From contig OY811985.1 in NCBI GenBank assembly GCA_963681505.1, forward strand, positions 2,528,713 through 2,592,712: a stretch of 64,000 nt of DNA, in the 5' to 3' direction. Under the pieces are notes generated by a model. That model saw nothing but the letters and a program-made list of their open reading frames with translations, had not been told where the DNA came from and did no database searches. The DNA is from Eunapius fragilis. Its lineage: Eukaryota; Porifera; Demospongiae; Spongillida; Spongillidae. The position numbers were made by a program, and so were the translations under genes. Of the stretch, positions 1 to 64,000 are shown piece after piece. The stretch's first letter is position 1. Every line of letters begins with the position of its first letter.

Positions 1-912
1 AGCGATTCAGCATTCGCTTTGGAGCATACATGTACGAGTCAATTTGAACAGCCTGAATTTCAGCATATTACAAGCAGAACTGCTTTGGAGCTGGATATTG
101 ATAAAGACCAGAATATATCATTACAAGTAATAAGTGCACCTGCTATAAGCTATAAGTCACATTTCTCAGGCCTAGCATCAGATGAAATTTGTCTTAACAG
201 TATTTTACCAACAGAATTTGATGTGAAAGAACAATTGGTGCATGGTGCACATGATTTAATGAGCGAAAACGAATTTTCAGATGGCAGCTCTAGCAAAGCG
301 AGTAGCTCCAGTGAACTTGTATCAATTTCCTGTGATGGTATTTCAACCAGAAGAATCACAAATGCAAAAAATGATGTTGATTGTGAATTTATCTGTGCAC
401 TGACTCCAGCAATCAATGTTGCTAATGCATCTTCCACTCTTTTGTGTAGGCCTACCCTTGGTGAAGTACCTGTGGAGGAGCCAATAGATACTTTCAATGT
501 GCTTGGACATAGAACTATTGCATCTTGTACTTATGCATTGGACTGTATGGCTGCTTTACTAGGTAGTGGTGATACGTTGTGCAAAGAGGATGTTTCTCCA
601 AATCCAAGGCTGCAAGATGATAAGTCGAGCAAGGACGCCACATCTGCTGACGATGGCAGCCCACACAGTTTGCCTGAAACTACAAACAGCAGCACTGCAG
701 AAGATCATAGTGTGGGTAGAGAGCAAGATTTGAAGAGTCAGCTTCAAAGCACAGAAAAGCTGGGTGAAGGTATTAGCCCTGGAACACTGAAAAGAAGTGG
801 AACCTTTACAAAGCTGTTGAACTTGAAGGATGGTGATATTATTATCTCTGAGAGTGCCATTGTAGGGCGTACAAGCACCACAAGTGATGTGCAATCATCA
901 ACAACTACATGA
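1..912 (+). CDS. 3' end of an unrecognised Ser/Thr-rich acidic protein (partial)
   Basis: The reading frame is open from the first base of the window (frame 1) to a TGA at 910-912, so this is the C-terminal ~303 residues of a longer protein, probably its last exon. It is rich in Ser, Thr, Asp and Glu. It has no predicted membrane segment and looks mostly disordered. A basic phospho-acceptor-like stretch, LKRSGTF, lies about 40 residues from the end. I recognise no domain and propose no function. Codon use is mixed, with no repeat structure, which favours real coding over chance. An A/T-rich stretch with a T run follows the stop. Confidence 0.6.
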   Translation, partial: SDSAFALEHTCTSQFEQPEFQHITSRTALELDIDKDQNISLQVISAPAISYKSHFSGLASDEICLNSILPTEFDVKEQLVHGAHDLMSENEFSDGSSSKASSSSELVSISCDGISTRRITNAKNDVDCEFICALTPAINVANASSTLLCRPTLGEVPVEEPIDTFNVLGHRTIASCTYALDCMAALLGSGDTLCKEDVSPNPRLQDDKSSKDATSADDGSPHSLPETTNSSTAEDHSVGREQDLKSQLQSTEKLGEGISPGTLKRSGTFTKLLNLKDGDIIISESAIVGRTSTTSDVQSSTTT

Positions 913-1575
913 CTATCTCATCTTGACGTATGGCATATACTCTTTTTTTTTAATTTCTTTATTATACATTTTATTATAGCTAGAGACTTGAAAATTCCTG
1001 ATCATAGGAATACATGTAGTTGAAAGTGAAAAATTTCATTTGCATACATCTCTCTTGACCAATTGAAGTGCTGAATTATCGTATTATTATTTGACAACAT
1101 GATCATGAAGTGCTAGGTACATTTTAACAGTGCACAACACTCGCAGGAAATTGACGCGTGTGATTTTATAGATGCATATTAAAACTTGTGTAAGAACTAT
1201 TCAATCAGGTGATTTTACATACAATATACATGCATCTGTATACGAAATCAGGGGTTGATTCGGGGTCTTTTTTTTTTCTTATTTCTTCCATTTGTAGTTT
1301 AGCGATCACGAGTACACGGCCCTAACACCACTATGCCCTGGCTTTATTTATGTGCATCTGCAGAAAACACCCAGAGTAGGAATTATCAGGAATTACTTAC
1401 CCTTGTCACCTCAAAATGCGATGGTAGATAATAGAATACCGCAGTACCCAACTACAGTCACCATAGCTAGGCGATGGGATAAAATATAGTTTTCATGCAC
1501 ACATTTTTTGGGCTGGGGAAGAGAGCAATTAATGACGTAAAAATAATAATAATTAATTTTACTATAAAACTAAAG
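913..1575. other. Intergenic stretch between partial gene and GPCR
   Basis: A/T-rich sequence with T runs and no convincing reading frame or repeat. It should contain the 3' UTR of the upstream gene and the promoter of the receptor; I see no clear TATA box. Confidence 0.5.
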
Positions 1576-2652
1576 ATGAACAACTCAACCAACTGCAGCA
1601 CAGTCAAAGAAAACAGGACTATCCTCATAATTGGCGGTTCCATTGGAGGGGTCTCCGTATTGATCTGCTTACTCCCAATATTCCTGGTTTTCTCACTGAG
1701 GCTGTACCGTCAGTTTACCTACCGCGTGGCGCTCTACCAAGTCATAGCAGCGTTGATGTACGAGTGCGCACTGGTGCTGAGCTCCTTCACCCCCCTATCG
1801 AATGGAGGCTACTACAACAGGCCGTCCGAGCTCACACACTACCCACTGTGTGAGTTCACTGGCTTTGTTCTTCAGTTCCTCTTTTGGATCAAGCTGCTCT
1901 TCGTCTCCTTCATAGTCATACATTTGTTCACCTTTGCTGTCATGTACAAGAATATTAAAAAGGTGGAGGTGGGCTTCATTATATTCTCTGTGCTGGTATC
2001 ACTTGCTGTGGCCATGATTCCTTTCCTGACACACACGTATGGACTGGCCGGTACCTGGTGCTGGATAACCAGCTGGAGAGATAACTGTCCATCGGATGTT
2101 CTCCTGGTAGGGCTGGTTGAACAATTTGCTCTCTACTACGGTCCAGGAATATGTCTACTATCTATCGACTCTGTCTTGGCAATCATATTAGTTATTATAA
2201 TGCTGGTCAGGCTTTACCAGAAAGGAGCAAATGGGATTGAGAGTGGTCTTAAGCATCACCAGCTGAAGGCTCTCAAGCAAATGGCGCCCCTATTGACTTA
2301 TTCAATTGCATTTCTACTGCTTCTGTTGCCTGGCTTTGCCAACAGGGTGTATGGGGCAACCCCACACCGACCAATAGCTGACCTCACACTGTCCAGTTTA
2401 GTTTGCATTGCATCGTGGGGCTGGGTAGCTGGATTAACCCTTCTGGTTCACATCATTTTAATGATATGGTCCAAAAGAAAATGGAAATCGAACTCAAGGG
2501 ATATGGTTATTAATAATTATGGAACTACAGACGCAGTCACAGCAAATGTTGGGCACAATTCTGTGGTCTCTTTCACTGCTACCTTAAGCACATACTATTC
2601 ACTGCAAAATGAAAGTGAAGTTGATGACAAGAAGTTTTCCTTTGTTGAGTGA
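1576..2652 (+). CDS. Seven-transmembrane receptor, WCW-type orphan GPCR
   Basis: A single-exon gene of 358 residues. I chose the ATG at 1576, not the in-frame ATG at 1495, because the protein then starts with a short Asn/Thr-rich extracellular tail holding N-glycosylation sites (NNST, NCST, NRT). Hydrophobic segments lie near residues 16-41, 49-71, 92-122, 131-151, 176-212, 234-253 and 270-298. Cys92 at the top of TM3 and the Cys of WCW (161-163) in the second extracellular loop could form the usual disulfide. The second loop with WCWI resembles the cAMP-receptor/GPR157-like group. No DRY or NPxxY motif is seen. The C-tail is Ser/Thr-rich. It shares RLYRQ, RVALYQV and KQMAPLL with the receptor at 61427-62347. 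Ligand unknown. Confidence 0.88.
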   Translation: MNNSTNCSTVKENRTILIIGGSIGGVSVLICLLPIFLVFSLRLYRQFTYRVALYQVIAALMYECALVLSSFTPLSNGGYYNRPSELTHYPLCEFTGFVLQFLFWIKLLFVSFIVIHLFTFAVMYKNIKKVEVGFIIFSVLVSLAVAMIPFLTHTYGLAGTWCWITSWRDNCPSDVLLVGLVEQFALYYGPGICLLSIDSVLAIILVIIMLVRLYQKGANGIESGLKHHQLKALKQMAPLLTYSIAFLLLLLPGFANRVYGATPHRPIADLTLSSLVCIASWGWVAGLTLLVHIILMIWSKRKWKSNSRDMVINNYGTTDAVTANVGHNSVVSFTATLSTYYSLQNESEVDDKKFSFVE

Positions 2653-3395
2653 TGGACTGCACAGGTTTGATGTTGATAGATGGTAAATTTAAACTCTGTA
2701 CTGAAGCGCATGACAATAGACTAGTTGTGTAAACGTCTATACAATCCATTGATTTGATTGGGATGCACTTTTAAAAGAAACTTGCCCTCTGAACTGATGA
2801 TGACTGTAAAATTAAGCAGAGCATATAGCTACAAGAAATGTGTAATCTAAGATGTGCATAGTGACAAGGAAGCAATTTTTCAGAAACTGTAAAAAAAATT
2901 CTCTTACTGCATGGACAGAAGAAACACTTAATTTGAACGGGCTCCTTGTTCAGTGTCATAAGCACTTTGTAGTGTTATATGTCTTGGTTCATATCAGATG
3001 TATTCATATCTCAGATGTACTTTTAAAATCCGCGTGTGCGGGCCATATCAGTGCGGCTTTTTGTATGTGGCAGGTACCGGCATACCCTCGTTCTCGACTG
3101 ATATGAACAAACTTGACAATGCTCCGCTGTGTAGAGTCGTGTCGCTCCATAATACAATCATATCTGCATGATGCCCATTCAAAGTGGGGATATAGGTTGG
3201 TCAGAAAGCTTTGAAACAGGCCAACCAGCTTTTAATCAGCCAAAGTGAATCAGTCCATAACTTTAACAGCAGAGATCATATAAATTTATACTAGACCGTA
3301 CTACAGAAACGTTTAATACTGCATTCCCAGTTCCTAAAATGTTGCTCATTTTAGTGACATGTGACATGTTGGCTTAATGCATGCATATATATGTA
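2653..3395. other. Intergenic, no gene seen
   Basis: A/T-rich DNA downstream of the receptor. Short open frames here lack any family signal. Confidence 0.5.
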
Positions 3396-3624
3396 ACAGT
3401 GTCCAGCAAAATCACCCTTGTGATACAAATTTTCCAAGACAAGCAAAAGAAAAGTAACGCTCGTGAAATGTACGGCTAATTATAAATTCAGTGTCTAATA
3501 ACTTTATGATGGATAGTCCAATTTAGAATGTGTAGGGACCATTTGATAGAAGCTCTTTGGAGTTCACGGAAAATCGAAAACTTGAAAAACTACCCAGAAG
3601 GGTGATATTGTTGGGCACTGTCCC
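3396..3624. mobile_element. Small fold-back MITE, GGGACAGTGTCC family
   Basis: The left end reads ACAGTGTCCAGCAAAATC and the right end is its imperfect reverse complement, finishing at GCACTGTCCC. The element lies next to a TA run. Its interior (AAGCAAAAGAAAAGTAACGC, then TAATTATAAATTCAGTG) matches the MITE at 19348-19598, so it is a dispersed family. No coding capacity. The ends are shared with the large elements at 6689-11359 and 19629-23237. Confidence 0.8.
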
Positions 3625-3810
3625 ATATATATATAATATTATGGATATAAATCTATTTGCATCCACTGAACTCTAGTGCACACTGCGCGTATACATATAT
3701 AATTATATACATACATGCTGTGCATGTGCAGAGGTGTTTACACTTCACTTGCAGCTCTGTATTATTTAATGCTAATGAACCGTGGTCCACATTCTGTATA
3801 TATAGACTTG

Positions 3811-4038
3811 GGATTGAGGCAGCGAAAAGGGACCTAATGCATATTATTAAAAATTTCCAGGAAGGAGCATCAAACTTCAAAGTTGATGCTTGCAATAATC
3901 AGGCCACTGTAACTTCATGATGGACAGACTAGTTTCCAGTGCGTAAGAAAGAAGTTATAGAGGACAAGAGTGGTGAATATGAAACAATTTGAAAACTTGG
4001 AAAAAAATGTTCTAGGTCCCTTTTTGCTGCCTTGATCC
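3811..4038. mobile_element. Second short inverted-repeat element
   Basis: The ends GGATTGAGGCAGCGAAAAGG and, inverted, GGATCAAGGCAGCAAAAAGG, are followed on both sides by GACCTA. The interior (TGATGGACAGACTAGTTT) is distantly like the interior of the element at 3396-3624. The flanks share ACTTG, a possible 5-bp target duplication, but this is weak. Confidence 0.55.
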
Positions 4039-6688
4039 TACTTGTATATGATAAAATGTACATAGTAAGATATAGTTGCTAAGTTCACTAATAGGAAAGT
4101 TGTTTCAAGATCAGCTCGTGCAGGCAGTATATGTGCTATCTTTAAAGTTTATGGTTCAATGGTGGTCTATGGAAGTTTTGCACGAAACCATATAATATCC
4201 AATCCTCAACCCTTCTGTACCCTTTGATTAAGTGTGCTTGAAAACCCAACAAAGCTCTTCATCTTCTTGACATTGGTAAACCTTCCAAGCAGATTTCCAG
4301 CAGGCAAATGGTTGCATGAAGTGTTGCAAGAAAGACAGTCTGGTTTTAGTAATTTATAAGGATATTACAAATTTGAAAATAAATGCAGATGACCATCAAT
4401 GTATGGGGCTATTTATGGATATGACATATATGAACAGTTGCTCAAATTCTTCATAAACAATCCTTACATGGATGTCAAATTACGATAAAGATTTAAGTTT
4501 CAAGTAAGGGTAAAAGGTCATAAATCGAGATCACATTTGGTGTGTTATGCATGAACCATGACCTTATCTGGTCTTCCATGGGGGAGCAACATGATGAAGT
4601 TATGGAGTAAAGTGCTCACACCTGTTCACAGTTCAGATGCAAATAGACAATATATATCAGCAATCCCCATTCGTGTTTGGATTAGTATTAAATAGCGCAG
4701 TACTGAGTATTTGGAGTCCCAACTCAACAGGATAATAACAGAGATAATATCTGATAATGCTGCACGGCACTTGCTTCAGTACAGAGCACATGTTAAGGGA
4801 TGCGTAACGCGCGTTATTTATTTCATATACGTATGATGACATCATACTATGTGACGCCTAATGATTTATAATTTTTGTTTGAGAGTCAACAAATGGGCAG
4901 GGCGACGAATGAGCAGTGTATTCCTTTCCATGTGGCTTTATGGAGCTCGAGTGTGTGGTGCTTTTTTTGGATCGTTTTATACCCTGTATGGCAGGATATT
5001 GAACAGCACTTCGATTGGTAAGGATGCACGACCCCCACTATTTACGCCAACCTTACTACGTTTGTGTGTATAGCGTTCGAGCTTAACTCGGTACGAAAGC
5101 ATGTTGTGGGTTTTGGAAATATTATGCCATTATACCTACAGCCGATCCCTTTTGTGCCCCAGAGACCCTACTCCAGCAAAAAAAAAACCTCGTGATGTAT
5201 TTGATTTTTAAAGTTCTGAAAGTTGCGCGCTTATAAAAATCAGGCTTGCCAATGATAAATGAATTTAATTTTGTGCCTGTGAGCACAGACACTAATATCC
5301 AAAGCAACGCTATTGTGCACTCTGTCGATCTCCTCAAAACCTTCATCATAAGTCACAATATAACACTTGTATTTGGCACTGTGTTATTATGATCAGTTTT
5401 CTTGTTACCGTGCAATTAATTTGTATTAAGATTAATTTATTTTTCAGGTTAATGATTTTTGGGGAAGAGGGTGAAGAGCCCCCCCCCATCTGATACTTAA
5501 TTTGGAAACCCCCCTGAGGCTAGAGCTATCACTGCCAAATGGTGACAAAGGTGCTATTTTTTACACACAAGGTAGCTACATGGGCGCAGTATTAATTTGT
5601 GCCCAAATTCAGGCAGCGGGTGAAATGTTGAACCTAAGACCCCAAACCCCAAGGCCCCAATTCCAACATATAACTATCAGATTTTAGTGTTTGTGTTTTA
5701 CATCGCACCCCATCCAAATTTCTTCCCAGGCATGTTATACCACATTCTGAACCTTGAAATCGCTGAACCCAAGTCATACACTACTGAAATAGTTGATAGG
5801 GTAGGGTTTTTAGTCCACCTTATAAAATTGCATTTCCTTTTTATTTTATTTTTAGGGGGAGGCAGGGGGGGGGGGGGGGGGGGTTGATGTAATATTAATT
5901 TCTTTGTAGCATCTGCACACATGGGTTGCCATCGTGTGCTGCCAGATAGAGAAATCTTTTGATTGCTATTGACTCTGGTCAATTCATATAGACCCATTCA
6001 TTTAATATTATCTATAATATCCCATGCTCTTCTAAAAGGAAAGCACCTGCCTTGGCTGTATGTTTGGGATAATGGATGTAGTTGGTGGGTATTGGTTCAA
6101 CCTTTTTTGTTGTTGCCATGCTAAGTTCAGTTCTTTGAAACTAAGCTCATCACAGAATTTGGGTTTCCTATAAACATATCCCTTTTCAATTCATAATACG
6201 TGTATTAAGTTATGCCATCATGTTTTTTAATTGTATCAATCCAGAGGGTAATAAGCTACTGTGTATTGTGTTATGTATCTTCTGTAACCTCAGTGTATTT
6301 TTGGATGCCTACAATATGTACCACAGGTTCTTATTCGTGAACCTTCATCTCAAGTCTGTTCCCAGTGCACTTGTCAACTTTCAACGACTGGCTTGGTATT
6401 TGCTTGTGGTCATCTGTGTAATAGGTGGGGTCAGAAAATATTTCACACACACCCAAAGCAGAAATAAAGTTGCTCTTTATCTGTTTGAGGTATGTCCATC
6501 TATCCTATTGTTATGTTAGATTGGTGAACAATATGTGGGTTAAATATCACACCTGTTAGGGCTGTAAACATTACACATTATGTGCATTACATGACTCCAG
6601 CGAAATTAAAAGTGAAGGTAATGGAATTGTGGCTTTAATAACCACAACTGCCATAATGTGTATATACTTACATACAGTATATATATAT
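4039..6688. other. Intergenic, no gene seen
   Basis: No reading frame here has a recognisable domain. It contains a 19-base poly(G) run at 5865-5883. The final stretch before 6689 is a TA run that serves as the insertion site of the next element. Confidence 0.5.
5865..5883 (+). repeat. Poly(G) run, 19 bases
   Basis: An uninterrupted G tract, preceded by T- and G-rich sequence. It is one of eight such runs in the window. Confidence 0.95.
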
Positions 6689-7489
6689 GGGACGGTGTCC
6701 AGCAAAATCACCCTTCTGGAGTTTAAATTTTATCACTATAAAAATTGTACGTTACACAAAGCAACATATCTTCACAACAGTTTAATATTTCCTTTTCAAA
6801 TTTCGTACACTTGTTCACACATCAGTTCTCTCTGTGCAAACCAATTTTGGTGCTCTAGATATTTTCCATGCCATGGTTACAAAGGTCTCTAACCCAATGG
6901 GTTAAGATTCCACATTTCTCCAGATACGAGTGACAATAACATGTCAAATTTGGAGTGTACATAGAAGGGTCCTGTAGCTATTGATTTCTGCAGATCGTTA
7001 AGTTTTTTCTTATCCGTTACGAAGATATGGATTTTCAATGTAATTCGACATTTCGCGCCACTCACGTTAGCAACCCAATTCCCATTCTTCCAATATGCGA
7101 TTATGTAATGGTCACGCCCTTTAAATTTGAAGTTAGGTAAATGAACCCCGCTTTGATCGTTCTACGTGGTATATAAGTGATTGTACCTCGTACGCTATAT
7201 TTCAACATAAAACAGTATCGTACGTTCACATGTATCGCTTATGATGGATGCTGTGAATATTCATGGTAGTTTATATTGTGCACCCTTTTCTATATCTGCT
7301 CAGTTTGTGGCATGTACATGTAAGCATGCATGTACCATGCCTTCTAATCATGGGACCACCTTCTTCACCCTCTACACTAGTCTGGGGACCGGATGACTTG
7401 CTTGCGACAGTCAGTTATCTGGTACACAAACTGCAGTACCTTTACTCAGTATGGCATATCTCTCTAGACCATTCATATTCACTGCCTTT

Positions 7490-9185
7490 CTTTCTATCTT
7501 ACCTCCTCCTCCTCCTCCTCTCCCTCAAACTCTTCCTATCCTCCTTCATCCACCCATCCTCCTCCTCCCCTCCTCTTCTCTCCTCCTCCCCCCTCTTCCC
7601 TCCTCCTCCCCTCCTCTTCCCTCCTCTCCTCCTCTCCTCCTCCTCTTCCTCCTCCCCCCTCCTCCTCCTTCTTTTACTCCCTCTCATTTTCCCTCCTACC
7701 TTCCTTCCTATTACACCTACCCCTCCTCCTCCTCCTTTCTTTTGATTGCATCCACACCTCCCCCTCCTCCTCCTCATCCTCCTAAATCTACCTTCTACCT
7801 GTTGCATCCTCCCCCTTCTCCTTTCATTCTTCCCGTTGCACCCACCCCCACCTTCTCCTCCCCCTCCTCTACCTCCTTCTCCTCCTCTCCCTCCTCCTCT
7901 TCCTATCTTCATCCACCCATCCTCCTCCTCCCCTCCCCTCCCCTCCTCCTCTCCCCTCCTCCTTACTCCCTCTCTTTTCCCTCCTACCTTCCTTCCTATT
8001 ACACCTACCCCTCCCCCTCCTATCTTTTGATTGCATCCACACCTCCCTCTCCTCCTCATCCTCCTACTTCTACCTTCCTACCCGTTGCATCCTCCCCTCC
8101 TCCCCCTCCTCCTTCCATTCTTCCCGTTGCATCCACCCCCACCTTCTCCTCCCCCTCCTCTACCTCCTTCTCCTCTTCCTATCTTTTTTCATCCACCCAT
8201 CCTCCTCCTCCCCTCCTCCCCTCCCCCTCCTCCTCCTCCTCCTCCTATCTTCATCCACCCATCCGTCTCCCCTCCTCCTCTCCGTCTCCCTTCCTCCTCC
8301 CTCCTCCCCTCCTCCCTCCCCTCCCCTCCTCCTCCCTCCTCCCTCCTCCTCCCTCCTCCCCTCCTCCTCCCTCCTCCCCTCCTCCTCCCTCCTCCCCTCC
8401 TCCTCCCTCCTCCCCTCCTCCTCCCTCCTCCCCTCCTCCTCCCTCCTCCTCCCTCCTCCCCTCCTCCTCCCTCCTCCCCTCCTCCTCCCTCCTCCCCTCC
8501 TCCTCCCTCCTCCCCTCCTCCTCCCTCCTCCCCTCCTCCTCCTCTCCTCCTCCCCTCCTCCTCCCCTCCCCTCCCCCTCCTCCTCCTTATACTCCCTCTC
8601 ATTTTCCCTCCTACTTTCCTTTCTATTACACCTCCCCCTCCTCCCCCTCCTCCTTCCATTCTTCCCGTTGCATCCACCCCCACCTTCTCCTCCCCCTCCT
8701 CTACCTCCTTCTCTTCCTATCTTCTTTCATCCACCCATCCTCCTCCTCCCCTCCTCTCCTCCTCCTCTCCTCCCCCTCCTCCTCCCCCTCCTCCTCTTCC
8801 TCCTTCTATCTTCATCCACCCATCCGCCTCCCCTCCTCCTCTCCGTCTCCCTTCCTCCTCCCTCCTCCCCTCCTCCCTCTCCTCCCCTCCTCCTCCCTCC
8901 TCCCTCCTCCTCCTCCCTCCTCCCCTCCCCTCCTCTTACTCCCTCTCATTTTCCCTCCTACCCACATACCCCTCCCCCTCCTCCTTTCTTTTGATTGCAT
9001 CCACACCTCCTCCTCCTCATCCTGATCCTCCTACTTTTACCTTCCTACCTGTTGCATCCTCCCTCTCCTCCCCCTCCTCATCCTTCCATTCTTCCCATTG
9101 CATCCACCCCCACCTTCTCCTCCCCCTTCTCTGCCTCCTCCTCCTCCCTCTCCTCCTCCTCTTTCTACCTTCATTTCCATTGCGT
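7490..9185 (+). repeat. 1.7-kb polypyrimidine tract
   Basis: Almost pure C and T on this strand, built from CCTCCTCCC-type units broken by short islands (TTTTGATTGCATCCACAC and variants) that recur several times. The long Pro/Ser/Leu-rich open frames here are a by-product of a sequence that cannot form stop codons. Not a gene. Confidence 0.9.
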
Positions 9186-9412
9186 AAATAAATGATAAGA
9201 GACGTGTGTCGGAAGATACAATTCCCAGCTTTAAACTATTCAAGTAAGTCAATGTGTTGTAAATTTGCAAGCATTCGGAATCATTTTGGCACTTCAGCAT
9301 ATATAATGTTCTAGCAATATAACCTATCATTGGTTATTTCACAACTAAAAAGGTGACGATGCAACAACCTAGTAGGCACTGCCAACATTAGGCAGGGACA
9401 TCAGGTGTTCCT

Positions 9413-9429
9413 CCCCCCCCCCCCCCCCC
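9413..9429 (+). repeat. Poly(C) run, 17 bases
   Basis: Within the central spacer of the fold-back element. The second copy has a 19-base C run at the matching place (21248-21266), so the run is a conserved part of the element. Confidence 0.9.
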
Positions 9430-9884
9430 TCCTCTTTTTTCCCCCTCTCCTTACTTATAGTGTACTTTGTTTTTGGAAAGACCTTAGTGCTATGACATGC
9501 ACGCATGTAGTTCAAAACTACTTGTTCTAACTTCCATGTAGAGCATGTACAAGGTACTTTTGATTCTACCATGTACCATTCTACCATGCTTGCTTGTCTA
9601 TATACATGTAAACCACTGACCACCCACAATCTGTACTGATAAGGGTATAATAATTTCATAAAAGGCTTATACCAACATACATTCCCTTGTGTAGAACTCT
9701 AGAGTTCAGTTCTTGCACAGGCCCTGTATATAATCTCTTATAATAGCCTTTTTCTAGTTGCATGTAGTTTGCACATCCCAAAAAATACATTCTGCTGACT
9801 CCTAGGTGAAAAACATATATCGAGGCGAACACTTCCTTTGAAACAAAGTGGTTAATATTAAATACCCTCCCTAAAGAAGGTGGA

Positions 9885-10560
9885 AGGGGAGGAGGAGAAG
9901 GAGGGGGAGGAGGAGGAGGTAGAGGAGGGGGAGGAGGAGGTAAAGGAGGGGGAGGAGGAGGAGGTAGAGGAGGGGGAGGAGGAGGTAAAGGAGGGGGAGG
10001 AGAAGGTAGGGGGTGGATGCAACGGGAAGAATGGAAGGAGGATGAGGAGGAGGAGGGGGAGGTGTGGATGCAATCAAAAGAAAGGAGGAGGAGGGGGGTA
10101 GGTGTAATAGGAAGGTAGGTAGGAGGGAAAATGAGAGGGAGTAAAAGAAGGAGGAGGAGGAGGGGAGGAGGAGAGGAGGAGGGAAGAGGAGGGGAGGAGG
10201 ATGGGTGGATGAAGGAAGATAGGAAGAGGAGGAGGGAGAGGAGGAGAAGGAGGTAGAGGAGGGGGAGGAGAAGGTGGGGGGTGGATGCAACGGGAAGAAT
10301 GAAAGGAGGAGGGGTGGATGCAACGGGTAGGAAGGTAGAAGTAGGAGGATGAGGAGGAGGAGGGGGAGGTGTGGATGCAATCAAAAGAAAGGAGGAGGGG
10401 GCAGGTGTAATAGGAAGGAAGATAGGAGGGAAAATGAGAGGGAGTAAAAGGAGGAGAAGGAGAGGAGGAGGAGGGAAGAGGAGGGGAGGAGGAGGATGGG
10501 TGGATGAAGGAAGATAAGAAGAGGTTGAGGGAGAGGAGGAGGAGGAGGTAAGATAGAAAG
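9885..10560 (+). repeat. Polypurine arm, partner of the polypyrimidine tract
   Basis: G and A almost exclusively, made of GGAGGAGG-type units with the same islands in reverse complement (TGTGGATGCAATCAAAAG). It can pair with the 7490-9185 tract. Confidence 0.9.
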
Positions 10561-11367
10561 AAAGGCAGTGAATATGAATGGTCTATAGAGATATGCCATA
10601 CTGAGTAAAAGTACTGCAGTTTGTGTACCAGATAACTGACTGTCGCAAGCAAGTCATCTGGTCCCCAGACTAGTGTAGAGGGTGTAGAGGGTGGTCCCAT
10701 GATTAGAAGGCATGGTACATGCATGCTTACATGTACATGCCACAAACTGAGCAGATATAGAAAAGGGTGCACAATATAAACTACCATGAAATTCACAGCA
10801 TCCATCATAAGCGATACATGTGAACGTACGATACTGTTTTATGTTGAAATATAGCGTACGAGGTACAATCGCTTATATACCACGTAGAACGATCAAAGCG
10901 GGGTTCATTTACTTAACTTCAAATTTAAAGGGCGTGACCATTACATAATCGCATATTGGAAGAATGGGAATTGGGTTGCTAACGTGAGTGGCGCGAAATG
11001 TCGAATTACTTTGAAAATCCATATCTCCGTAACGGATAAGAAAAAACTTAACGATCTGCAGAAATCAATAGCTACAGGACCCTTCTATGTACACTCCAAA
11101 TTTGACATGTTATTGTCACTCGTATCTAGAGAAATGTAGAATCTTAACCCATTGGGTTAGAGACCTTTGTAACCATGGCATGGAAAATATCTAGAGCACC
11201 AAAATTGGTTTGCACAGAGAGAACTGATGTGTGAACAGGTGTACAAAATTTGAAAGAAAATAGTAAACTGTTGTGAAGATATGTTGCTTTGTGTAACGTA
11301 CAATTTTTATAGTGATAAAATTTAAACTCTAGAAGGGTGATTTTGCTGGACACCGTCCCATATACAT

Positions 11368-11636
11368 ACAAGTGATAAATACATTCTCTATACAAGAAGG
11401 TTTGTGATATATAGGAATCCAAGGCGATGGTTGTGTAAAAAGCAAGGGAACAAGGCTTCTGATTGAAATGAAATAATGAAATAGTCCTGTATTAGCAGCA
11501 TGTTGTCCTATTTAACTGTGTGTGCTAGTATAGGTCTATTTCATTATTCCATTTCAATCAGAAGCCTTGTTCCCTTGCTTTTTTGATTCCTATATACCAC
11601 CAACCTTCTCGTATAGAGAATATTCTTATCACTTGT
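11368..11636. repeat. Terminal palindrome of E1
   Basis: Two inverted arms of ~115 bp around a short centre. Outer ends are ACAAGTGATAA and its complement. Each arm carries a TTCTC...GAGAA-type signal (partly mutated in the left arm), ATATAGGAATCC, GTGTAAAAAGCAAGGGAACAAG and TATTTCATTA-type sequence. The GGAATCC variant matches the one at the hairpin end of the same element. Confidence 0.8.
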
Positions 11637-13072
11637 TTCATTAATTTATTCCCATGCTTCAGTATATTTAAAATTACATTTTGTTATCATACCATTAAAT
11701 CATGGTTGGAATAGTATCAGAAAAGTAATTACTGTAGTTAAAATGTTATCATGCCCACAAAGCGGTAGTGATGATAGTTGTAGTTGTTGTAGTTGGGCAT
11801 ACATATAGCTAGACAGGGTAGGGCATGTGGTAATCCTTTGGATCAGATAGTGTCCAATCTAATCAGAGCATATCCAGGTGGGCTAGCCTAACAATAGTAA
11901 TACTAGAATACAACTCTTGTTTTAAAAATTGCGCACTGGTACCATTGTATGGACCACACTTAAACAGTTGTTTGCCAACTGCTTTGGTTTGGTCCTCTGC
12001 ATGGACTGGAGGCAACCAATACGTAATGATTGTGTTTAATTCTGGACTGCATGTGTATACGAGTGGCTAGCTGTTGCTGGGATCTGTTTCTGTATGGGGA
12101 GACACATCCTCATTGGAGCCTCTTGCTTCTCATGTATCTGCTGTAGGCTGTATGTATAGCACTGACTTCCTGTAGTCCCGTAGTATCTGATCACGTACCG
12201 ACGGAATTTAAAGTATAAGAAGCTATAGTAGAAGTGGAATTTGGTCAAAACTAATACATGCGATATTGTCGGGTCCTTACGGGGTAGTTTTGATGGGACT
12301 TGTCAATGCCTAATTTAAATAACCTGCCAAAATATGCAGGCTGTTACTTGGTTTTCATTTCAAGCTGCGTAACGAATGATAGAGTTGAGAGTAATGCACA
12401 GGCGTCATGCTTAAGTAAATGTTATCACATATCATTGCTCCATTCCGTTTTCTCACCATTTGGCAATATGATTGGACATGTACACATGGAGCCATATGGA
12501 CCCTGAAATCATCAAAAGGGCCTCTGATGCTCTTAGATTCAGTACTTACCTCCAGTTTCACAGCGTGAAGGATTATTTAAAAGAATTAGAATTAACACTC
12601 ATGATTGATATTATTATTATAAATAGCTATCTGAAGTAATTGGCTATTTTTAACTGAATACCAAATAAGGTACTACTCGCTTTAGTTAATTGCCTGAACA
12701 GTTAGGGTCTAGCAGACACCTGAAGATAACATGCTGTCACATCCTGAAGCGATTGGTACACTTGGCGTTCTTTACAAACGTTCCTGTTGTGAGTTATATT
12801 AACCCAAAGGAAAAAGAAGAAGAGGAGAAGAAGTAGACGACAATGATGATGAGGAAATTTTTTATGGGACTGCGTACGGACGATGGGGACAAGTATTTTT
12901 GTGCAGTCTTATGACACGGAACAACGCAGAACTGTTCTCCTTTTTTGATATCGATTGATTGCCACTAAGAGCAAAGTGACCCAACTCTTGGCTGTCCCAC
13001 CTGACGTGAGTGACGTTTTTTAAGGACATTCATCATATTGTTGGATTCCTATATGGAACCTACTCTCGTAGG
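11368..13072 (-). mobile_element. Hairpin/palindrome-ended element, copy E1 (non-autonomous)
   Basis: Read on the minus strand it starts with a hairpin at 13059-13072 (stem CCTAC, 4-nt loop), then ATATAGGAATCC, then a ~330-bp terminal module (13072-12744) with the GTGTCATAA block, a GAA/GAT/GAC-rich trinucleotide patch and GAAGCGATTGGTAC. It ends in a ~270-bp palindrome at 11368-11636. The interior (11637-12743) has no recognisable gene, unlike E2-E4. The outer end lies 8 bp from the right end of the large fold-back element. Confidence 0.65.
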
Positions 13073-16000
13073 CTCCGATGCATGGAATTCTAATTGCGCA
13101 CACCTGTGCATGCATGATGTATGGTTACAAGTGGTGTACTTCTTTCCCCCCTTAACAGACCCACATTAATTGTTTTGTTGGGCTTCCTGTGGCTTTGCGC
13201 CATTACCTTGCCACAGCTGGTTCATGCTCTTAATACGGCAACAAACGGCTCAGCTTTCATCATCGTTTTGAGCATCACTTTCACCCTTTCTTTCAGCCTG
13301 TGTTGCTTAGCCTTGAAATCATTGTGGATATCTATTTCTCAGAGCTAAACTGAAACATCATCCACCTGTTCCACTGCATCGTTCTGCCACTGATCAGAAG
13401 TTGATCCCTATTTGTATTTTAAGCAGTACATTACCAAGCAAGTTTATGAGGCCCTGCCATTAACGATGAAGCTTTGCCTTTGGCCACGGAATGACAAGGA
13501 GTCATTTGAGATTTTCAGTTGCATGTGTTACACTGTTGTGTTGTATAAAGCTTTCTGGCACCGTAGTTGTAAATTTAGATGATTTGCAATGTGCTGATGA
13601 TAAGTGGGCTCCAAGAGAAACTGCACATCCTGCATGTGCATACTTGTTCACCTGCAGAAAGAAAGAGGAAAACAAAATATTACATTAGAAGAAAGGTACA
13701 CCTCCCTCTCAAGCATTTAACCAGTAGTCTCCAGCAACTGGTCCGATAAGCCATCATCACCATCGAATATGTAAGTCCCAGTCCAATCCAGGATCTCCTG
13801 GCCAGGCCAATACAGGAACGTTGAAGACTAGTGAGATGTGTGCATCTTGAAAATCTCTTATCTACTAAAAGACAAAGCCCCTTTGCAGAGCAACCTTATG
13901 GTGGGGGGACCAGCGCCGGGTAACCAGGGCACAGGTGGCGCAAAGGTGCCAGCCCCACCGAAGGTAGAGGCCCACTCAGCCCTACATACAGCCATGCATT
14001 TAATCACGTAATAGCACAACGTTATAATAGAACTAAAGAAAGGAGCTCGACAATCATGAGAAGAAGAGACAGTTAGTGTCTATATAAATGTCCTGGACGT
14101 CATCCCCCGCGGGGTATGCATTTGTCTACCTTCCTTTCAAGTCACATTTGACAGGTCCTGACGCTTATCGCAATCGCACTTTGATGCACTGATTTGGGAC
14201 TGAGAAAAAAAAAAGAATTACAGCTTGGAACTAATTTCGGTCCAAGCTCCCAAGCACCTGTACAACGCACATGCACAGTCAAATATAAAGGAGCTGTAAA
14301 CTGGCACAACGTGAATAACTTAATTGTACACTGCGTTTGACAAATGTATCCACGGGATGGATGACACCCAGCTCAGGATATATACATTAATACCCCCGGC
14401 GAAGTGGCAAGCTATTTTTGATTTGCAAATTTTATTGCGGTACGAAAAATACTAAAATAAGTTCTGTTTTTCCTCAACCAGCTATTTTGTTTTCAATTCT
14501 CAGGATAGAATCCGATTGTGCTTGTCAAATTGACTTTTCTAACAAACTTGCCGAAAGCAAATAGTAAAAGTACACAGCTTGCATAAGTTGCACCAATTGG
14601 GGATTGTAGACTGTTTATGTATGTGTCTGTTCAAATACAATCATACAAGTGCATGGCGATTCAATGATTGTTATGCCGAATGATGTTAAAAGCATGCGGT
14701 ACGAAGAATGAAATGCATGTGATATGTGCTTTATACATTCCCCAATGCAACCCAATGGGTCCTCTGCTACTAATCTACAGAAGTAACAAGTATAAGTCGG
14801 GGGAATACTGTACAAAATGGGATGAAGTGTATCCTATGCCTAACATGGAAGCAGGGAGTGTTGCTGAACTATTTGTGTGACATTTGACGTTTTATGTGCA
14901 CTTTTGTGTGCCAGATGTTCACATCAATCAGGGCCGAATGTGCCCTGCTGAAGCACGTGTGGGAGTGGTCAAAATGAGAACCACCCTATACCACTCTCAA
15001 CGGACGATTTAGTTGTGTGATTTAAAGTTATTGATCCTCTCTAGTATGGTTGCTTCATGTAATTCATAGTTATAAAGACCTTGCACAGTAATGTTCTATA
15101 TATCATACATTATTCTTCAATACCTGTACATGTAGGTCTAGTTTGTCATCACAGGACTCATAACCTTACAAAGTTACCTCTTTATCCTACCAACTTTCTA
15201 TCCTTGCCATAAGTGTCCACTTGTGTCTTCTTTCACCTGCAGTTCATCACAAGCTTCATCATCATAAGGTGGCTGCATTGTCAACGGAGCCTTATTCATA
15301 TTCTGCTGATGGCTCCTGGCAAACACATGACGGAGCACTGCTGACTTTTGTTAGAACTGTGTCTCTTGTAGATGCCTATTCATTCATGCTTTGATGCTTC
15401 CTCATGGGCTCTTCTTCTTTTTCTCTGCTCTTCATGTGCCTTGGCCTATTCATCAGTTTCTTTCCTTGTTTGTTCCTTCATCTCATCTTCCATTGTCAAA
15501 ATCCATTCTTCTGCATGTTGTGGTCCAGTTTGTCTGACAAGTATTTCCCTTTGTATAATATATCTGCCAGTTTGTGCACAGTTTCTTAGTTCAGATGCAG
15601 GCTGAGAAATAGGACTACAATGGGAATGCAGTACCAATAGCCTGCATACATAACTTTGTGAACTCCATTCGTGACTCCTCTAACCATCACAAAATACTTA
15701 TGAGTTTCAAATGACCTCTGTTTGAGTAACTGAAAGAATTTTTTCATACTCTGAAGAAATTTATCCACCCCTTTTCACTGATGCAACCTGGGCTTTGCCT
15801 ACCTCTATGAATATTGGCCTACAGTGCCCTTTCAAAACATGTGACCATCAGTGGCCATTATTATAATGTGTTCAAGCTGATCCACCTATGATTGAGCTAA
15901 GCTGGTTTTTGTTTCACTCTGTATGACGTTTCTACATTTTAAGCTAATTCGAATAATTAAATGTCTCATTTTCCAGGGGTGGAATTGTTTTACATTGCAC

Positions 16001-17503
16001 CTTAGATGTGGTTAGTCAAGTAAGCTAAAAATGGTCCAAAATCATACGGGCGTTTGCGGCCATATATTTTGTGGACACTAGGTTTATAACTATTAGATAT
16101 GTACCTTAGCTCCCTGCGTTGTACTTCATCGATGCATATATTCTTAGGTTAGGATCTCTGTAAACTTTGTGCATACCTCAACATGAGCTGGGCATGTTGC
16201 TATTGCAACCTGGACCATGGATAGGCACAATGCTCAATGTCTGCTGGCTAGATTGTATATCAATTTAAAAACTGTATTAGGTAATTATATTCTTCTTTCC
16301 CTAAGTACCTTATGGATATGATTAACAATAAAAGCACCACAAGTATCCACCTTGAACAATTGGACGACTTCATCCAATCCCTTCTCAAAACTCCTTATCA
16401 GTGACGTTTGCAATCATTTTCATGTGTTGTCTGCCATTTTATGGGCCCTTTTCTTCTTGTCTCTAGCCTCAACCAAGGAACAGCCACACAACTGCATTGC
16501 TCATTTTCCTTCATAAGCGCGTGTTTCCAGCAAATTATTCATAAAATACTCTTGCCCTGATCACCACTAAAAAACATGGCTACGTCTCTGTGTTATTTAT
16601 GTGTTCTCCTATCTGTACTGATGACTACGTGTATGTTAATTGCTTACCGATTTCTTAGGGTGGTTCCTGCACTGAAGTATGGCCTATTTTTCCTTGCCAG
16701 ATTTGCATTGCTCTGAAAAACAGGCTGTCCAGAACCACAAATAATAATTCAGCACTGGTGTATTAACGGTTTTATGGTAGTGTGTTTCGAGGAGCAGTTT
16801 CTTTTCTCATAATGCTAAGATGATACAAATCCATTAATGGAATTTGATGTCTAGCAAAGGTATAATATATCTTTTAACATCCTTTATTTATTTTGACATG
16901 AACCAAGCAGCATTCTGTTGCTTGTCCTCATGGTTACTTACTATTCATGATTTACAGTTAATGTCCATACTTGCACATTCCAATTTCTTGGGAGCATTGA
17001 TTATGGACCATATGTCTAGGCAATATGAATGCACGAACATGAAGCTCTTGCAATCAATATTATACCTTTGTATGATATTGCATTGAAAGATTGACTTCAT
17101 CAGCTAATTGATAGTAACTGCATTGTCAAATCTAGGACGCAGGATGTTTGGCATTAAAGACATCATGCAAACTCTCAGGTACATGGGTACCAAGGAAATG
17201 ATATCCGTTACATGTAGGAAATGAGATATCTTCAGGCTGTATGCGGCAGCAAATTTCCTGCATTGCTGTAAGGCAGGGGAAAGTCATTTTGATTATCTGA
17301 ACTGCGGTCAGTCAGATAATCAATTTCTCCATCTTAAGTTCGTGTATTCATTTTCACAAGGTTGCTGACTGGCATGGCAAATTGAACATTGCGGTGGCCA
17401 TCATGCCTCCGCAGATAGCAACTGTCATTAAGCAACTACCATTTATTAATAACTTCTAGTGTGTTGTGACCTATTGCATATGTGTACTTCTTGATTTTTG
17501 TAG
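13073..17503. other. Upstream region of the GDPD gene, exons not resolved
   Basis: The GDPD gene must have upstream exons coding its N-terminus and first membrane segments. The only stretch with membrane-like coding is 13140-13348, preceded by a C/T-rich AACAG acceptor-like site (TLIVLLGFLWLCAITL and a second hydrophobic run). I cannot show that it belongs. The rest has no recognisable exon or repeat. Confidence 0.3.
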
Positions 17504-19314
17504 GTTATCGAGTGGGCAGTTGTGATGTACAATGTTGTACTATTAGTAGCCCTTGTGGTGAAAGGACAAGCACTTCTGACACTCTTTTGGGTATCACTCC
17601 CATTGGAGCTGGCATTTCTACTTCGTCACCTATGGTTCCTTCTTCTGTTACTCCCACCACTTGCAGTGATATCATCTGTCACTATTTTTTACTTTGGATG
17701 GCTTCATAAAACACTGAACAATTGTTTGCGTCGGAATAAATTGAAGTCTGTGTATCTGAGTGAGGTTTTTAAGTCACCTTTCCTCCAAATAGTCATATTT
17801 GCTGTTGTTACTCTTCTGTATTACTTGCTAGTTTGGCTTGGACTGACAGCAACCATTCACTGGGTGTGCCAGGCATGTCCCCAGGGTGGGAGCCCACTGC
17901 CTCGCAAGCCGCTTCTCTCTGCTCATCGAGGCTGTGCATTTCTGGCTCCAGAGAACACCCTCTATGCATTTTCGAAGTCTGCGGAGTTTCCTCAAGTTGC
18001 AATATTGGAGACAGATGTGCAGATCAGCAGAGATGGTATTCTTTTCCTGCTCCATGACAGCACACTTCTGCGAACTACTGACATGGAAAACAAGTGTTCT
18101 TCAGTTGATCCTTTTATCAATGCATCAGAGCTCAACTTTTACTCACGTGCTTGTCCACTGAGTTCTCTCAATGTTGGTCGGTGGTTTGCAAAGAATGTAA
18201 GACACAGTTCTGTGAATTGAAAATTGTTTTATTTCATTATTTCTCTGTAATTCTTTAGATGGAAGATGTTAGTGAGGAATCGAAGGTGGTGCGTAACCAG
18301 AGCCTTCCATTACTGGTGGATTTTTTGAAGCTTGCAGTGATTTCAGACAAGATAATCTTGTTTGACTTCAAAGAGCTGCCAGATAGTCATCCACACGCTT
18401 CAAATTTGGTGAATGCCACACTGAAGGCTATTAATGAGGTTGGAATGTTGCATGAGAAGGTACGTTTGTGCATGGCAGAAACCTGTATGGTGCATGCATT
18501 CATGTACATATACACTTTGTTAGAATTCATTTGGTTCACTCACTCATTTAGCTTTGCACGTGCACATGTTTAGGTAATAACAGTACCACTCTAATTTATT
18601 GGGTGCTGCATGGGATTCATGTGCTATTGTCTCTACAAATGTCCAGTGTTGACAGTGCTTGAATCTGCATGTAATAGTTTCATCAGATGGGTCTATAATT
18701 GTGTTGTGCACTTCCATCATTCCTAGGTATGGTGGCTACCTGAGATTGGGCGAGACTATGTGCTGAAGAATTATCCACGCATGATTCAGGCCACAAAAAC
18801 TGAGCATACTCCATTTGAGGAGTTTGAAGAGAAACATATTCGTATAGTGAATGATGCGTGGACTCTACCCTTGGACACTTGGAGGTACATCTTTGTGTGC
18901 ATGTGCAAATACTTTGCATGCATAATGATGTGTTGTTGGTGATTACTAATCCATTAATACTACTATACAATAGTGAAAATGCTAAGCCAATGTTTCTCCT
19001 AGACAATAGCGGAAGTGATTCGCGCAATCTGATTGGTCAATTGCAGGTATCTAAATGCGGTAGAAACCTAGAGAGGGACTCTAAGTGCCAGTGGGGGGGA
19101 TTCTAAGTGCCCTTAGTAGCGCCCTCGCTACCGCTCGGGACGCTACATCCCAGGACCCTCGGGGATTCTAAATCACGTAAATCCCTCGGTTTCAGTGTCT
19201 AACCTATATTTCATGTTAAATCGTCTTCTACACATAGATGCATATCATCTACGCATATACAATTGTATATAGTATCATATGAGACAGTTCACGAGAAAAC
19301 TATCCTTCGCATAT

Positions 19315-19347
<33 letters not shown>

Positions 19348-19596
19348 GGGACAGTGTCCAGCTAAATCACCCTTATGGTACTTTTTCAAAATTTCCAGAA
19401 CAAGCAAAAGAAAAGTAACGCTCGCATTGAAATGTATGGCTAATTATAAATTCAGTGCCTAATAACTTTGTGATGGATAGTCCGATTTAGGATGCGTAAA
19501 GACCATTTGACAGAAGCTCATGGGTGTTCAAGGAAAATCAAAAAATTTCGAAAACTTGAAAAACTAGCCAGAAGGGTGATTCTGCTGGACACTGTC

Positions 19597-19630
<34 letters not shown>

Positions 19631-22600
19631 GACAGTGTCCAGCAGAATCACCCTTCTGGAGTTTAAATTTTACCACTATAAAAATTGTACATTACACAAA
19701 GCAACATATCTTCACAACAGTTTTATATTTTCTTTTCAAATTTTGTACACCTGTTCACACATCAGTTCTCTCTGTGCAAACCGATTTTGGCTCTCTAGAT
19801 ATTTTCCATACCATGGTTGCAAAGGTCTCTAACCCAATGGGTTAAGATTCCACATTTCTCCAGATACGAGTGACGATCAAATGTCACATTTGGAGTGCAC
19901 ATAGAAGGGTCCTGTAGTTATTGATTTCTGCTGATCGCTAAGTTTTTTCTTATCCGTTACGGAGATATAGTTTTTCAAAGTAATTCGACATTTCGTGCCA
20001 CTCACGTTAGCAACCCAATTCCCATTCTTCCAATATGCGATTATGTAATGGTCGCGCCCTTTAAATTTGAAGTTAGGTAAATGAACCCCGCTTTGATCGT
20101 GCTACGAGTGATCGTACCTCGTACGGTATGTTGCAACATAAAACAGTATCGTACGTTCATATGTATTGCTTGTATATGTTTATGGTGGATGCTGTGAATA
20201 TTCATGGTAGTTTATATTGTGCACCCTTTTTCTATATCTGCTCAGTTAGTGGCATGTACATGTAAACATGCATGTACCATGCCTTCTAATCATGGGACCA
20301 CCTTCTTCACCCTCTACACCCTCTACACTAGTCTGGGGACCGGATGACTTGCTTGCGACAGTCAGTTATCTGGTATACAAACGCGGTACCTTTACTCAGT
20401 ATGGTAGACCATTCATATTCACTGCCTTTCTTTCTATCTTACCTCCTTCTCCTCTCCCTCCTCCTCCCCTCCTCCTCCCCTCCTCCTCCCCTCCTCCTCC
20501 CCTCCTCCTCCTCCTCCTCCCCTCCTCCTCCTCCTCCTCCTCCCCTCCTCCTCCTCTCCTCCTCCTCCTCCTCCCCTCCTCCTCCTCTCCTCCTCCTCCT
20601 CCTCCCCTCCTCCTCCCCTCCCCTCCCCCTCCTCCTCCTCTTACTCCCTCTCATTTTCCCTCCTCCTACCTTCCTTCCTATTACACCTACCCCTCCCCTC
20701 CTCCTTTCTTTTGATTGCATCCACACCTCCCCCTCCTCCTCCTCATCCTCCTACTTCTACCTTCCTACCCATTGCATCCACCCCTCCCGTCCTCCTTCCA
20801 TTCTTCCCATTGCATCCACCCCCACCTTCTCCTCCCCTCCTCTACCTCCTTCTCCTCCCCTCCTACCTTTCTTCCCATTTCATCCACACCTCCTCCTCTC
20901 CCTCCTCCTCTTCCTAGCTCCTCCTCCTATCTTCCTTCCCATTGCATCCACCCTTTCCCCTCCTCCTCCTCCTCCCCTCCTCCCTCTCCTTCTCCTCTTT
21001 CTACCTTCTTTTCCATTGCATAAATAAATGATAAGAGACATGTGTCCGAAGATAAAATCCTTTATTTTTCCAGCTTTAAACTATTGGTATTGTAAGTCAA
21101 AGTGTTGTTAATTTTGCAAGCACCCGGAATCATTTTGGCACTTCAGCACATACAATATAACCTATCATTGGTTATTTCACAACTAAAAAGGTGACAATGC
21201 AACAACCTAGTAGGCACTGCCAACAATTAGGCAGGGACATCAGATATCCCCCCCCCCCCCCCCCCCTCCTTACTTAAGTGTACTTTGTTTTTGGAAAGAC
21301 CTTAGTGCTATGACATGCACGCATGTAGTTCAAAACTACTTGTTCTAACTTCCATGTAGAGCATGTACAAGTTACGTTTGACTCTACCATGTACCATTCT
21401 ACCATTCTAGCTTGTCGATTTAAACCACTGGCCACCCACAATCTGTACTGATAAGGGTATAATAATATTCATAAAAGGCTTACTCCAGTATACATTCCCT
21501 TGTGTAGAACTCTTGAGTTCAGTTCTTGCACAGGCTCTGTATAATAATCTCTTATAATAGCCTTTTCTAGTTGCATGTAGTTTGCACATCCCAAAAAATA
21601 CATTCCGCTGACTCCTAGGTGAAAAATATATATTGAGGTGAACACTTCCTTTGAAACAAAGGGGTTAATATTAAATACCCTCTCTACCCAAGGAGGTGGA
21701 AGGGGAGGAGGAGGAGAAGGAGGAGGAGGAGAAGGGGGGGGGGGAGGTAGAGAAGGGGGAGGAGGAGGAACACGAGATGGTTGAGGAGGTAGAGGAGTGG
21801 ATGCAATGGGAAGAAAGGTAGGAGCGGGAGGAGAGATGGATGCAATGGGAAGTACGGTAGAAGGAGGAGTGGGAGATGGAGGAGGATGAGAAGGAGAAGG
21901 AGGGGAGGAGGAGGTAGGGGAGTAGGAGGAAGGATGTTTGAATGCAATAGAAAAATAGGTAGGCGGAGGAGGAGGAGGGGAGGAGGAGGGGGAGGAGGGG
22001 AGGAGGGGGTAGAGGAGGGGGAGGAGGAGAGGAGGAGGAGGTATAGTAAGGAGGGGGTAAAGGAGGGGGTAGAGGAGGGGAGGAGGTATAGTAAGGAGGG
22101 GGTAAAGGAGGGGGTAGAGGAGGGGAGGAGGAGGTATAGTAAGGAGGAGGTAAAGGAGGGGGAGGAGAGGTAGAGGAGAGGGAGGGAAGGGATGAATTGA
22201 GAGGAGAGGTAGAGGAGAGGGAGGGAAGGGATGAATTGAATAGGAAGATAAGTAGGAGGAGGAGGTAGAGGAGGGTGAGGAAAAGGAGGATGAGGAGGAG
22301 GAGGTAGGAGGGGAGGTGTGAATGCAATAGGAAGATAGGAGGAGGATGAGGAGGAGGAGGGGGAGTATGGGTAGATGAGGGAAGATAGGAGTCGGAGCTA
22401 GGAAGAGGAGGAGGGAGATGAGGAGAAGGTAAGATAGAAAGAAAGGCAGTGAATATGAATGGTCTAGAGAGATATGCCATACTGAGTAAAGTTACTGCAG
22501 TTTGTGTACCAGATAACTGACTGTCGCAAGCAAGTCATCCGGTCCCCAGACTAGTGTAGAGGGTGACGAAGGTGGTCCCATGGCTAGAAGGCATGGTACA

Positions 22601-25600
22601 TGCATGCTTACATGTACATGCCACGAACTGAGCAGATATAGAAAAAGGGTGCACAATATAAACTACCATGAATATTCACAGCATCCACCATAAACATATA
22701 CAAGCGATACATATGAACGTACGATACTGTTTTATGTTGCAGCATACCATACGAGGTACGATCACTCGTAGCACATCAAAGCGGGGTTCATTTACCTAAC
22801 TTCGAATTTAAAGGGCGCGACCATTACATAATCGCATATTGGAAGAATGGGAATTTGGTTGCTATTGTGAGTGATGCGAAATGTTGAATTACTTTGAAAA
22901 CTGTATCTCTGTAACGGATAAGAAAAAACGATCTGTAGAAATGATAAGCTACAGGACCCTTCTATGTGTACTCCAAATTTGACATGTTATTGTCACTCGT
23001 ATCTGGAGAAATGTGGAATTTTAACCCATTGGGTTAGAGACCTTTGCAACCATGGCATGGAAAATATCTAGAGCACCAAAATCGGTTTTGCACAGAGAGA
23101 ACTGGTGTGTGAACAGGTGTACAAAATCTGAAAAGAAATATAAAACCGTTGTGAAGATATGTTGCTTTGTGTAATGTACAATTTTTATAGTGATAAAATT
23201 TAAACTCCAGAAGGGTGATTTTGCTGGACACCGTCCCATATACATATAAAGTAATAAAATTGGTCCACTTTAAAATCACAGCATCTGCCGACCCGTAAAT
23301 GCTATTGACTTCCTATTTTCAACACTTCATACTACACCATTTCTCTATGGTAAAATACATTTTGGTGTCTTGCATTTGCTTCATGCCAGTGTTGCAATTT
23401 TATACCCCTAGGGGTTCAAACACAAAATATCTTTCTGCAGGAAAATCCAATTCAGTGGGATCCTATACTTATTGATTTGTCCTGTTCGTTAATTTTTACT
23501 TCGTCTGTTACAGAGATACAGCTGTGCAAAGTAATTGCACATTTATGAATCATTTCACGCTTTTAACTTATTACGACCTGGTTCCCATTTATCTCATAGC
23601 CTACACACACGCACTCACACACAAAAACACACAAAAACACACACACACACACAAACCACACATGCTTGCTCTCCACTGCAGTGTGAATCCTGTATATTGA
23701 TCATGGTATCACCTCCACAACCCTGAGCTTTCTGTCTGCCAGTGTTTTCTCATAAGAAGGCCAATGTCCTATGTGTACCTTATTATTGGGTTAAACCCAA
23801 CAATAGAATTCATTGTTCATTTTTGCACTACATGTAAGGAAGAAAATTCTACAAATCATAAGCACTCTAAGTATTATGAATGTTAAAAATAAATTTTTAT
23901 GCTTACCAGAGTTATATGGATGCATCCATGGCATTTCTCAAAATAGGGAGGTACTTTAGTTTTCAGAAATGCAGTACTTCCCTTAGGCAAAGGTCTTGAT
24001 AAACATATGGGAGATTATCCAACAAAACCGGGCTTATGGTATTTTATTCAATTCGATATAATATATATTATCCGAATGGTAAGCGCTATCGGCTTCCTCT
24101 TTTCAACACTTCATACTGCACCATTTCTCTATGGGTAAATATATTTTTGTGTCTTATATATGCTCTGTGCCCTAAGTATAAAGTCTGATACCCTACAGGG
24201 GTCACAAACCATGTATCTTTATGGAGGAGTGTCCAAATCACTTGAAACTTGGTATGTACCTAAAGGAGTCCTCTCACTTTTGATTTCGGCAGATCGTTAA
24301 AGTTTTCTTATCCGTTACGGAGATATAACTGTGTACACTTCGCGGGCATTTCGCGCCACTACCCAACTCCCATTCCTCCGAGACGTATGAATATGCGAGT
24401 ACCTCATTTACACCTTTTCTTTGCCAAACAGTCTAGGATCATATACCACCTTTGCTATATCACTCACAGTTAAGTGCATCAGGCGATCGTGTTTTGTAAT
24501 AAATGTTTCAACACAAAACAGCATCGCTTGTTCACACGCATGCCGAATACTGAATTAAGACTTGTGTCAGATCGATGTTCAGCAAGCGCTTGGATTAGCC
24601 CACAGCTACATGTAGGGGCAAGGTTTTTGATTGATGCCTGAATTTGATTTTTAACATTTTCAAGGGAGGAAAGTGCTACGTATTGAAATCAACATTTTGG
24701 TACCTTCATATTTGCATTACACAACAGTAGCTAATACGATTAGAGCTCAGGTCATTGAGTTTTACCTTATCCGCTATGGATATATAGCATTGGTCATTGT
24801 ACAGTGTCGTCGAGCGCCTCTTCCCGTCCCTCCGCCAGAGTTCATGCAGGTCACCGCATAGCTGTCGCTACAGCTGCACCTGCCCGTGAGCTTGACCAGG
24901 CCCAGAGACCACCCCACCGCCGCGACGATGGTTCTGACCAACCCCTCGAGGCAGCCAAAGTAGTGCCTCGCACATTGCGACAAAATTTGCATAACCCCCA
25001 TTGGGAAAATATGCCCTATTCACAGCAGGTTTGTGTAGTTGGGCATCAAACCTATACCTGGATTTGTACCCATCTGATAGCGAGAGTGGGTTATTATTAC
25101 ATATGTGGGCTATTATCACATATAGCCCTGCATGGTCCATAGGGTGAGTAGTACTAGGCAAGTGTTACAGCCATCACCGGTCTACAGGATGAGTGAAATG
25201 AAAAATGCTGATATATGGTAGGTGGTTAATACATATATAGGTGCAGAGCGTAAATCCCAACAAAAGAAGGGTGGCTTTTAAGCCCAGCTGTGGCTTTAGC
25301 TCAATCACGTCGCCACTTCTGTTCATACACCGACTTTATCTCATGACTCTGTAGTACTGTCATAGCGTTGAGCATCAATAAATGTCCATAAAAGGAGTGG
25401 TACCCAAAGAGTTGCACCGAACCGACAGGCACACGATTTCTACATGAGTCATGATGTTGTGTGTGCGCAAACTGCTACTACTACGTGCCACGTCGAGTAA
25501 GGCAATGGCAGCAGAATTTAGATTGCTCAATCTTTGCTTCTGTGCGCTATAAAATTTGAAAAAGAATCAGACTGACATTTGCATGAAGCGAGAAGTCTCA

Positions 25601-27155
25601 TTATAGTTTTATGGTTCTGCACTTTTATGGGTGGAGGATGGGGGAACGGGTGGTGTAAAAATTAACGAACAAAACAATCAATAGGTACATGACCCCTCTA
25701 CGTATGAAGTGAATTGAACTTTCCTTCCAAAAGATATGGCGGGTTTGAACCCCAAGGTGTATCGGACGTTGCAACACTGGCACGAAGTAAATGCTAGACC
25801 CCAAAATGTATTAAATAGGAGATCAGAAGCGTTTACTGTATGGGAGATGTAACGATTTTAAAGTGAATCATTTTATGACTTTATAAACGCGAAGGATATT
25901 TTTCTCGTGAACTGTCCCATATACATGTATATCGATGGACTATAGTATGTTGCTTAACCTGTTAGATGGCTCAGTAGGAGGATATACTCGAAAATTGCTC
26001 TGGAGTAGCGTAGATGATTTTGACCTATGTGTAGATGGTCTGTCGAGTTAGCATTAAGATATATATATATATATATGTGTATACATTATGCCTATTATCA
26101 ATTGCAATCAGCTTGATATAGGCCATTTATTTTAAAAGATTTGTTGTGACAACTACCGTGCTTCAGATACATTGAAAGAAATTGAATCAACAGATCATAC
26201 AGCATGAATGTGTAATTAAAAATGCATTGACACTGGCGCTTACAATAGTATGTATGTTATGCAATCCCGACAGGCAATACCAAGCTTCAAATCCAAACTT
26301 AACTTTGAACATGTTCTGGGTGGATACTACAATGATGTTGGAATATGCTTGGTGCATTGGTATCAACTCAGTTACTACAGACAACTGCAAAGAACTATCA
26401 GATCACAACGAGAATCACTTGTTTTTGGTAAACTAAATGAGTACATGCTTGTATTAAATCTAAAAATGTTGCCATCCTGTTGTGTTAAGTCAATTATTCC
26501 TCCATGCAACATTTTAGTTTTATACAGATGCAGTAAAACACCTAGTGCACTAACATGCATTTTCCAACACCATGTACATAATGTGCGTTATTATTTCTTG
26601 CATTAAGCCGACTTTAATTGACGTTGCCACATATAATTGTTGGAATGGTATTCACCACTTGTAAGCATTATTCTAAAAGCAATTAATATTCTTACTAGTA
26701 AAAATACTGTGTCATCTTTTTATTTAAGTGTCACACACAACAATTAGTTAATCAGATGAAGTAAACAAAATGTTTGTGCACTGTGATATCTGCTATTTAT
26801 TGCATAACAGTTGTTATATTCTCAGCCAAGTGGATAATGTATGCAAACTGTATCATGAAGTGTATGGTGTCGATTCGGATATGAAAATAACAAATATCTC
26901 TACCTTTAACTGTCCCACAATCAAGGTTTGTCTATACCTAAACAGTGTCTTGGAGCAGTTTCTTTTGCCAGCCATTGTCCTCTGCATGGCAGTCACCTGT
27001 GTAATAATAATGTAAGTTGATTGTTTCTTATTAACCCTCCTTTGATGGAGTTTCTTGCTGTTAAACACATTCCCCCAACATGCAGTGCATACCTTAGCGG
27101 ATATAAGATAAAACTGAAATCAATTGGAGGATACCTACAACGTGTGGAAGAATAA
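17504..27155 (+). CDS. GDE2/GDE3-like membrane glycerophosphodiester phosphodiesterase (5' incomplete)
   Basis: Exons by splice phase: 17504-18196, 18259-18459, 18727-18884, 26274-26427, one ending at 27011 (start ~26829 or 26925, unresolved), and 27086-27155. The first exon has several membrane segments, then the GDPD domain: HRG with APENT, ETDVQIS, DG...LLHD and RTT, the metal and substrate residues of the family. Exon 3 has VWWLP. Exon 4 has AWCIGINSVTTDN, matching the LWC-G-SVT-DN block near the end of GDPD2/GDPD5 proteins. The last exons code a membrane helix and a short basic tail. Vertebrate relatives cleave glycerophosphoinositol or GPI anchors at the cell surface. Junctions 18884/26274 (2+1) and 27011/27086 (2+1) keep frame. 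Upstream exons are missing from the model. Confidence 0.8.
19348..19598. mobile_element. Small MITE, GGGACAGTGTCC family
   Basis: 251 bp. Left end GGGACAGTGTCCAGCTAAAT, right end inverted, finishing GGACACTGTCCC. The interior matches the MITE at 3396-3624. It lies in a TA run shared with the next element. Confidence 0.85.
20440..21010 (+). repeat. Polypyrimidine tract of copy 2
   Basis: CT-only units with the same TTTTGATTGCATCCACAC islands as in copy 1. Not coding. Confidence 0.9.
21248..21266 (+). repeat. Poly(C) run, 19 bases
   Basis: Spacer of copy 2, same position as the run at 9413-9429 in copy 1. Confidence 0.92.
21690..22430 (+). repeat. Polypurine arm of copy 2
   Basis: GA-rich units. 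It includes local direct repeats around GGTATAGTAAGGAGG and a duplicated GGGAAGGGATGAATTGA segment not seen in copy 1. Confidence 0.88.
23592..23660 (+). repeat. CA microsatellite
   Basis: ACACAC repeats with a few A insertions, inside the older fold-back element. Confidence 0.9.
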
Positions 27156-27338
27156 TGTGCCATCATTGTTGTGTGAATCAATGCAATGAGTCACTTTTGT
27201 TTCTATTGTTTACAGATTTTTACATTATGGTGTATGCACCGCCAGGTATACATAACTTATCTCATAATAGTGCTTAAGTGTCAATGGTATACTTGTACAT
27301 TGAAATGGGCTGTAATATCAGAAATAGAAATGTACTCT

Positions 27339-29457
27339 TTAGTTTTTAACGCTACATTGTTGCACTTTAGTAGTAGGTACACTGTTGTCATTGGACATGC
27401 TGTGATCTACTCCAATCAAGGGCATTTCATTGCTTCCTGATCTTCCATCCCTTGAGATCTCTTGAGGCGTGTATGAACTTGGCCTGAGACCTCCGACATC
27501 CCTCCTGCCAGGCAGATCTGGCTGGCCACGTAGTACATTAAAAGGAAGCAGTCGGAATAGCATAAAGATGTGTTGATCGTCATGACGTCTCATAGAACCC
27601 TTGCACCCAGAGGTCCATACAACATTTCCATGGTTAGTGGAATCCTTGATACAAATGTAGCCATTTTTCCTTCCACGTCCTTGGTTGCAGCAGATGTAGA
27701 ATATGTCTTGTCCGTGCGTCCAGTTGATAGGATCAACAGGGCTGATGCTATGAATTAGCCGACTGTGAAGTGTGAAATGCGAGTTTCTAAGGTCAGCATT
27801 ATACCTCAACCCCAGGGGGCCTTGATCATATCCAAAGCGGTTTGTGTTGGCTTGCAAGAAACGAGGGATGGGATCAGGGGGCTGTGTTGGTGTGGAATGG
27901 GTGTTAGTTGCCCTCAGACTTCCATTGGGAAGGTGTTCAGTATCTCCGTAGTAACCAATAATGAACTCAAAAGGATGCGACCCATCATCGTGAGGAAAAA
28001 GGTAGAATGGGGAAGCATTTTCTCTGACAGCAGTAGCTTTTATGATGTATCCTCTGTCCTTGTCAACAGTCCAGAATAAGCGATCTTCATTGCAAGAGAT
28101 CACATAAGGTCCGGCTGTTAGAAAAGGAAATGCATTATAGTGCAACATTTTGTATCATGTCTGCCATGTTTATTACTATCACCTTATTTTATCATAGCGC
28201 TTGTGTGATGTGAAAACGTATAAGAAATTATCTACATAAGTGCATGAATTTGTCTTGTGTCTCATCATGTAACTCACAGCTCGTGTCCCCCTGTCTTTCC
28301 ACATAGTGCATCAGCGCCTTCTTTAACATGTTGCTCAGCTGGGGGAGCCTGATGAGGTTGGTGATGGGTTCCATCTTGACCCCCACAACAGCCTCACCGT
28401 ATGAGCCTCTGGTGACCACACCTTCGTCCGACATGATCCCTATCCTTTTGATATCGGAGGCTTTCTTAGTTTTTTTCCACGAGTCCGACTGCGATAGAAC
28501 CAGATTGGCCAGTTTGTCAACGCCAAAAGTCCCGCTAATGCCTATCTTGGAGTAGTACTCTGACTGACTGAGGACGCGATATTCGGCAGCTCCTAGCTGG
28601 ATTTCGCTCACATAATGTGTGATGCGGAAGCTTTGAACAAAAAATTTGCAGTCATCACTAAAACGTTTCGTCTGCTCCTCCGTGCATATCTGGAGGAAGG
28701 CTTCCAAGTCGTGCACTGGATTCTCGGTACTTTGAATGACACCAGCACCAGTATCCTCAGTTTGCCCTTCGATTCCACTCTGACGCTGGCGCTCCAAAAG
28801 CCAGTAACACAACCACTGCTCGAAGTTCTTACGGTCCTTGCTAGCGGCATCTGCCGTTGGTCCAGGCGCATTTGAAGTGGTGGAACGAGGCAAGCTTGCA
28901 TTCGCACTGGAAGAGAGAAAATCGTCAAAGGCCGTGGTGAAGGCGATAGAGCGGGTGATCACTCTCTTTCCGATGGCTTGGCGGGTTACCGTGGCACTTC
29001 GGGAGTATTCTTCATCCACTCCAATCCTAACAGGAGCCTGAGGAATCATGATGGACGATTTTAAGTTGTTTTGCTGAGTGTGAACGCTGGTGACCTCCTG
29101 CTCGTAGCTTTGGAGGGCGCCGCCTTCTTCTGTTCCCAGTACCGTGTCAAACGTAACTGCGCGGACCTGGAACGCTCTCTTATTTACCCACGGTGTGGGA
29201 TCGGTAGCGTCCACGCCCCGCCCAAGTCCCAGATCACGTATGCGTCCGAGCTCTTCCTGAGTCAAGACAGCCTCGGCCTTTTTGGTGCCGTAGTTAGTCC
29301 AGGCATTACCAGGGGGAGGAGCGGGTGTGGCGGTTGCAGGGGTTACGATCTTCGGATCACCCTTTTGTTGAGATATCGTGACGACAGTACTGAGCGGTTG
29401 ACTCGGATCTGTTGCTGGCAGCGGTGGCGGTAGAGGGGCAGCAGCTGTTTTGTCCAT
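27339..29457 (-). CDS. MACPF-like protein, two exons, 651 residues
   Basis: Exon 1 is 29457-28278 and exon 2 is 28114-27339; donor AGCT|GTGAGT and acceptor CTAACAG|CCGG join in phase (1+2). There is no signal peptide; the N-terminus is Pro/Ala/Thr-rich (residues 1-50). Residues ~90-390 look like a MACPF domain: THYVSEIQLGA at 280-290 fits the family signature, and a final helix LPQLSNMLKKALMHYV lies at 371-386. Residues ~395-620 form a Cys/Trp-containing C-terminal region (GPYVISCNED, IFYICCNQG), perhaps a binding domain, which I cannot name. MACPF proteins assemble into membrane pores, often in immunity; some are non-lytic. No frameshift or stop is seen. Its 3' end lies 183 bp from the GDPD stop. 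Confidence 0.78.
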
Positions 29458-29779
29458 TGTGTGGAACGAGCGCTCGAGCGGTTTGTATATTTGTGTGCTT
29501 ACGTCATCGTATATAAATTCGCTTTGTACTGAATTTTGAAGTCGACCTATACCCTACGCCCAGAAATTTGAAATCGGCTTGCTATCCCATGCAACCAATA
29601 ATTAGATAAACGATGGCCTGACCTTTGGAATGTGCTATTCATAAAGCAACGGAATACAATGAACACAGCAAACACGGCTGTGATCATACATACAAATCAC
29701 GTGGCCTTACCGGAAGACAGTCCACTAATTGTTATGGGAATGCGGTGGAGTTGCACACAACATAGGCCTTAATGCATGT
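29458..29779. other. Region upstream of the MACPF gene
   Basis: On the minus strand a TATATAC-type stretch lies ~50 bp before the ATG and a TGACGTAA (CRE-like) site lies at 29499-29506. Both are short and could be chance. No other gene is seen. Confidence 0.25.
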
Positions 29780-29885
29780 AGGGGGGGGGGCCCAAAGTCA
29801 TATTATTCATCGATTTTCACCGTACATGGTCATAGGTGATACATGTTGGGTGAAATTCAATGAATAATATGACTTGGGCCCCCCT
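29780..29885. repeat. Short inverted repeat with G-run ends
   Basis: Arms of ~40 bp (GGGCCCAAAGTCATATTATT and its near-perfect complement) around a ~30-nt centre. The ends are G/C runs. It looks like a MITE. No target duplication could be fixed because of the homopolymers. Confidence 0.75.
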
Positions 29886-30254
29886 ATTATAACTGTTCCT
29901 ATGAGGGTGTTTCAAGCCGGCTGGACATTAGGTTTCTAATCAGAACACGTTTCAACGATATTTTGGGATGCTAGAGGAGTTCATTATGTTAACGGGAAGG
30001 AGGGACCCAACTGATGCCAAACTAACTATTGATTACATCAACGAAATTTCAGTTTCGTTTAAGCCATTGTCAGACAGGCGGGAATGTACACAAAAAGGTA
30101 ATCGATTTCCGACCGATTTCCGCATATGAAGGGATCAATTATTCGCGGCTAAGAAAAACAGATTGATAAAGCATAATCCGAATATTTTTTATTTTTTAAT
30201 TGATAAAACAAACACTATTAAATAGATTTAAAAAACAAACACTATTAATATTAT

Positions 30255-30549
30255 ACAAGTAAATAAAAACATTCTCTAACGAGAGAGTTATTGGTATATA
30301 GGATTGACCAATGGTGGTGTAAAAAGCACAGAAACAAGAGCGCGACAGAAATTTTACTGGAAAATTGAAATAGGCCTATATTTAGCCCATTATCAGGCAT
30401 GCGCTGTTATTTTGTGAGTGCTAAATATAGGCCTATCTCAATTTTCCAGTAAAATTTCTGTCGCTCTTGTTTCTGTGCTTTTTACACCACCATTGGTCAA
30501 TCCTATATACCAACAACTCTCTCGTTAGAGAATGTTTTTATTTACTTGT
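30255..30549. repeat. Terminal palindrome of E2
   Basis: 295 bp with two ~125-bp arms that differ at only a few positions. Outer ends ACAAGTAAATAAAAACATTC. Then a small hairpin (TCTCT AACG AGAGA), TATATAGGATTG, GGTGGTGTAAAAAGCAC and AATAGGCCTATATTTAGC in each arm. Confidence 0.9.
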
Positions 30550-30701
30550 TTCATAAGTTTTTTTTCACCCTGTCATAACAGTGTCGTAGTCAATAATCAC
30601 TTGTAGTAAGAGCGTATAGAATTTGGACGATCCTCTTTATTATCTATATATCTCTTAATGGCAATAACAATTATAATTGTACGAATTAGTTGTATTGATT
30701 A

Positions 30702-30998
30702 TCATTTGTTCTCGCCCGCGCCCTCATCTCCTGTGGGGACGTCCTCCTCCTGGCCCCCTCGCCATGCTGGGCTGGGCCAGGGTGGCTGGGGCCATGCAGG
30801 CCAGGGAGGAAGCACTGCTGGTGGTAGTGGGGGAAGCACTGGTGGTGGTGGTGAGAGTGCAGGCGGGAAAAGTGCAGCTGGTGGCGGGGTATCGTTGCTG
30901 GTGGTGATGGTGGGTGTATGCAGCACTGCTGGTGGTGGTGGTGGGTCCATCGCTGCTGGTGGCGGTGGCGGGGGGCAGTGCTGCTGCTGGTGGTGCAT
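30702..30998 (-). pseudogene. Remnant of the Pro-rich/RGG gene of the E family
   Basis: The minus-strand frame shows Pro/Ala runs followed by PAWRGG, as in 36370-36921, then shifts out of the RGG frame. The 5' part has been deleted: at ~31020 the sequence jumps straight into the second exon of the repeat-protein gene. Not functional as read. Confidence 0.6.
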
Positions 30999-31445
30999 AA
31001 ATGATGCCTACAAAAGGCATCATTTACTTCACTTAGAAGCTCACTATCCCTACGAATAGCTTTTTCAAGACCACCATTTTACTCCATTAGTGCATGAGAT
31101 ATGGGTTCATACAAGGAGTAGCTATATGGAAGAAGGATATGGTTGCAGTTATTTTCATTTCATCTAGTTCTCAGCCCTTGCAACTGCAATTATATTCATA
31201 CAGTTGCAACATATGTACATGGCTAGACAAGGTTTAAGACAAGGAAGCCTTCAGATAAGGAAGCCTTTTTATACATCAGATTAAAACAATAGACACTACT
31301 GTACACACACAGTTGAGTCACCAAGCATGCTTTACATGTGAAGTGAATGGTTTTGTGCAGATCCGTGCTGTACATAGTCGGGCGGGCCTACCACCGCGTT
31401 TGGTCAGGTAGTAAGGTGACAAGCCGCGGTAGTAGGGCCGCCCGA

Positions 31446-32084
31446 CTATGCTCTACAAATGTTACATGCACAGCTTTTTAATGCAACATGCCATAACATA
31501 CCTTTGGGTGGTAGTGGTAGTTCTGTGACCCCAGCGGTACCGCGTCCTCTCGGCAGCACATTTAACCAATCGGACAGCAGGGTCATTCCAATACCGACTC
31601 CTTTCAGATGCTTTAATGGCAGTTGAATTGTCCTCATATTTCTGCCTTTTAGCAGCGCGGTTTCCCTCGATGTCCTCTTCATATCACCGCCTTTTAGCAG
31701 CACGGTTCTCCTCGAGGTCCTCTTCATATCGCCGCCTTTTAGCAGCACGGTTCTCCTCGAGGTCCTCTTCATATCGCCGCCTTTTAGCAGCACGGTTCTC
31801 CTCGAGGTCCTCTTCATATCGCCACCTTTTAGCAGATCGCTTAGATTCAATATCGGCCATGTAGCTGTCGCGTAGAGAGGCCTTCTTCTTTTCGGGATCG
31901 GCCTTGTAGCTGTCGCTTACAGAGGCCTTCTTCTTTTCGGGATCGGCCTTGTAGCTGTCGCGTACAGAGGCCTTCTTTTCAGGATTGGCTTGTAGAGCGC
32001 TCGGGGTTTAGCTTTATTCTCTTCCTGCTTTTGGAGGTATTCCGCTCTATGCTTAGATCTCTTCTTTTGATTACGCGAAGGCAT
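31446..32084 (-). pseudogene. Broken copy of the 15-residue-repeat protein gene in E2
   Basis: The ATG at 32084 begins MPSRNQKKRSKHRAEYLQKQ, matching E3. A frameshift in the KPILK/KADPEK region ends the frame at 31917. The downstream RRRYEEDLEENRAAK repeats persist in another frame to the same CAAAG|GTATGT donor near 31500. There is an extra duplicated segment of the KKK...YATAT region compared with E3. Confidence 0.75.
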
Positions 32085-32593
32085 TTTTACAAAAACAACT
32101 TCACTAGCCAAAGCAAAGTAACAACTAAACTGCACCAAATAAATTTTGTGCATGTTAGAGTCTTTTTACTGCCTAAAATTATTAACAAAAATCTATTATA
32201 TATCATTATTGTATAGAACTTGATATATATGTGTGTCCATATGACATGTAAGGATTACGTGCCGGTAAATTTCGAAGCGATTGGTACTATTGCCGTTCTT
32301 CAAAACCGTTCGTAGCTGGAGTTATACCTTCCTAAGAAGACGACGACGACGACGACGACCAAGAATTATTTTAGGACTGGGCACGAGAAACAGGAAATTG
32401 TTTGTTTCTCTATAACCACACCGTTTTATGACACGGAACCAAAGTTGAACTATAGATCGTTTAGCTCTCATTCCATCGCGATAAAGAGATAAGCGATCCG
32501 TTTCTCCGTTGTCCCTCCAGACGCTAGTGAAGTTTTATTAATGACATTCATCAACCCTCAATCAATCCTATATTGAACCTGCTGCCGCAGGTT

Positions 32594-32891
32594 AAGATAT
32601 AATGAAAGAGTACTAAATGCATAGTCCACCGAATACCAGTAATCGCGAATAGTCGAAAAAAACCCTGAAAATCAGTTATACACCCTATGTGCACTACGCC
32701 AAACAGCAAGATTCTATTTAAACACAGTACTAGTGATACAATTGGTAAATGATCCCCTCATGGATCAGTATTTTCCATCAGGTAAAAGGTTGGGTCATTT
32801 TACATCGATAAATTTATTTATTTATTAGCCCGTTAGTATAGTAACCATAAAAGATACCTGACTTTAGAAAATCATTTTCTTGATGTAAAAA
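32594..32891. other. Spacer between E2 and a hAT-type MITE
   Basis: A/T-rich; nothing recognised. Confidence 0.4.
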
Positions 32892-33798
32892 CAGTGGCGG
32901 ATCCAGGGGGGGGGTCCAGGGTGTCTGGACCCCCCCCTCGAACCTGAATATGAATATAATTAGTATATGACGTGTCGCACGTGAGATATACATTTCTACG
33001 GAGTGCACTTCGTGAAGTTGCTAAATAGCTTATTCTTATTGCTTATTCGTTGGTTAGTACTATATTTTAGTTCTGTAAATTGCGAGATACGTAGTAGGCT
33101 GGTATTTATACGTAAGGTAAATGTATTCCAAAATGCTAACCCACGGTCGTATTATAGAGCGATTCTTTCCGCAGTTATTTTGATTCGTGCTCTGTTATTA
33201 GTACCCATCAAGGTTGAATGCACCTTGCTGCAAGATCATTGCAAATTTAAATTTTAAATTATAAATTTTAACAAAGAAACTAAGCCGGCGTACAATGCAA
33301 ATCTGCGACGAAACACACTAGAGCCGTTTAAATCCGCAAAACCACAATAGCCTGGAAACCAGAACGTAACGGAGTGGCACGCATTTATTGGTTATGATTG
33401 CTTCCGTTTCTAATCCCCCTACATGTACAATCTGTGGAATGTGTGCAAAAATTTTTTCGCGCGCGAATGTTATACTGTTCACTGCTTGAAGTAGGTCATC
33501 TGCCGGAGTGCGATGATAAATTTCAAGTGGTTCAAATAGCAATGGAAACCGCATGCATGTAACAACACAGCCATTTAAATCCATAAGACTGCAATAGCCG
33601 GCAGAAATGTAACGGAGTGTCACTCATTTATTGGTGTTGATTGCCTTAGTTTCCAATCCCCGGCCCCCTTACATGTACAATCTGTGGAAAAATTGGAATG
33701 CGTACCACAAAATTTTTCGCGCGCTTCGCGCGCGCCCCCCTCCTCATCAATTATTCATGTCGGACCCCCCCCTCGCCAAAATCCTGCATCCGCCCCTG
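32892..33798. mobile_element. Non-autonomous hAT-like element, 907 bp
   Basis: Terminal inverted repeats CAGTGGCGGATCCAGG and, inverted, CAGGGGCGGATGCAGG (14 of 16), followed by G/C-rich stretches ending in GGACCCCCCCCTCG at both ends. It contains a direct duplication (about 33312-33465 and 33569-33727, sharing GTAACGGAGTG and TACATGTACAATCTGTGGAA). No transposase. The flanks are A-rich, so an 8-bp target duplication cannot be confirmed. Confidence 0.65.
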
Positions 33799-33849
33799 AA
33801 AAAAATGCCATTATAGTAGTTATTGTAATGAAATCAAAAAAAAACTTAG

Positions 33850-34110
33850 AGACCCGTTGCTATGGGAGGTGAATACCGCCATACTTATGCTCGTTTCGTT
33901 TTTTTTGCCAAACTATATATATTTTCGCTTATGAAAAAAAAATTGTTCGTACTGTAATATATTTATTTATTTATTTATTTTTCATGTTATACGGAGATAT
34001 ACGGGAAGTGCTTTATAAACAGAACAGCGGACAGGTAGCTCGATCAAGTTGTCTTTGCAGTGCGTTATAGCGAAGTTGGGAACTGCTGTAAAAAGGTGCA
34101 TACAATTTTA
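33850..34110. repeat. Dispersed repeat shared with 58080-58345
   Basis: Shares GGAGGTGAATACCGCCATA-like sequence, CGGGAAGTGCTTTATAAACA, CAGTGCGTTATAGC and similar blocks with the 58-kb copy, in the same orientation. Unnamed family. Confidence 0.65.
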
Positions 34111-34592
34111 TTCGCTTAGAAATTCATATCAGAAAGCTTAGTGGTGGGTGTGCGGTTCACAATCACGTCATCATCTGAACCTGCGGCAGCAGGTTCAATA
34201 TAGGATTGATTGAGGGTTGATGAATGTCATTAATAAAACTTCACTAGCATCTGGAGGGACAACGGAGAAACGGATCGCTTATCTCTTTATTGCGATAGAA
34301 TGAGGGTACAACGACCTACAGTTCTACGTTGGTACCGTGTCATAAAACGGTGTGGTTATAGAGAAACAAACAATTTCCTGTTTCTCGTGCCCAGTCCTAA
34401 AATAATTCTTCATCGTCGTCGTCGTCGTCTTCTTAGGAAGGTATAACTCGAGCTAGGAACGGTTTAGAAGGACGGGAATAGTACCAATCGCTTCGAAATT
34501 TACCGGCACGTTATCCATACATGTCATATAGACACATATCAACTTCTATTTAATAATGTATGTAATAGATATTTATTAATAATTTTAGGCAG

Positions 34593-34600
34593 TATAAATA
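34593..34600 (+). promoter_or_regulatory. TATA box of the E3 repeat-protein gene
   Basis: TATAAATA 81 bp before the ATG. In the broken copy E2 the matching place reads AGTAAAAAGA, so the box is lost there. Confidence 0.5.
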
Positions 34601-34680
34601 CTCTAACCTGCACAAAAAATATTTGGTGTTCCTATCGCAGTTTAGTTGTTACTTTGGCTAGTGAAGTTGTTTTTCTAAAA

Positions 34681-35969
34681 ATGCCTTCGCGTAATCAAAA
34701 GAAGAGATCTAAGCAACGAGCGGAATACCTCCAAAAGCAAGACGAGAACAAAGCTAAAGCCCGAGCGCTCTACAAGGCCGATCCCGAAAAGAAGAAGGCC
34801 TCTGTACGCGACAGCTACAACGCAGATATTGAATCTAAGCGATCTGCTAAAAGGCGGCGATATAAAGAGGACCTTGAGGAGAACCGTGCTGCTAAAAGGC
34901 GGCTATATGAAGAGGACCTCGAGGGGAACCGCGCTGCTAACAGGCGGCGATATGAAGAGGACCTCGAGGGGAACCGCGCTGCTAACAGGCGGCGATATGA
35001 AGAGGACCTCGAGGAGAACCGTGCTGCTAAAAGGCGGCGATATGAAGAGGACCTCGAGGAGAACCGTGCTGCTAAAAGGCGGCGATATGAAGAGGACCTC
35101 GAGGGGAACCGCGCTGCTAACAGGCAGAAATACGAGGACAATTCAGCTGCCATTAAAGCATCTCAAAGGAGTCGGTATTGGAATGACCCCGTTGTCCGAT
35201 TGGCTAAATGTGCTTCCGAGAGGACGCGGTACCGCAGGGGTCACAGAACTACCACTACCACCCAAAGGTATGTTATGGCATGTTGTATTAACATTAAAAA
35301 GCTGTGCATGCAACATTTGTAGAGCATAGTCTGGCGGTGTTTGGTCGGGCTTGTCACCCTTCTACCTGACCAAACGCGGTAGTAGGGCCCGCCCGACGAT
35401 GTACAGCACGGATTTGCACAAAACCATTCACTTCACATGTAAAGCATGCATGGTGACTCAACTGTGTGTACAGTAATAGTGTCTATTGTTTTACTAATCT
35501 GATGTATAAAAAGGCTTCCTTATTTGAAGGCTTCCTTATCTGTCTAGCCATGTACATGTGTTGCAACTGTATGAATATAATTGCAGTTGCAAGGGCTGAG
35601 AACTATAGGTGAAATGACAATAACTGCAACCATATCCTTCTCCCATATAGCTACTCCTTGTATGAACCCAAATCTCATGCACTAATGGAGTATAATGGTG
35701 GTCTTGAAAAGGCTATTCTTAGGGATAGTGAGCTTCTAAGTGAAGTAAATGATGCCTTTTGTAAGTCTCATCCATTGCTAGCTCAAAAGGTTGTTACTAG
35801 ATCTGCCCGTGCAGCAGTAAGTAAGATTGGGGCAGAGGCATTGGTTTCTAAAGCACTAAGTGTACGAAGAGCAAAAGCAGGGTCATTGCTAAAAACTATC
35901 CGTGAAATAAATAGAATGAAAATAGGAGAAACACTCATAACGCTGCAGACCCGGTCCACACTCACCTGA
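34681..35969 (+). CDS. Basic 15-residue-repeat protein of the E family, two exons, 301 residues
   Basis: Exon 1 is 34681-35267 (CAAAG|GTATGT) and exon 2 is 35651-35969 (CCATATAG|C); the join is in phase (2+1). The start is the ATG of MPSRNQKKRSK, conserved in all copies together with GTGAAGTTGTTTTTCT before it. Residues ~55-155 are tandem units of the type RRRYEEDLEENRAAK, 45 bp each, highly charged and probably helical/coiled. The next segment has a Thr run. Exon 2 codes a non-repetitive Lys/Arg/Ala-rich part (HALMEYNGGLEKAILR, ARAAVSKIGAEALVSK). Similar charged repeats occur at the N-terminus of some Helitron/PIF1-type proteins of aquatic animals, but no helicase or Rep domain is here. Function unknown. 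Confidence 0.65.
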
Positions 35970-36206
35970 AAACATATCCTTATCAATCTACATGGTGCCA
36001 TGTTATCCCAGTTCTACATGCAGTCATGTAGTTCACTTCCTGAGTTCTCACACTATCCATCTTTACTTCATGTAGGCTACACCTCCATGTTTAGATTGGA
36101 GCATTTTCAAATTTGACCAATAAAATTTTAGCACATGCCGTTTATATGATGGAATCGGACCAATAGAATTATAGCACAGTCTGCACACGTGTTAAGGCTT
36201 TGCAGG

Positions 36207-36214
36207 TATATAAG
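36207..36214 (+). promoter_or_regulatory. TATA box and untranslated first exon of the Pro-rich gene
   Basis: TATATAAG, then a likely start ~30 bp on. A donor GAG|GTAAGAATT at 36258/36259 and an acceptor GTACATGTAG at 36369 would place the ATG exactly at the start of exon 2. Confidence 0.5.
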
Positions 36215-36369
36215 TCAGTCATGCACCCGCTGAAATATAGTGCACTTTGAAAAAAGAGGTAAGAATTTAATAATATACTCTATGTGGATTCACGTGTAAA
36301 CTTGCTTGAAAAAAGAATAAGGTAAAATTTTTTAAAATCATACTCTCTGTCTCTGTCACGTACATGTAG

Positions 36370-36921
36370 ATGGCAGCAGATGACCTTACGGGGTTTTTTA
36401 ATCAAGAGGGGTCAGAGGAGGAAGAGGATGACATACATCCTCCGACTCCTCTCCCCTTCACCCCGCCACCTCCAGAAGCCCCGCCACTACCAGCAGCGCT
36501 ACCCCCGCCGGCACCACCAGCGCTGCCCCCGCCGGCACCACCAGCGCTACCCCCGCCGGCACCACCAGCGCTGCCCCCGCCGGCACCACCAGCGCTGCCC
36601 CCGCCGGCACCACCAGTGCTGCCCCCGCCGGCACCACCAGCGCTACCCCCGCCGGCACCACCAGCGCTGCCCCCACCGGCACCACCAGCGCTGCCCCCGC
36701 CGGCACCACCAGCGCTACCCCCGCCGGCACCACCAGCGCTTCCCCCGCCGGCACCACCAGCGCTGCAACCGCCGCCTGTGCTCCCTCCCTGGCCACTGCC
36801 ACCCTGGCAGTGGCCAGCATGGCGGGGAGGCCGGGGAGGAGGACGTCCCCGCAGGAGACGAGGGCGCGGGCGAGGACAACAAATAATTTATAGTACATAT
36901 AATTATAATTATTATTATTAA
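36370..36921 (+). CDS. Pro-rich protein with Arg/Gly-rich tail, 183 residues
   Basis: The ATG follows directly after an acceptor site. The N-terminus is acidic (GSEEEEDDIHPP). Then eleven units of LPPPAPPA type (24 bp each, one Val variant), a PPWP/PPWQ segment, and a C-terminal RGG/RRRRGRGRG region suited to nucleic-acid or protein binding, ending in Tyr/Asn. The related tail in E2 and the duplicate at 36988-37150 show it belongs to the element, not the host. No known domain. The repeat number is likely unstable. It could also be a downstream exon of the repeat-protein gene. Confidence 0.5.
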   Translation: MAADDLTGFFNQEGSEEEEDDIHPPTPLPFTPPPPEAPPLPAALPPPAPPALPPPAPPALPPPAPPALPPPAPPALPPPAPPVLPPPAPPALPPPAPPALPPPAPPALPPPAPPALPPPAPPALPPPAPPALQPPPVLPPWPLPPWQWPAWRGGRGGGRPRRRRGRGRGQQIIYSTYNYNYYY

Positions 36922-37710
36922 AGTTATTTATTGAAATGATACTACATATACAACATTTACAGTTTTAAGCTACACAATTTTACTAAGAGCGCTGCCCCCG
37001 CTGCCACCGCCGCCTGTGCTCCCTCCCTGGCCTGCATGGCCACTGCCACCCTGGCAGAACCCAGCATGGCGGGGAGGCCGGGGAGGAGGACGTCCCCGCA
37101 GGAGACGAGGGCGCGGGCGAGGACAACCAATAATTAATAGTACAAATTCATATAATTATAAAAGGCCAGATGGAATTTCAATGGTTCCCTGGAAAGAGGG
37201 GAAACTCCTTGTGTGGGATGCTACATGCAGAGACACCTTGGCACCATCATATCTCTCCACTGCTGAAAGAGGCCCAGGATTGGTAGCAGCAGAGGCTGAA
37301 TCTCAAAAGAGGAAGAAGTATTCCTCTCTTGGAGCTAAATACTTCTTTGTTCCCATAGCATGTGAGTCTCTTGGTGTGTTTGGTGCTGAAACATTGTCCT
37401 TTCTTAAGGACCTTGGCCATCGTCTGCACAAAACCACTGGAGACTCACAATCCTACCAATTCTTACTCCAGCGCCTTTCTGTGGCAATCCAGAGAGGAAA
37501 TTCTACCTCCGTCTTGGGAACATTAAGTTCCTTTGATGGTTTAGATGACTTTTAGTTCTGTGTGCGAGTGATCGAGTGTGTTAGTGTGCCAGTACATTGT
37601 ATATGTTAGGTTGTGTTGTTGTTAGCCATATATGTTAGTTTATATAATAATGTAGTTCTGTATGTGCATTTATTCCTTTCATGTAATCTCTTGTAACTTT
37701 ATTATTACCT

Positions 37711-37750
<40 letters not shown>

Positions 37751-37827
37751 TCTTATTATTAAAGTTATTTATTGAAATGATACTACATATACAACATTTA
37801 CAGTTTTAAGCTACACAATTTTACTAA
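36760..37827 (+). repeat. Tandem duplication split by a retroelement insertion
   Basis: A ~225-bp unit (GCGCTGC...CTGTGCTCCCTCCCTGGCC ... AATTTTACTA) ends at 36985 and starts again at ~36988. The second copy is interrupted after ~37160 and resumes at 37748 with TTATTAAAGTTATTTATTG up to 37827. The insert is 37161-37747. Confidence 0.8.
37161..37747 (+). mobile_element. 5'-truncated retroelement end with poly(A)
   Basis: An ~590-bp insert starting inside an open frame and ending in a 34-base A run (37714-37747). The frame from ~37159 to 37555 codes KRPDG, LLVWDAT, then KRKKY and a C-terminal QRLSVAIQRGN segment. The PD...D-x-T...K..KY spacing resembles the restriction-like endonuclease of early-branching non-LTR retrotransposons. 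The fragment has no reverse transcriptase. It arrived after the tandem duplication. Target duplication not resolved. Confidence 0.65.
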
Positions 37828-37865
37828 ACAAAAAACAATACACTGAAACGGAGAAGGTGAGGAGA

Positions 37866-38072
37866 CTAACATCCAGTTGCCATTGAACGGGACAGCAGAG
37901 CTCTGGCATTCGCTCTAACTAGGACCAAGTTTAACCTGCCATAGAGAGCCGAAGTGGCCTGGGACTTGCAACAATTTGATCTAATTGCCAGGCGCGCTGC
38001 CAGTTGAGAAAAGTTTGTCTGTGTTTCTTGACCCCAACATCCATAAACCTCAACTGCCAAAGGTACACACAC
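37866..38072 (-). pseudogene. Remnant of a related endonuclease C-terminus
   Basis: The minus-strand frame with PLAVEVYGCWG, LAARLAIR and LYGRLNLVLVRANARA has the same layout as the C-terminal part of 37159-37555 (FVPIACESLGVFG ... QRLSVAIQRGN), so it is another member of that family in the opposite direction. The N-terminal active-site part is absent. Confidence 0.5.
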
Positions 38073-38209
38073 ACACCCAAGCTCTGAGCACTTTGTGTCA
38101 TTGCTGGCATGTTTTCTGTTTGTTATTGCATTAAGAATTAAAGGGGATCGTCCAAATTCTATGTGCTCTTCCTACATTTCATCGACTACGGTGAAAAAAA
38201 ACCTATGAA

Positions 38210-38500
38210 ACAAGTAAATAAAAACATTCTCTAACGAGAGAGTTGTTGGTATATAGGATTGACCAATGGTGGTGTAAAAAGCACGGAAACAAGAGTGACA
38301 GAAATTTTACTGGAAAATTGAAATAGGCCTATATTTAGCACACAATATAACACACATGCCTGAGTAATGGGCTAAATATAGGCCTATTTCAATTTTCCAG
38401 TAAAATTTCTGTCACTCTTGTTTCCGTGCTTTTTACACCACCATTGGTCAATCCTATATACCAACAACTCTCTCGTTAGAGAATGTTTTTATTTACTTGT
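38210..38500. repeat. Terminal palindrome of E3
   Basis: 291 bp, arms almost identical to each other and to those of E2 (ACAAGTAAATAAAAACATTC, TCTCT AACG AGAGA, TATATAGGATTGACC). The centre differs from E2. Confidence 0.9.
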
Positions 38501-39587
38501 AGATATTAAAGATCTGAACGGACTGTAGCAGTTGGAAGCTGCTTGTGAACTTTGTCTCATAACACTACTGTTTGTTCATTAGAAATGCGTCGGAAAGAAA
38601 TATGATCTGAGGAGTATACTAGGCCTTTTATATTTAAGAGTTGATGCTCGCTAAGCCTTATAGATCTATTTCATTACCGGGTGCAGTTAACTGCATCTTT
38701 TGCTTGACTGTCTAAATCAGACAGGTGCCGCCTTTCCAAAAAATAATAAACACACATTAACATGACAGATGCTGTGGTGAGATACTTTCTTCATCCTGTC
38801 TGTTGAAAGTTAGTTTAGGCATGATTTTTGATGTTTAGGTGACTTACCTAGCTTGTATGAATACTGGAGTTTTTCAGGCTGTTTCTACACCGTGCTGCAG
38901 TATCTCTACTGCGTGGAGAGGCGTTGAAGTTTATTACTGTAATTCGCCAGCATTTCAGGTAGATATGCAGCTAGAATGTTTGGTGTTAGTTTATTATTAG
39001 GAGCATTTCAAATGTAATTTGCAACCATAACTCCTAGTTTTCTCATGGGAAAAAAATGTATTAATGCAATGCTGATAGCTTGTCTTGGAACCATGCACTA
39101 TACGAGCAGTATACACGTAATGTATATGGTTTTAATTAGCATAAAGTGCTTGTTTGTATATTTTGAAAGTTAGTGTGTTCTATTAAGGAATGTTGTGTAG
39201 TCTACAGCTTGTGGAACATAAAAATGTTTTCTTGTATAGAAAGAAATTGTGCCATTGTTAGAAGTTGTACAATATTCAATGTAGTAACTCATGTTGCTTT
39301 GTCTATGCAGCAGTGACAGTACTACTGCTTGGGGATACTTACTGCAGTGTCCGTTGTTCAAGGGGGTGTGGAATGCCTTCATAGCATATGAATGCATAGT
39401 ACATGGAAAGTGTACCATGCAGTGTACAAATTGAGCCTGCAGAAATTCCAGTGGTAGTTTTGAGCTATTCAGTACAAACGTAAGCCAAATACAGCTGTGT
39501 ATTCTTCCTTAGTAAAATATTCAATGGTACTTGTTTGCAGTCACCCAGCTCTTAGTTTATGGGTAGGATCAGAGATAAGTTTTAATT

Positions 39588-39618
<31 letters not shown>

Positions 39619-39856
39619 GGGGGATGAATTTTGGAGTGAGTGGGGAATGGGAATGCAAAGCAATGAGGGGTACTGGGCTCCTTCCATTATCATAGAACCA
39701 ACTAGCAATAGGCTTGTATCTAATTATCTCCGCATTTTTGCTCCACATTATAAGATAATGCGAGCAGCAATGAAATTAATAGATGCTAGATATTTTTTCC
39801 ATATATATATATATCCCCATAAAGTACTACAGCCATAAGGTCTTGCTACATGTATA
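38501..39856. other. Intergenic, no gene seen
   Basis: No supported frame. Contains the T12-G26 run near its end. Confidence 0.5.
39586..39623 (+). repeat. T12 followed by 26 G
   Basis: Twelve T (39586-39597) then twenty-six G (39598-39623), the longest homopolymer run of G in the window. Confidence 0.95.
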
Positions 39857-40142
39857 TACTGGTACATGAGGGACATCCTTATACTGGTACATGAGGGACA
39901 CCCTTATACTGGTACATGAGGGACATCCTTATACTGGTACATGAGGGACATCCTTATACTGGTACATGAGGGACATCCTTATACTGGTACATGAGGGACA
40001 TCCTTATACTGGTACATGAGGGACATCCTTATACTGGTACATAAGGGACATCCTTATACTGGTACATGAGGGACATCCTTATACTGGTACATGAGGGACA
40101 TCCTTATACTGGTACATGAGGGACATCCTTATACTGGTACAT
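39857..40142 (+). repeat. 25-bp tandem repeat, ~11 units
   Basis: The unit contains ACTGGTACATGAGGGACATC; copies differ at one or two places (GACACC, ATAAGG). The same unit occurs inverted at 58984-59055. Confidence 0.95.
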
Positions 40143-40923
40143 GCTCTCTCATCACTCCTTCCCTCCTCCTCCTCTAACCCCTCCTTCCTGTAACCTTGAA
40201 AGGTATTGTCCCTTTCTTGGCTGCACCCACTCCACCATCAGCTTTGGCAGCTCTGTTCCTCTGGTTGAGCTGAATTATCCTGTTGTGCTGACTTATCCTG
40301 TTGAGCCACTATGGAAAAAGGCAGTTATACACCTAGTGTATTTGTACTATATACGCAAAGTTATACACCAAAATGTATTTGGCTGGTATACAATAAGTGT
40401 ATTACAAGCGTATAACAAGTGTAACACTGTTATACACACGTGCACACGTCGTTGCGGTAAGTGTGCGACAAGATTTTGATTGCAGGTGTTATACGTACAG
40501 TACACATAATGTGTATAACTTGTGTGCAATACACCGTATATCTTATTTTCTGTTATAATTTTTAAAAAGCCATTACGTCTGTCAATATGCAATTAGTATC
40601 AAGGATACTGCATACTACTTTTGTGATGCACGCGACCAGAATGGAGAGTTTGACTGGTTTTTTTCTTCTTGCTAGCTATAGCATTACGATCCATGTGGTT
40701 CTATTGTCATTACAACTGTCGGGCTTACATGTAATTGTGGGTGCATGGTGGCGTGTGAGAGGCGTTTGTTTGTCATATATTACCGTATAATATCCGAAAC
40801 ACTTAATTTCGTGCGCGAGACAGGTAATATTGCTCACCGCTACATATTAATATAATCATTCTTGTGCTTCGATCGTTGTAGATTTGACGCTCTTTGTAAC
40901 TTAGTGAAGTTGTTTTTCTCAAA
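40143..40923. other. Region before the second repeat-protein gene
   Basis: A CT-rich patch, then A/T-rich DNA. The last ~60 bp (CTTGTGCTTCGATCGTTGTA and GTGAAGTTGTTTTTCTC) is nearly identical to the sequence before the broken copy at 42704. Confidence 0.55.
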
Positions 40924-41519
40924 ATGCCTTCACGTCAGGAAAAGAAGAAAGCCAAACGACCAGCAAAGTCCCTCAAAACTCGAGACGACGTATTAGATTC
41001 TGCCCGAGCGAGCTACAAAGCAGAGCCTGAAAAGAAACGGGCCTCTCGATGCGCAAGGTATCGAGCAGATCCTGAAAAGGAACGGGCCTCTCGAAACGCA
41101 AGGTATCGAGCAGAGCCTGAAAAGGAACGGGCCTCTCAATGTGACAACTATCGAGCAGAGCCTGAAAAGAAACGGGCCTCTGAACGTGAGAAGTATCGAA
41201 CAGAGCCTGAAAAGAAACGGGCCTCTGAACGTGAGAAGTATCGAGCAGAGCCTGAAAAGAAACGGGCCTCTGAACGTGAGAAGTATCGAGCAGAACCTGA
41301 AAAGAGACAGGCAACTGAAAGTGAGAAGTATCGAGCAGAGCCTGAAAAGAAACGGGCCTCTGAACGTGAGAAGTATCGAGCAGAGCCTGAAATGAAACGG
41401 ACCTCTCGATGCGCCAGGTATCGAGCGGAGCCTGAAAAGGAAAGGGCTGCTAAAAGACAACGATATTGGCAGAGTCCTGAACGTGCTCGCTTGGCGAAAA
41501 GAGTTAAGGTCACTCAAAG
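40924..41519 (+). CDS. Second 15-residue-repeat protein, first exon
   Basis: The ATG begins MPSRQEKKKAKR. Eight or more units of the type AEPEKKRASEREKYR (45 bp) follow, then a SPERARLAKR segment and VTQR at a conserved donor CAAAG|GTATGT, phase 2 as in the E3 gene. No stop interrupts the frame up to the donor, but no second exon was found downstream; read through, the frame stops at 41586. The repeat sequence differs from E3 (EPEKKRAS versus EDLEENRAA), so the two genes diverged by unit replacement while keeping unit length, start and splice site. It lacks the hairpin module and palindrome of its own. Confidence 0.65.
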
Positions 41520-41992
41520 GTATGTCGTACTTGTACATGTACCGATAGCTACTACATTTGTACGTACCTATATTTCATGTACTTAATTTTGGTATACCAT
41601 AGATAGTAACTATCTATGGGTATACTTTGTGAGATCTCCACGTGTGATTCGGGTGGTGTAATGAATAGCTACAGTTGTGGGTTTGCTTGTGATTGTATGT
41701 TTTTCATGTATTATGTATGTATTCTATAATTATCGAGAGTTACGTTAATCGCTTGTTAAACCCATACCGAAGCAGGTATGCTCGGGTTGGCACTAAAAAG
41801 AGATAGAGGTGTGGTTACTGCTATCTTCCATGTATGCAGTGGTTTGCTCATATTACAAGTCTCATCAACACCTAATCTAATCGCATCGTATAGCCAAACC
41901 AATGAGACTATTGAAATGGAGGCATTATTTAGAGAAAGAGAACAGGTTACTCGTACGTTCCATGAATAGGAATCGCAACTCCACTAGGTTAT
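41520..41992. other. Downstream of the second repeat-protein gene
   Basis: Probably intron or decayed element. Contains an imperfect inverted repeat near 41759-41788 (CATACC...GGTATG). No exon identified. Confidence 0.4.
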
Positions 41993-42222
41993 AGTTACGT
42001 TAGTAACTCTCATATAGGATTTGACCCCGATTATGAAGTCATTAGAAAAATGCGACCCGCTTCTAACAAGACTCCTGACGAGCGGATGGCTTACCTTGCT
42101 GTCGTCATCGTACAAGAAGGCAACAACAAGCAGTTTCGTGTTTGTTTGATGTCACAAAACCGCGTGGTTGTAGAGAACAAAACTATTTTCCAAACTCGTA
42201 CCCAGTCCCACGTATTTCTCGT

Positions 42223-42224
42223 TC

Positions 42225-42256
<32 letters not shown>

Positions 42257-42312
42257 CTTCTTCTTCTCCTCCTCCTCCTCCTCCTCTTCTTCTTCTTCTT
42301 CTTCTTCTTCTT
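42223..42312 (+). repeat. Trinucleotide microsatellite of E4
   Basis: GTT repeats then CTT, CTC and CTT repeats. It sits at the module position where E2/E3 have GAC/GTC repeats and E1 has GAA/GAT. Confidence 0.9.
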
Positions 42313-42703
42313 GACCACGCATAACTCGGGATAGGAACACTTTTAAGAAATGAAAATCACACCAATGGCTTCAGAATTCGTTGGCATTCTCGCTTCTGTG
42401 GTCAAAACGTCTCGAAGCTACATGACATTTATCAGTGGTTGTGTTAGCAAATCACGTGTAGTAAAGCTTACTGCACTGACACGACTCGGATAGGTCATAC
42501 TTCGCTCTTTATACAAAGTACTAGAAGTATACATGATGTAATCAAGTGTGTACGGTCTGGGCACTACACGTAGTGGTAATTAACTGTGGCATGTATCCAG
42601 TTGTGCATTTAATAATGTGCACGTGCGTACTATAATCATTCTTGTGCGTCGATCGTTGTTGGTTTGACGCTCTTTGTAACTTAGTGAAGTTGTTTTTCTC
42701 AAA

Positions 42704-42990
42704 ATGCCTTCACATCAGGAAAAGAAGAAAGCCAAACGACGAGCAAAGTACCTCAAAACTTTTGAGACGATGTATTAGATTCAGCCCAAGCGGAACTACA
42801 AAGCAGAGCCTGAAAAGAAACGGGCCTCTCAACGTGAAAACTATCGAGCAGAGCCTGAAAAGAAATGGACCTCTCGACGTGCAAGGTATCGAGCAGATCC
42901 TGAAAAGGAACGGGCTGCTAAAAGACAGCAATATTGCCATAGTCTTGAACGTGCATCTCGCTAGGCGAAAAGAGTTAAGGTCACTCAAAG
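42704..42990 (+). pseudogene. Broken repeat-protein gene in E4
   Basis: Starts MPSHQEKKKAKRRAKYLKT and shifts frame, stopping at 42776. Units of EPEKK...type remain in another frame, with stops, to CAAAG|GTATGT at 42990. Only about three units are left. Confidence 0.8.
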
Positions 42991-43082
42991 GTATGTCGTA
43001 CCTTTACAACCTCCCTCTCATATCAAGATGGATTACTTAACCTGCTACGGCTCATAATCGGGTATGAATAAAAATCAATGAA

Positions 43083-43372
43083 ACAAGTAAATAAAAAACC
43101 TTCTCAATGAGAAAGTTGGTGGGATATAGGATTTGAAGGCAATGGTGGTGCAAAAAGCAAGGAAACAAGGGTCTGTAATAGTAAGGGAAAATGTCATAGT
43201 CCTATATTTAGCACACGAACATAGTATATGCTACAAGCGGGCCGCTAAATATAGGACTATGACATTTTCCCTTACTATTACAGACCCTTGTTTCCTTGCT
43301 TTTTGCACCACCATTGCCTTCAAATCCTATATCCCACCAACTTTCTCATTGAGAAGGTTTTTATTTACTTGT
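43083..43372. repeat. Terminal palindrome of E4
   Basis: 290 bp. Arms start ACAAGTAAATAAAAA, then TTCTC AAT GAGAA, GATATAGGATTTG, GGTGGTGCAAAAAGCAAGG and GTAATAGTAAGGGAAAATG. The two arms are near-identical to each other but clearly differ from those of E2/E3. Confidence 0.9.
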
Positions 43373-44557
43373 ATAATTAGAACACAATATGATATTTACT
43401 GTTCATCCCTACCCTTGGAAAACTCATTAAAAATTTGACGATAACATTTCTACAGCCATCATATGGCATGTGCATTTGAAAAAGGGACTCAATATTGCTA
43501 CAACTATCCTTCTATTTAACTTCAGCTCTACGCATGCTGTAGCATCTGCTTCTGGGCTGTTTTTTCTTATGCACACACGAAGGTTCCAAATTGGCGCAAA
43601 ATAATCCTTTCAGTCAGGGCTTTGTAACTCTTTTCCCGCCTTTATAAGTCCCCTTCAAAACAAATGAATCAAGTAGTATCATCGTATGCTCGAGAGTACA
43701 TATCTTTATCCTGTGGTGCTGCGTCTTCTGTCCGCTGGTATAAATCAAAATAACATACGACCTTAATCATGAATAAATCGCTCTGCGCACATAATTCAGA
43801 GGCCTTGGAATCATATGTGGGGTTAAAAAAGGAATTCAAAGCTTTATACAACTGCTGCTCATTTGATGACTTGTTAAAAGAGATCCTCGTGCAACAGTTT
43901 TGTATGCTATGGGCAGTTGTAAAATGGCGCATACCTGGTGTTGGTATGAGTCAGTGGGAACTCTTGACGTTTCTAACATATTGTTCCCCTCTCAAGATAT
44001 ACCATAATAAAAGGACAGCTCCACCTTTGTTTAAACAGTACCTTCTTCATTGGAGGTTTCTTTGTGGCATTGTCCTAGTTTGCTTGAACCTGCCGCTATA
44101 TATACAACATGCAATAGAAATGTATGTTGCACTTGATCAATGCAACGCTAGCCTTATAGGCCATCCAGTATAAGCATCATTTTATGCAATCGTACACAAA
44201 CCATTCAGCCCATTCTTAGGCATGCTTATAAGCACTCTTCCTATTTACACCACTCACCAGGTCAGGTTTAGCTGTCTATGTTATTCCTATCACAGATATG
44301 CCATGTCACATGCCTGTAAATGAACTTTCCCTGTTTATTCCAAGCACAGACATGCCAGCATAACCATTCTGTCTATGTACACTACTATCTATCAAAATGC
44401 CAGTGCACTCATTTATATCAGTCATGTGTATTTTTATACTGACCACTATATGGACATGTCAGCATAATAATTCTGTCTCATGTTTCATACAGTAGGCATT
44501 GCTGGATAACCACAATCTCAATTACGCTTTTGGGGGATGGGGGGGGGGGGGGGGCTT
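43373..44557. other. Intergenic, no supported gene
   Basis: A 134-residue frame (43769-44173) has no recognised motif and I do not call it. A 16-base poly(G) run at 44539-44554 ends just before the LTR. Confidence 0.45.
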
Positions 44558-44686
44558 TGTGAAGAACTGGACTTGGTAGGAGCATGTGCAGTGATTGCAT
44601 TTATTGGACTATTTAAGTTGAGTGCACGTTGTAATTGCCATTCCATAATCCCTATTTTGGATTTCTGTGTGTTATCGGACATTACA
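44558..44686 (+). repeat. 5' LTR, 129 bp
   Basis: Begins TGTGAAGAACTGG and ends GGACATTACA (TG...CA). Differs from the 3' LTR at four positions (~3%). Followed by TTGGCAACAAGGATGG, a likely primer binding site starting with TGG. Confidence 0.92.
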
Positions 44687-44709
44687 TTGGCAACAAGGAT
44701 GGGATACCA

Positions 44710-45399
44710 ATGTCGGCGGTGTTCGGAACTGTGACTGAGTTTGTGGAAGGGGTTGAGGAATGGCCCCAGTACGTAGACAGATTAGAGCAGTTCTTTGCTG
44801 CGAATGGAATTGAAGTGGAGGGTAAGAAGCGCTCAATTTTGTTATCAGTGGTAGGTGCTCAGATGTATCAGTTACTAACCAGTTTGGTAGCTCCAGAAAA
44901 ACCTGACAGTAAAACATATGATCAATTGAAGAATATCGTAGAGCAGCACCTGAGTCCCCCACCGTCAGAGATAGTTCAACGATACAGGTTCCACACTTGT
45001 GTGCAACAAGAAAGTGAGCCGGTGGCGAGTTATGTATGCCGGTTGAGGGAGGTTGCAAGAAGGTGTAATTTTGGGCAAGCGCTGTCAGAAATGTTAAGAG
45101 ACAGGCTCTTGTGTGGAGTAAATGATGAAAGAATCCAAAAACGGTTGCTGTTGGGAGCAAAACTGACGTTAGACGGAGCGTTGAAAATTGCACAAGCGCA
45201 AGAGGCAGCGGAAAAATGTTCGAGAGAAATCTCGGCGAAGAGTCAGGTTACTGTGCATATGGTGAAGAAAAGTGTTCTGGGTTCGACGGTGCAATGTTTT
45301 TGCTGTGGGAGAGCTGACCATGTGGCAGATAAGTGCCCCTTTTTAACCGCTCGATGTTTTAGGTGTCAGAAGACCAGGACACATTCGCAAAGTGTGTAA
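44710..45399 (+). pseudogene. Ty3-like Gag with zinc knuckle
   Basis: The ATG at 44710 (MSAVFGTVTEF). A capsid-like region is followed by a CCHC knuckle, CFCCGRADHVADKC. The second knuckle begins CFRCQK but an extra base shifts the frame, and the protein stops at 45399. Gag packages element RNA. A translational frameshift for Pol is conceivable, but the shift lies inside the knuckle, so mutation is more likely. Confidence 0.8.
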
Positions 45400-45921
45400 G
45401 CAGCAGCTGAAGAAGAGCGGAACTCGAAAGGAAGGAGTTGACATGGTGACAGTAGAAGACCAAGAAGGTGGTGTGGAAGATGAAGGAGAATACTTCACCT
45501 GTTTACAGCACCTTAGGGTACATGCCTTAAACAAAGGTACAGGTAAACCTATTGTGTGTGAGGTGAGTGTTGATGGAGTGAACATAACAATGGAGTTAGA
45601 CACAGGTCTGCTGTATCGATTGTATCTGAAGATGTGTTCAGTCATAGGTGGCCCAGACAAAAGTTGGTGGACTCCACATTGCAGTTATGCACATATTCTG
45701 GAGAGGTATTGAAGGTGCTTGGAAAATGGGAAGCAAAAGTGGAATACAAAGGCCAAGTAACCAGGTTGCCAGTGATGGCGGTGAAAGGATCAGGGCCATC
45801 GTTGCTTGGAAGGAATTGGCTGGAACATTTGAAGGTAGACTGGGCTGCAGTGTTGATGGTGGTAAGAAGTAAGGAGGAGCTGGTAAAATCATTAGTAGAA
45901 GAGTTTAAAGAGGTTTTTTAA
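45392..45921 (+). pseudogene. Protease region, frameshifted
   Basis: VSVDGVNITMELDTG holds the aspartic protease DTG, but the residues after it (LLYRL) are not the usual A-S. Sequence then continues in a second frame with LLGRNWL, a block typical of the protease C-terminus in Ty3 elements. Confidence 0.72.
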
Positions 45922-45928
45922 GGAAGGT

Positions 45929-46511
45929 TTGGGTACAGTAAAGGGTATGAAAGCAAAACTGGTGACAAAAGATGGGATAGTGCCTAAGTTTTGTAAGGCT
46001 CGCCCTGCTGTGCCATATGCTTTGAAGGGACAGGTGGAAGAAGAGTTGGATAGACTGACCAGGGAGGGTATTTTAGAGCCAGTGGAAATGGCAGAATGGG
46101 CAGCCCCAATAGTGCCAGTGGTGAAGACAGATAAAAAGATTAGGATTTGTGGTGATTTTCGGTTAATAATAAACCCAGCTTTGGAAGTAGATAGATATCC
46201 TATTCCAAAAATAGAGGATTTTGTTAGCCACCTTGGCAGGGGGGAAGATACATGTATTTTCAAAACTGGACTTAAGCCAGGCATACCAGCAAGTACTGTT
46301 ACATGAGGAGTCAAAGGGTTTGGTTTGTGTTAACACCCATAAAGAGCTGTTCAGATATACGAGACTCCCTTTTGGAGTGGCTTCAGCACCAAGTATTTTT
46401 CAAAGGTTGATGGAAACCATTTTACAAGGTATTCCCAAAGTGATTGTATACATTGATGACATATTAGTCTCAGGACATTCAGAGGAAGAGGTTTGCAAGA
46501 TTTCCCAGTGA
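45929..46511 (+). pseudogene. Reverse transcriptase, broken
   Basis: Frame one has WAAPIVPVVK and ICGDFR. After a shift at ~46240 frame two has KLDLSQAYQQV, RLPFGVASAP and the catalytic YIDDILVSG. The thumb and all of RNase H are missing: the sequence passes directly to AWTSKDPVLAQVY just before the integrase. Confidence 0.85.
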
Positions 46512-46559
46512 ATTTTGCGCAGATTAAAGCCTGGACTAGTAAGGATCCGGTGCTGGCGC

Positions 46560-47096
46560 AAGTGTACTAAGGGAACTGCATGGTGGGCATTTAGGGGTAG
46601 TAAGGATGAAAGCAATGGCGAGAATGTTCTTGTGGTGGCTGGGGATCGACAAAGCCGTAGAGGAGATGGTAGAGTCGTGTGTGCAATGTCAATCGTGTCA
46701 CTCATCACCGCAAGTAGCTCCATTAATATTGCAACCTTGGGCGTGGCCCACTCGACCATGGGTTAGACTGCACATTGATTACGCTGGTCCCCTGCAAGGG
46801 CGCATGCTGCTAGTAGTAGTTGATGCTCATCCGAAATGGATTGAAGCAGAAGTAGTGGAGGTGGCAACATCAGAATGCACTATTCGGAAACTAAGAGCGA
46901 TGTTTGCACGGTATGGATTGCCCGAAACTATAGTGTCAGATAACGGTGCATGTTTTACGAGTAGAGAGTTCACAGAGTTCCTAAAGAGCAACTGCATTAG
47001 GCACATAACGACAGCTCCATACCATCCAGCTTCAAATGGGTTGGCCGAACGGGCGGTAAAAATTGTAAAGGACGGATTAAAGAAGCTGGGTACAGG
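46560..47096 (+). pseudogene. Integrase, 5' part up to the hAT insertion
   Basis: An HGGHLG-type His motif (around 46578), then CVQCQSC, give the HHCC zinc site. The core has HIDYAGP (first Asp), VSDNGACF (second Asp) and HPASNGLAERAVK (Glu). The frame is open to the insertion at 47096. Confidence 0.88.
47089..47096 (+). repeat. Target site duplication, left copy
   Basis: GGTACAGG, identical to 49746-49753; 8 bp is the hAT length. Confidence 0.95.
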
Positions 47097-47339
47097 CATA
47101 GGCGTAGAGTTTCATTTATCCCGGGGGGGCTTGTAAATTTTTGCGATTGGTTATGATGGTAGTTATGAACAAGTTATTATGAAATGGATATTATCAGGCA
47201 TTAAGTGAACAAACAATACAATGCATGCGTTGATTCGATTAAATGAAGTCGTTTTAGTTGATGCTTACACAATATTGTACTATGGAAGAATAGAGTAATG
47301 AAATCAGTTATTACTGTGATGATGTAGGATGATGAAGAG

Positions 47340-49570
47340 AAAATGTATTCATACATACAGGAGCTTTCTGTATGAACTCGTCAAGTAATTGGTTTAGGTC
47401 CAATTTCGTCACTGTATCTGAATGGCATGAAATAACTGCCACATGATTCAACCGTTCTTGGGTCATAGTTGATCACAGATAGGATTTGAGTCTTCGAAGG
47501 CCAGAAAAGGACCTCTCTGCTGTGCATGTTGACACAGGCATGCAAAGTATTATTCTCAACAATTTTGCAAACTCTGAGACCAAGGGCACCAGTGTTGGTA
47601 TGTCTTTCATTAGCTGCAGAGCGGATTCAAAATTTTCTAGCTTAACATTTTTTGACTTGGCTTGATCGGCTACAATGTCTTGATGCAGCTGCAACCTAGC
47701 ATAATCCTCAAAATCATCTTTGTATAAATCCTTAATATAGGACACATCACATTCTCCAATAATGAATTTTTCCACTTCAGACAAATGTATGGATGAATCA
47801 GTTGGTTCAAATCGAGTAGTGAGACCCATGATGACATCATCAAGCGTTTGATAATACAGAGCACGATAGTGATCTTCAGGATTAGCAGAAAATGGTGCTC
47901 TCCTTGCCCATCATGCCTAGCAGGAACTTTTCTCTTTCTTGGAAGTACTGGTTCTTCTAGTTTGTATTTTTCCAATGATTTCAGTGCACCTTCCTAAAAG
48001 AGCTGAAAACGGTCATCACATCTGGCATTTAGGAGAATAGTCTTCAGCAACTTAATGGTATCTTCAGCTTTACCAAAATTCATACAACTGCTTGAAGAGC
48101 AGTGTTGGAATCTTCAATAATAGTAAATACAATTCTAAGAATCTCCAACTTCAAGAATGTGTCAAATTTACTCAAAGCCTCCAAAAAACCTGAAGCTTCT
48201 GCTGCATGCTTCCGACTGTCAGGATCACTGCTTATGGCGTGCAACCAATCCATTATGGCAACATAATTGCTAGTAATGGATATGATTGATGACTTCCTAA
48301 AAATCCACCGTATTGGGCAAAATGGACGTAGTGATGTTCCATCGGTCTGAAATTGAGTAAAGCTAGCAAGTCGTTTAGGAGAGCCACGAGCAAATGCCAC
48401 AAACTTCTGCACTAGGGCCATTGTATTTCGGATCTCTGGATTGTTATCAACTGAATCTTGTGCAACCAAATTTAAGCTGTGAGCACGGCAGTGCACATAC
48501 AAGGCCCTCTGCTCTTGTTCTCTAACCAAAGATTGGAGTCCACTAACATGGTCTGACATGTTTGCAGCCCCATCATAACATTGGTCACGGCAGTCAGTAG
48601 TTGATAAGCCCAAACGAATAGCCATATCAGTCAAGCACTTGAACAATGTTGCACTGCGAGTATCATCTGTCTGATAAAATCCCATAAAATGCTCATTCAC
48701 ACTAAAATCCGCATTGACTGTGCGGATACAAAATGATATTTGCTCCTTGCATGATATGTCAGTGGTTTCATCCATCATGATGCTGTAAAACTTGCCATTT
48801 TTTATTTCACTGCACAGTTCTCTAAGTGTTGCATGAGCCATGCCTTCCAGAATTTCATTAGTAATATCTGGAGATAACCATTTATACTTCTGGGGAAGAA
48901 ATAACCATTTGTGCAAAATATGTGAATCCTGCGCTCTTAAATGCAATAGCTGGCGAAAATTAGATGACTCATCATTTTTGCCACAGATCGCTAGACCTTG
49001 CACTGCTAAAAATCTCAACGTTGACAAAATCATGCTTAATGAATGTCTTGCATCATTCATTTCTCTCTGCCTTTGGGCGTTGAGACGGCTGCTAATTGGA
49101 GTGCCTTTCGAAACTGCGGAGAGTGCTACAACAGCGGCTTTGTGCAGCTCTGACCTCTCATGCGTCGAAAAGCAATCCAGAGCCTTCTTCCAATTTGAAA
49201 AACCATTAACAAATGCTGCATATGAATCTTTCTCCCTTGACGACGTTGGACGAGCCATTTGCATTGCGACAGCCTTCGTGCAAACAGCGCAGAAGACGCA
49301 TTCTTTATCCTCTTTGTCATCATTATGCTCTCTGTATTCGATCCAGTTGTACTTGGATTTCCAATGGACCTGGAATTTTCTACCTGACAGACTACCTCCT
49401 TCATGACCTCCCTCATCATCACATTCATTACTCTTATTGGAGGCCATCACAACCGCACTCCCACTACTGTCAACCTCTTCCATCACTGCGTCTGGCTCTG
49501 CTGCATCTGCTGAACTCTGCGAACCTTTCGGCAGCTCGCAAATCTTAAAGAAGTGGTCGATTCGCTTCAT
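47340..49570 (-). pseudogene. hAT transposase (TTF zinc finger, DUF4371-type), decayed
   Basis: The ATG at 49570 (MKRIDHFFKICELPKG) opens 496 residues. A TTF-type zinc finger at ~90-150 has CVFCAVC and a GFSNWKKA...H..SELH pattern. The RNase-H-like catalytic part has MMDETTD (Asp) and YDGAANMS (Asp). A frameshift follows at ~48078, then a TAG near 48000, and the C-terminal dimerisation block with CTAERSFSGLRRLKSYL and a TGA directly after it (near 47480). At least three lesions, so it is inactive, though the ends are intact. Confidence 0.88.
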
Positions 49571-49689
49571 TTGACAAATTGATAATTAGGCCTACTGTAT
49601 GCCATGTGGAATATTGCATGCGCAAACGATCGGAACAATTATAAGAGCACGTGAATAATTAATTATTAAATTAATGATACAGGTTTCCC

Positions 49690-49709
49690 GGGGGGGGGGG
49701 GGGGGGGGG
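49690..49709 (+). repeat. Poly(G) run, 20 bases
   Basis: Subterminal in the hAT element, next to GCCGGGCCCCTGAG. Confidence 0.92.
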
Positions 49710-49745
49710 CCGGGCCCCTGAGCCCCCCCGTACTCTACGCCTATG

Positions 49746-49753
49746 GGTACAGG
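49746..49753 (+). repeat. Target site duplication, right copy
   Basis: GGTACAGG, the partner of 47089-47096. Confidence 0.95.
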
Positions 49754-50300
49754 CGACTTGAGAGAAAAGCTTGCTCGGTTTTTACTCCAGTATCGGATCA
49801 CACCGCAATCCACGACCGGACTGTCACCAGAAGAGCTTCTGGTCGGCAGAAGACTACGGTCACGCTTGGATGCATTGCGTCCCAAAGCTGCTGAGAGAGT
49901 TGAACGGAAAACAAGAGGCTCAAAAGAGGAACCATGATATGGCTGCGAAGAGGAGGTGTTTCACGGAAGGGGATGATGTGTATGTCAAAGTCTACAAAAA
50001 GGGGGGGGGCATGGGAATGGGCACCAGGGGTCATTGCGAAATGCACGGGGCCATTGTCATTCGTGGTGCAGCTGAAGGATGGAAGGTATTGTAGGAGACA
50101 TCAGGATCAGATACGGAAACGCAGTACAGGGTGCTTGGAGGAGTGGATTCCGACAGAGGAAGTCACTGCAACACCAAACGAGAATGAACAGGAAACAAGG
50201 CAACACAACGAAGTACCCAGACAAGTTGGAGTAGAGGAGACTCGACGACTACGATGGTGCAGTACTAGAAGAGGCGGAGCAAGGAGGTGGACCGAATAGG
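49746..50300 (+). pseudogene. Integrase, 3' part
   Basis: Continues in phase with LREKLARFLLQYRITPQST and the PEELLVGR motif. After a frameshift near 49930 the C-terminal domain has GPLSFVVQL and RRHQDQIRKR, the usual GPY/F-type end. Confidence 0.82.
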
Positions 50301-50381
50301 CAGGTACCGGATGTACGGGAACCCGAAGGAAGACCTAGGAGAAACAGGAAGCAAGTTGAAAAATATCAGGCGGGTTTTTCC

Positions 50382-50395
50382 TAGGGGAAAAGATA
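50382..50395 (+). promoter_or_regulatory. Polypurine tract
   Basis: AGGGGAAAAGATA directly before the 3' LTR, the usual plus-strand primer site. Confidence 0.65.
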
Positions 50396-50524
50396 TGTGA
50401 AGAACTGGACTTGGTAGGAGCATGCGCAGTGATTGCATTAATTGGACTATTTAAGTTGAGTGCACGTTGTAATTGCCTTTCCATAATCTCTATTTTGGAT
50501 TTCTGTGTGTTATCGGACATTACA
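50396..50524 (+). repeat. 3' LTR, 129 bp
   Basis: Same ends as the 5' LTR; four substitutions between them. Confidence 0.92.
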
Positions 50525-51767
50525 ACCTGACCACCATTTTCACATTCAACACCAGAACTATTCTTCTAACACAGTTATTTCTCATCTTATCACTGTGCAA
50601 GCTCATGATCAAGATATGGACGCTTGAATTGCCGGCAGGTCAACAACCAAGGCCATGACTTTGGTAGTATATGTTATTGTGTAACTTGTAACAGCTTCTG
50701 AAGCTTTCAGCTCTCACCTATACCCTCCTAAGGCCCCTTTAGCCCCTCACCAAACCCATAGTGGCTTTGGTGGATGCTGAAACCTTTTGCGATGGTGTGA
50801 GGGACTATCAGAGGCAGAAAAGTATGTGAGTCACAGCAGACTTCAATAATAAAATGGCGTCAGAACAGCGATAATAAGCAATATTCCAAAGACAAAAACA
50901 TTCCGTTAGAAAATGCGGCACCACGAGCTCTAAATAAAAACTAACTGGAAAACCTACCGCGGTCATGTTTCTAAAAATTTCAGTGCACCTTATTAGGGTG
51001 GAAGCTTTAGTAGAGCACGATTTATCTCCCCCACTCCAAAAACACCCACCGTATTAGCGAGCTAATATTATAGCATGCTTCCAGTAGAACGGTAGTGCCT
51101 GTCTTTCATGTAGTTCAGTGCGTGACGTTCAGTAGAAGCAAACACTCAATAGCCCAGACTAAAAGACTAAACACCTTTTGCCAAAAGGCTTCGTTCTCTG
51201 AACAGGTTGTCGCTAAGGACGTAATTAGCCCATGGAAAAAATTTCGTTAGGGGGCGTAGGGCTTTGTGCCCACTTTTCAATGGAGTGAAACAACCGTGAT
51301 GCAATAATACCATTGCAATTAGAACTGTTTTGTAATCTTCACTAAGACCTCTACCAATAAAATGTACATAACTTTCCATACTTTTATAGTTCAATAAATC
51401 TTCATTCAAGTAAAAACTCGGGTTCAGCAAAAGCTAGATAGAAACTAATGTGAAGGTGCGATACTGGCGGCCATCGTCCTACCAAGTGCAGGTATCCAAA
51501 ATTAAGGCTTCCGTGCTTTGCGCAGGAGGGGGCTCATCCCATATTAATTATTCATGTTGGACCCACCCTTTTCTAGAATCTCTGTATCCGCCCCTGAGAT
51601 TACTGAAGTGTATGCGTGTGCATAAAATGTCAAATCGTCCAGACTTGACCACTACACGCAAGGCAACTATTATCAAATCCCGACCATTACGGGGTGGGGG
51701 GTAAGGTGGATTACATTGATAAAGTGCACAGTTATAAGAGATAGACACGCAGAGTTATCAGAAGTGT
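50525..51767. other. Intergenic with hAT-type MITE remnant
   Basis: No supported gene. About 51500-51596 (TTCATGTTGGACCCACCC ... CTGTATCCGCCCCTG) matches the right end of the 32892-33798 element, so it is a truncated member; the left end was not found. Confidence 0.5.
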
Positions 51768-53144
51768 TCAGAATTGGCCAAAGCCTTCACTGTCTTTAAT
51801 TGCTAAAATCATGGCCTCCCTGAAGGTGCCATAATCATCGTGGCATGTTGGCAGCCTGATCTCCAGACCACATGTTGAGGCTGTCGGGAGACGTTGAACA
51901 GGATCATCGATAGAACTGACTCTGCACCTTTTCCCAAATCCTTGAGGTGGTATGGTTTCTGAGCCAGTGAAGAAAGCCAGAAGTTCTTTCAGCGTACACC
52001 ACCTAGTCCTATTTGTGTAAAAGAAATTAAGTTCACTGACAAAAATAACTATATATAGGTTTATAATTACTGTCATCACATTCGTCAATGAAAATATTGA
52101 AGAAAAAGTAGGCCATGTTATATTGACCATCACTGGAGTCTTTAATAGTGATAACTGAGCGCAGAAGATCTAGCCAAAAAAAAAAAAAAGAACGAAAACC
52201 TGCATAATTTACACAAACATTTTAAATGTACTTGTACTTACCAGCACTGATGGGGCACTTCTGAAAATTTGAAGAACACGCTAAAACCTTCTGGGTTGGC
52301 TCTAATGGGTTCCAATATACCCATGGCTCCCAATCCATCTATAAATTGATCCATTGCAGCTTTTACCTTCAGCATTAAATGGTAATCAGTAAGAGCAGAC
52401 AACAGCACTCTCTTTGTCTTTAACAGAAGGGGCTGAGTAGAGGAACTTTCTGTGAGCAGAGCAGCTGACATTTCATCCTGAAATACATTCTTCAGCTTCT
52501 CATTCGACTTAGCAGCCATCACCTAAAGTACATGTACAGATATAAAAATTACTTGAGAAAGGAAAGCCAAAATTATTTGAGATAGGAAAGCAAACTTTGG
52601 TTTGATGTACATATTTGAATGTATATAAAAAGATATGTTACAGGAATGGGAAAAGGGGGGGGGTGCAAAGCTGTTAATGTTATGTATTTTTATTAAAACC
52701 CTCATAAATCAAGATTCTATCTTCTGAACTGATGGCGCTATCAACTTCCTGTTCGTACAATTTTGCACATTTATAAGTAAGGTGTGTCTGTCTCTAACTA
52801 CTTCTCAGTCATTTTGTAACATTGATTTCACCTCAAATTGAATTGTATGTGAGTGCCAAAATAATTGGCACAAAGCAGCTACAGATAAAGCGTAATAGCA
52901 ACAGGACACTCGCAAGCAATGGTTTAACAGAAGTGTAGCACATTTACGTAAACATAGTATTGCAGATTTGTCTTGCATTGTAAACTGTATTCTTCAGCGC
53001 AGGGTCAGGTATGTCTGGTGGTTCCATTTCACCTACACTGCACTTTCCCATCAATATGTACTCGTACACTGGATTGGCAAAACATGGCATGCCACAACCT
53101 CCTTGTACAATGGATATAGCAGTAAACATTCCAAGATGGAAATA
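51768..53144 (-). CDS. HECT-type ubiquitin ligase C-terminal exons (partial, possibly decayed)
   Basis: Exons read on the minus strand: ~53144-52948, ~52522-52242 and 52008-51768. The second junction (TG|GTAAGT to ATAG|G) is in phase; the first is not (phase 2 to phase 0), so a small exon is missing or the gene is broken. Exon A has HLGMFTAISIVQGG and PVYEYILMG, like the N-lobe of HECT proteins of the G2E3-like group. Exon C has FFTGSETIPPQGFG and LPTASTCGLEIRLPT, the C-lobe with the catalytic Cys, ending in a GFGQF tail. HECT enzymes take ubiquitin from E2 on this Cys and pass it to substrates. Upstream exons were not found. Such genes are often duplicated and carried by transposons. Confidence 0.6.
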
Positions 53145-53649
53145 CTGCTGTTGCTGAATAGATGGCCGTAGTGTGCAGGTATTAGTGTCGTGGTGATGTC
53201 TTACTTCGCGCTTGCCTACCAGGGTTAGTATTTCAATCACACTAACATCAAAAGTCAGCCGGTCATCAAGACAAAGACCAGTCTGATCGAGGTTATTTAT
53301 TGAAAGAATTATAATTGCTCATAAACAGTGTTAATTTGTTTAATAGTTAGTTAATCGACCCCCCCAAAAAATTACGTCAATTATGTAGTAATTAAAGAAA
53401 ATATCTTGATTTCAACTTCATAATCCATTACAATATGAAACTCAAATGTTTATAGTGGAAAGTAAAAATATTCCGCTATATGGTAAAATGTTTTAGAATT
53501 CAATTTGAAATTTTTTATGGGGCATTTCTGGATATGTTCTCAGTGACAATCAGCTTCATAATTTCACTTCGTTTTGGACTGTTCAAGAAGAACCGATAGC
53601 AGTATTGTAGTCAATCCATCACATTGCGGGTGTCTGGTATGGAGCAAGA
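53145..53649. other. Gap between HECT exons and hAT-like remnant
   Basis: A/T-rich, nothing recognised; may include further HECT gene sequence. Confidence 0.4.
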
Positions 53650-55080
53650 CTTGCTGATGACAAGGTTCAAATAGTGTCCACTACAATGGACATAAGTGGC
53701 AAGAGGAGCAGCTCGTTGGATCCGCACTTGGGTCAGAGGACATGTTACTGGCACCATCATTAGCCTTGCCCACGCACGTTTGCAACAGGAACATCATTGT
53801 CCTGAAGGAAATTGATGATGGCATCAGCAAATTCCACACCAGTGATTCTGTCAAGACCGATGAAGGCCAAGAACTCCTCCCAAATGTCATTGTTCGGATC
53901 AAAAAACCGGGCAGAGATGGCGAAATGTTCAATGTTGTGGGATGTCACTTCATCAGCAAAGATGGTGTACCATCTTGTTGCCTTCAATTCATCCACAATG
54001 CTGCAAAGCACAATGTGTTTCCCCATTACTTCTATTCAATAGCTCATTTTGGTCTGAGGAGACATGTGGAGTTACACAACGTACTGCAGGACTCGAAAAA
54101 GCAAGTGTTGGTGAAGTTCCTGATCGTTCACCGCCAATAGCCTCAGAAGAACTAGGAAGTTGCCATGGTTTCCTGAGGTATCCAGCTGCTCAGCATCTCA
54201 TCGCGCGCAGAACAAAACAGCAGAAGCCACGGACTTCAAAATGACTCTGTTCCAGGCAATGTTGTCAGCTGGAAGGGTTGTATCTGGATTTTCCTCTGAA
54301 TGCACTAGCTCCTCTGCCAACTGAAGAGAGCACTGGTGGTAGCTGCAAGTCTTCTCGCGGTTAAAAAATTAGTTGATTTCTTCTGCCAAGTCTGGAATGG
54401 AAGTGCACCAAAAACCTTACCAGCAGAGTCTGACATTTCAATATAATTGAAAAGCAAACATGGCATGCAGAAAGCACAATTCAACTTTGGGCTGTAGCAC
54501 AGCACTTGTGCTGGTCCAGCCAATCATGGAGAAAACTACGATTGCATGCATCTTCTAGTGAATGTTTTCGGGAAGTTGCACTGTGCATCCGGCTTCGAAT
54601 GCCGACGCAGGTATGCTAACTTATCACTTTTCGACAATGCTTGGACTTTCTGAGAAACACCTGCCTCCGTGATGCAAGAGGTCAGGAAACCATATCAAGT
54701 GACAACTGCCCCTCCGCAATGCCTATCGTACTGCTCTCGGGAACACTCAACACCTCTGGTTCTTTCAAATTGCCAGGTTCACATTGTGGTGCTGTCAGAG
54801 ATATATTATCTCTTGTATACTGTGCCATGCTGATCCGTAGGTGTACTGAGTGATCTCCGACTGGTCAGACTCCTTTGCAACCGCAGGCGCGGGGCAATCA
54901 TCTCCAGAATTTGCATCTTCGCATACACTGAGGGGCTGACTGTGTCAGCAACTCATATTATCAGTCATTTCCTTTTGGGCCTTTTGCTTAGCAGCTAGCT
55001 GCCAACAAGACATCAAGTGTTTGGCTAGATGCAGCGGCGCGTTTACGCTCTCTTTCCTTCTGCTGGGAGCGGCCCGGCAT
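53650..55080 (-). pseudogene. Second hAT-like transposase remnant (DUF4371/ZMYM1-like)
   Basis: A possible start at 55080 (MPGRSQQKERERKR). At 54523-54305 the frame SPKLNCAFCMPCLLF is a TTF-type zinc finger. At 54026-53760 IFADEVTSHN and FLAFIGLD, then GQG/NDGASNM in the next frame, are the catalytic Asp blocks. Frames change several times and pieces are missing. It is a different lineage from the hAT at 47097-49745. No terminal repeats were identified. Confidence 0.7.
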
Positions 55081-56855
55081 TATTATGCCTGTTCCTGTGT
55101 AATTTGAAATCCTAACTCATTATGGCTTTGCTTTTTTAAAGTTACAAAAGATTTGATATGGCTACCTCAGTGCATAATGAGAGGCTGAGAACTTTATTAT
55201 ATTTTTGGCAGTGTTTACTGTAATGCAGCACACATGCAACATTTAAAAGTAGACATATGCCATTGAAGGCTTGGGCATCTAGCAGCAAGTGGTCTTAACT
55301 TGCCAAAGACAAGCTTGTCAAAGGATTTGACAAGCTTTTGTTTGGAAACATACCCCTTCTAGCAAGCAAAATATGCCAAGTCAGCTTTATCGAGGATCCT
55401 GCTTAATGAATTCTGACATGCAGTCTCAAAATATTGCTGCATAATAATTCAGGTACTTTATTTTACTACATCTTTGATTGGTCATCTCAATAGTGATACA
55501 CACAATCTGATACCTCTGAAAGATATGGCATACTTTAACATCTTCATCGATGAATATATGATCTTTTCACAAATAATGATAATGTTATGGGTTAAGAGTG
55601 ATTTATAAATCCTATTTGGCCATGATTTTACCATCATTGATGGGCACTAATCACAAACTAAAATACATCAACAACACTTTGAGATAATGAGAAATGCAAA
55701 TACATATGCTTCATGTGGGAAAACACTTAGATTACCATGCTTGCATATAGGTATAGCAATAATAGTTAATTACCAATTAGCTTAGTGAGTGTATCTTTGC
55801 TTGTAATAGTTTCTGAACATGTGCCACAATTTTCTGATTATCATAGTTTTAAATTGTGCTTTATCATTTATGGAGATAATACAAATACAAAGCTTGTGTA
55901 TAGTTGATTGACAATAGGAATCAATTCTTGTGAGTGGTACGTGGAGATGAAAGGCAAGAAGCACTCTAGAATTATCACTGGTGTTGGAATTAATGAAATG
56001 AGCAAAGCTGAGATGAAAGCATTAATTTCAATGCCAGCAATATTGCATCCACAAGATTGGTTGGGACACCAATAGTCATTATAACTTCTCTAACTCATGG
56101 AAGCATCAATTTTTTGACATAGGTTACTTTTCTCATAGTGAACTGCAAGGCTGTACACACACACACACACATACACACACACACACACACTACCAATACT
56201 AGCAGGACATACCACTGTGTGACAACATGCTGTATACAGAGTTATGCTGTATCTGCATATTTAATCACATGCATATGCTGACAGTACGTATTTAAATGCA
56301 CCCTAGCACTACGCCCAACATACATGGATGTATTGGCACCAGTCCTGTTGCCATGACGGGTTTCTCTAGGTAGCCTAAAAATTTGCCTGTATCTTAGGGG
56401 TAGCTCAGGAACACAGATATAATGTGACCTAGTTCCAACCACCAGTCTCCATGTCCAGCACGAGTTTTGGGTTGTATGAAATGTTATGCTGACTGAATTA
56501 TGACAGGGCATTAAACAATAACAATGTGCTTGAACATAGGACATAAAATGGTATCATTATTGTATAGATAGCAATGTCAAGAAAATACTCAGGACCACGA
56601 TTTCAATGTCGTTGAACCTCTTTGTATTATTACCAGTCCTGTTGCCATTACGGCTTTCTTTATCTTTTCATTGTGTAAGGACTGGGGACCCAAAGACCTT
56701 ATAAACACCTCCCTGTATCAACTTATAGGCAGGGACACAGGTATAATGTGTAGTTCCAAGCACCAGTCTCCATTTCCAGCATTGTACCAATGTTATGCTA
56801 CCTGTGAGCTATGACAGGGCATTAAACTCGGTGTTTGAACCTAGCTATTGTATAG
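55081..56855. other. Intergenic with simple repeats
   Basis: No supported gene. Holds a CA microsatellite (56156-56190) and a diverged direct repeat pair: 56336-56516 and 56634-56827 share ACCAGTCCTGTTGCCAT, ACCAGTCTCCAT and TATGACAGGGCATTAAAC. Confidence 0.5.
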
Positions 56856-56991
56856 ACAAGTCATAACAACATTCTCTAAACGAGAAGGTTGGTAGAATAT
56901 AGGATTCAAAGGAGATGATGGTATAAAAAGCAAGGGAACAAGGCTTGTGATAGAAAAGGGCCGGGAAAATGAAATAGACCTATATTAGCAC
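56856..56991 (+). repeat. Single arm of an E-family palindrome
   Basis: ACAAGTCATAACAACATTC, TTCTC TAAAC GAGAA, GAATATAGGATTC, GGTATAAAAAGCAAGGGAAC and AAATAGACCTATATTAGCA follow the arm layout of E1-E4, but no second arm follows. A half-end or the scar of an excised element. Confidence 0.75.
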
Positions 56992-57436
56992 ATGGTATTG
57001 ATTGGGATGGCCCTACTACTCTTAATGATGAAGCTGAACAAAGTGGTTTTGAATGATCTTCCTGGTATTCTTTCAAGTAGTCAGAAAGCTGCACTGGATG
57101 AAGAACTACATGGTTTGCCACCAATATCAGGAATTGACATTGAAAATTCCTTCATAAGGCATTTCATGGTTGCTAAAATGCATATTCACAGCACAGAATG
57201 AGCCAAAAATGACCTGTAAAAATGTTGAACAATTAAACGTTTTTTCTCATTGTATTATATCCCTGCACATGAGTTTGTTCTCCCATGCTTGTCCTCCCAC
57301 AAATGTTTTGTCGTATTCTGAGTTTTGTTCTCCCATGATGTGTGAACAGTGATATGCATCTATCTTAGGTGATCAAATTCAGCATTCATGGCAGACATCA
57401 CTTATTCTGGCATGAAGGCAACACAGCCTTGGCAAT

Positions 57437-57462
57437 CTATATATGGCTCGGGCCATATATAG
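57437..57462. repeat. Perfect 11-bp hairpin with 4-nt loop
   Basis: CTATATATGGC, loop TCGG, GCCATATATAG. Near a poly(G) patch. Its role is unknown. Confidence 0.8.
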
Positions 57463-58050
57463 ATATATCGGAGGGGGGGGGTCCCAGGACTTACAAGAGT
57501 ACTTCTCGTGTCCAGCCATCCACACTTGAACCTTCTTCAAGGAGATTAGACATTTAAAATTATCTATATGATGTACTACTATCAGTGGACAAAAGGTGGA
57601 CACACCAGCCGATAGCGGTTTCATTTCGGTAAAAGGTATGAAATCGGCTCTGGGCAGGCCATGTTGGAAGACAGAGTACTCCTAGACCCCTTCGATGTTA
57701 AGGTTTCACCCACATATATACATCCGTACGTCGTCTACATCCGTACGTGTCCCCTGAGGTGTTGTTTCGTAGGAGTTGTGGGGGTGGATGTTCCGTCTAC
57801 CAGAAGAACAGAAGATAGGGGCAATGTGGTTTCGCAAAGTGATGTTCCCCTGAATCAGCCGCTTCGCGCCTACGGTTGTTGACCTGGTATATAGCAAAAC
57901 TACACCGTATTCCTTCATATTCTCTCCGTAAAGTGGATATTATATATATATATATAATATTTTTAATTATTTATATTTTTACACGAAATTTTTATTTACC
58001 GTAATACATTTTCCCCAATTATTGGCAGCATCCGCGTTCCATATCAAAAA

Positions 58051-58140
58051 GGATAATTTGGTAAAATACAAATGAGCATAATTATTATGGAAGGTGAACC
58101 CCGCCATAATTATGCTCATTTGTATTTTACCAAATTATCC
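58051..58140. repeat. Near-perfect 38-bp inverted repeat
   Basis: GGATAATTTGGTAAAATACA... pairs with ...TGTATTTTACCAAATTATCC around a 13-nt centre (AAGGTGAACCCCG). One extra base in the left arm. Lies at the start of the repeat shared with 33850-34110. Confidence 0.9.
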
Positions 58141-58345
58141 TTTTATTTTGGCGAACAATGCTTACGGTAGAAAAAAGTTCGTGACACAAGTGAAATATAA
58201 ATATATTTTTCTTATTATATATATATATTTACACGTTTTACGGAGGGACACGGGAAGCGTTTTATAAATAGAACAAGTGGTTTCAACTGGGAGGCCGTCT
58301 TATCACTAGCAGTGCGTTGTAACATAGTTGAGAGCAGCTGTAAGG
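58080..58345. repeat. Dispersed repeat shared with 33850-34110
   Basis: Shared blocks include CGGGAAGCGTTTTATAAATA and GCAGTGCGTTGTAAC. Here the hairpin arm is intact, while in the 33-kb copy one arm is disrupted. Confidence 0.65.
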
Positions 58346-58983
58346 TATATGCGTGCTGGAAGCGATTACAGGTCATGGTGACAGATTGGCATTAATTATT
58401 TTAAAACTATAAATATTCACCATCTTCAACTAACTCGTGCACAGAAGGGAATGCATGGCTCCTCCAAGTAAATGTGTACCAAATGTTGCAGCATGTAATT
58501 TCAATGCCACTATTTATGCTCAATCTGCAAGCATTTTGCTTTTACTTTGTCATTTCTAATTGTATACATATTCCAAACATTTTGTATACTTAATGTTTTC
58601 ATTGCTGTTATTTTTGCTATTCTGTGGTGCACCCTGATTTTCAAACAAGAAGGGAAGGGTTCTACCAAGAAGGTGAATGTAGTCACAATGGAGCTCAGTG
58701 CAGGTGCATCCTCCCCTTCTATGTTGGCTAGGGGTCTTCTATGTTGGCTAGGGGTATGGGGGAGCACTGTACAGTTTCCCAATTGGTTGTGTTGTGGCAA
58801 AGTCCCAGAAACCTTGGTATAGAGATGAGTTTTTTATGTGACTTTCCATATGTTACAGACAATCTTTGGTACACCAACACTCAATCTGCCCTTTCTCTAA
58901 CAACTCTTTCCCTCCCAACAGTATGAACTGGCCACACCCACTATCGGCTTACTGAAAACCAAGCATATCCCACTGATACTGTA

Positions 58984-59055
58984 AGGGTGTCCCTCATGTA
59001 CCAGTATAAGGGTGTCCCTCATGTACTAGTATAAGGATGTCCCTCATGTACCATA
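58984..59055 (-). repeat. Three units of the 25-bp minisatellite, inverted
   Basis: AGTATAAGGGTGTCCCTCAT units, the reverse complement of the array at 39857-40142. Confidence 0.9.
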
Positions 59056-59267
59056 AATAGTAAGTTCTAAGTCATTTTAAATCTCTCAATGGTACACATT
59101 CAGAATTTCAGCGTATATAGTGATTGGCATGGGATAGTTGTGAGTGTACATGTGTGTGTATGAGTGTGTGAGTCTGTAAATGGATGCACGTAACGGAATA
59201 TGGGACATGAGGCATGGTGCATCATGATGTGGTAGGTGCTGTGAGACAGCACTGTCCCATCACTGTT

Positions 59268-59690
59268 CCCATCACATTCCCTCCTTCCCATCACTGTCCC
59301 CTCCTTCCCATCACTGTCCCCTCCTTCCCATCACTGTCCCCTAATTCCCATCACTGTCCCCTCCTTCCCATCACTGTCCCCTCCTTCCCATCACTGTCCC
59401 CTCCTTCCCATCACTGTCCCCTCCTTCCCATCACTGTCCCCTCCTTCCCATCACTGTCCCCTTCTTCCCATCACTGTCCCCTCCTTCCCATCACTGTCCC
59501 CTCCTTCCCATCACTGTCCCCTCCTTCCCATCACTGTCCACTCCTTCCCATCACTGTCCACTCCTTCCCATCACTGTCCACTCCTTCCCATCACTGTCCA
59601 CTCCTTCCCATCACTGTCCCTCTCCTTCTCATCTCTATCGTCCCCTTCTCCCCATCACTGTCCTCTCCTTCCCATCACTGTCCTGGGATA
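59268..59690 (+). repeat. 20-bp minisatellite, ~20 units
   Basis: Unit CATCACTGTCCCCTCCTTCC, with a block of four consecutive variants (GTCCACTCC). The open frame across it is an artefact of the repeat. Confidence 0.95.
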
Positions 59691-60372
59691 AAACACACCT
59701 AGTGGCTGGTCCTTCCTTTTTATTCGACTAGGCCAACCATCCCTTCGTTCATTAATGACCATTTCATCACTGGCCATGAATTCAGATACGTCTAAGAAGG
59801 CACTTCTTTCACTGCTAGCTCAAGGTGGTGGAACAATTACCTATCTCCATAATAGGCATGAACCAGAGCGAGCCAGATACGAGGATGTAGCTACAGCATG
59901 TGGTGTGCATGTGTGTGCTCACTGTTACTCGTGACTGGGCACCGCTTCTCATTAGTATTGGGGAGGGAGAGGAGTACATGATACAGATACATACTACCAT
60001 GGCAGCTTTATATTAATATTTGAATTGCACAAAAAAGATAAGTCAGTCAGTAGGCTTGGACATAGTACTGAAGTCGTCACAATGATCATGATTAGTCTGT
60101 ATTATTATTATCAATCCAGAATTCATCATGCTGAATAATACCATCCACAGGAGACACCATTTGGCCACTTGATAGCAGGATTCGTCGACAATGGATACTT
60201 GGCCACACATGCTACTCCAGCCTAGTCAAAATCAATTATCACAATTAAATATCTTCGAAGGTTAGTTCGATTGGTATTTTCAAGTTAGCAAAAATTACCT
60301 GGACTAACAGGAGTGATAGCAAAGATGTTGTAGTGAAAATCCACAGAAACGCACGGAAAAGAAGCCCATCAA
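59691..60372. other. Intergenic, no gene seen
   Basis: Nothing recognised. Confidence 0.4.
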
Positions 60373-60603
60373 TTGATGTATACAAGTGGCTATATCCCAG
60401 AGATCTTGAACACGGATATATTAGTACCAAATTGGATGGTCATTATAATGCAGAAGTTGGATCTTACTCCTTTGCAGCGTGGTGATAAACACAAACGTCA
60501 ACAAGCCATTTCTATACTTCTTGAAGCAGGTTTTGTGCATGGTGATTTGAGGAATGCTAAACATATTCCACCAGTAATACAGGTACAGGAATTGCTGCTG
60601 TAG
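60373..60603 (+). pseudogene. Kinase-like fragment (HGDLR type)
   Basis: The frame has WMVIIMQKLDLTPL, then AISILLEAGFVHGDLRNAK. This fits the hinge and catalytic loop of protein-kinase-like proteins with HGDLR in place of HRDLK. The Asn after the loop is displaced (NAKH), and no DFG segment follows. An isolated exon or relic; a donor-like CAG|GTACAG lies at the end. Family is uncertain. Confidence 0.35.
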
Positions 60604-61426
60604 CTCCATCACCGCATTGGAATGAATTATAGTATGGAAAATCACTCAGTTCTTTGAGCCTTGGTGATTCATAATATGCTTCAAACTTTTGTATAATTGT
60701 TGATTTCAATGCTTTAAAACAATAATGAGTTAGAAATACGTGAACCACAGATATATGCTAAACGTATGGGTATGGAGATACTTCAGATCTTCAGGGTAAC
60801 AAAAGAAATATTTTCCTGTGATATGGCGGTACCCCTCTCCCCCCCCCCCCCCCCCCCTTCCATGGACCCCTCTCTCCCCTATGGTGATGCACCCGGAGTG
60901 TCCAGGACGTGGATGTAGGACCTGCTCTTGGCCAAGATGCTGGCAGAGGAAGAGGGCTGGAGGGCATGGTTGAAGTGGCGAGAAGGCCTGCTCGTACAGG
61001 CAGAGATATATCAATCTCTCTGAATCTGATTCAGAGAGATCAAATGTTAATAACTTAGGTTTCGGCAGGTCCAAGGTACAGATGTGACTTATACCTCGCA
61101 GGGAGAACATTTACACAGAGATGAGATATATAAAGGAGTTACTGCTACGCTACTCCATTTTATTACATATGACTAGTGTTAGTTAAGTAAATTTTATAGT
61201 TTTGTGAACACAATAATGCATCAGATACTATTTTTCCTTGGTTCTCTCCAGATATTTTATGGATCTCCCTCCCTCACGCAGGCCGGTCCAATTATGTGCG
61301 TATGGTCTGGGGCCCGAGACTAGCGTTTGCGGGTAAACTTGCATATACGTATACATGCAGTATAATTTTTTAACTCTCACAATCCGCTATATTATATATA
61401 CACTATACTGCATGCATGTGGTCATC
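60604..61426. other. Intergenic, poly(C) run
   Basis: Contains C19 at 60839-60857 and nothing else recognised. Confidence 0.5.
60839..60857 (+). repeat. Poly(C) run, 19 bases
   Basis: Uninterrupted C tract. Confidence 0.93.
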
Positions 61427-62347
61427 TCATTCACTAATCATTCCGCACGCACTGCTGGGAGGAATTAAACTGTATCTTCGAGCACTGGTGCTTCGTAACT
61501 TCAGCATGACTCCAATGTGTATGAATAATGCCAGCCCTGCACTCCACACGAAGCCTCCATAAGCCGCCTGGTCCACAATATTAAGCATCCACTCGTACTT
61601 AGTGAATGGCGAGATTAATGTTAGAGCGATCAGTACAGAAAAAATAATTGGATAAGACAACAAGGGAAGCATTTGTTTCATAGCGACTCTGTTCTTTTTA
61701 GATACCTTCGACTTTGAGAATGATCTGCACATCAGTACAATTAGCATAACGATGATCAGGATCAGAACGGCCGAACAAATGAATACAATAGGTCCATAGA
61801 CAAGCACAAACGCTTCAATAATTCCCGCCTTGTTTATGTTGCGAGAGCAGTTGTACGTTTCTTGAATCCAACACCATGGTGATTGGTGAAATTGCTCTCC
61901 GTAAGTGTTTGTTATGAACGGTACGGCAGCCAAAATTGCGGGAATAAGCAATGCAAAAGTCACGTAGTAAACTTCTAGCTTCTTCAAATTTTTATAACAC
62001 ACGGCAAAAAAAAATAGGTGCACCGTCAATACAAAAGTGAAGACTAGCTTTAGCGAGAAGACGTACACGTTTAAAAATGCATTCGCCAGACACAGTGGTC
62101 GATAGACACTGCCTGCATACGTTATGATGGGCAGTTGTATAGCATCAAGTATGCACGTGATTCCGTATGCAAGAGCGCTGGCCACTTGATAGATGGCCAA
62201 TCGATAAATCAATTGTCTGTGAAGCTTAAGACTTACTGCTAAAATGATGGAGGCTGCACACAAGACCGTACCGGCTCCACAAAACGAACCTTCCAAGATG
62301 CTGGCTTCTTTGTACCTGTATGCGCTGCAGTTCTCCGATAAGTTCAT
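61427..62347 (-). CDS. Seven-transmembrane receptor, paralogue of the first GPCR
   Basis: A single exon of 306 residues from ATG at 62347 (MNLSENCSAYRYKEAS). The N-terminal tail is short with an N-glycosylation site (NCS). Membrane segments lie near 20-41, 49-68, 84-117, 126-144, 172-207, 223-247 and 262-283. Cys86 and the Cys of WCW (158-160) are placed for the usual disulfide. Shared with 1576-2652: SLKLHRQ/SLRLYRQ, AIYQV/ALYQV, CYKNLKKLEV/MYKNIKKVEV, MKQMLPLLSY/LKQMAPLLTY. It lacks the long Ser/Thr C-tail of the other. It belongs to the same orphan family; the ligand is unknown. Confidence 0.87.
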   Translation of the reverse strand: MNLSENCSAYRYKEASILEGSFCGAGTVLCAASIILAVSLKLHRQLIYRLAIYQVASALAYGITCILDAIQLPIITYAGSVYRPLCLANAFLNVYVFSLKLVFTFVLTVHLFFFAVCYKNLKKLEVYYVTFALLIPAILAAVPFITNTYGEQFHQSPWCWIQETYNCSRNINKAGIIEAFVLVYGPIVFICSAVLILIIVMLIVLMCRSFSKSKVSKKNRVAMKQMLPLLSYPIIFSVLIALTLISPFTKYEWMLNIVDQAAYGGFVWSAGLALFIHIGVMLKLRSTSARRYSLIPPSSACGMISE

Positions 62348-62995
62348 ATTTCTACACGGCTAACATGCTAAATAGACTGGCGTAGCACAGCTTTTCTAAA
62401 CTGCTAAATAGACTGCATGCATCATTCGCTAATCATTCAGGGCTAATTATAACAACGTAACCATTAACTAAATTCATCGATATCGAGCTAAGGAATTCAC
62501 GAAGCAGAATGCGATTTTGCATGGAAATACAAGACCGAAGCCTATTATGTTTGTAAGTAGAACTGTAGATTCATTAATAAATAAATAGTATAGCAATAAT
62601 GTGTCTGTATTGTACATGTATTCATGATGATTCTCTTCATTAATATTATAATTATATCGCGCGGCGCGCGGAAAAATGAAATCTGGGAGGGGGGGGGGGG
62701 GGGGGACGTTATACGCGCGCCAGGGTCGACTTGAGGGTTTACGTCACGCCGCGTCAAGTAATGCAGCTTGCAAATTAGTGTGGCGCCGCAGGCGCCCCGT
62801 CCACAAAGATGGCGAGTGTACAGTACGTGGCGCCATTAAAGAGTTTCAATGAAGAGTACTAGTGTCGGGAGGGAGGGACGGGTGCAATCGGAGGTCGGAT
62901 TCGAGTCGGGGGTGAAAAGTTGTTCCACGCGCGTGACCCCAAACACCCATGCCAAGTGTACAAATTCTAATGTCGCAACTCTCTGCTCATATATT
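62348..62995. other. Upstream of the second GPCR
   Basis: Contains G17 at 62689-62705 and a CpG-rich patch around 62700-62830 with AAAGATGGCGAG, a possible promoter element. No gene called. Confidence 0.35.
62689..62705 (+). repeat. Poly(G) run, 17 bases
   Basis: Follows a CGCG-rich patch. Confidence 0.93.
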
Positions 62996-63262
62996 TGCAT
63001 GTTAGCAACAACACCCACGTGCACATGGCGGTTGAAGGCAATTAGAAGTGGTTGGTGAGAGAGCTGGGCTGATGCTGAGTTCGTCAGTGGACGAGATGTA
63101 TTGTTGTTTTACAGCAAGATACAACTCGTCCACTGACAAACTCAACTAGCACTATAAGATTGACATCTCTTTCATTCAGTCCGCAATAGCCCAGCTCTCA
63201 CCAGTTGTAAATTGCATGCTTTCTGCCGCCATGTGCGCGTGGGTGTATTTTGCTAATTTGCA
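62996..63262. repeat. Imperfect long inverted repeat (~265 bp)
   Basis: Outer pair GCATGTTAGCAACAACACCC with its complement near 63240; middle pair CACATGGCGG...TTGGTGAGAGAGCTGGGCT; inner pair GAGTTCGTCAGTGGACGAG (63077-63095) with 63125-63143. Probably a MITE. It has no coding capacity. Confidence 0.8.
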
Positions 63263-63530
63263 AGCCAATTTCCCATATTCCTCGTTACGTGGCGTAAAAG
63301 AACGTAAACCAACAGACCCTATGTGGATACGCAAGGATGTCACTGTGGCTACGCCAGACTACAGGCTACAGCTATGGGATTCCAAATGTTACTCTTCGTA
63401 ACTATAACCTGTCAATACCTTTTGCGCATACTTCTGTGTGCGTGCCATTCATGTAGTAAACTGTCTAAAATATATTACGCTTTTTTCAAGATGTACATGA
63501 ATGCACATTTCTGAAACTGCATGACAGAAG

Positions 63531-64000
63531 CTAATACAACCTTCCTGGCATAAACCCGGGACCTGTTTGCTGTGGTCCAGTGAACTGCCCCGTAGCCTGC
63601 TGCCTCATCATCATCCCTTGCTGGGGTTGCTGCCCGCCCAGAGCGGGGAAACCCCCTTGCTGATTAATCAACTGCTGTTGCATTTGCATGGGCGTGGCCC
63701 CCGCCATTCTCATTGGTGCGCGGAACGGGAACGGCTGCTGCTGCTGCTGCTGCTGCTGCCTCAGTAGCATCCGCTGTCTGATCATAAGCTGTTGCTGCTG
63801 CTGCTGCTGCCTGAACATATCCATCTGTGTTGACTGGAACATTGGATTTGGCTGGACTGGGAGGGGCTGCTGCTGCATGAACATCTGGTTTTGCTGCTGC
63901 TGCTGCTGATTCATCGCGCGCACATTCTGCAGCGTCCTGACCATCTGGGCCCTGGGTACCCCACTCGTGACAAAGGGTCCCTGGAGAGCTGCTCCCCTCG
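63531..64000 (-). CDS. 3' end of a Gln-rich protein (partial)
   Basis: The frame is open from the window edge to a TAG at 63531-63533, so the gene begins outside. About 156 residues are visible, with three CAG-rich Gln runs (6-8 Gln), many Met and Pro, and a Gly/Pro/Gln end (GPGFMPGRLY). Such regions are typical of transcription coactivators and RNA-binding factors, but no domain identifies it. The Met at 63944 is internal. CAG tracts here may vary in length between individuals. Confidence 0.65.
   Translation of the reverse strand, partial: RGAALQGPFVTSGVPRAQMVRTLQNVRAMNQQQQQQNQMFMQQQPLPVQPNPMFQSTQMDMFRQQQQQQQLMIRQRMLLRQQQQQQQQPFPFRAPMRMAGATPMQMQQQLINQQGGFPALGGQQPQQGMMMRQQATGQFTGPQQTGPGFMPGRLY

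Follow-up and report, generated by a model that had tools for sequence, protein, structure and literature searches.

Candidate non-autonomous Helitron-like transposons with a palindromic 3' end in the sponge Eunapius fragilis

Introduction

What kind of mobile element carries a small hairpin at one end and a long palindrome at the other? The question is raised by four sequences, E1 to E4, in the window studied here, a stretch of 64,000 nucleotides of the Eunapius fragilis genome (assembly GCA_963681505.1, contig OY811985.1, positions 2,528,713 to 2,592,712), where a first-pass annotation had recognised a layout that it could assign to no named family. We conclude, with a probability of roughly 0.85, that E1 to E4 belong to three related families of Helitron-like rolling-circle transposons, as non-autonomous copies that would have inserted by the steps proposed below. 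Within this Helitron-like element, the palindromic 3' end is the part that is apparently new.

Results

All four copies described in the first pass were recovered with slightly adjusted coordinates (Table 1), and in each of them the order from hairpin through ATATAGGA, module and interior to palindrome holds. The hairpin has a 9-bp stem that begins immediately behind a 5'-TC, and ATATAGGA directly adjoins this stem, without the gap of 2-4 nt placed between hairpin and motif in the first pass. The boundaries of E3 were set from the empty sites of sister copies, and E3 is 95-99% identical to the 5' part of a long copy, L011. An additional E4-type fragment is 83-94% identical to E4, segment by segment.

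Table 1. Features of the candidate Helitron-like copies, in positions of the window
Feature	Position	Strand	Remarks
E1	11369-13078	-	third family
E1 3'-terminal palindrome	11369-11635	-	arms partly diverged; 104/114 aligned positions identical, 32 gap positions
E2	30256-32597	-	family of E3, on the opposite strand to E3
E2 3'-terminal palindrome	30256-30548	-	
E2 exon 1 of RepHel gene	31502-32084	-	start and splice donor
E3	34174-38499	+	probable non-autonomous Helitron-like copy, 5'-TC...CTTG-3' between A and T
E3 5'-terminal hairpin	34176-34197	+	9-bp stem, loop GGCA; directly after 5'-TC
E3 5' asymmetric terminal inverted repeat	34198-34209	+	ATATAGGATTGA; exact matches in both palindrome arms
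E3 exon 1 of RepHel gene	34681-35267	+	basic 15-residue repeats
E3 intron between exons 1 and 2	35268-35650	+	GT...AG; predicted from protein junction
E3 exon 2 remnant of RepHel	35651-35931	+	internal deletion cuts before catalytic domain
E3 proline-rich ORF	36370-36921	+	24-bp tandem repeat
E3 3'-terminal palindrome	38211-38499	+	inner arm, 25-nt spacer, outer arm; outer edge is the element 3' end
E3 inner copy of terminal inverted repeat	38251-38262	+	ATATAGGATTGA
E3 outer (3') copy of inverted repeat	38448-38459	-	40 nt from 3' end
E3 small 3' hairpin	38469-38482	+	TCTCT-CGTT-AGAGA; 17 nt from 3' end
E4-type fragment	40848-41537	+	exon 1 repeats without termini; not listed in the first pass
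E4	41993-43371	+	second family; first ~5 nt (TCGAG) missing compared with its own family
E4 degraded exon 1 of RepHel gene	42704-42990	+	start and splice donor
E4 3'-terminal palindrome	43084-43371	+	129/129 aligned arm positions identical, 2 gap positions

The alignment of ends and empty sites that the first pass had proposed located the exact target of the E3 family, A^T. Copies of the E3 type run from TC to CTTG between a flanking A and a flanking T, without target duplication, as read from three gapless empty sites among 17 joined flank pairs. The other 14 pairs gave two gapped matches, one for L015 (8 gap positions) and one for L017 copy 1 (82% identity, 22 gap positions, lying in a diverged module), and the remainder were unmatched; the flanks of L016 match different parts of the element, and this locus is therefore not a simple insertion. 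Across the collected copies, A precedes the 5' end in 19/20 and T follows the 3' end in 58/58. Every one of the 58 palindrome records ends in CTTG, as does the family of L029, and this departs from the canonical CTRR.

At the 5' end, the terminal hairpin of E3 folds with a z score of -5.5. Among 10 distinct left ends, 98.9% of the cells in the stem are paired, both sides have changed in 6/9 pairs, and compensatory changes extend across four families, while two of five covariation measures are not distinct from shuffles (pairs changed on both sides, 18/500; further pair types, 399/500). The adjoining motif ATATAGGA forms part of an asymmetric terminal inverted repeat, a hallmark of Helitron2. 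This repeat begins 24 nt into the element, measures 12-13 nt and is exact in E3 and E4; in four families its letters are specific to the family and common to both ends.

The first-pass annotation had seen hairpins next to a conserved motif as a hint of Helitrons and HUH nucleases, had noted that no such enzyme was present, and had suggested a search of long copies for a Rep or helicase. This search was productive. Long copies of 10.7 kb (E3 family) and 10.4 kb (a fourth family), both located elsewhere in the genome, encode a Helitron RepHel, a protein of 1995-2020 residues that combines an HUH two-tyrosine Rep with a PIF1 helicase and an OTU domain, in the order basic repeat exon, DUF6570, HUH two-tyrosine nuclease, PIF1 helicase, OTU protease. 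The enzyme's absence thus holds for the catalytic domains within the window and not for the family, and the idea of a family without an enzyme was rejected. A full RepHel ORF lies between both element ends in L030, whereas the frame of L011 is split into two ORFs and stops at an assembly gap. Among the genome copies examined, no RepHel copy was linked to the E1 family, and no coding remnant was recognised in E1. The predicted fold of the Rep region in a close relative matches the Helitron transposase structure 7LCC, and the protein is 91% identical to Ephydatia muelleri P0004 and 92% identical to Em-numbered proteins. Its Rep is 19-22% identical to that of L109, which is not a typed reference but a protein of the same genome called Helitron1-like from a high PF14214 score and a motif that we take to mark that type. 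The 1995-residue protein matches 12 Pfam families at E <= 0.01, with no AP endonuclease among them, and a Helentron was rejected because the endonuclease is absent from these matches.

What had been annotated as a separate repeat-protein gene in E2 to E4 is exon 1 of this transposase gene, present in E2 and E3 and degraded in E4. The predicted Ephydatia proteins P0001 and P0006 fuse the 15-residue repeat to RepHel at TTTQ/SYSL, and E3 reads the identical junction. E3 is collinear with L011 as far as L011 position 1987. The proline-rich ORF of E3 had no Pfam match; a similar ORF sits downstream of RepHel in L030.

At the 3' end, the last ~130 nt of the element are doubled into a near-perfect palindrome of ~290 bp. 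The arms of E3 are 133 nt long and 99% complementary, with 130/130 positions identical, and across E2 to E4 complementarity is 97-100%. The inner arm finishes in a complete ACTTG/T boundary that resembles a real insertion end. Among the three copies folded, the small 3' hairpin is supported in E3 (z -3.2) and E4 (z -2.2) and unsupported in E1 (z +0.6).

The layout occurs throughout the genome far beyond chance. In 219 Mb there are 420 occurrences of an exact 30-nt left end and 919 of an exact 31-nt palindrome arm, against 0 of either reversed-pattern control. On contig C1, an exact arm lies within 16 kb downstream of 39/47 exact left ends and upstream of 5/47. The 100 exact arms listed there include 64 that make 32 palindromes and 36 without an exact mate, the mate being either mutated or absent; 27 of the 32 palindromes have an exact left end in the correct orientation within 16 kb, and 5 do not. 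Independent occurrence of hairpin, module and palindrome, a possibility raised with the first description, is not what these palindromes show. In 17 of 20 fetched loci the module and palindrome share an orientation with the palindrome downstream, and the other three (L011, L014 and L020) contain runs of N, which are present in 5/20 fetched loci altogether; in L025 the palindrome lies 9.4 kb from the module and is cut at the end of the stretch. Both arms are held by 36/40 scored loci for the E4 palindrome and by 32/40 for that of E1, and these counts are lower bounds since each DNA search scored the best 40 candidates.

The palindrome is retained in four families despite thorough divergence of the arms, which change in concert between families. 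The same holds within single copies, where mirrored mutations were found at 3 sites changed in one copy only, compared with ~0.02 expected on a rough estimate from the 24 unmirrored changes over 51 copies of 250 sites each. The 51 copies are the 58 records minus E1, E4, L021_8043 and L056, with L043, L054 and E2 dropped for indels; 34 of the palindromes were picked by their best inner-arm match to the E3 arm, so that inner-arm variants are under-counted. Two changes lack a mirror image and recur: L062 and L063 both carry one at inner site 120, L034 and L027 the other at outer site 62, suggesting that changes to one arm may survive transposition. The spacer is present in both orientations, with inversion at 9/40 loci; these come from a ranking by similarity to a reversed query, 7 rows are alike and L010 alone was read in letters, and the count therefore reflects few independent events and gives no frequency. 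Taken at the level of sequence, these patterns suggest hairpin pairing between the arms, which may be repaired or copied against each other.

Discussion

By analogy with the Helitron family, Rep would cut a single strand at the end with the 5' hairpin and the helicase would peel this strand off; a second nick between CTTG and T would yield a single-stranded or circular intermediate, and this intermediate would insert at A^T. In the sponge element, the 3' palindrome of the peeled strand could fold into one long hairpin that would act as a larger terminator. Stem mismatches would be corrected, or one arm copied from the other, which would keep both copies of the 3' end alike, and the hairpin would be opened by recombination or resolution, at times inverting the spacer. 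Parvoviruses, with their flip and flop hairpin ends, offer a comparison for a palindrome resolved in either orientation. With a full 3' end in each arm, termination of the element could take place on either strand. That the palindrome functions in this way within a new type of Helitron end, folding in each round, with one arm serving to copy or repair the other and with resolution either way, is a tentative proposal that we consider unlikely.

The same Helitron-like element could instead carry the palindrome as a passive relic: a second copy would once have landed close to the 3' end in the opposite orientation, making a composite whose arms stay alike through chromosomal gene conversion only, with no role in transposition. 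We give this a real chance, though one short of even. Inverted and nested copies exist among the fetched loci (L013, L016 and L017), the boundary at the inner arm end is complete, and the two unmirrored changes common to two copies each fit this explanation. Gene conversion or recombination between inverted repeats on the chromosome can also make the arms change together and turn the spacer around; composite Helitrons that contain internal termini have been discussed in Fusarium (PMC5148889), and inverted repeats in C. elegans are reported to be actively maintained (PMC1803023). Against a relic, four families have kept the palindrome through deep arm divergence, with RepHel domains of L029 69-74% identical to those of the other compared loci. 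A relic would be expected to be lost in some family, but our searches began from these ends, and families lacking the palindrome would escape them.

Other readings concern the identity of the element. A Helitron1 family with decorated ends would account for the TC start and for insertion at A^T without duplication, as published for that group (PMC4778049), yet all 58 ends read CTTG and not CTRR, on which ground canonical Helitron1 was rejected as the identity; the 5' hairpin, the asymmetric inverted repeats and the distance of the Rep from that of L109 also speak against it, and we consider it improbable. Still less probable is an independent foldback element or MITE with long TIRs lying near the end of another transposon. 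The palindrome is indeed a long, near-perfect inverted repeat with a small spacer, and the 5/32 exact palindromes on C1 without a correctly oriented left end would fit, but the remaining 27 have one, the inverted repeat inside the palindrome has the letters that distinguish each family at the 5' end, and everything from module to palindrome is absent as a single unit at the empty sites. Classical TIRs, which the first pass had named as an alternative for the ends, are contradicted by the lack of target duplication at the three empty sites; with the asymmetric ends and a RepHel enzyme, this led us to reject a foldback or classical TIR transposon. That we are dealing with tandem or satellite repeats, or with a palindrome created by assembly, is hardly credible: palindromes assemble poorly and a quarter of the fetched loci hold runs of N, but junctions are precise across hundreds of exact copies, three empty sites are gapless, and the letters differ among four families.

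If the palindrome does work as proposed, this would be a Helitron lineage that recognises its end by a self-templated hairpin and not by pairing of 5' and 3' repeats. How Helitrons recognise and end at the 3' terminus is an open question on which the sponge family bears. The 3' hairpin of Helraiser is a terminator, though not strictly required (PMC4778049), while for Helitron2 pairing of the 5' and 3' inverted repeats has been proposed to mark the end (PMC3627910). In the palindrome, the perfect partner of the 3' repeat adjoins it, and the two ideas therefore become separable, in a lineage whose near-identical copies number in the hundreds. Mirrored mutations additionally offer a readout, from sequence only, of when and how the arms homogenise.

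The layout was first described as belonging to no known family. This is not so for the 5' hairpin, the asymmetric inverted repeats and the hairpin near the 3' end, which make up the published Helitron2 layout (PMC3627910, PMC5148889), but it appears to hold for the palindrome, as we found no description of a ~290-bp palindrome doubling a Helitron 3' end in the open-access literature searched. As described in the portions of PMC3627910 cited here, Helitron2 shares with the sponge element two terminal hairpins, short asymmetric terminal inverted repeats with the 3' repeat upstream of a small 3' hairpin, a 5' T, compensatory changes in the 5' hairpin and a RepHel without endonuclease. It differs in that its 5' repeat lies in the hairpin, 0-2 bp from the end, and not next to it at 24 nt; its 3' repeat lies 20-30 nt from the end instead of 40; in Chlamydomonas it inserts after TTTT instead of at A^T; and its described 3' end is not doubled into a palindrome.

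With Helitron1 and Helraiser, the sponge element has in common the HUH two-tyrosine Rep and PIF1-type helicase, a matching fold of the Rep region (7LCC), the 5'-TC, insertion at A^T without duplication and a small hairpin near the 3' end, the proposed terminator (PMC4778049). It ends in CTTG instead of CTRR or CTAG, its Rep differs widely in sequence from the Helitron1-like one encoded by the same genome, and the 5' hairpin, inverted repeats and long palindrome set it apart from Helitron1 as portrayed in that source. Helentrons, DINEs and HINEs, as far as PMC4067079 is cited here, also have asymmetric subterminal inverted repeats (38-60 bp from the 3' end, against 40 here), a 3' palindrome, an OTU protease in some members and deletion derivatives, but they carry an AP endonuclease, a domain not found in the sponge protein, and target TT instead of A^T. 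The Fusarium FoHeli elements resemble ours in the TC start and 5' hairpin and, for FoHeli1/2, in an asymmetric inverted repeat 38-51 bp from the 3' end, and differ in their target (TNAT^T) and 3' end (ATTTT), with no long palindrome mentioned in the cited passages (PMC5148889). Lepidopteran Hel-2 combines traits of Helitron1 and Helitron2 in the same way as the sponge element, with the TC start, A/T flanks, a 5' inverted repeat, subterminal inverted repeats and a 3' stem-loop; it ends in CTAG, and the corresponding passages of PMC4344730 mention no long palindrome of the kind that closes the sponge element.

Results

The copies that the first-pass annotation had described in the window, E1 to E4, occur there, each with its parts in the order it gave, and the observed layout was confirmed. 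The motif that it had placed 2-4 nt from the hairpin is likewise present; it abuts the hairpin, and its full versions are longer than noted (Table). This motif is an asymmetric terminal inverted repeat, the defining trait of Helitron2 (PMC3627910); all four families carry their own version of it again in the palindrome, that of E1 being complete in the outer arm only.

Table. Refined boundaries of the elements, their inverted repeats, and neighbouring repeats in the window (L029, on contig C9, excepted)
Feature	Position	Strand	Inverted repeat abutting hairpin, or remark
E1 (third family)	11369-13078	-	ATATAGGAATCC
E2 (first family)	30256-32597	-	
E3 (first family)	34174-38499	+	ATATAGGATTGA
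E4 (second family)	41993-43371	+	ATATAGGATTTG
L029 with L107 and L108 (fourth family)	G000:C9:6121260-6131629		ATGTAGGATTTG
E4-type fragment	40848-41537		Transposase exon 1 repeats (45 bp, about nine) with splice donor; no termini recognised nearby
Half E4-type left end	41732-41747		A/TCGAGAGTTACGTTA, broken after the hairpin loop, ~260 bp before E4
Another dispersed repeat, ~840 bp	10527-11371, 19326-20319, 22408-23249		Copies in both orientations, 91-96% similar, with a common ...GGGACAGTGTCCAGC...-like end

The window is part of contig C15 of a eukaryotic genome of 219 Mb in 24 contigs, in which an exact 30-nt left end (the element's 5' end) has 420 matches, an exact 31-nt palindrome arm 919, and the reversed control patterns of both none; about two exact arms per left end is the expectation from one palindrome per element. 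On contig C1, an exact arm lies within 16 kb downstream of 39 of 47 left ends and within 16 kb upstream of 5; among 100 exact arms listed for that contig, 64 make up 32 palindromes and 36 have no exact mate. In 17 of the 20 fetched loci the palindrome follows downstream in matching orientation; the remaining three contain runs of N.

The 5' hairpin, immediately 3' of TC, has a 9-bp stem and a 4-nt loop; stem sequences differ among the four families and all pair. In ten left ends, 98.9% of stem cells are paired, both sides have changed in 6 of 9 pairs, and the covariation score was attained by none of 500 shuffles; two of five covariation measures did not stand out from shuffles (18/500 and 399/500). 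Because these rows were hand-picked as distinct variants within four families, the independent covariation evidence amounts to about four families.

The search for an enzyme in linked copies, proposed in the first-pass annotation, succeeded: long copies encode RepHel, an HUH two-tyrosine Rep with a PIF1 helicase. In its Rep part this enzyme shares 91% identity with P0004, a protein labelled Ephydatia muelleri, which makes a freshwater sponge the probable host. The diverged fourth family (10.37 kb) has a 2020-residue RepHel frame and, like the other three, a 5' hairpin, the inverted repeat and a 3' palindrome. Reps of this kind number dozens, alongside five Helitron1-like copies (218-220 bits to PF14214; one is L109, G000:C9:2930795), a sixth with a stop (210 bits) and some fragments.

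The proposed empty-site alignment also gave an answer for E3-type copies. When the flanks of 17 such insertions were joined and compared with all fetched sequences, three matched gapless empty sites: L017 copy 2, inside another copy's module (98-99% identity to sister modules over 133 nt), L021 (201 nt, 97.5%) and L013 (70 nt, 100%). Two matched with gaps (L017 copy 1, 82%, 22 gap positions; L015, 8 gap positions) and the others had no match among the fetched sequences; the flanks of L016 match different parts of the element. The empty sites thus define the E3-type element as TC...CTTG, inserted between A and T and flanked by no target duplication; the ends of the E1, E4 and L029 types were set by alignment. 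The 3' flank is T in 58/58 palindrome records, and the 5' flank is A in 19/20 E3-type loci and, by reading the left-end alignment, in 19/20 each of the E1 and E4 types, where the exceptions are L084 (G) and L089 (rearranged). The TC start is altered in L085 and L103.

L016 and L017 are nested clusters, including an insertion into another copy's left module. In L031, an E1-type left end begins 24 bp past the 3' end of L030, so that members of two families lie nearly adjacent.

Discussion

The palindrome's outer edge is the element's 3' end, and its inner arm mirrors the terminal ~130 nt, with both the inverted repeat and ACTTG/T. Within a type the arms are identical at 130/130 (E3), 129/129 (E4) and 130/131 (L029) positions; those of the window's E1 match less well (104/114, 32 gap positions). 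Between families the same arm matches at 108/126 (E3-E4) and 90/113 (E3-L029) positions, gaps not counted, and the RepHel domains of L029 and of the other loci compared share only 69-74% identity; arm identity has therefore been maintained through long divergence. In 51 comparable E3-family copies, both arms changed at 6 sites (3 of them each in one copy only), and the spacer is reversed in L010 and, counting it, in 9 of the 40 loci ranked by likeness to L010. From sequence comparison, we read these as signs of arm-against-arm copying and inversion between arms.

With anatomy, target, enzyme and concerted arms established, a transposition route can be proposed. By analogy with the Helitron family, Rep would nick, the helicase would peel a strand, and a circle or strand would be the intermediate. 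We propose in addition, for this element, that on the peeled strand the palindrome would fold, act as an enlarged terminator, and have its arms repaired or copied against each other. The data do not discriminate between this and a plainer account, a relic inverted duplication whose arms are kept alike by chromosomal gene conversion; the plainer account is weakly favoured by two of the 24 one-arm changes in the E3 family, each common to two copies.

On the features testable here, the element belongs to the Helitron superfamily. The first-pass annotation called it an undescribed family of no known layout; it is rather a variant of Helitron-like elements, apparently new in its palindromic 3' end. 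No Helitron ending in a long 3' palindrome was found described in the open-access full texts searched. Unlike Helitron1, it has no CTRR end; unlike Helitron2, it has neither a hairpin-embedded repeat nor a TTTT target; and, unlike in Helentrons, no endonuclease was found in it. The element combines Helitron2 ends with Helitron1 targeting, a mixture also present in lepidopteran Hel-2 (PMC4344730).
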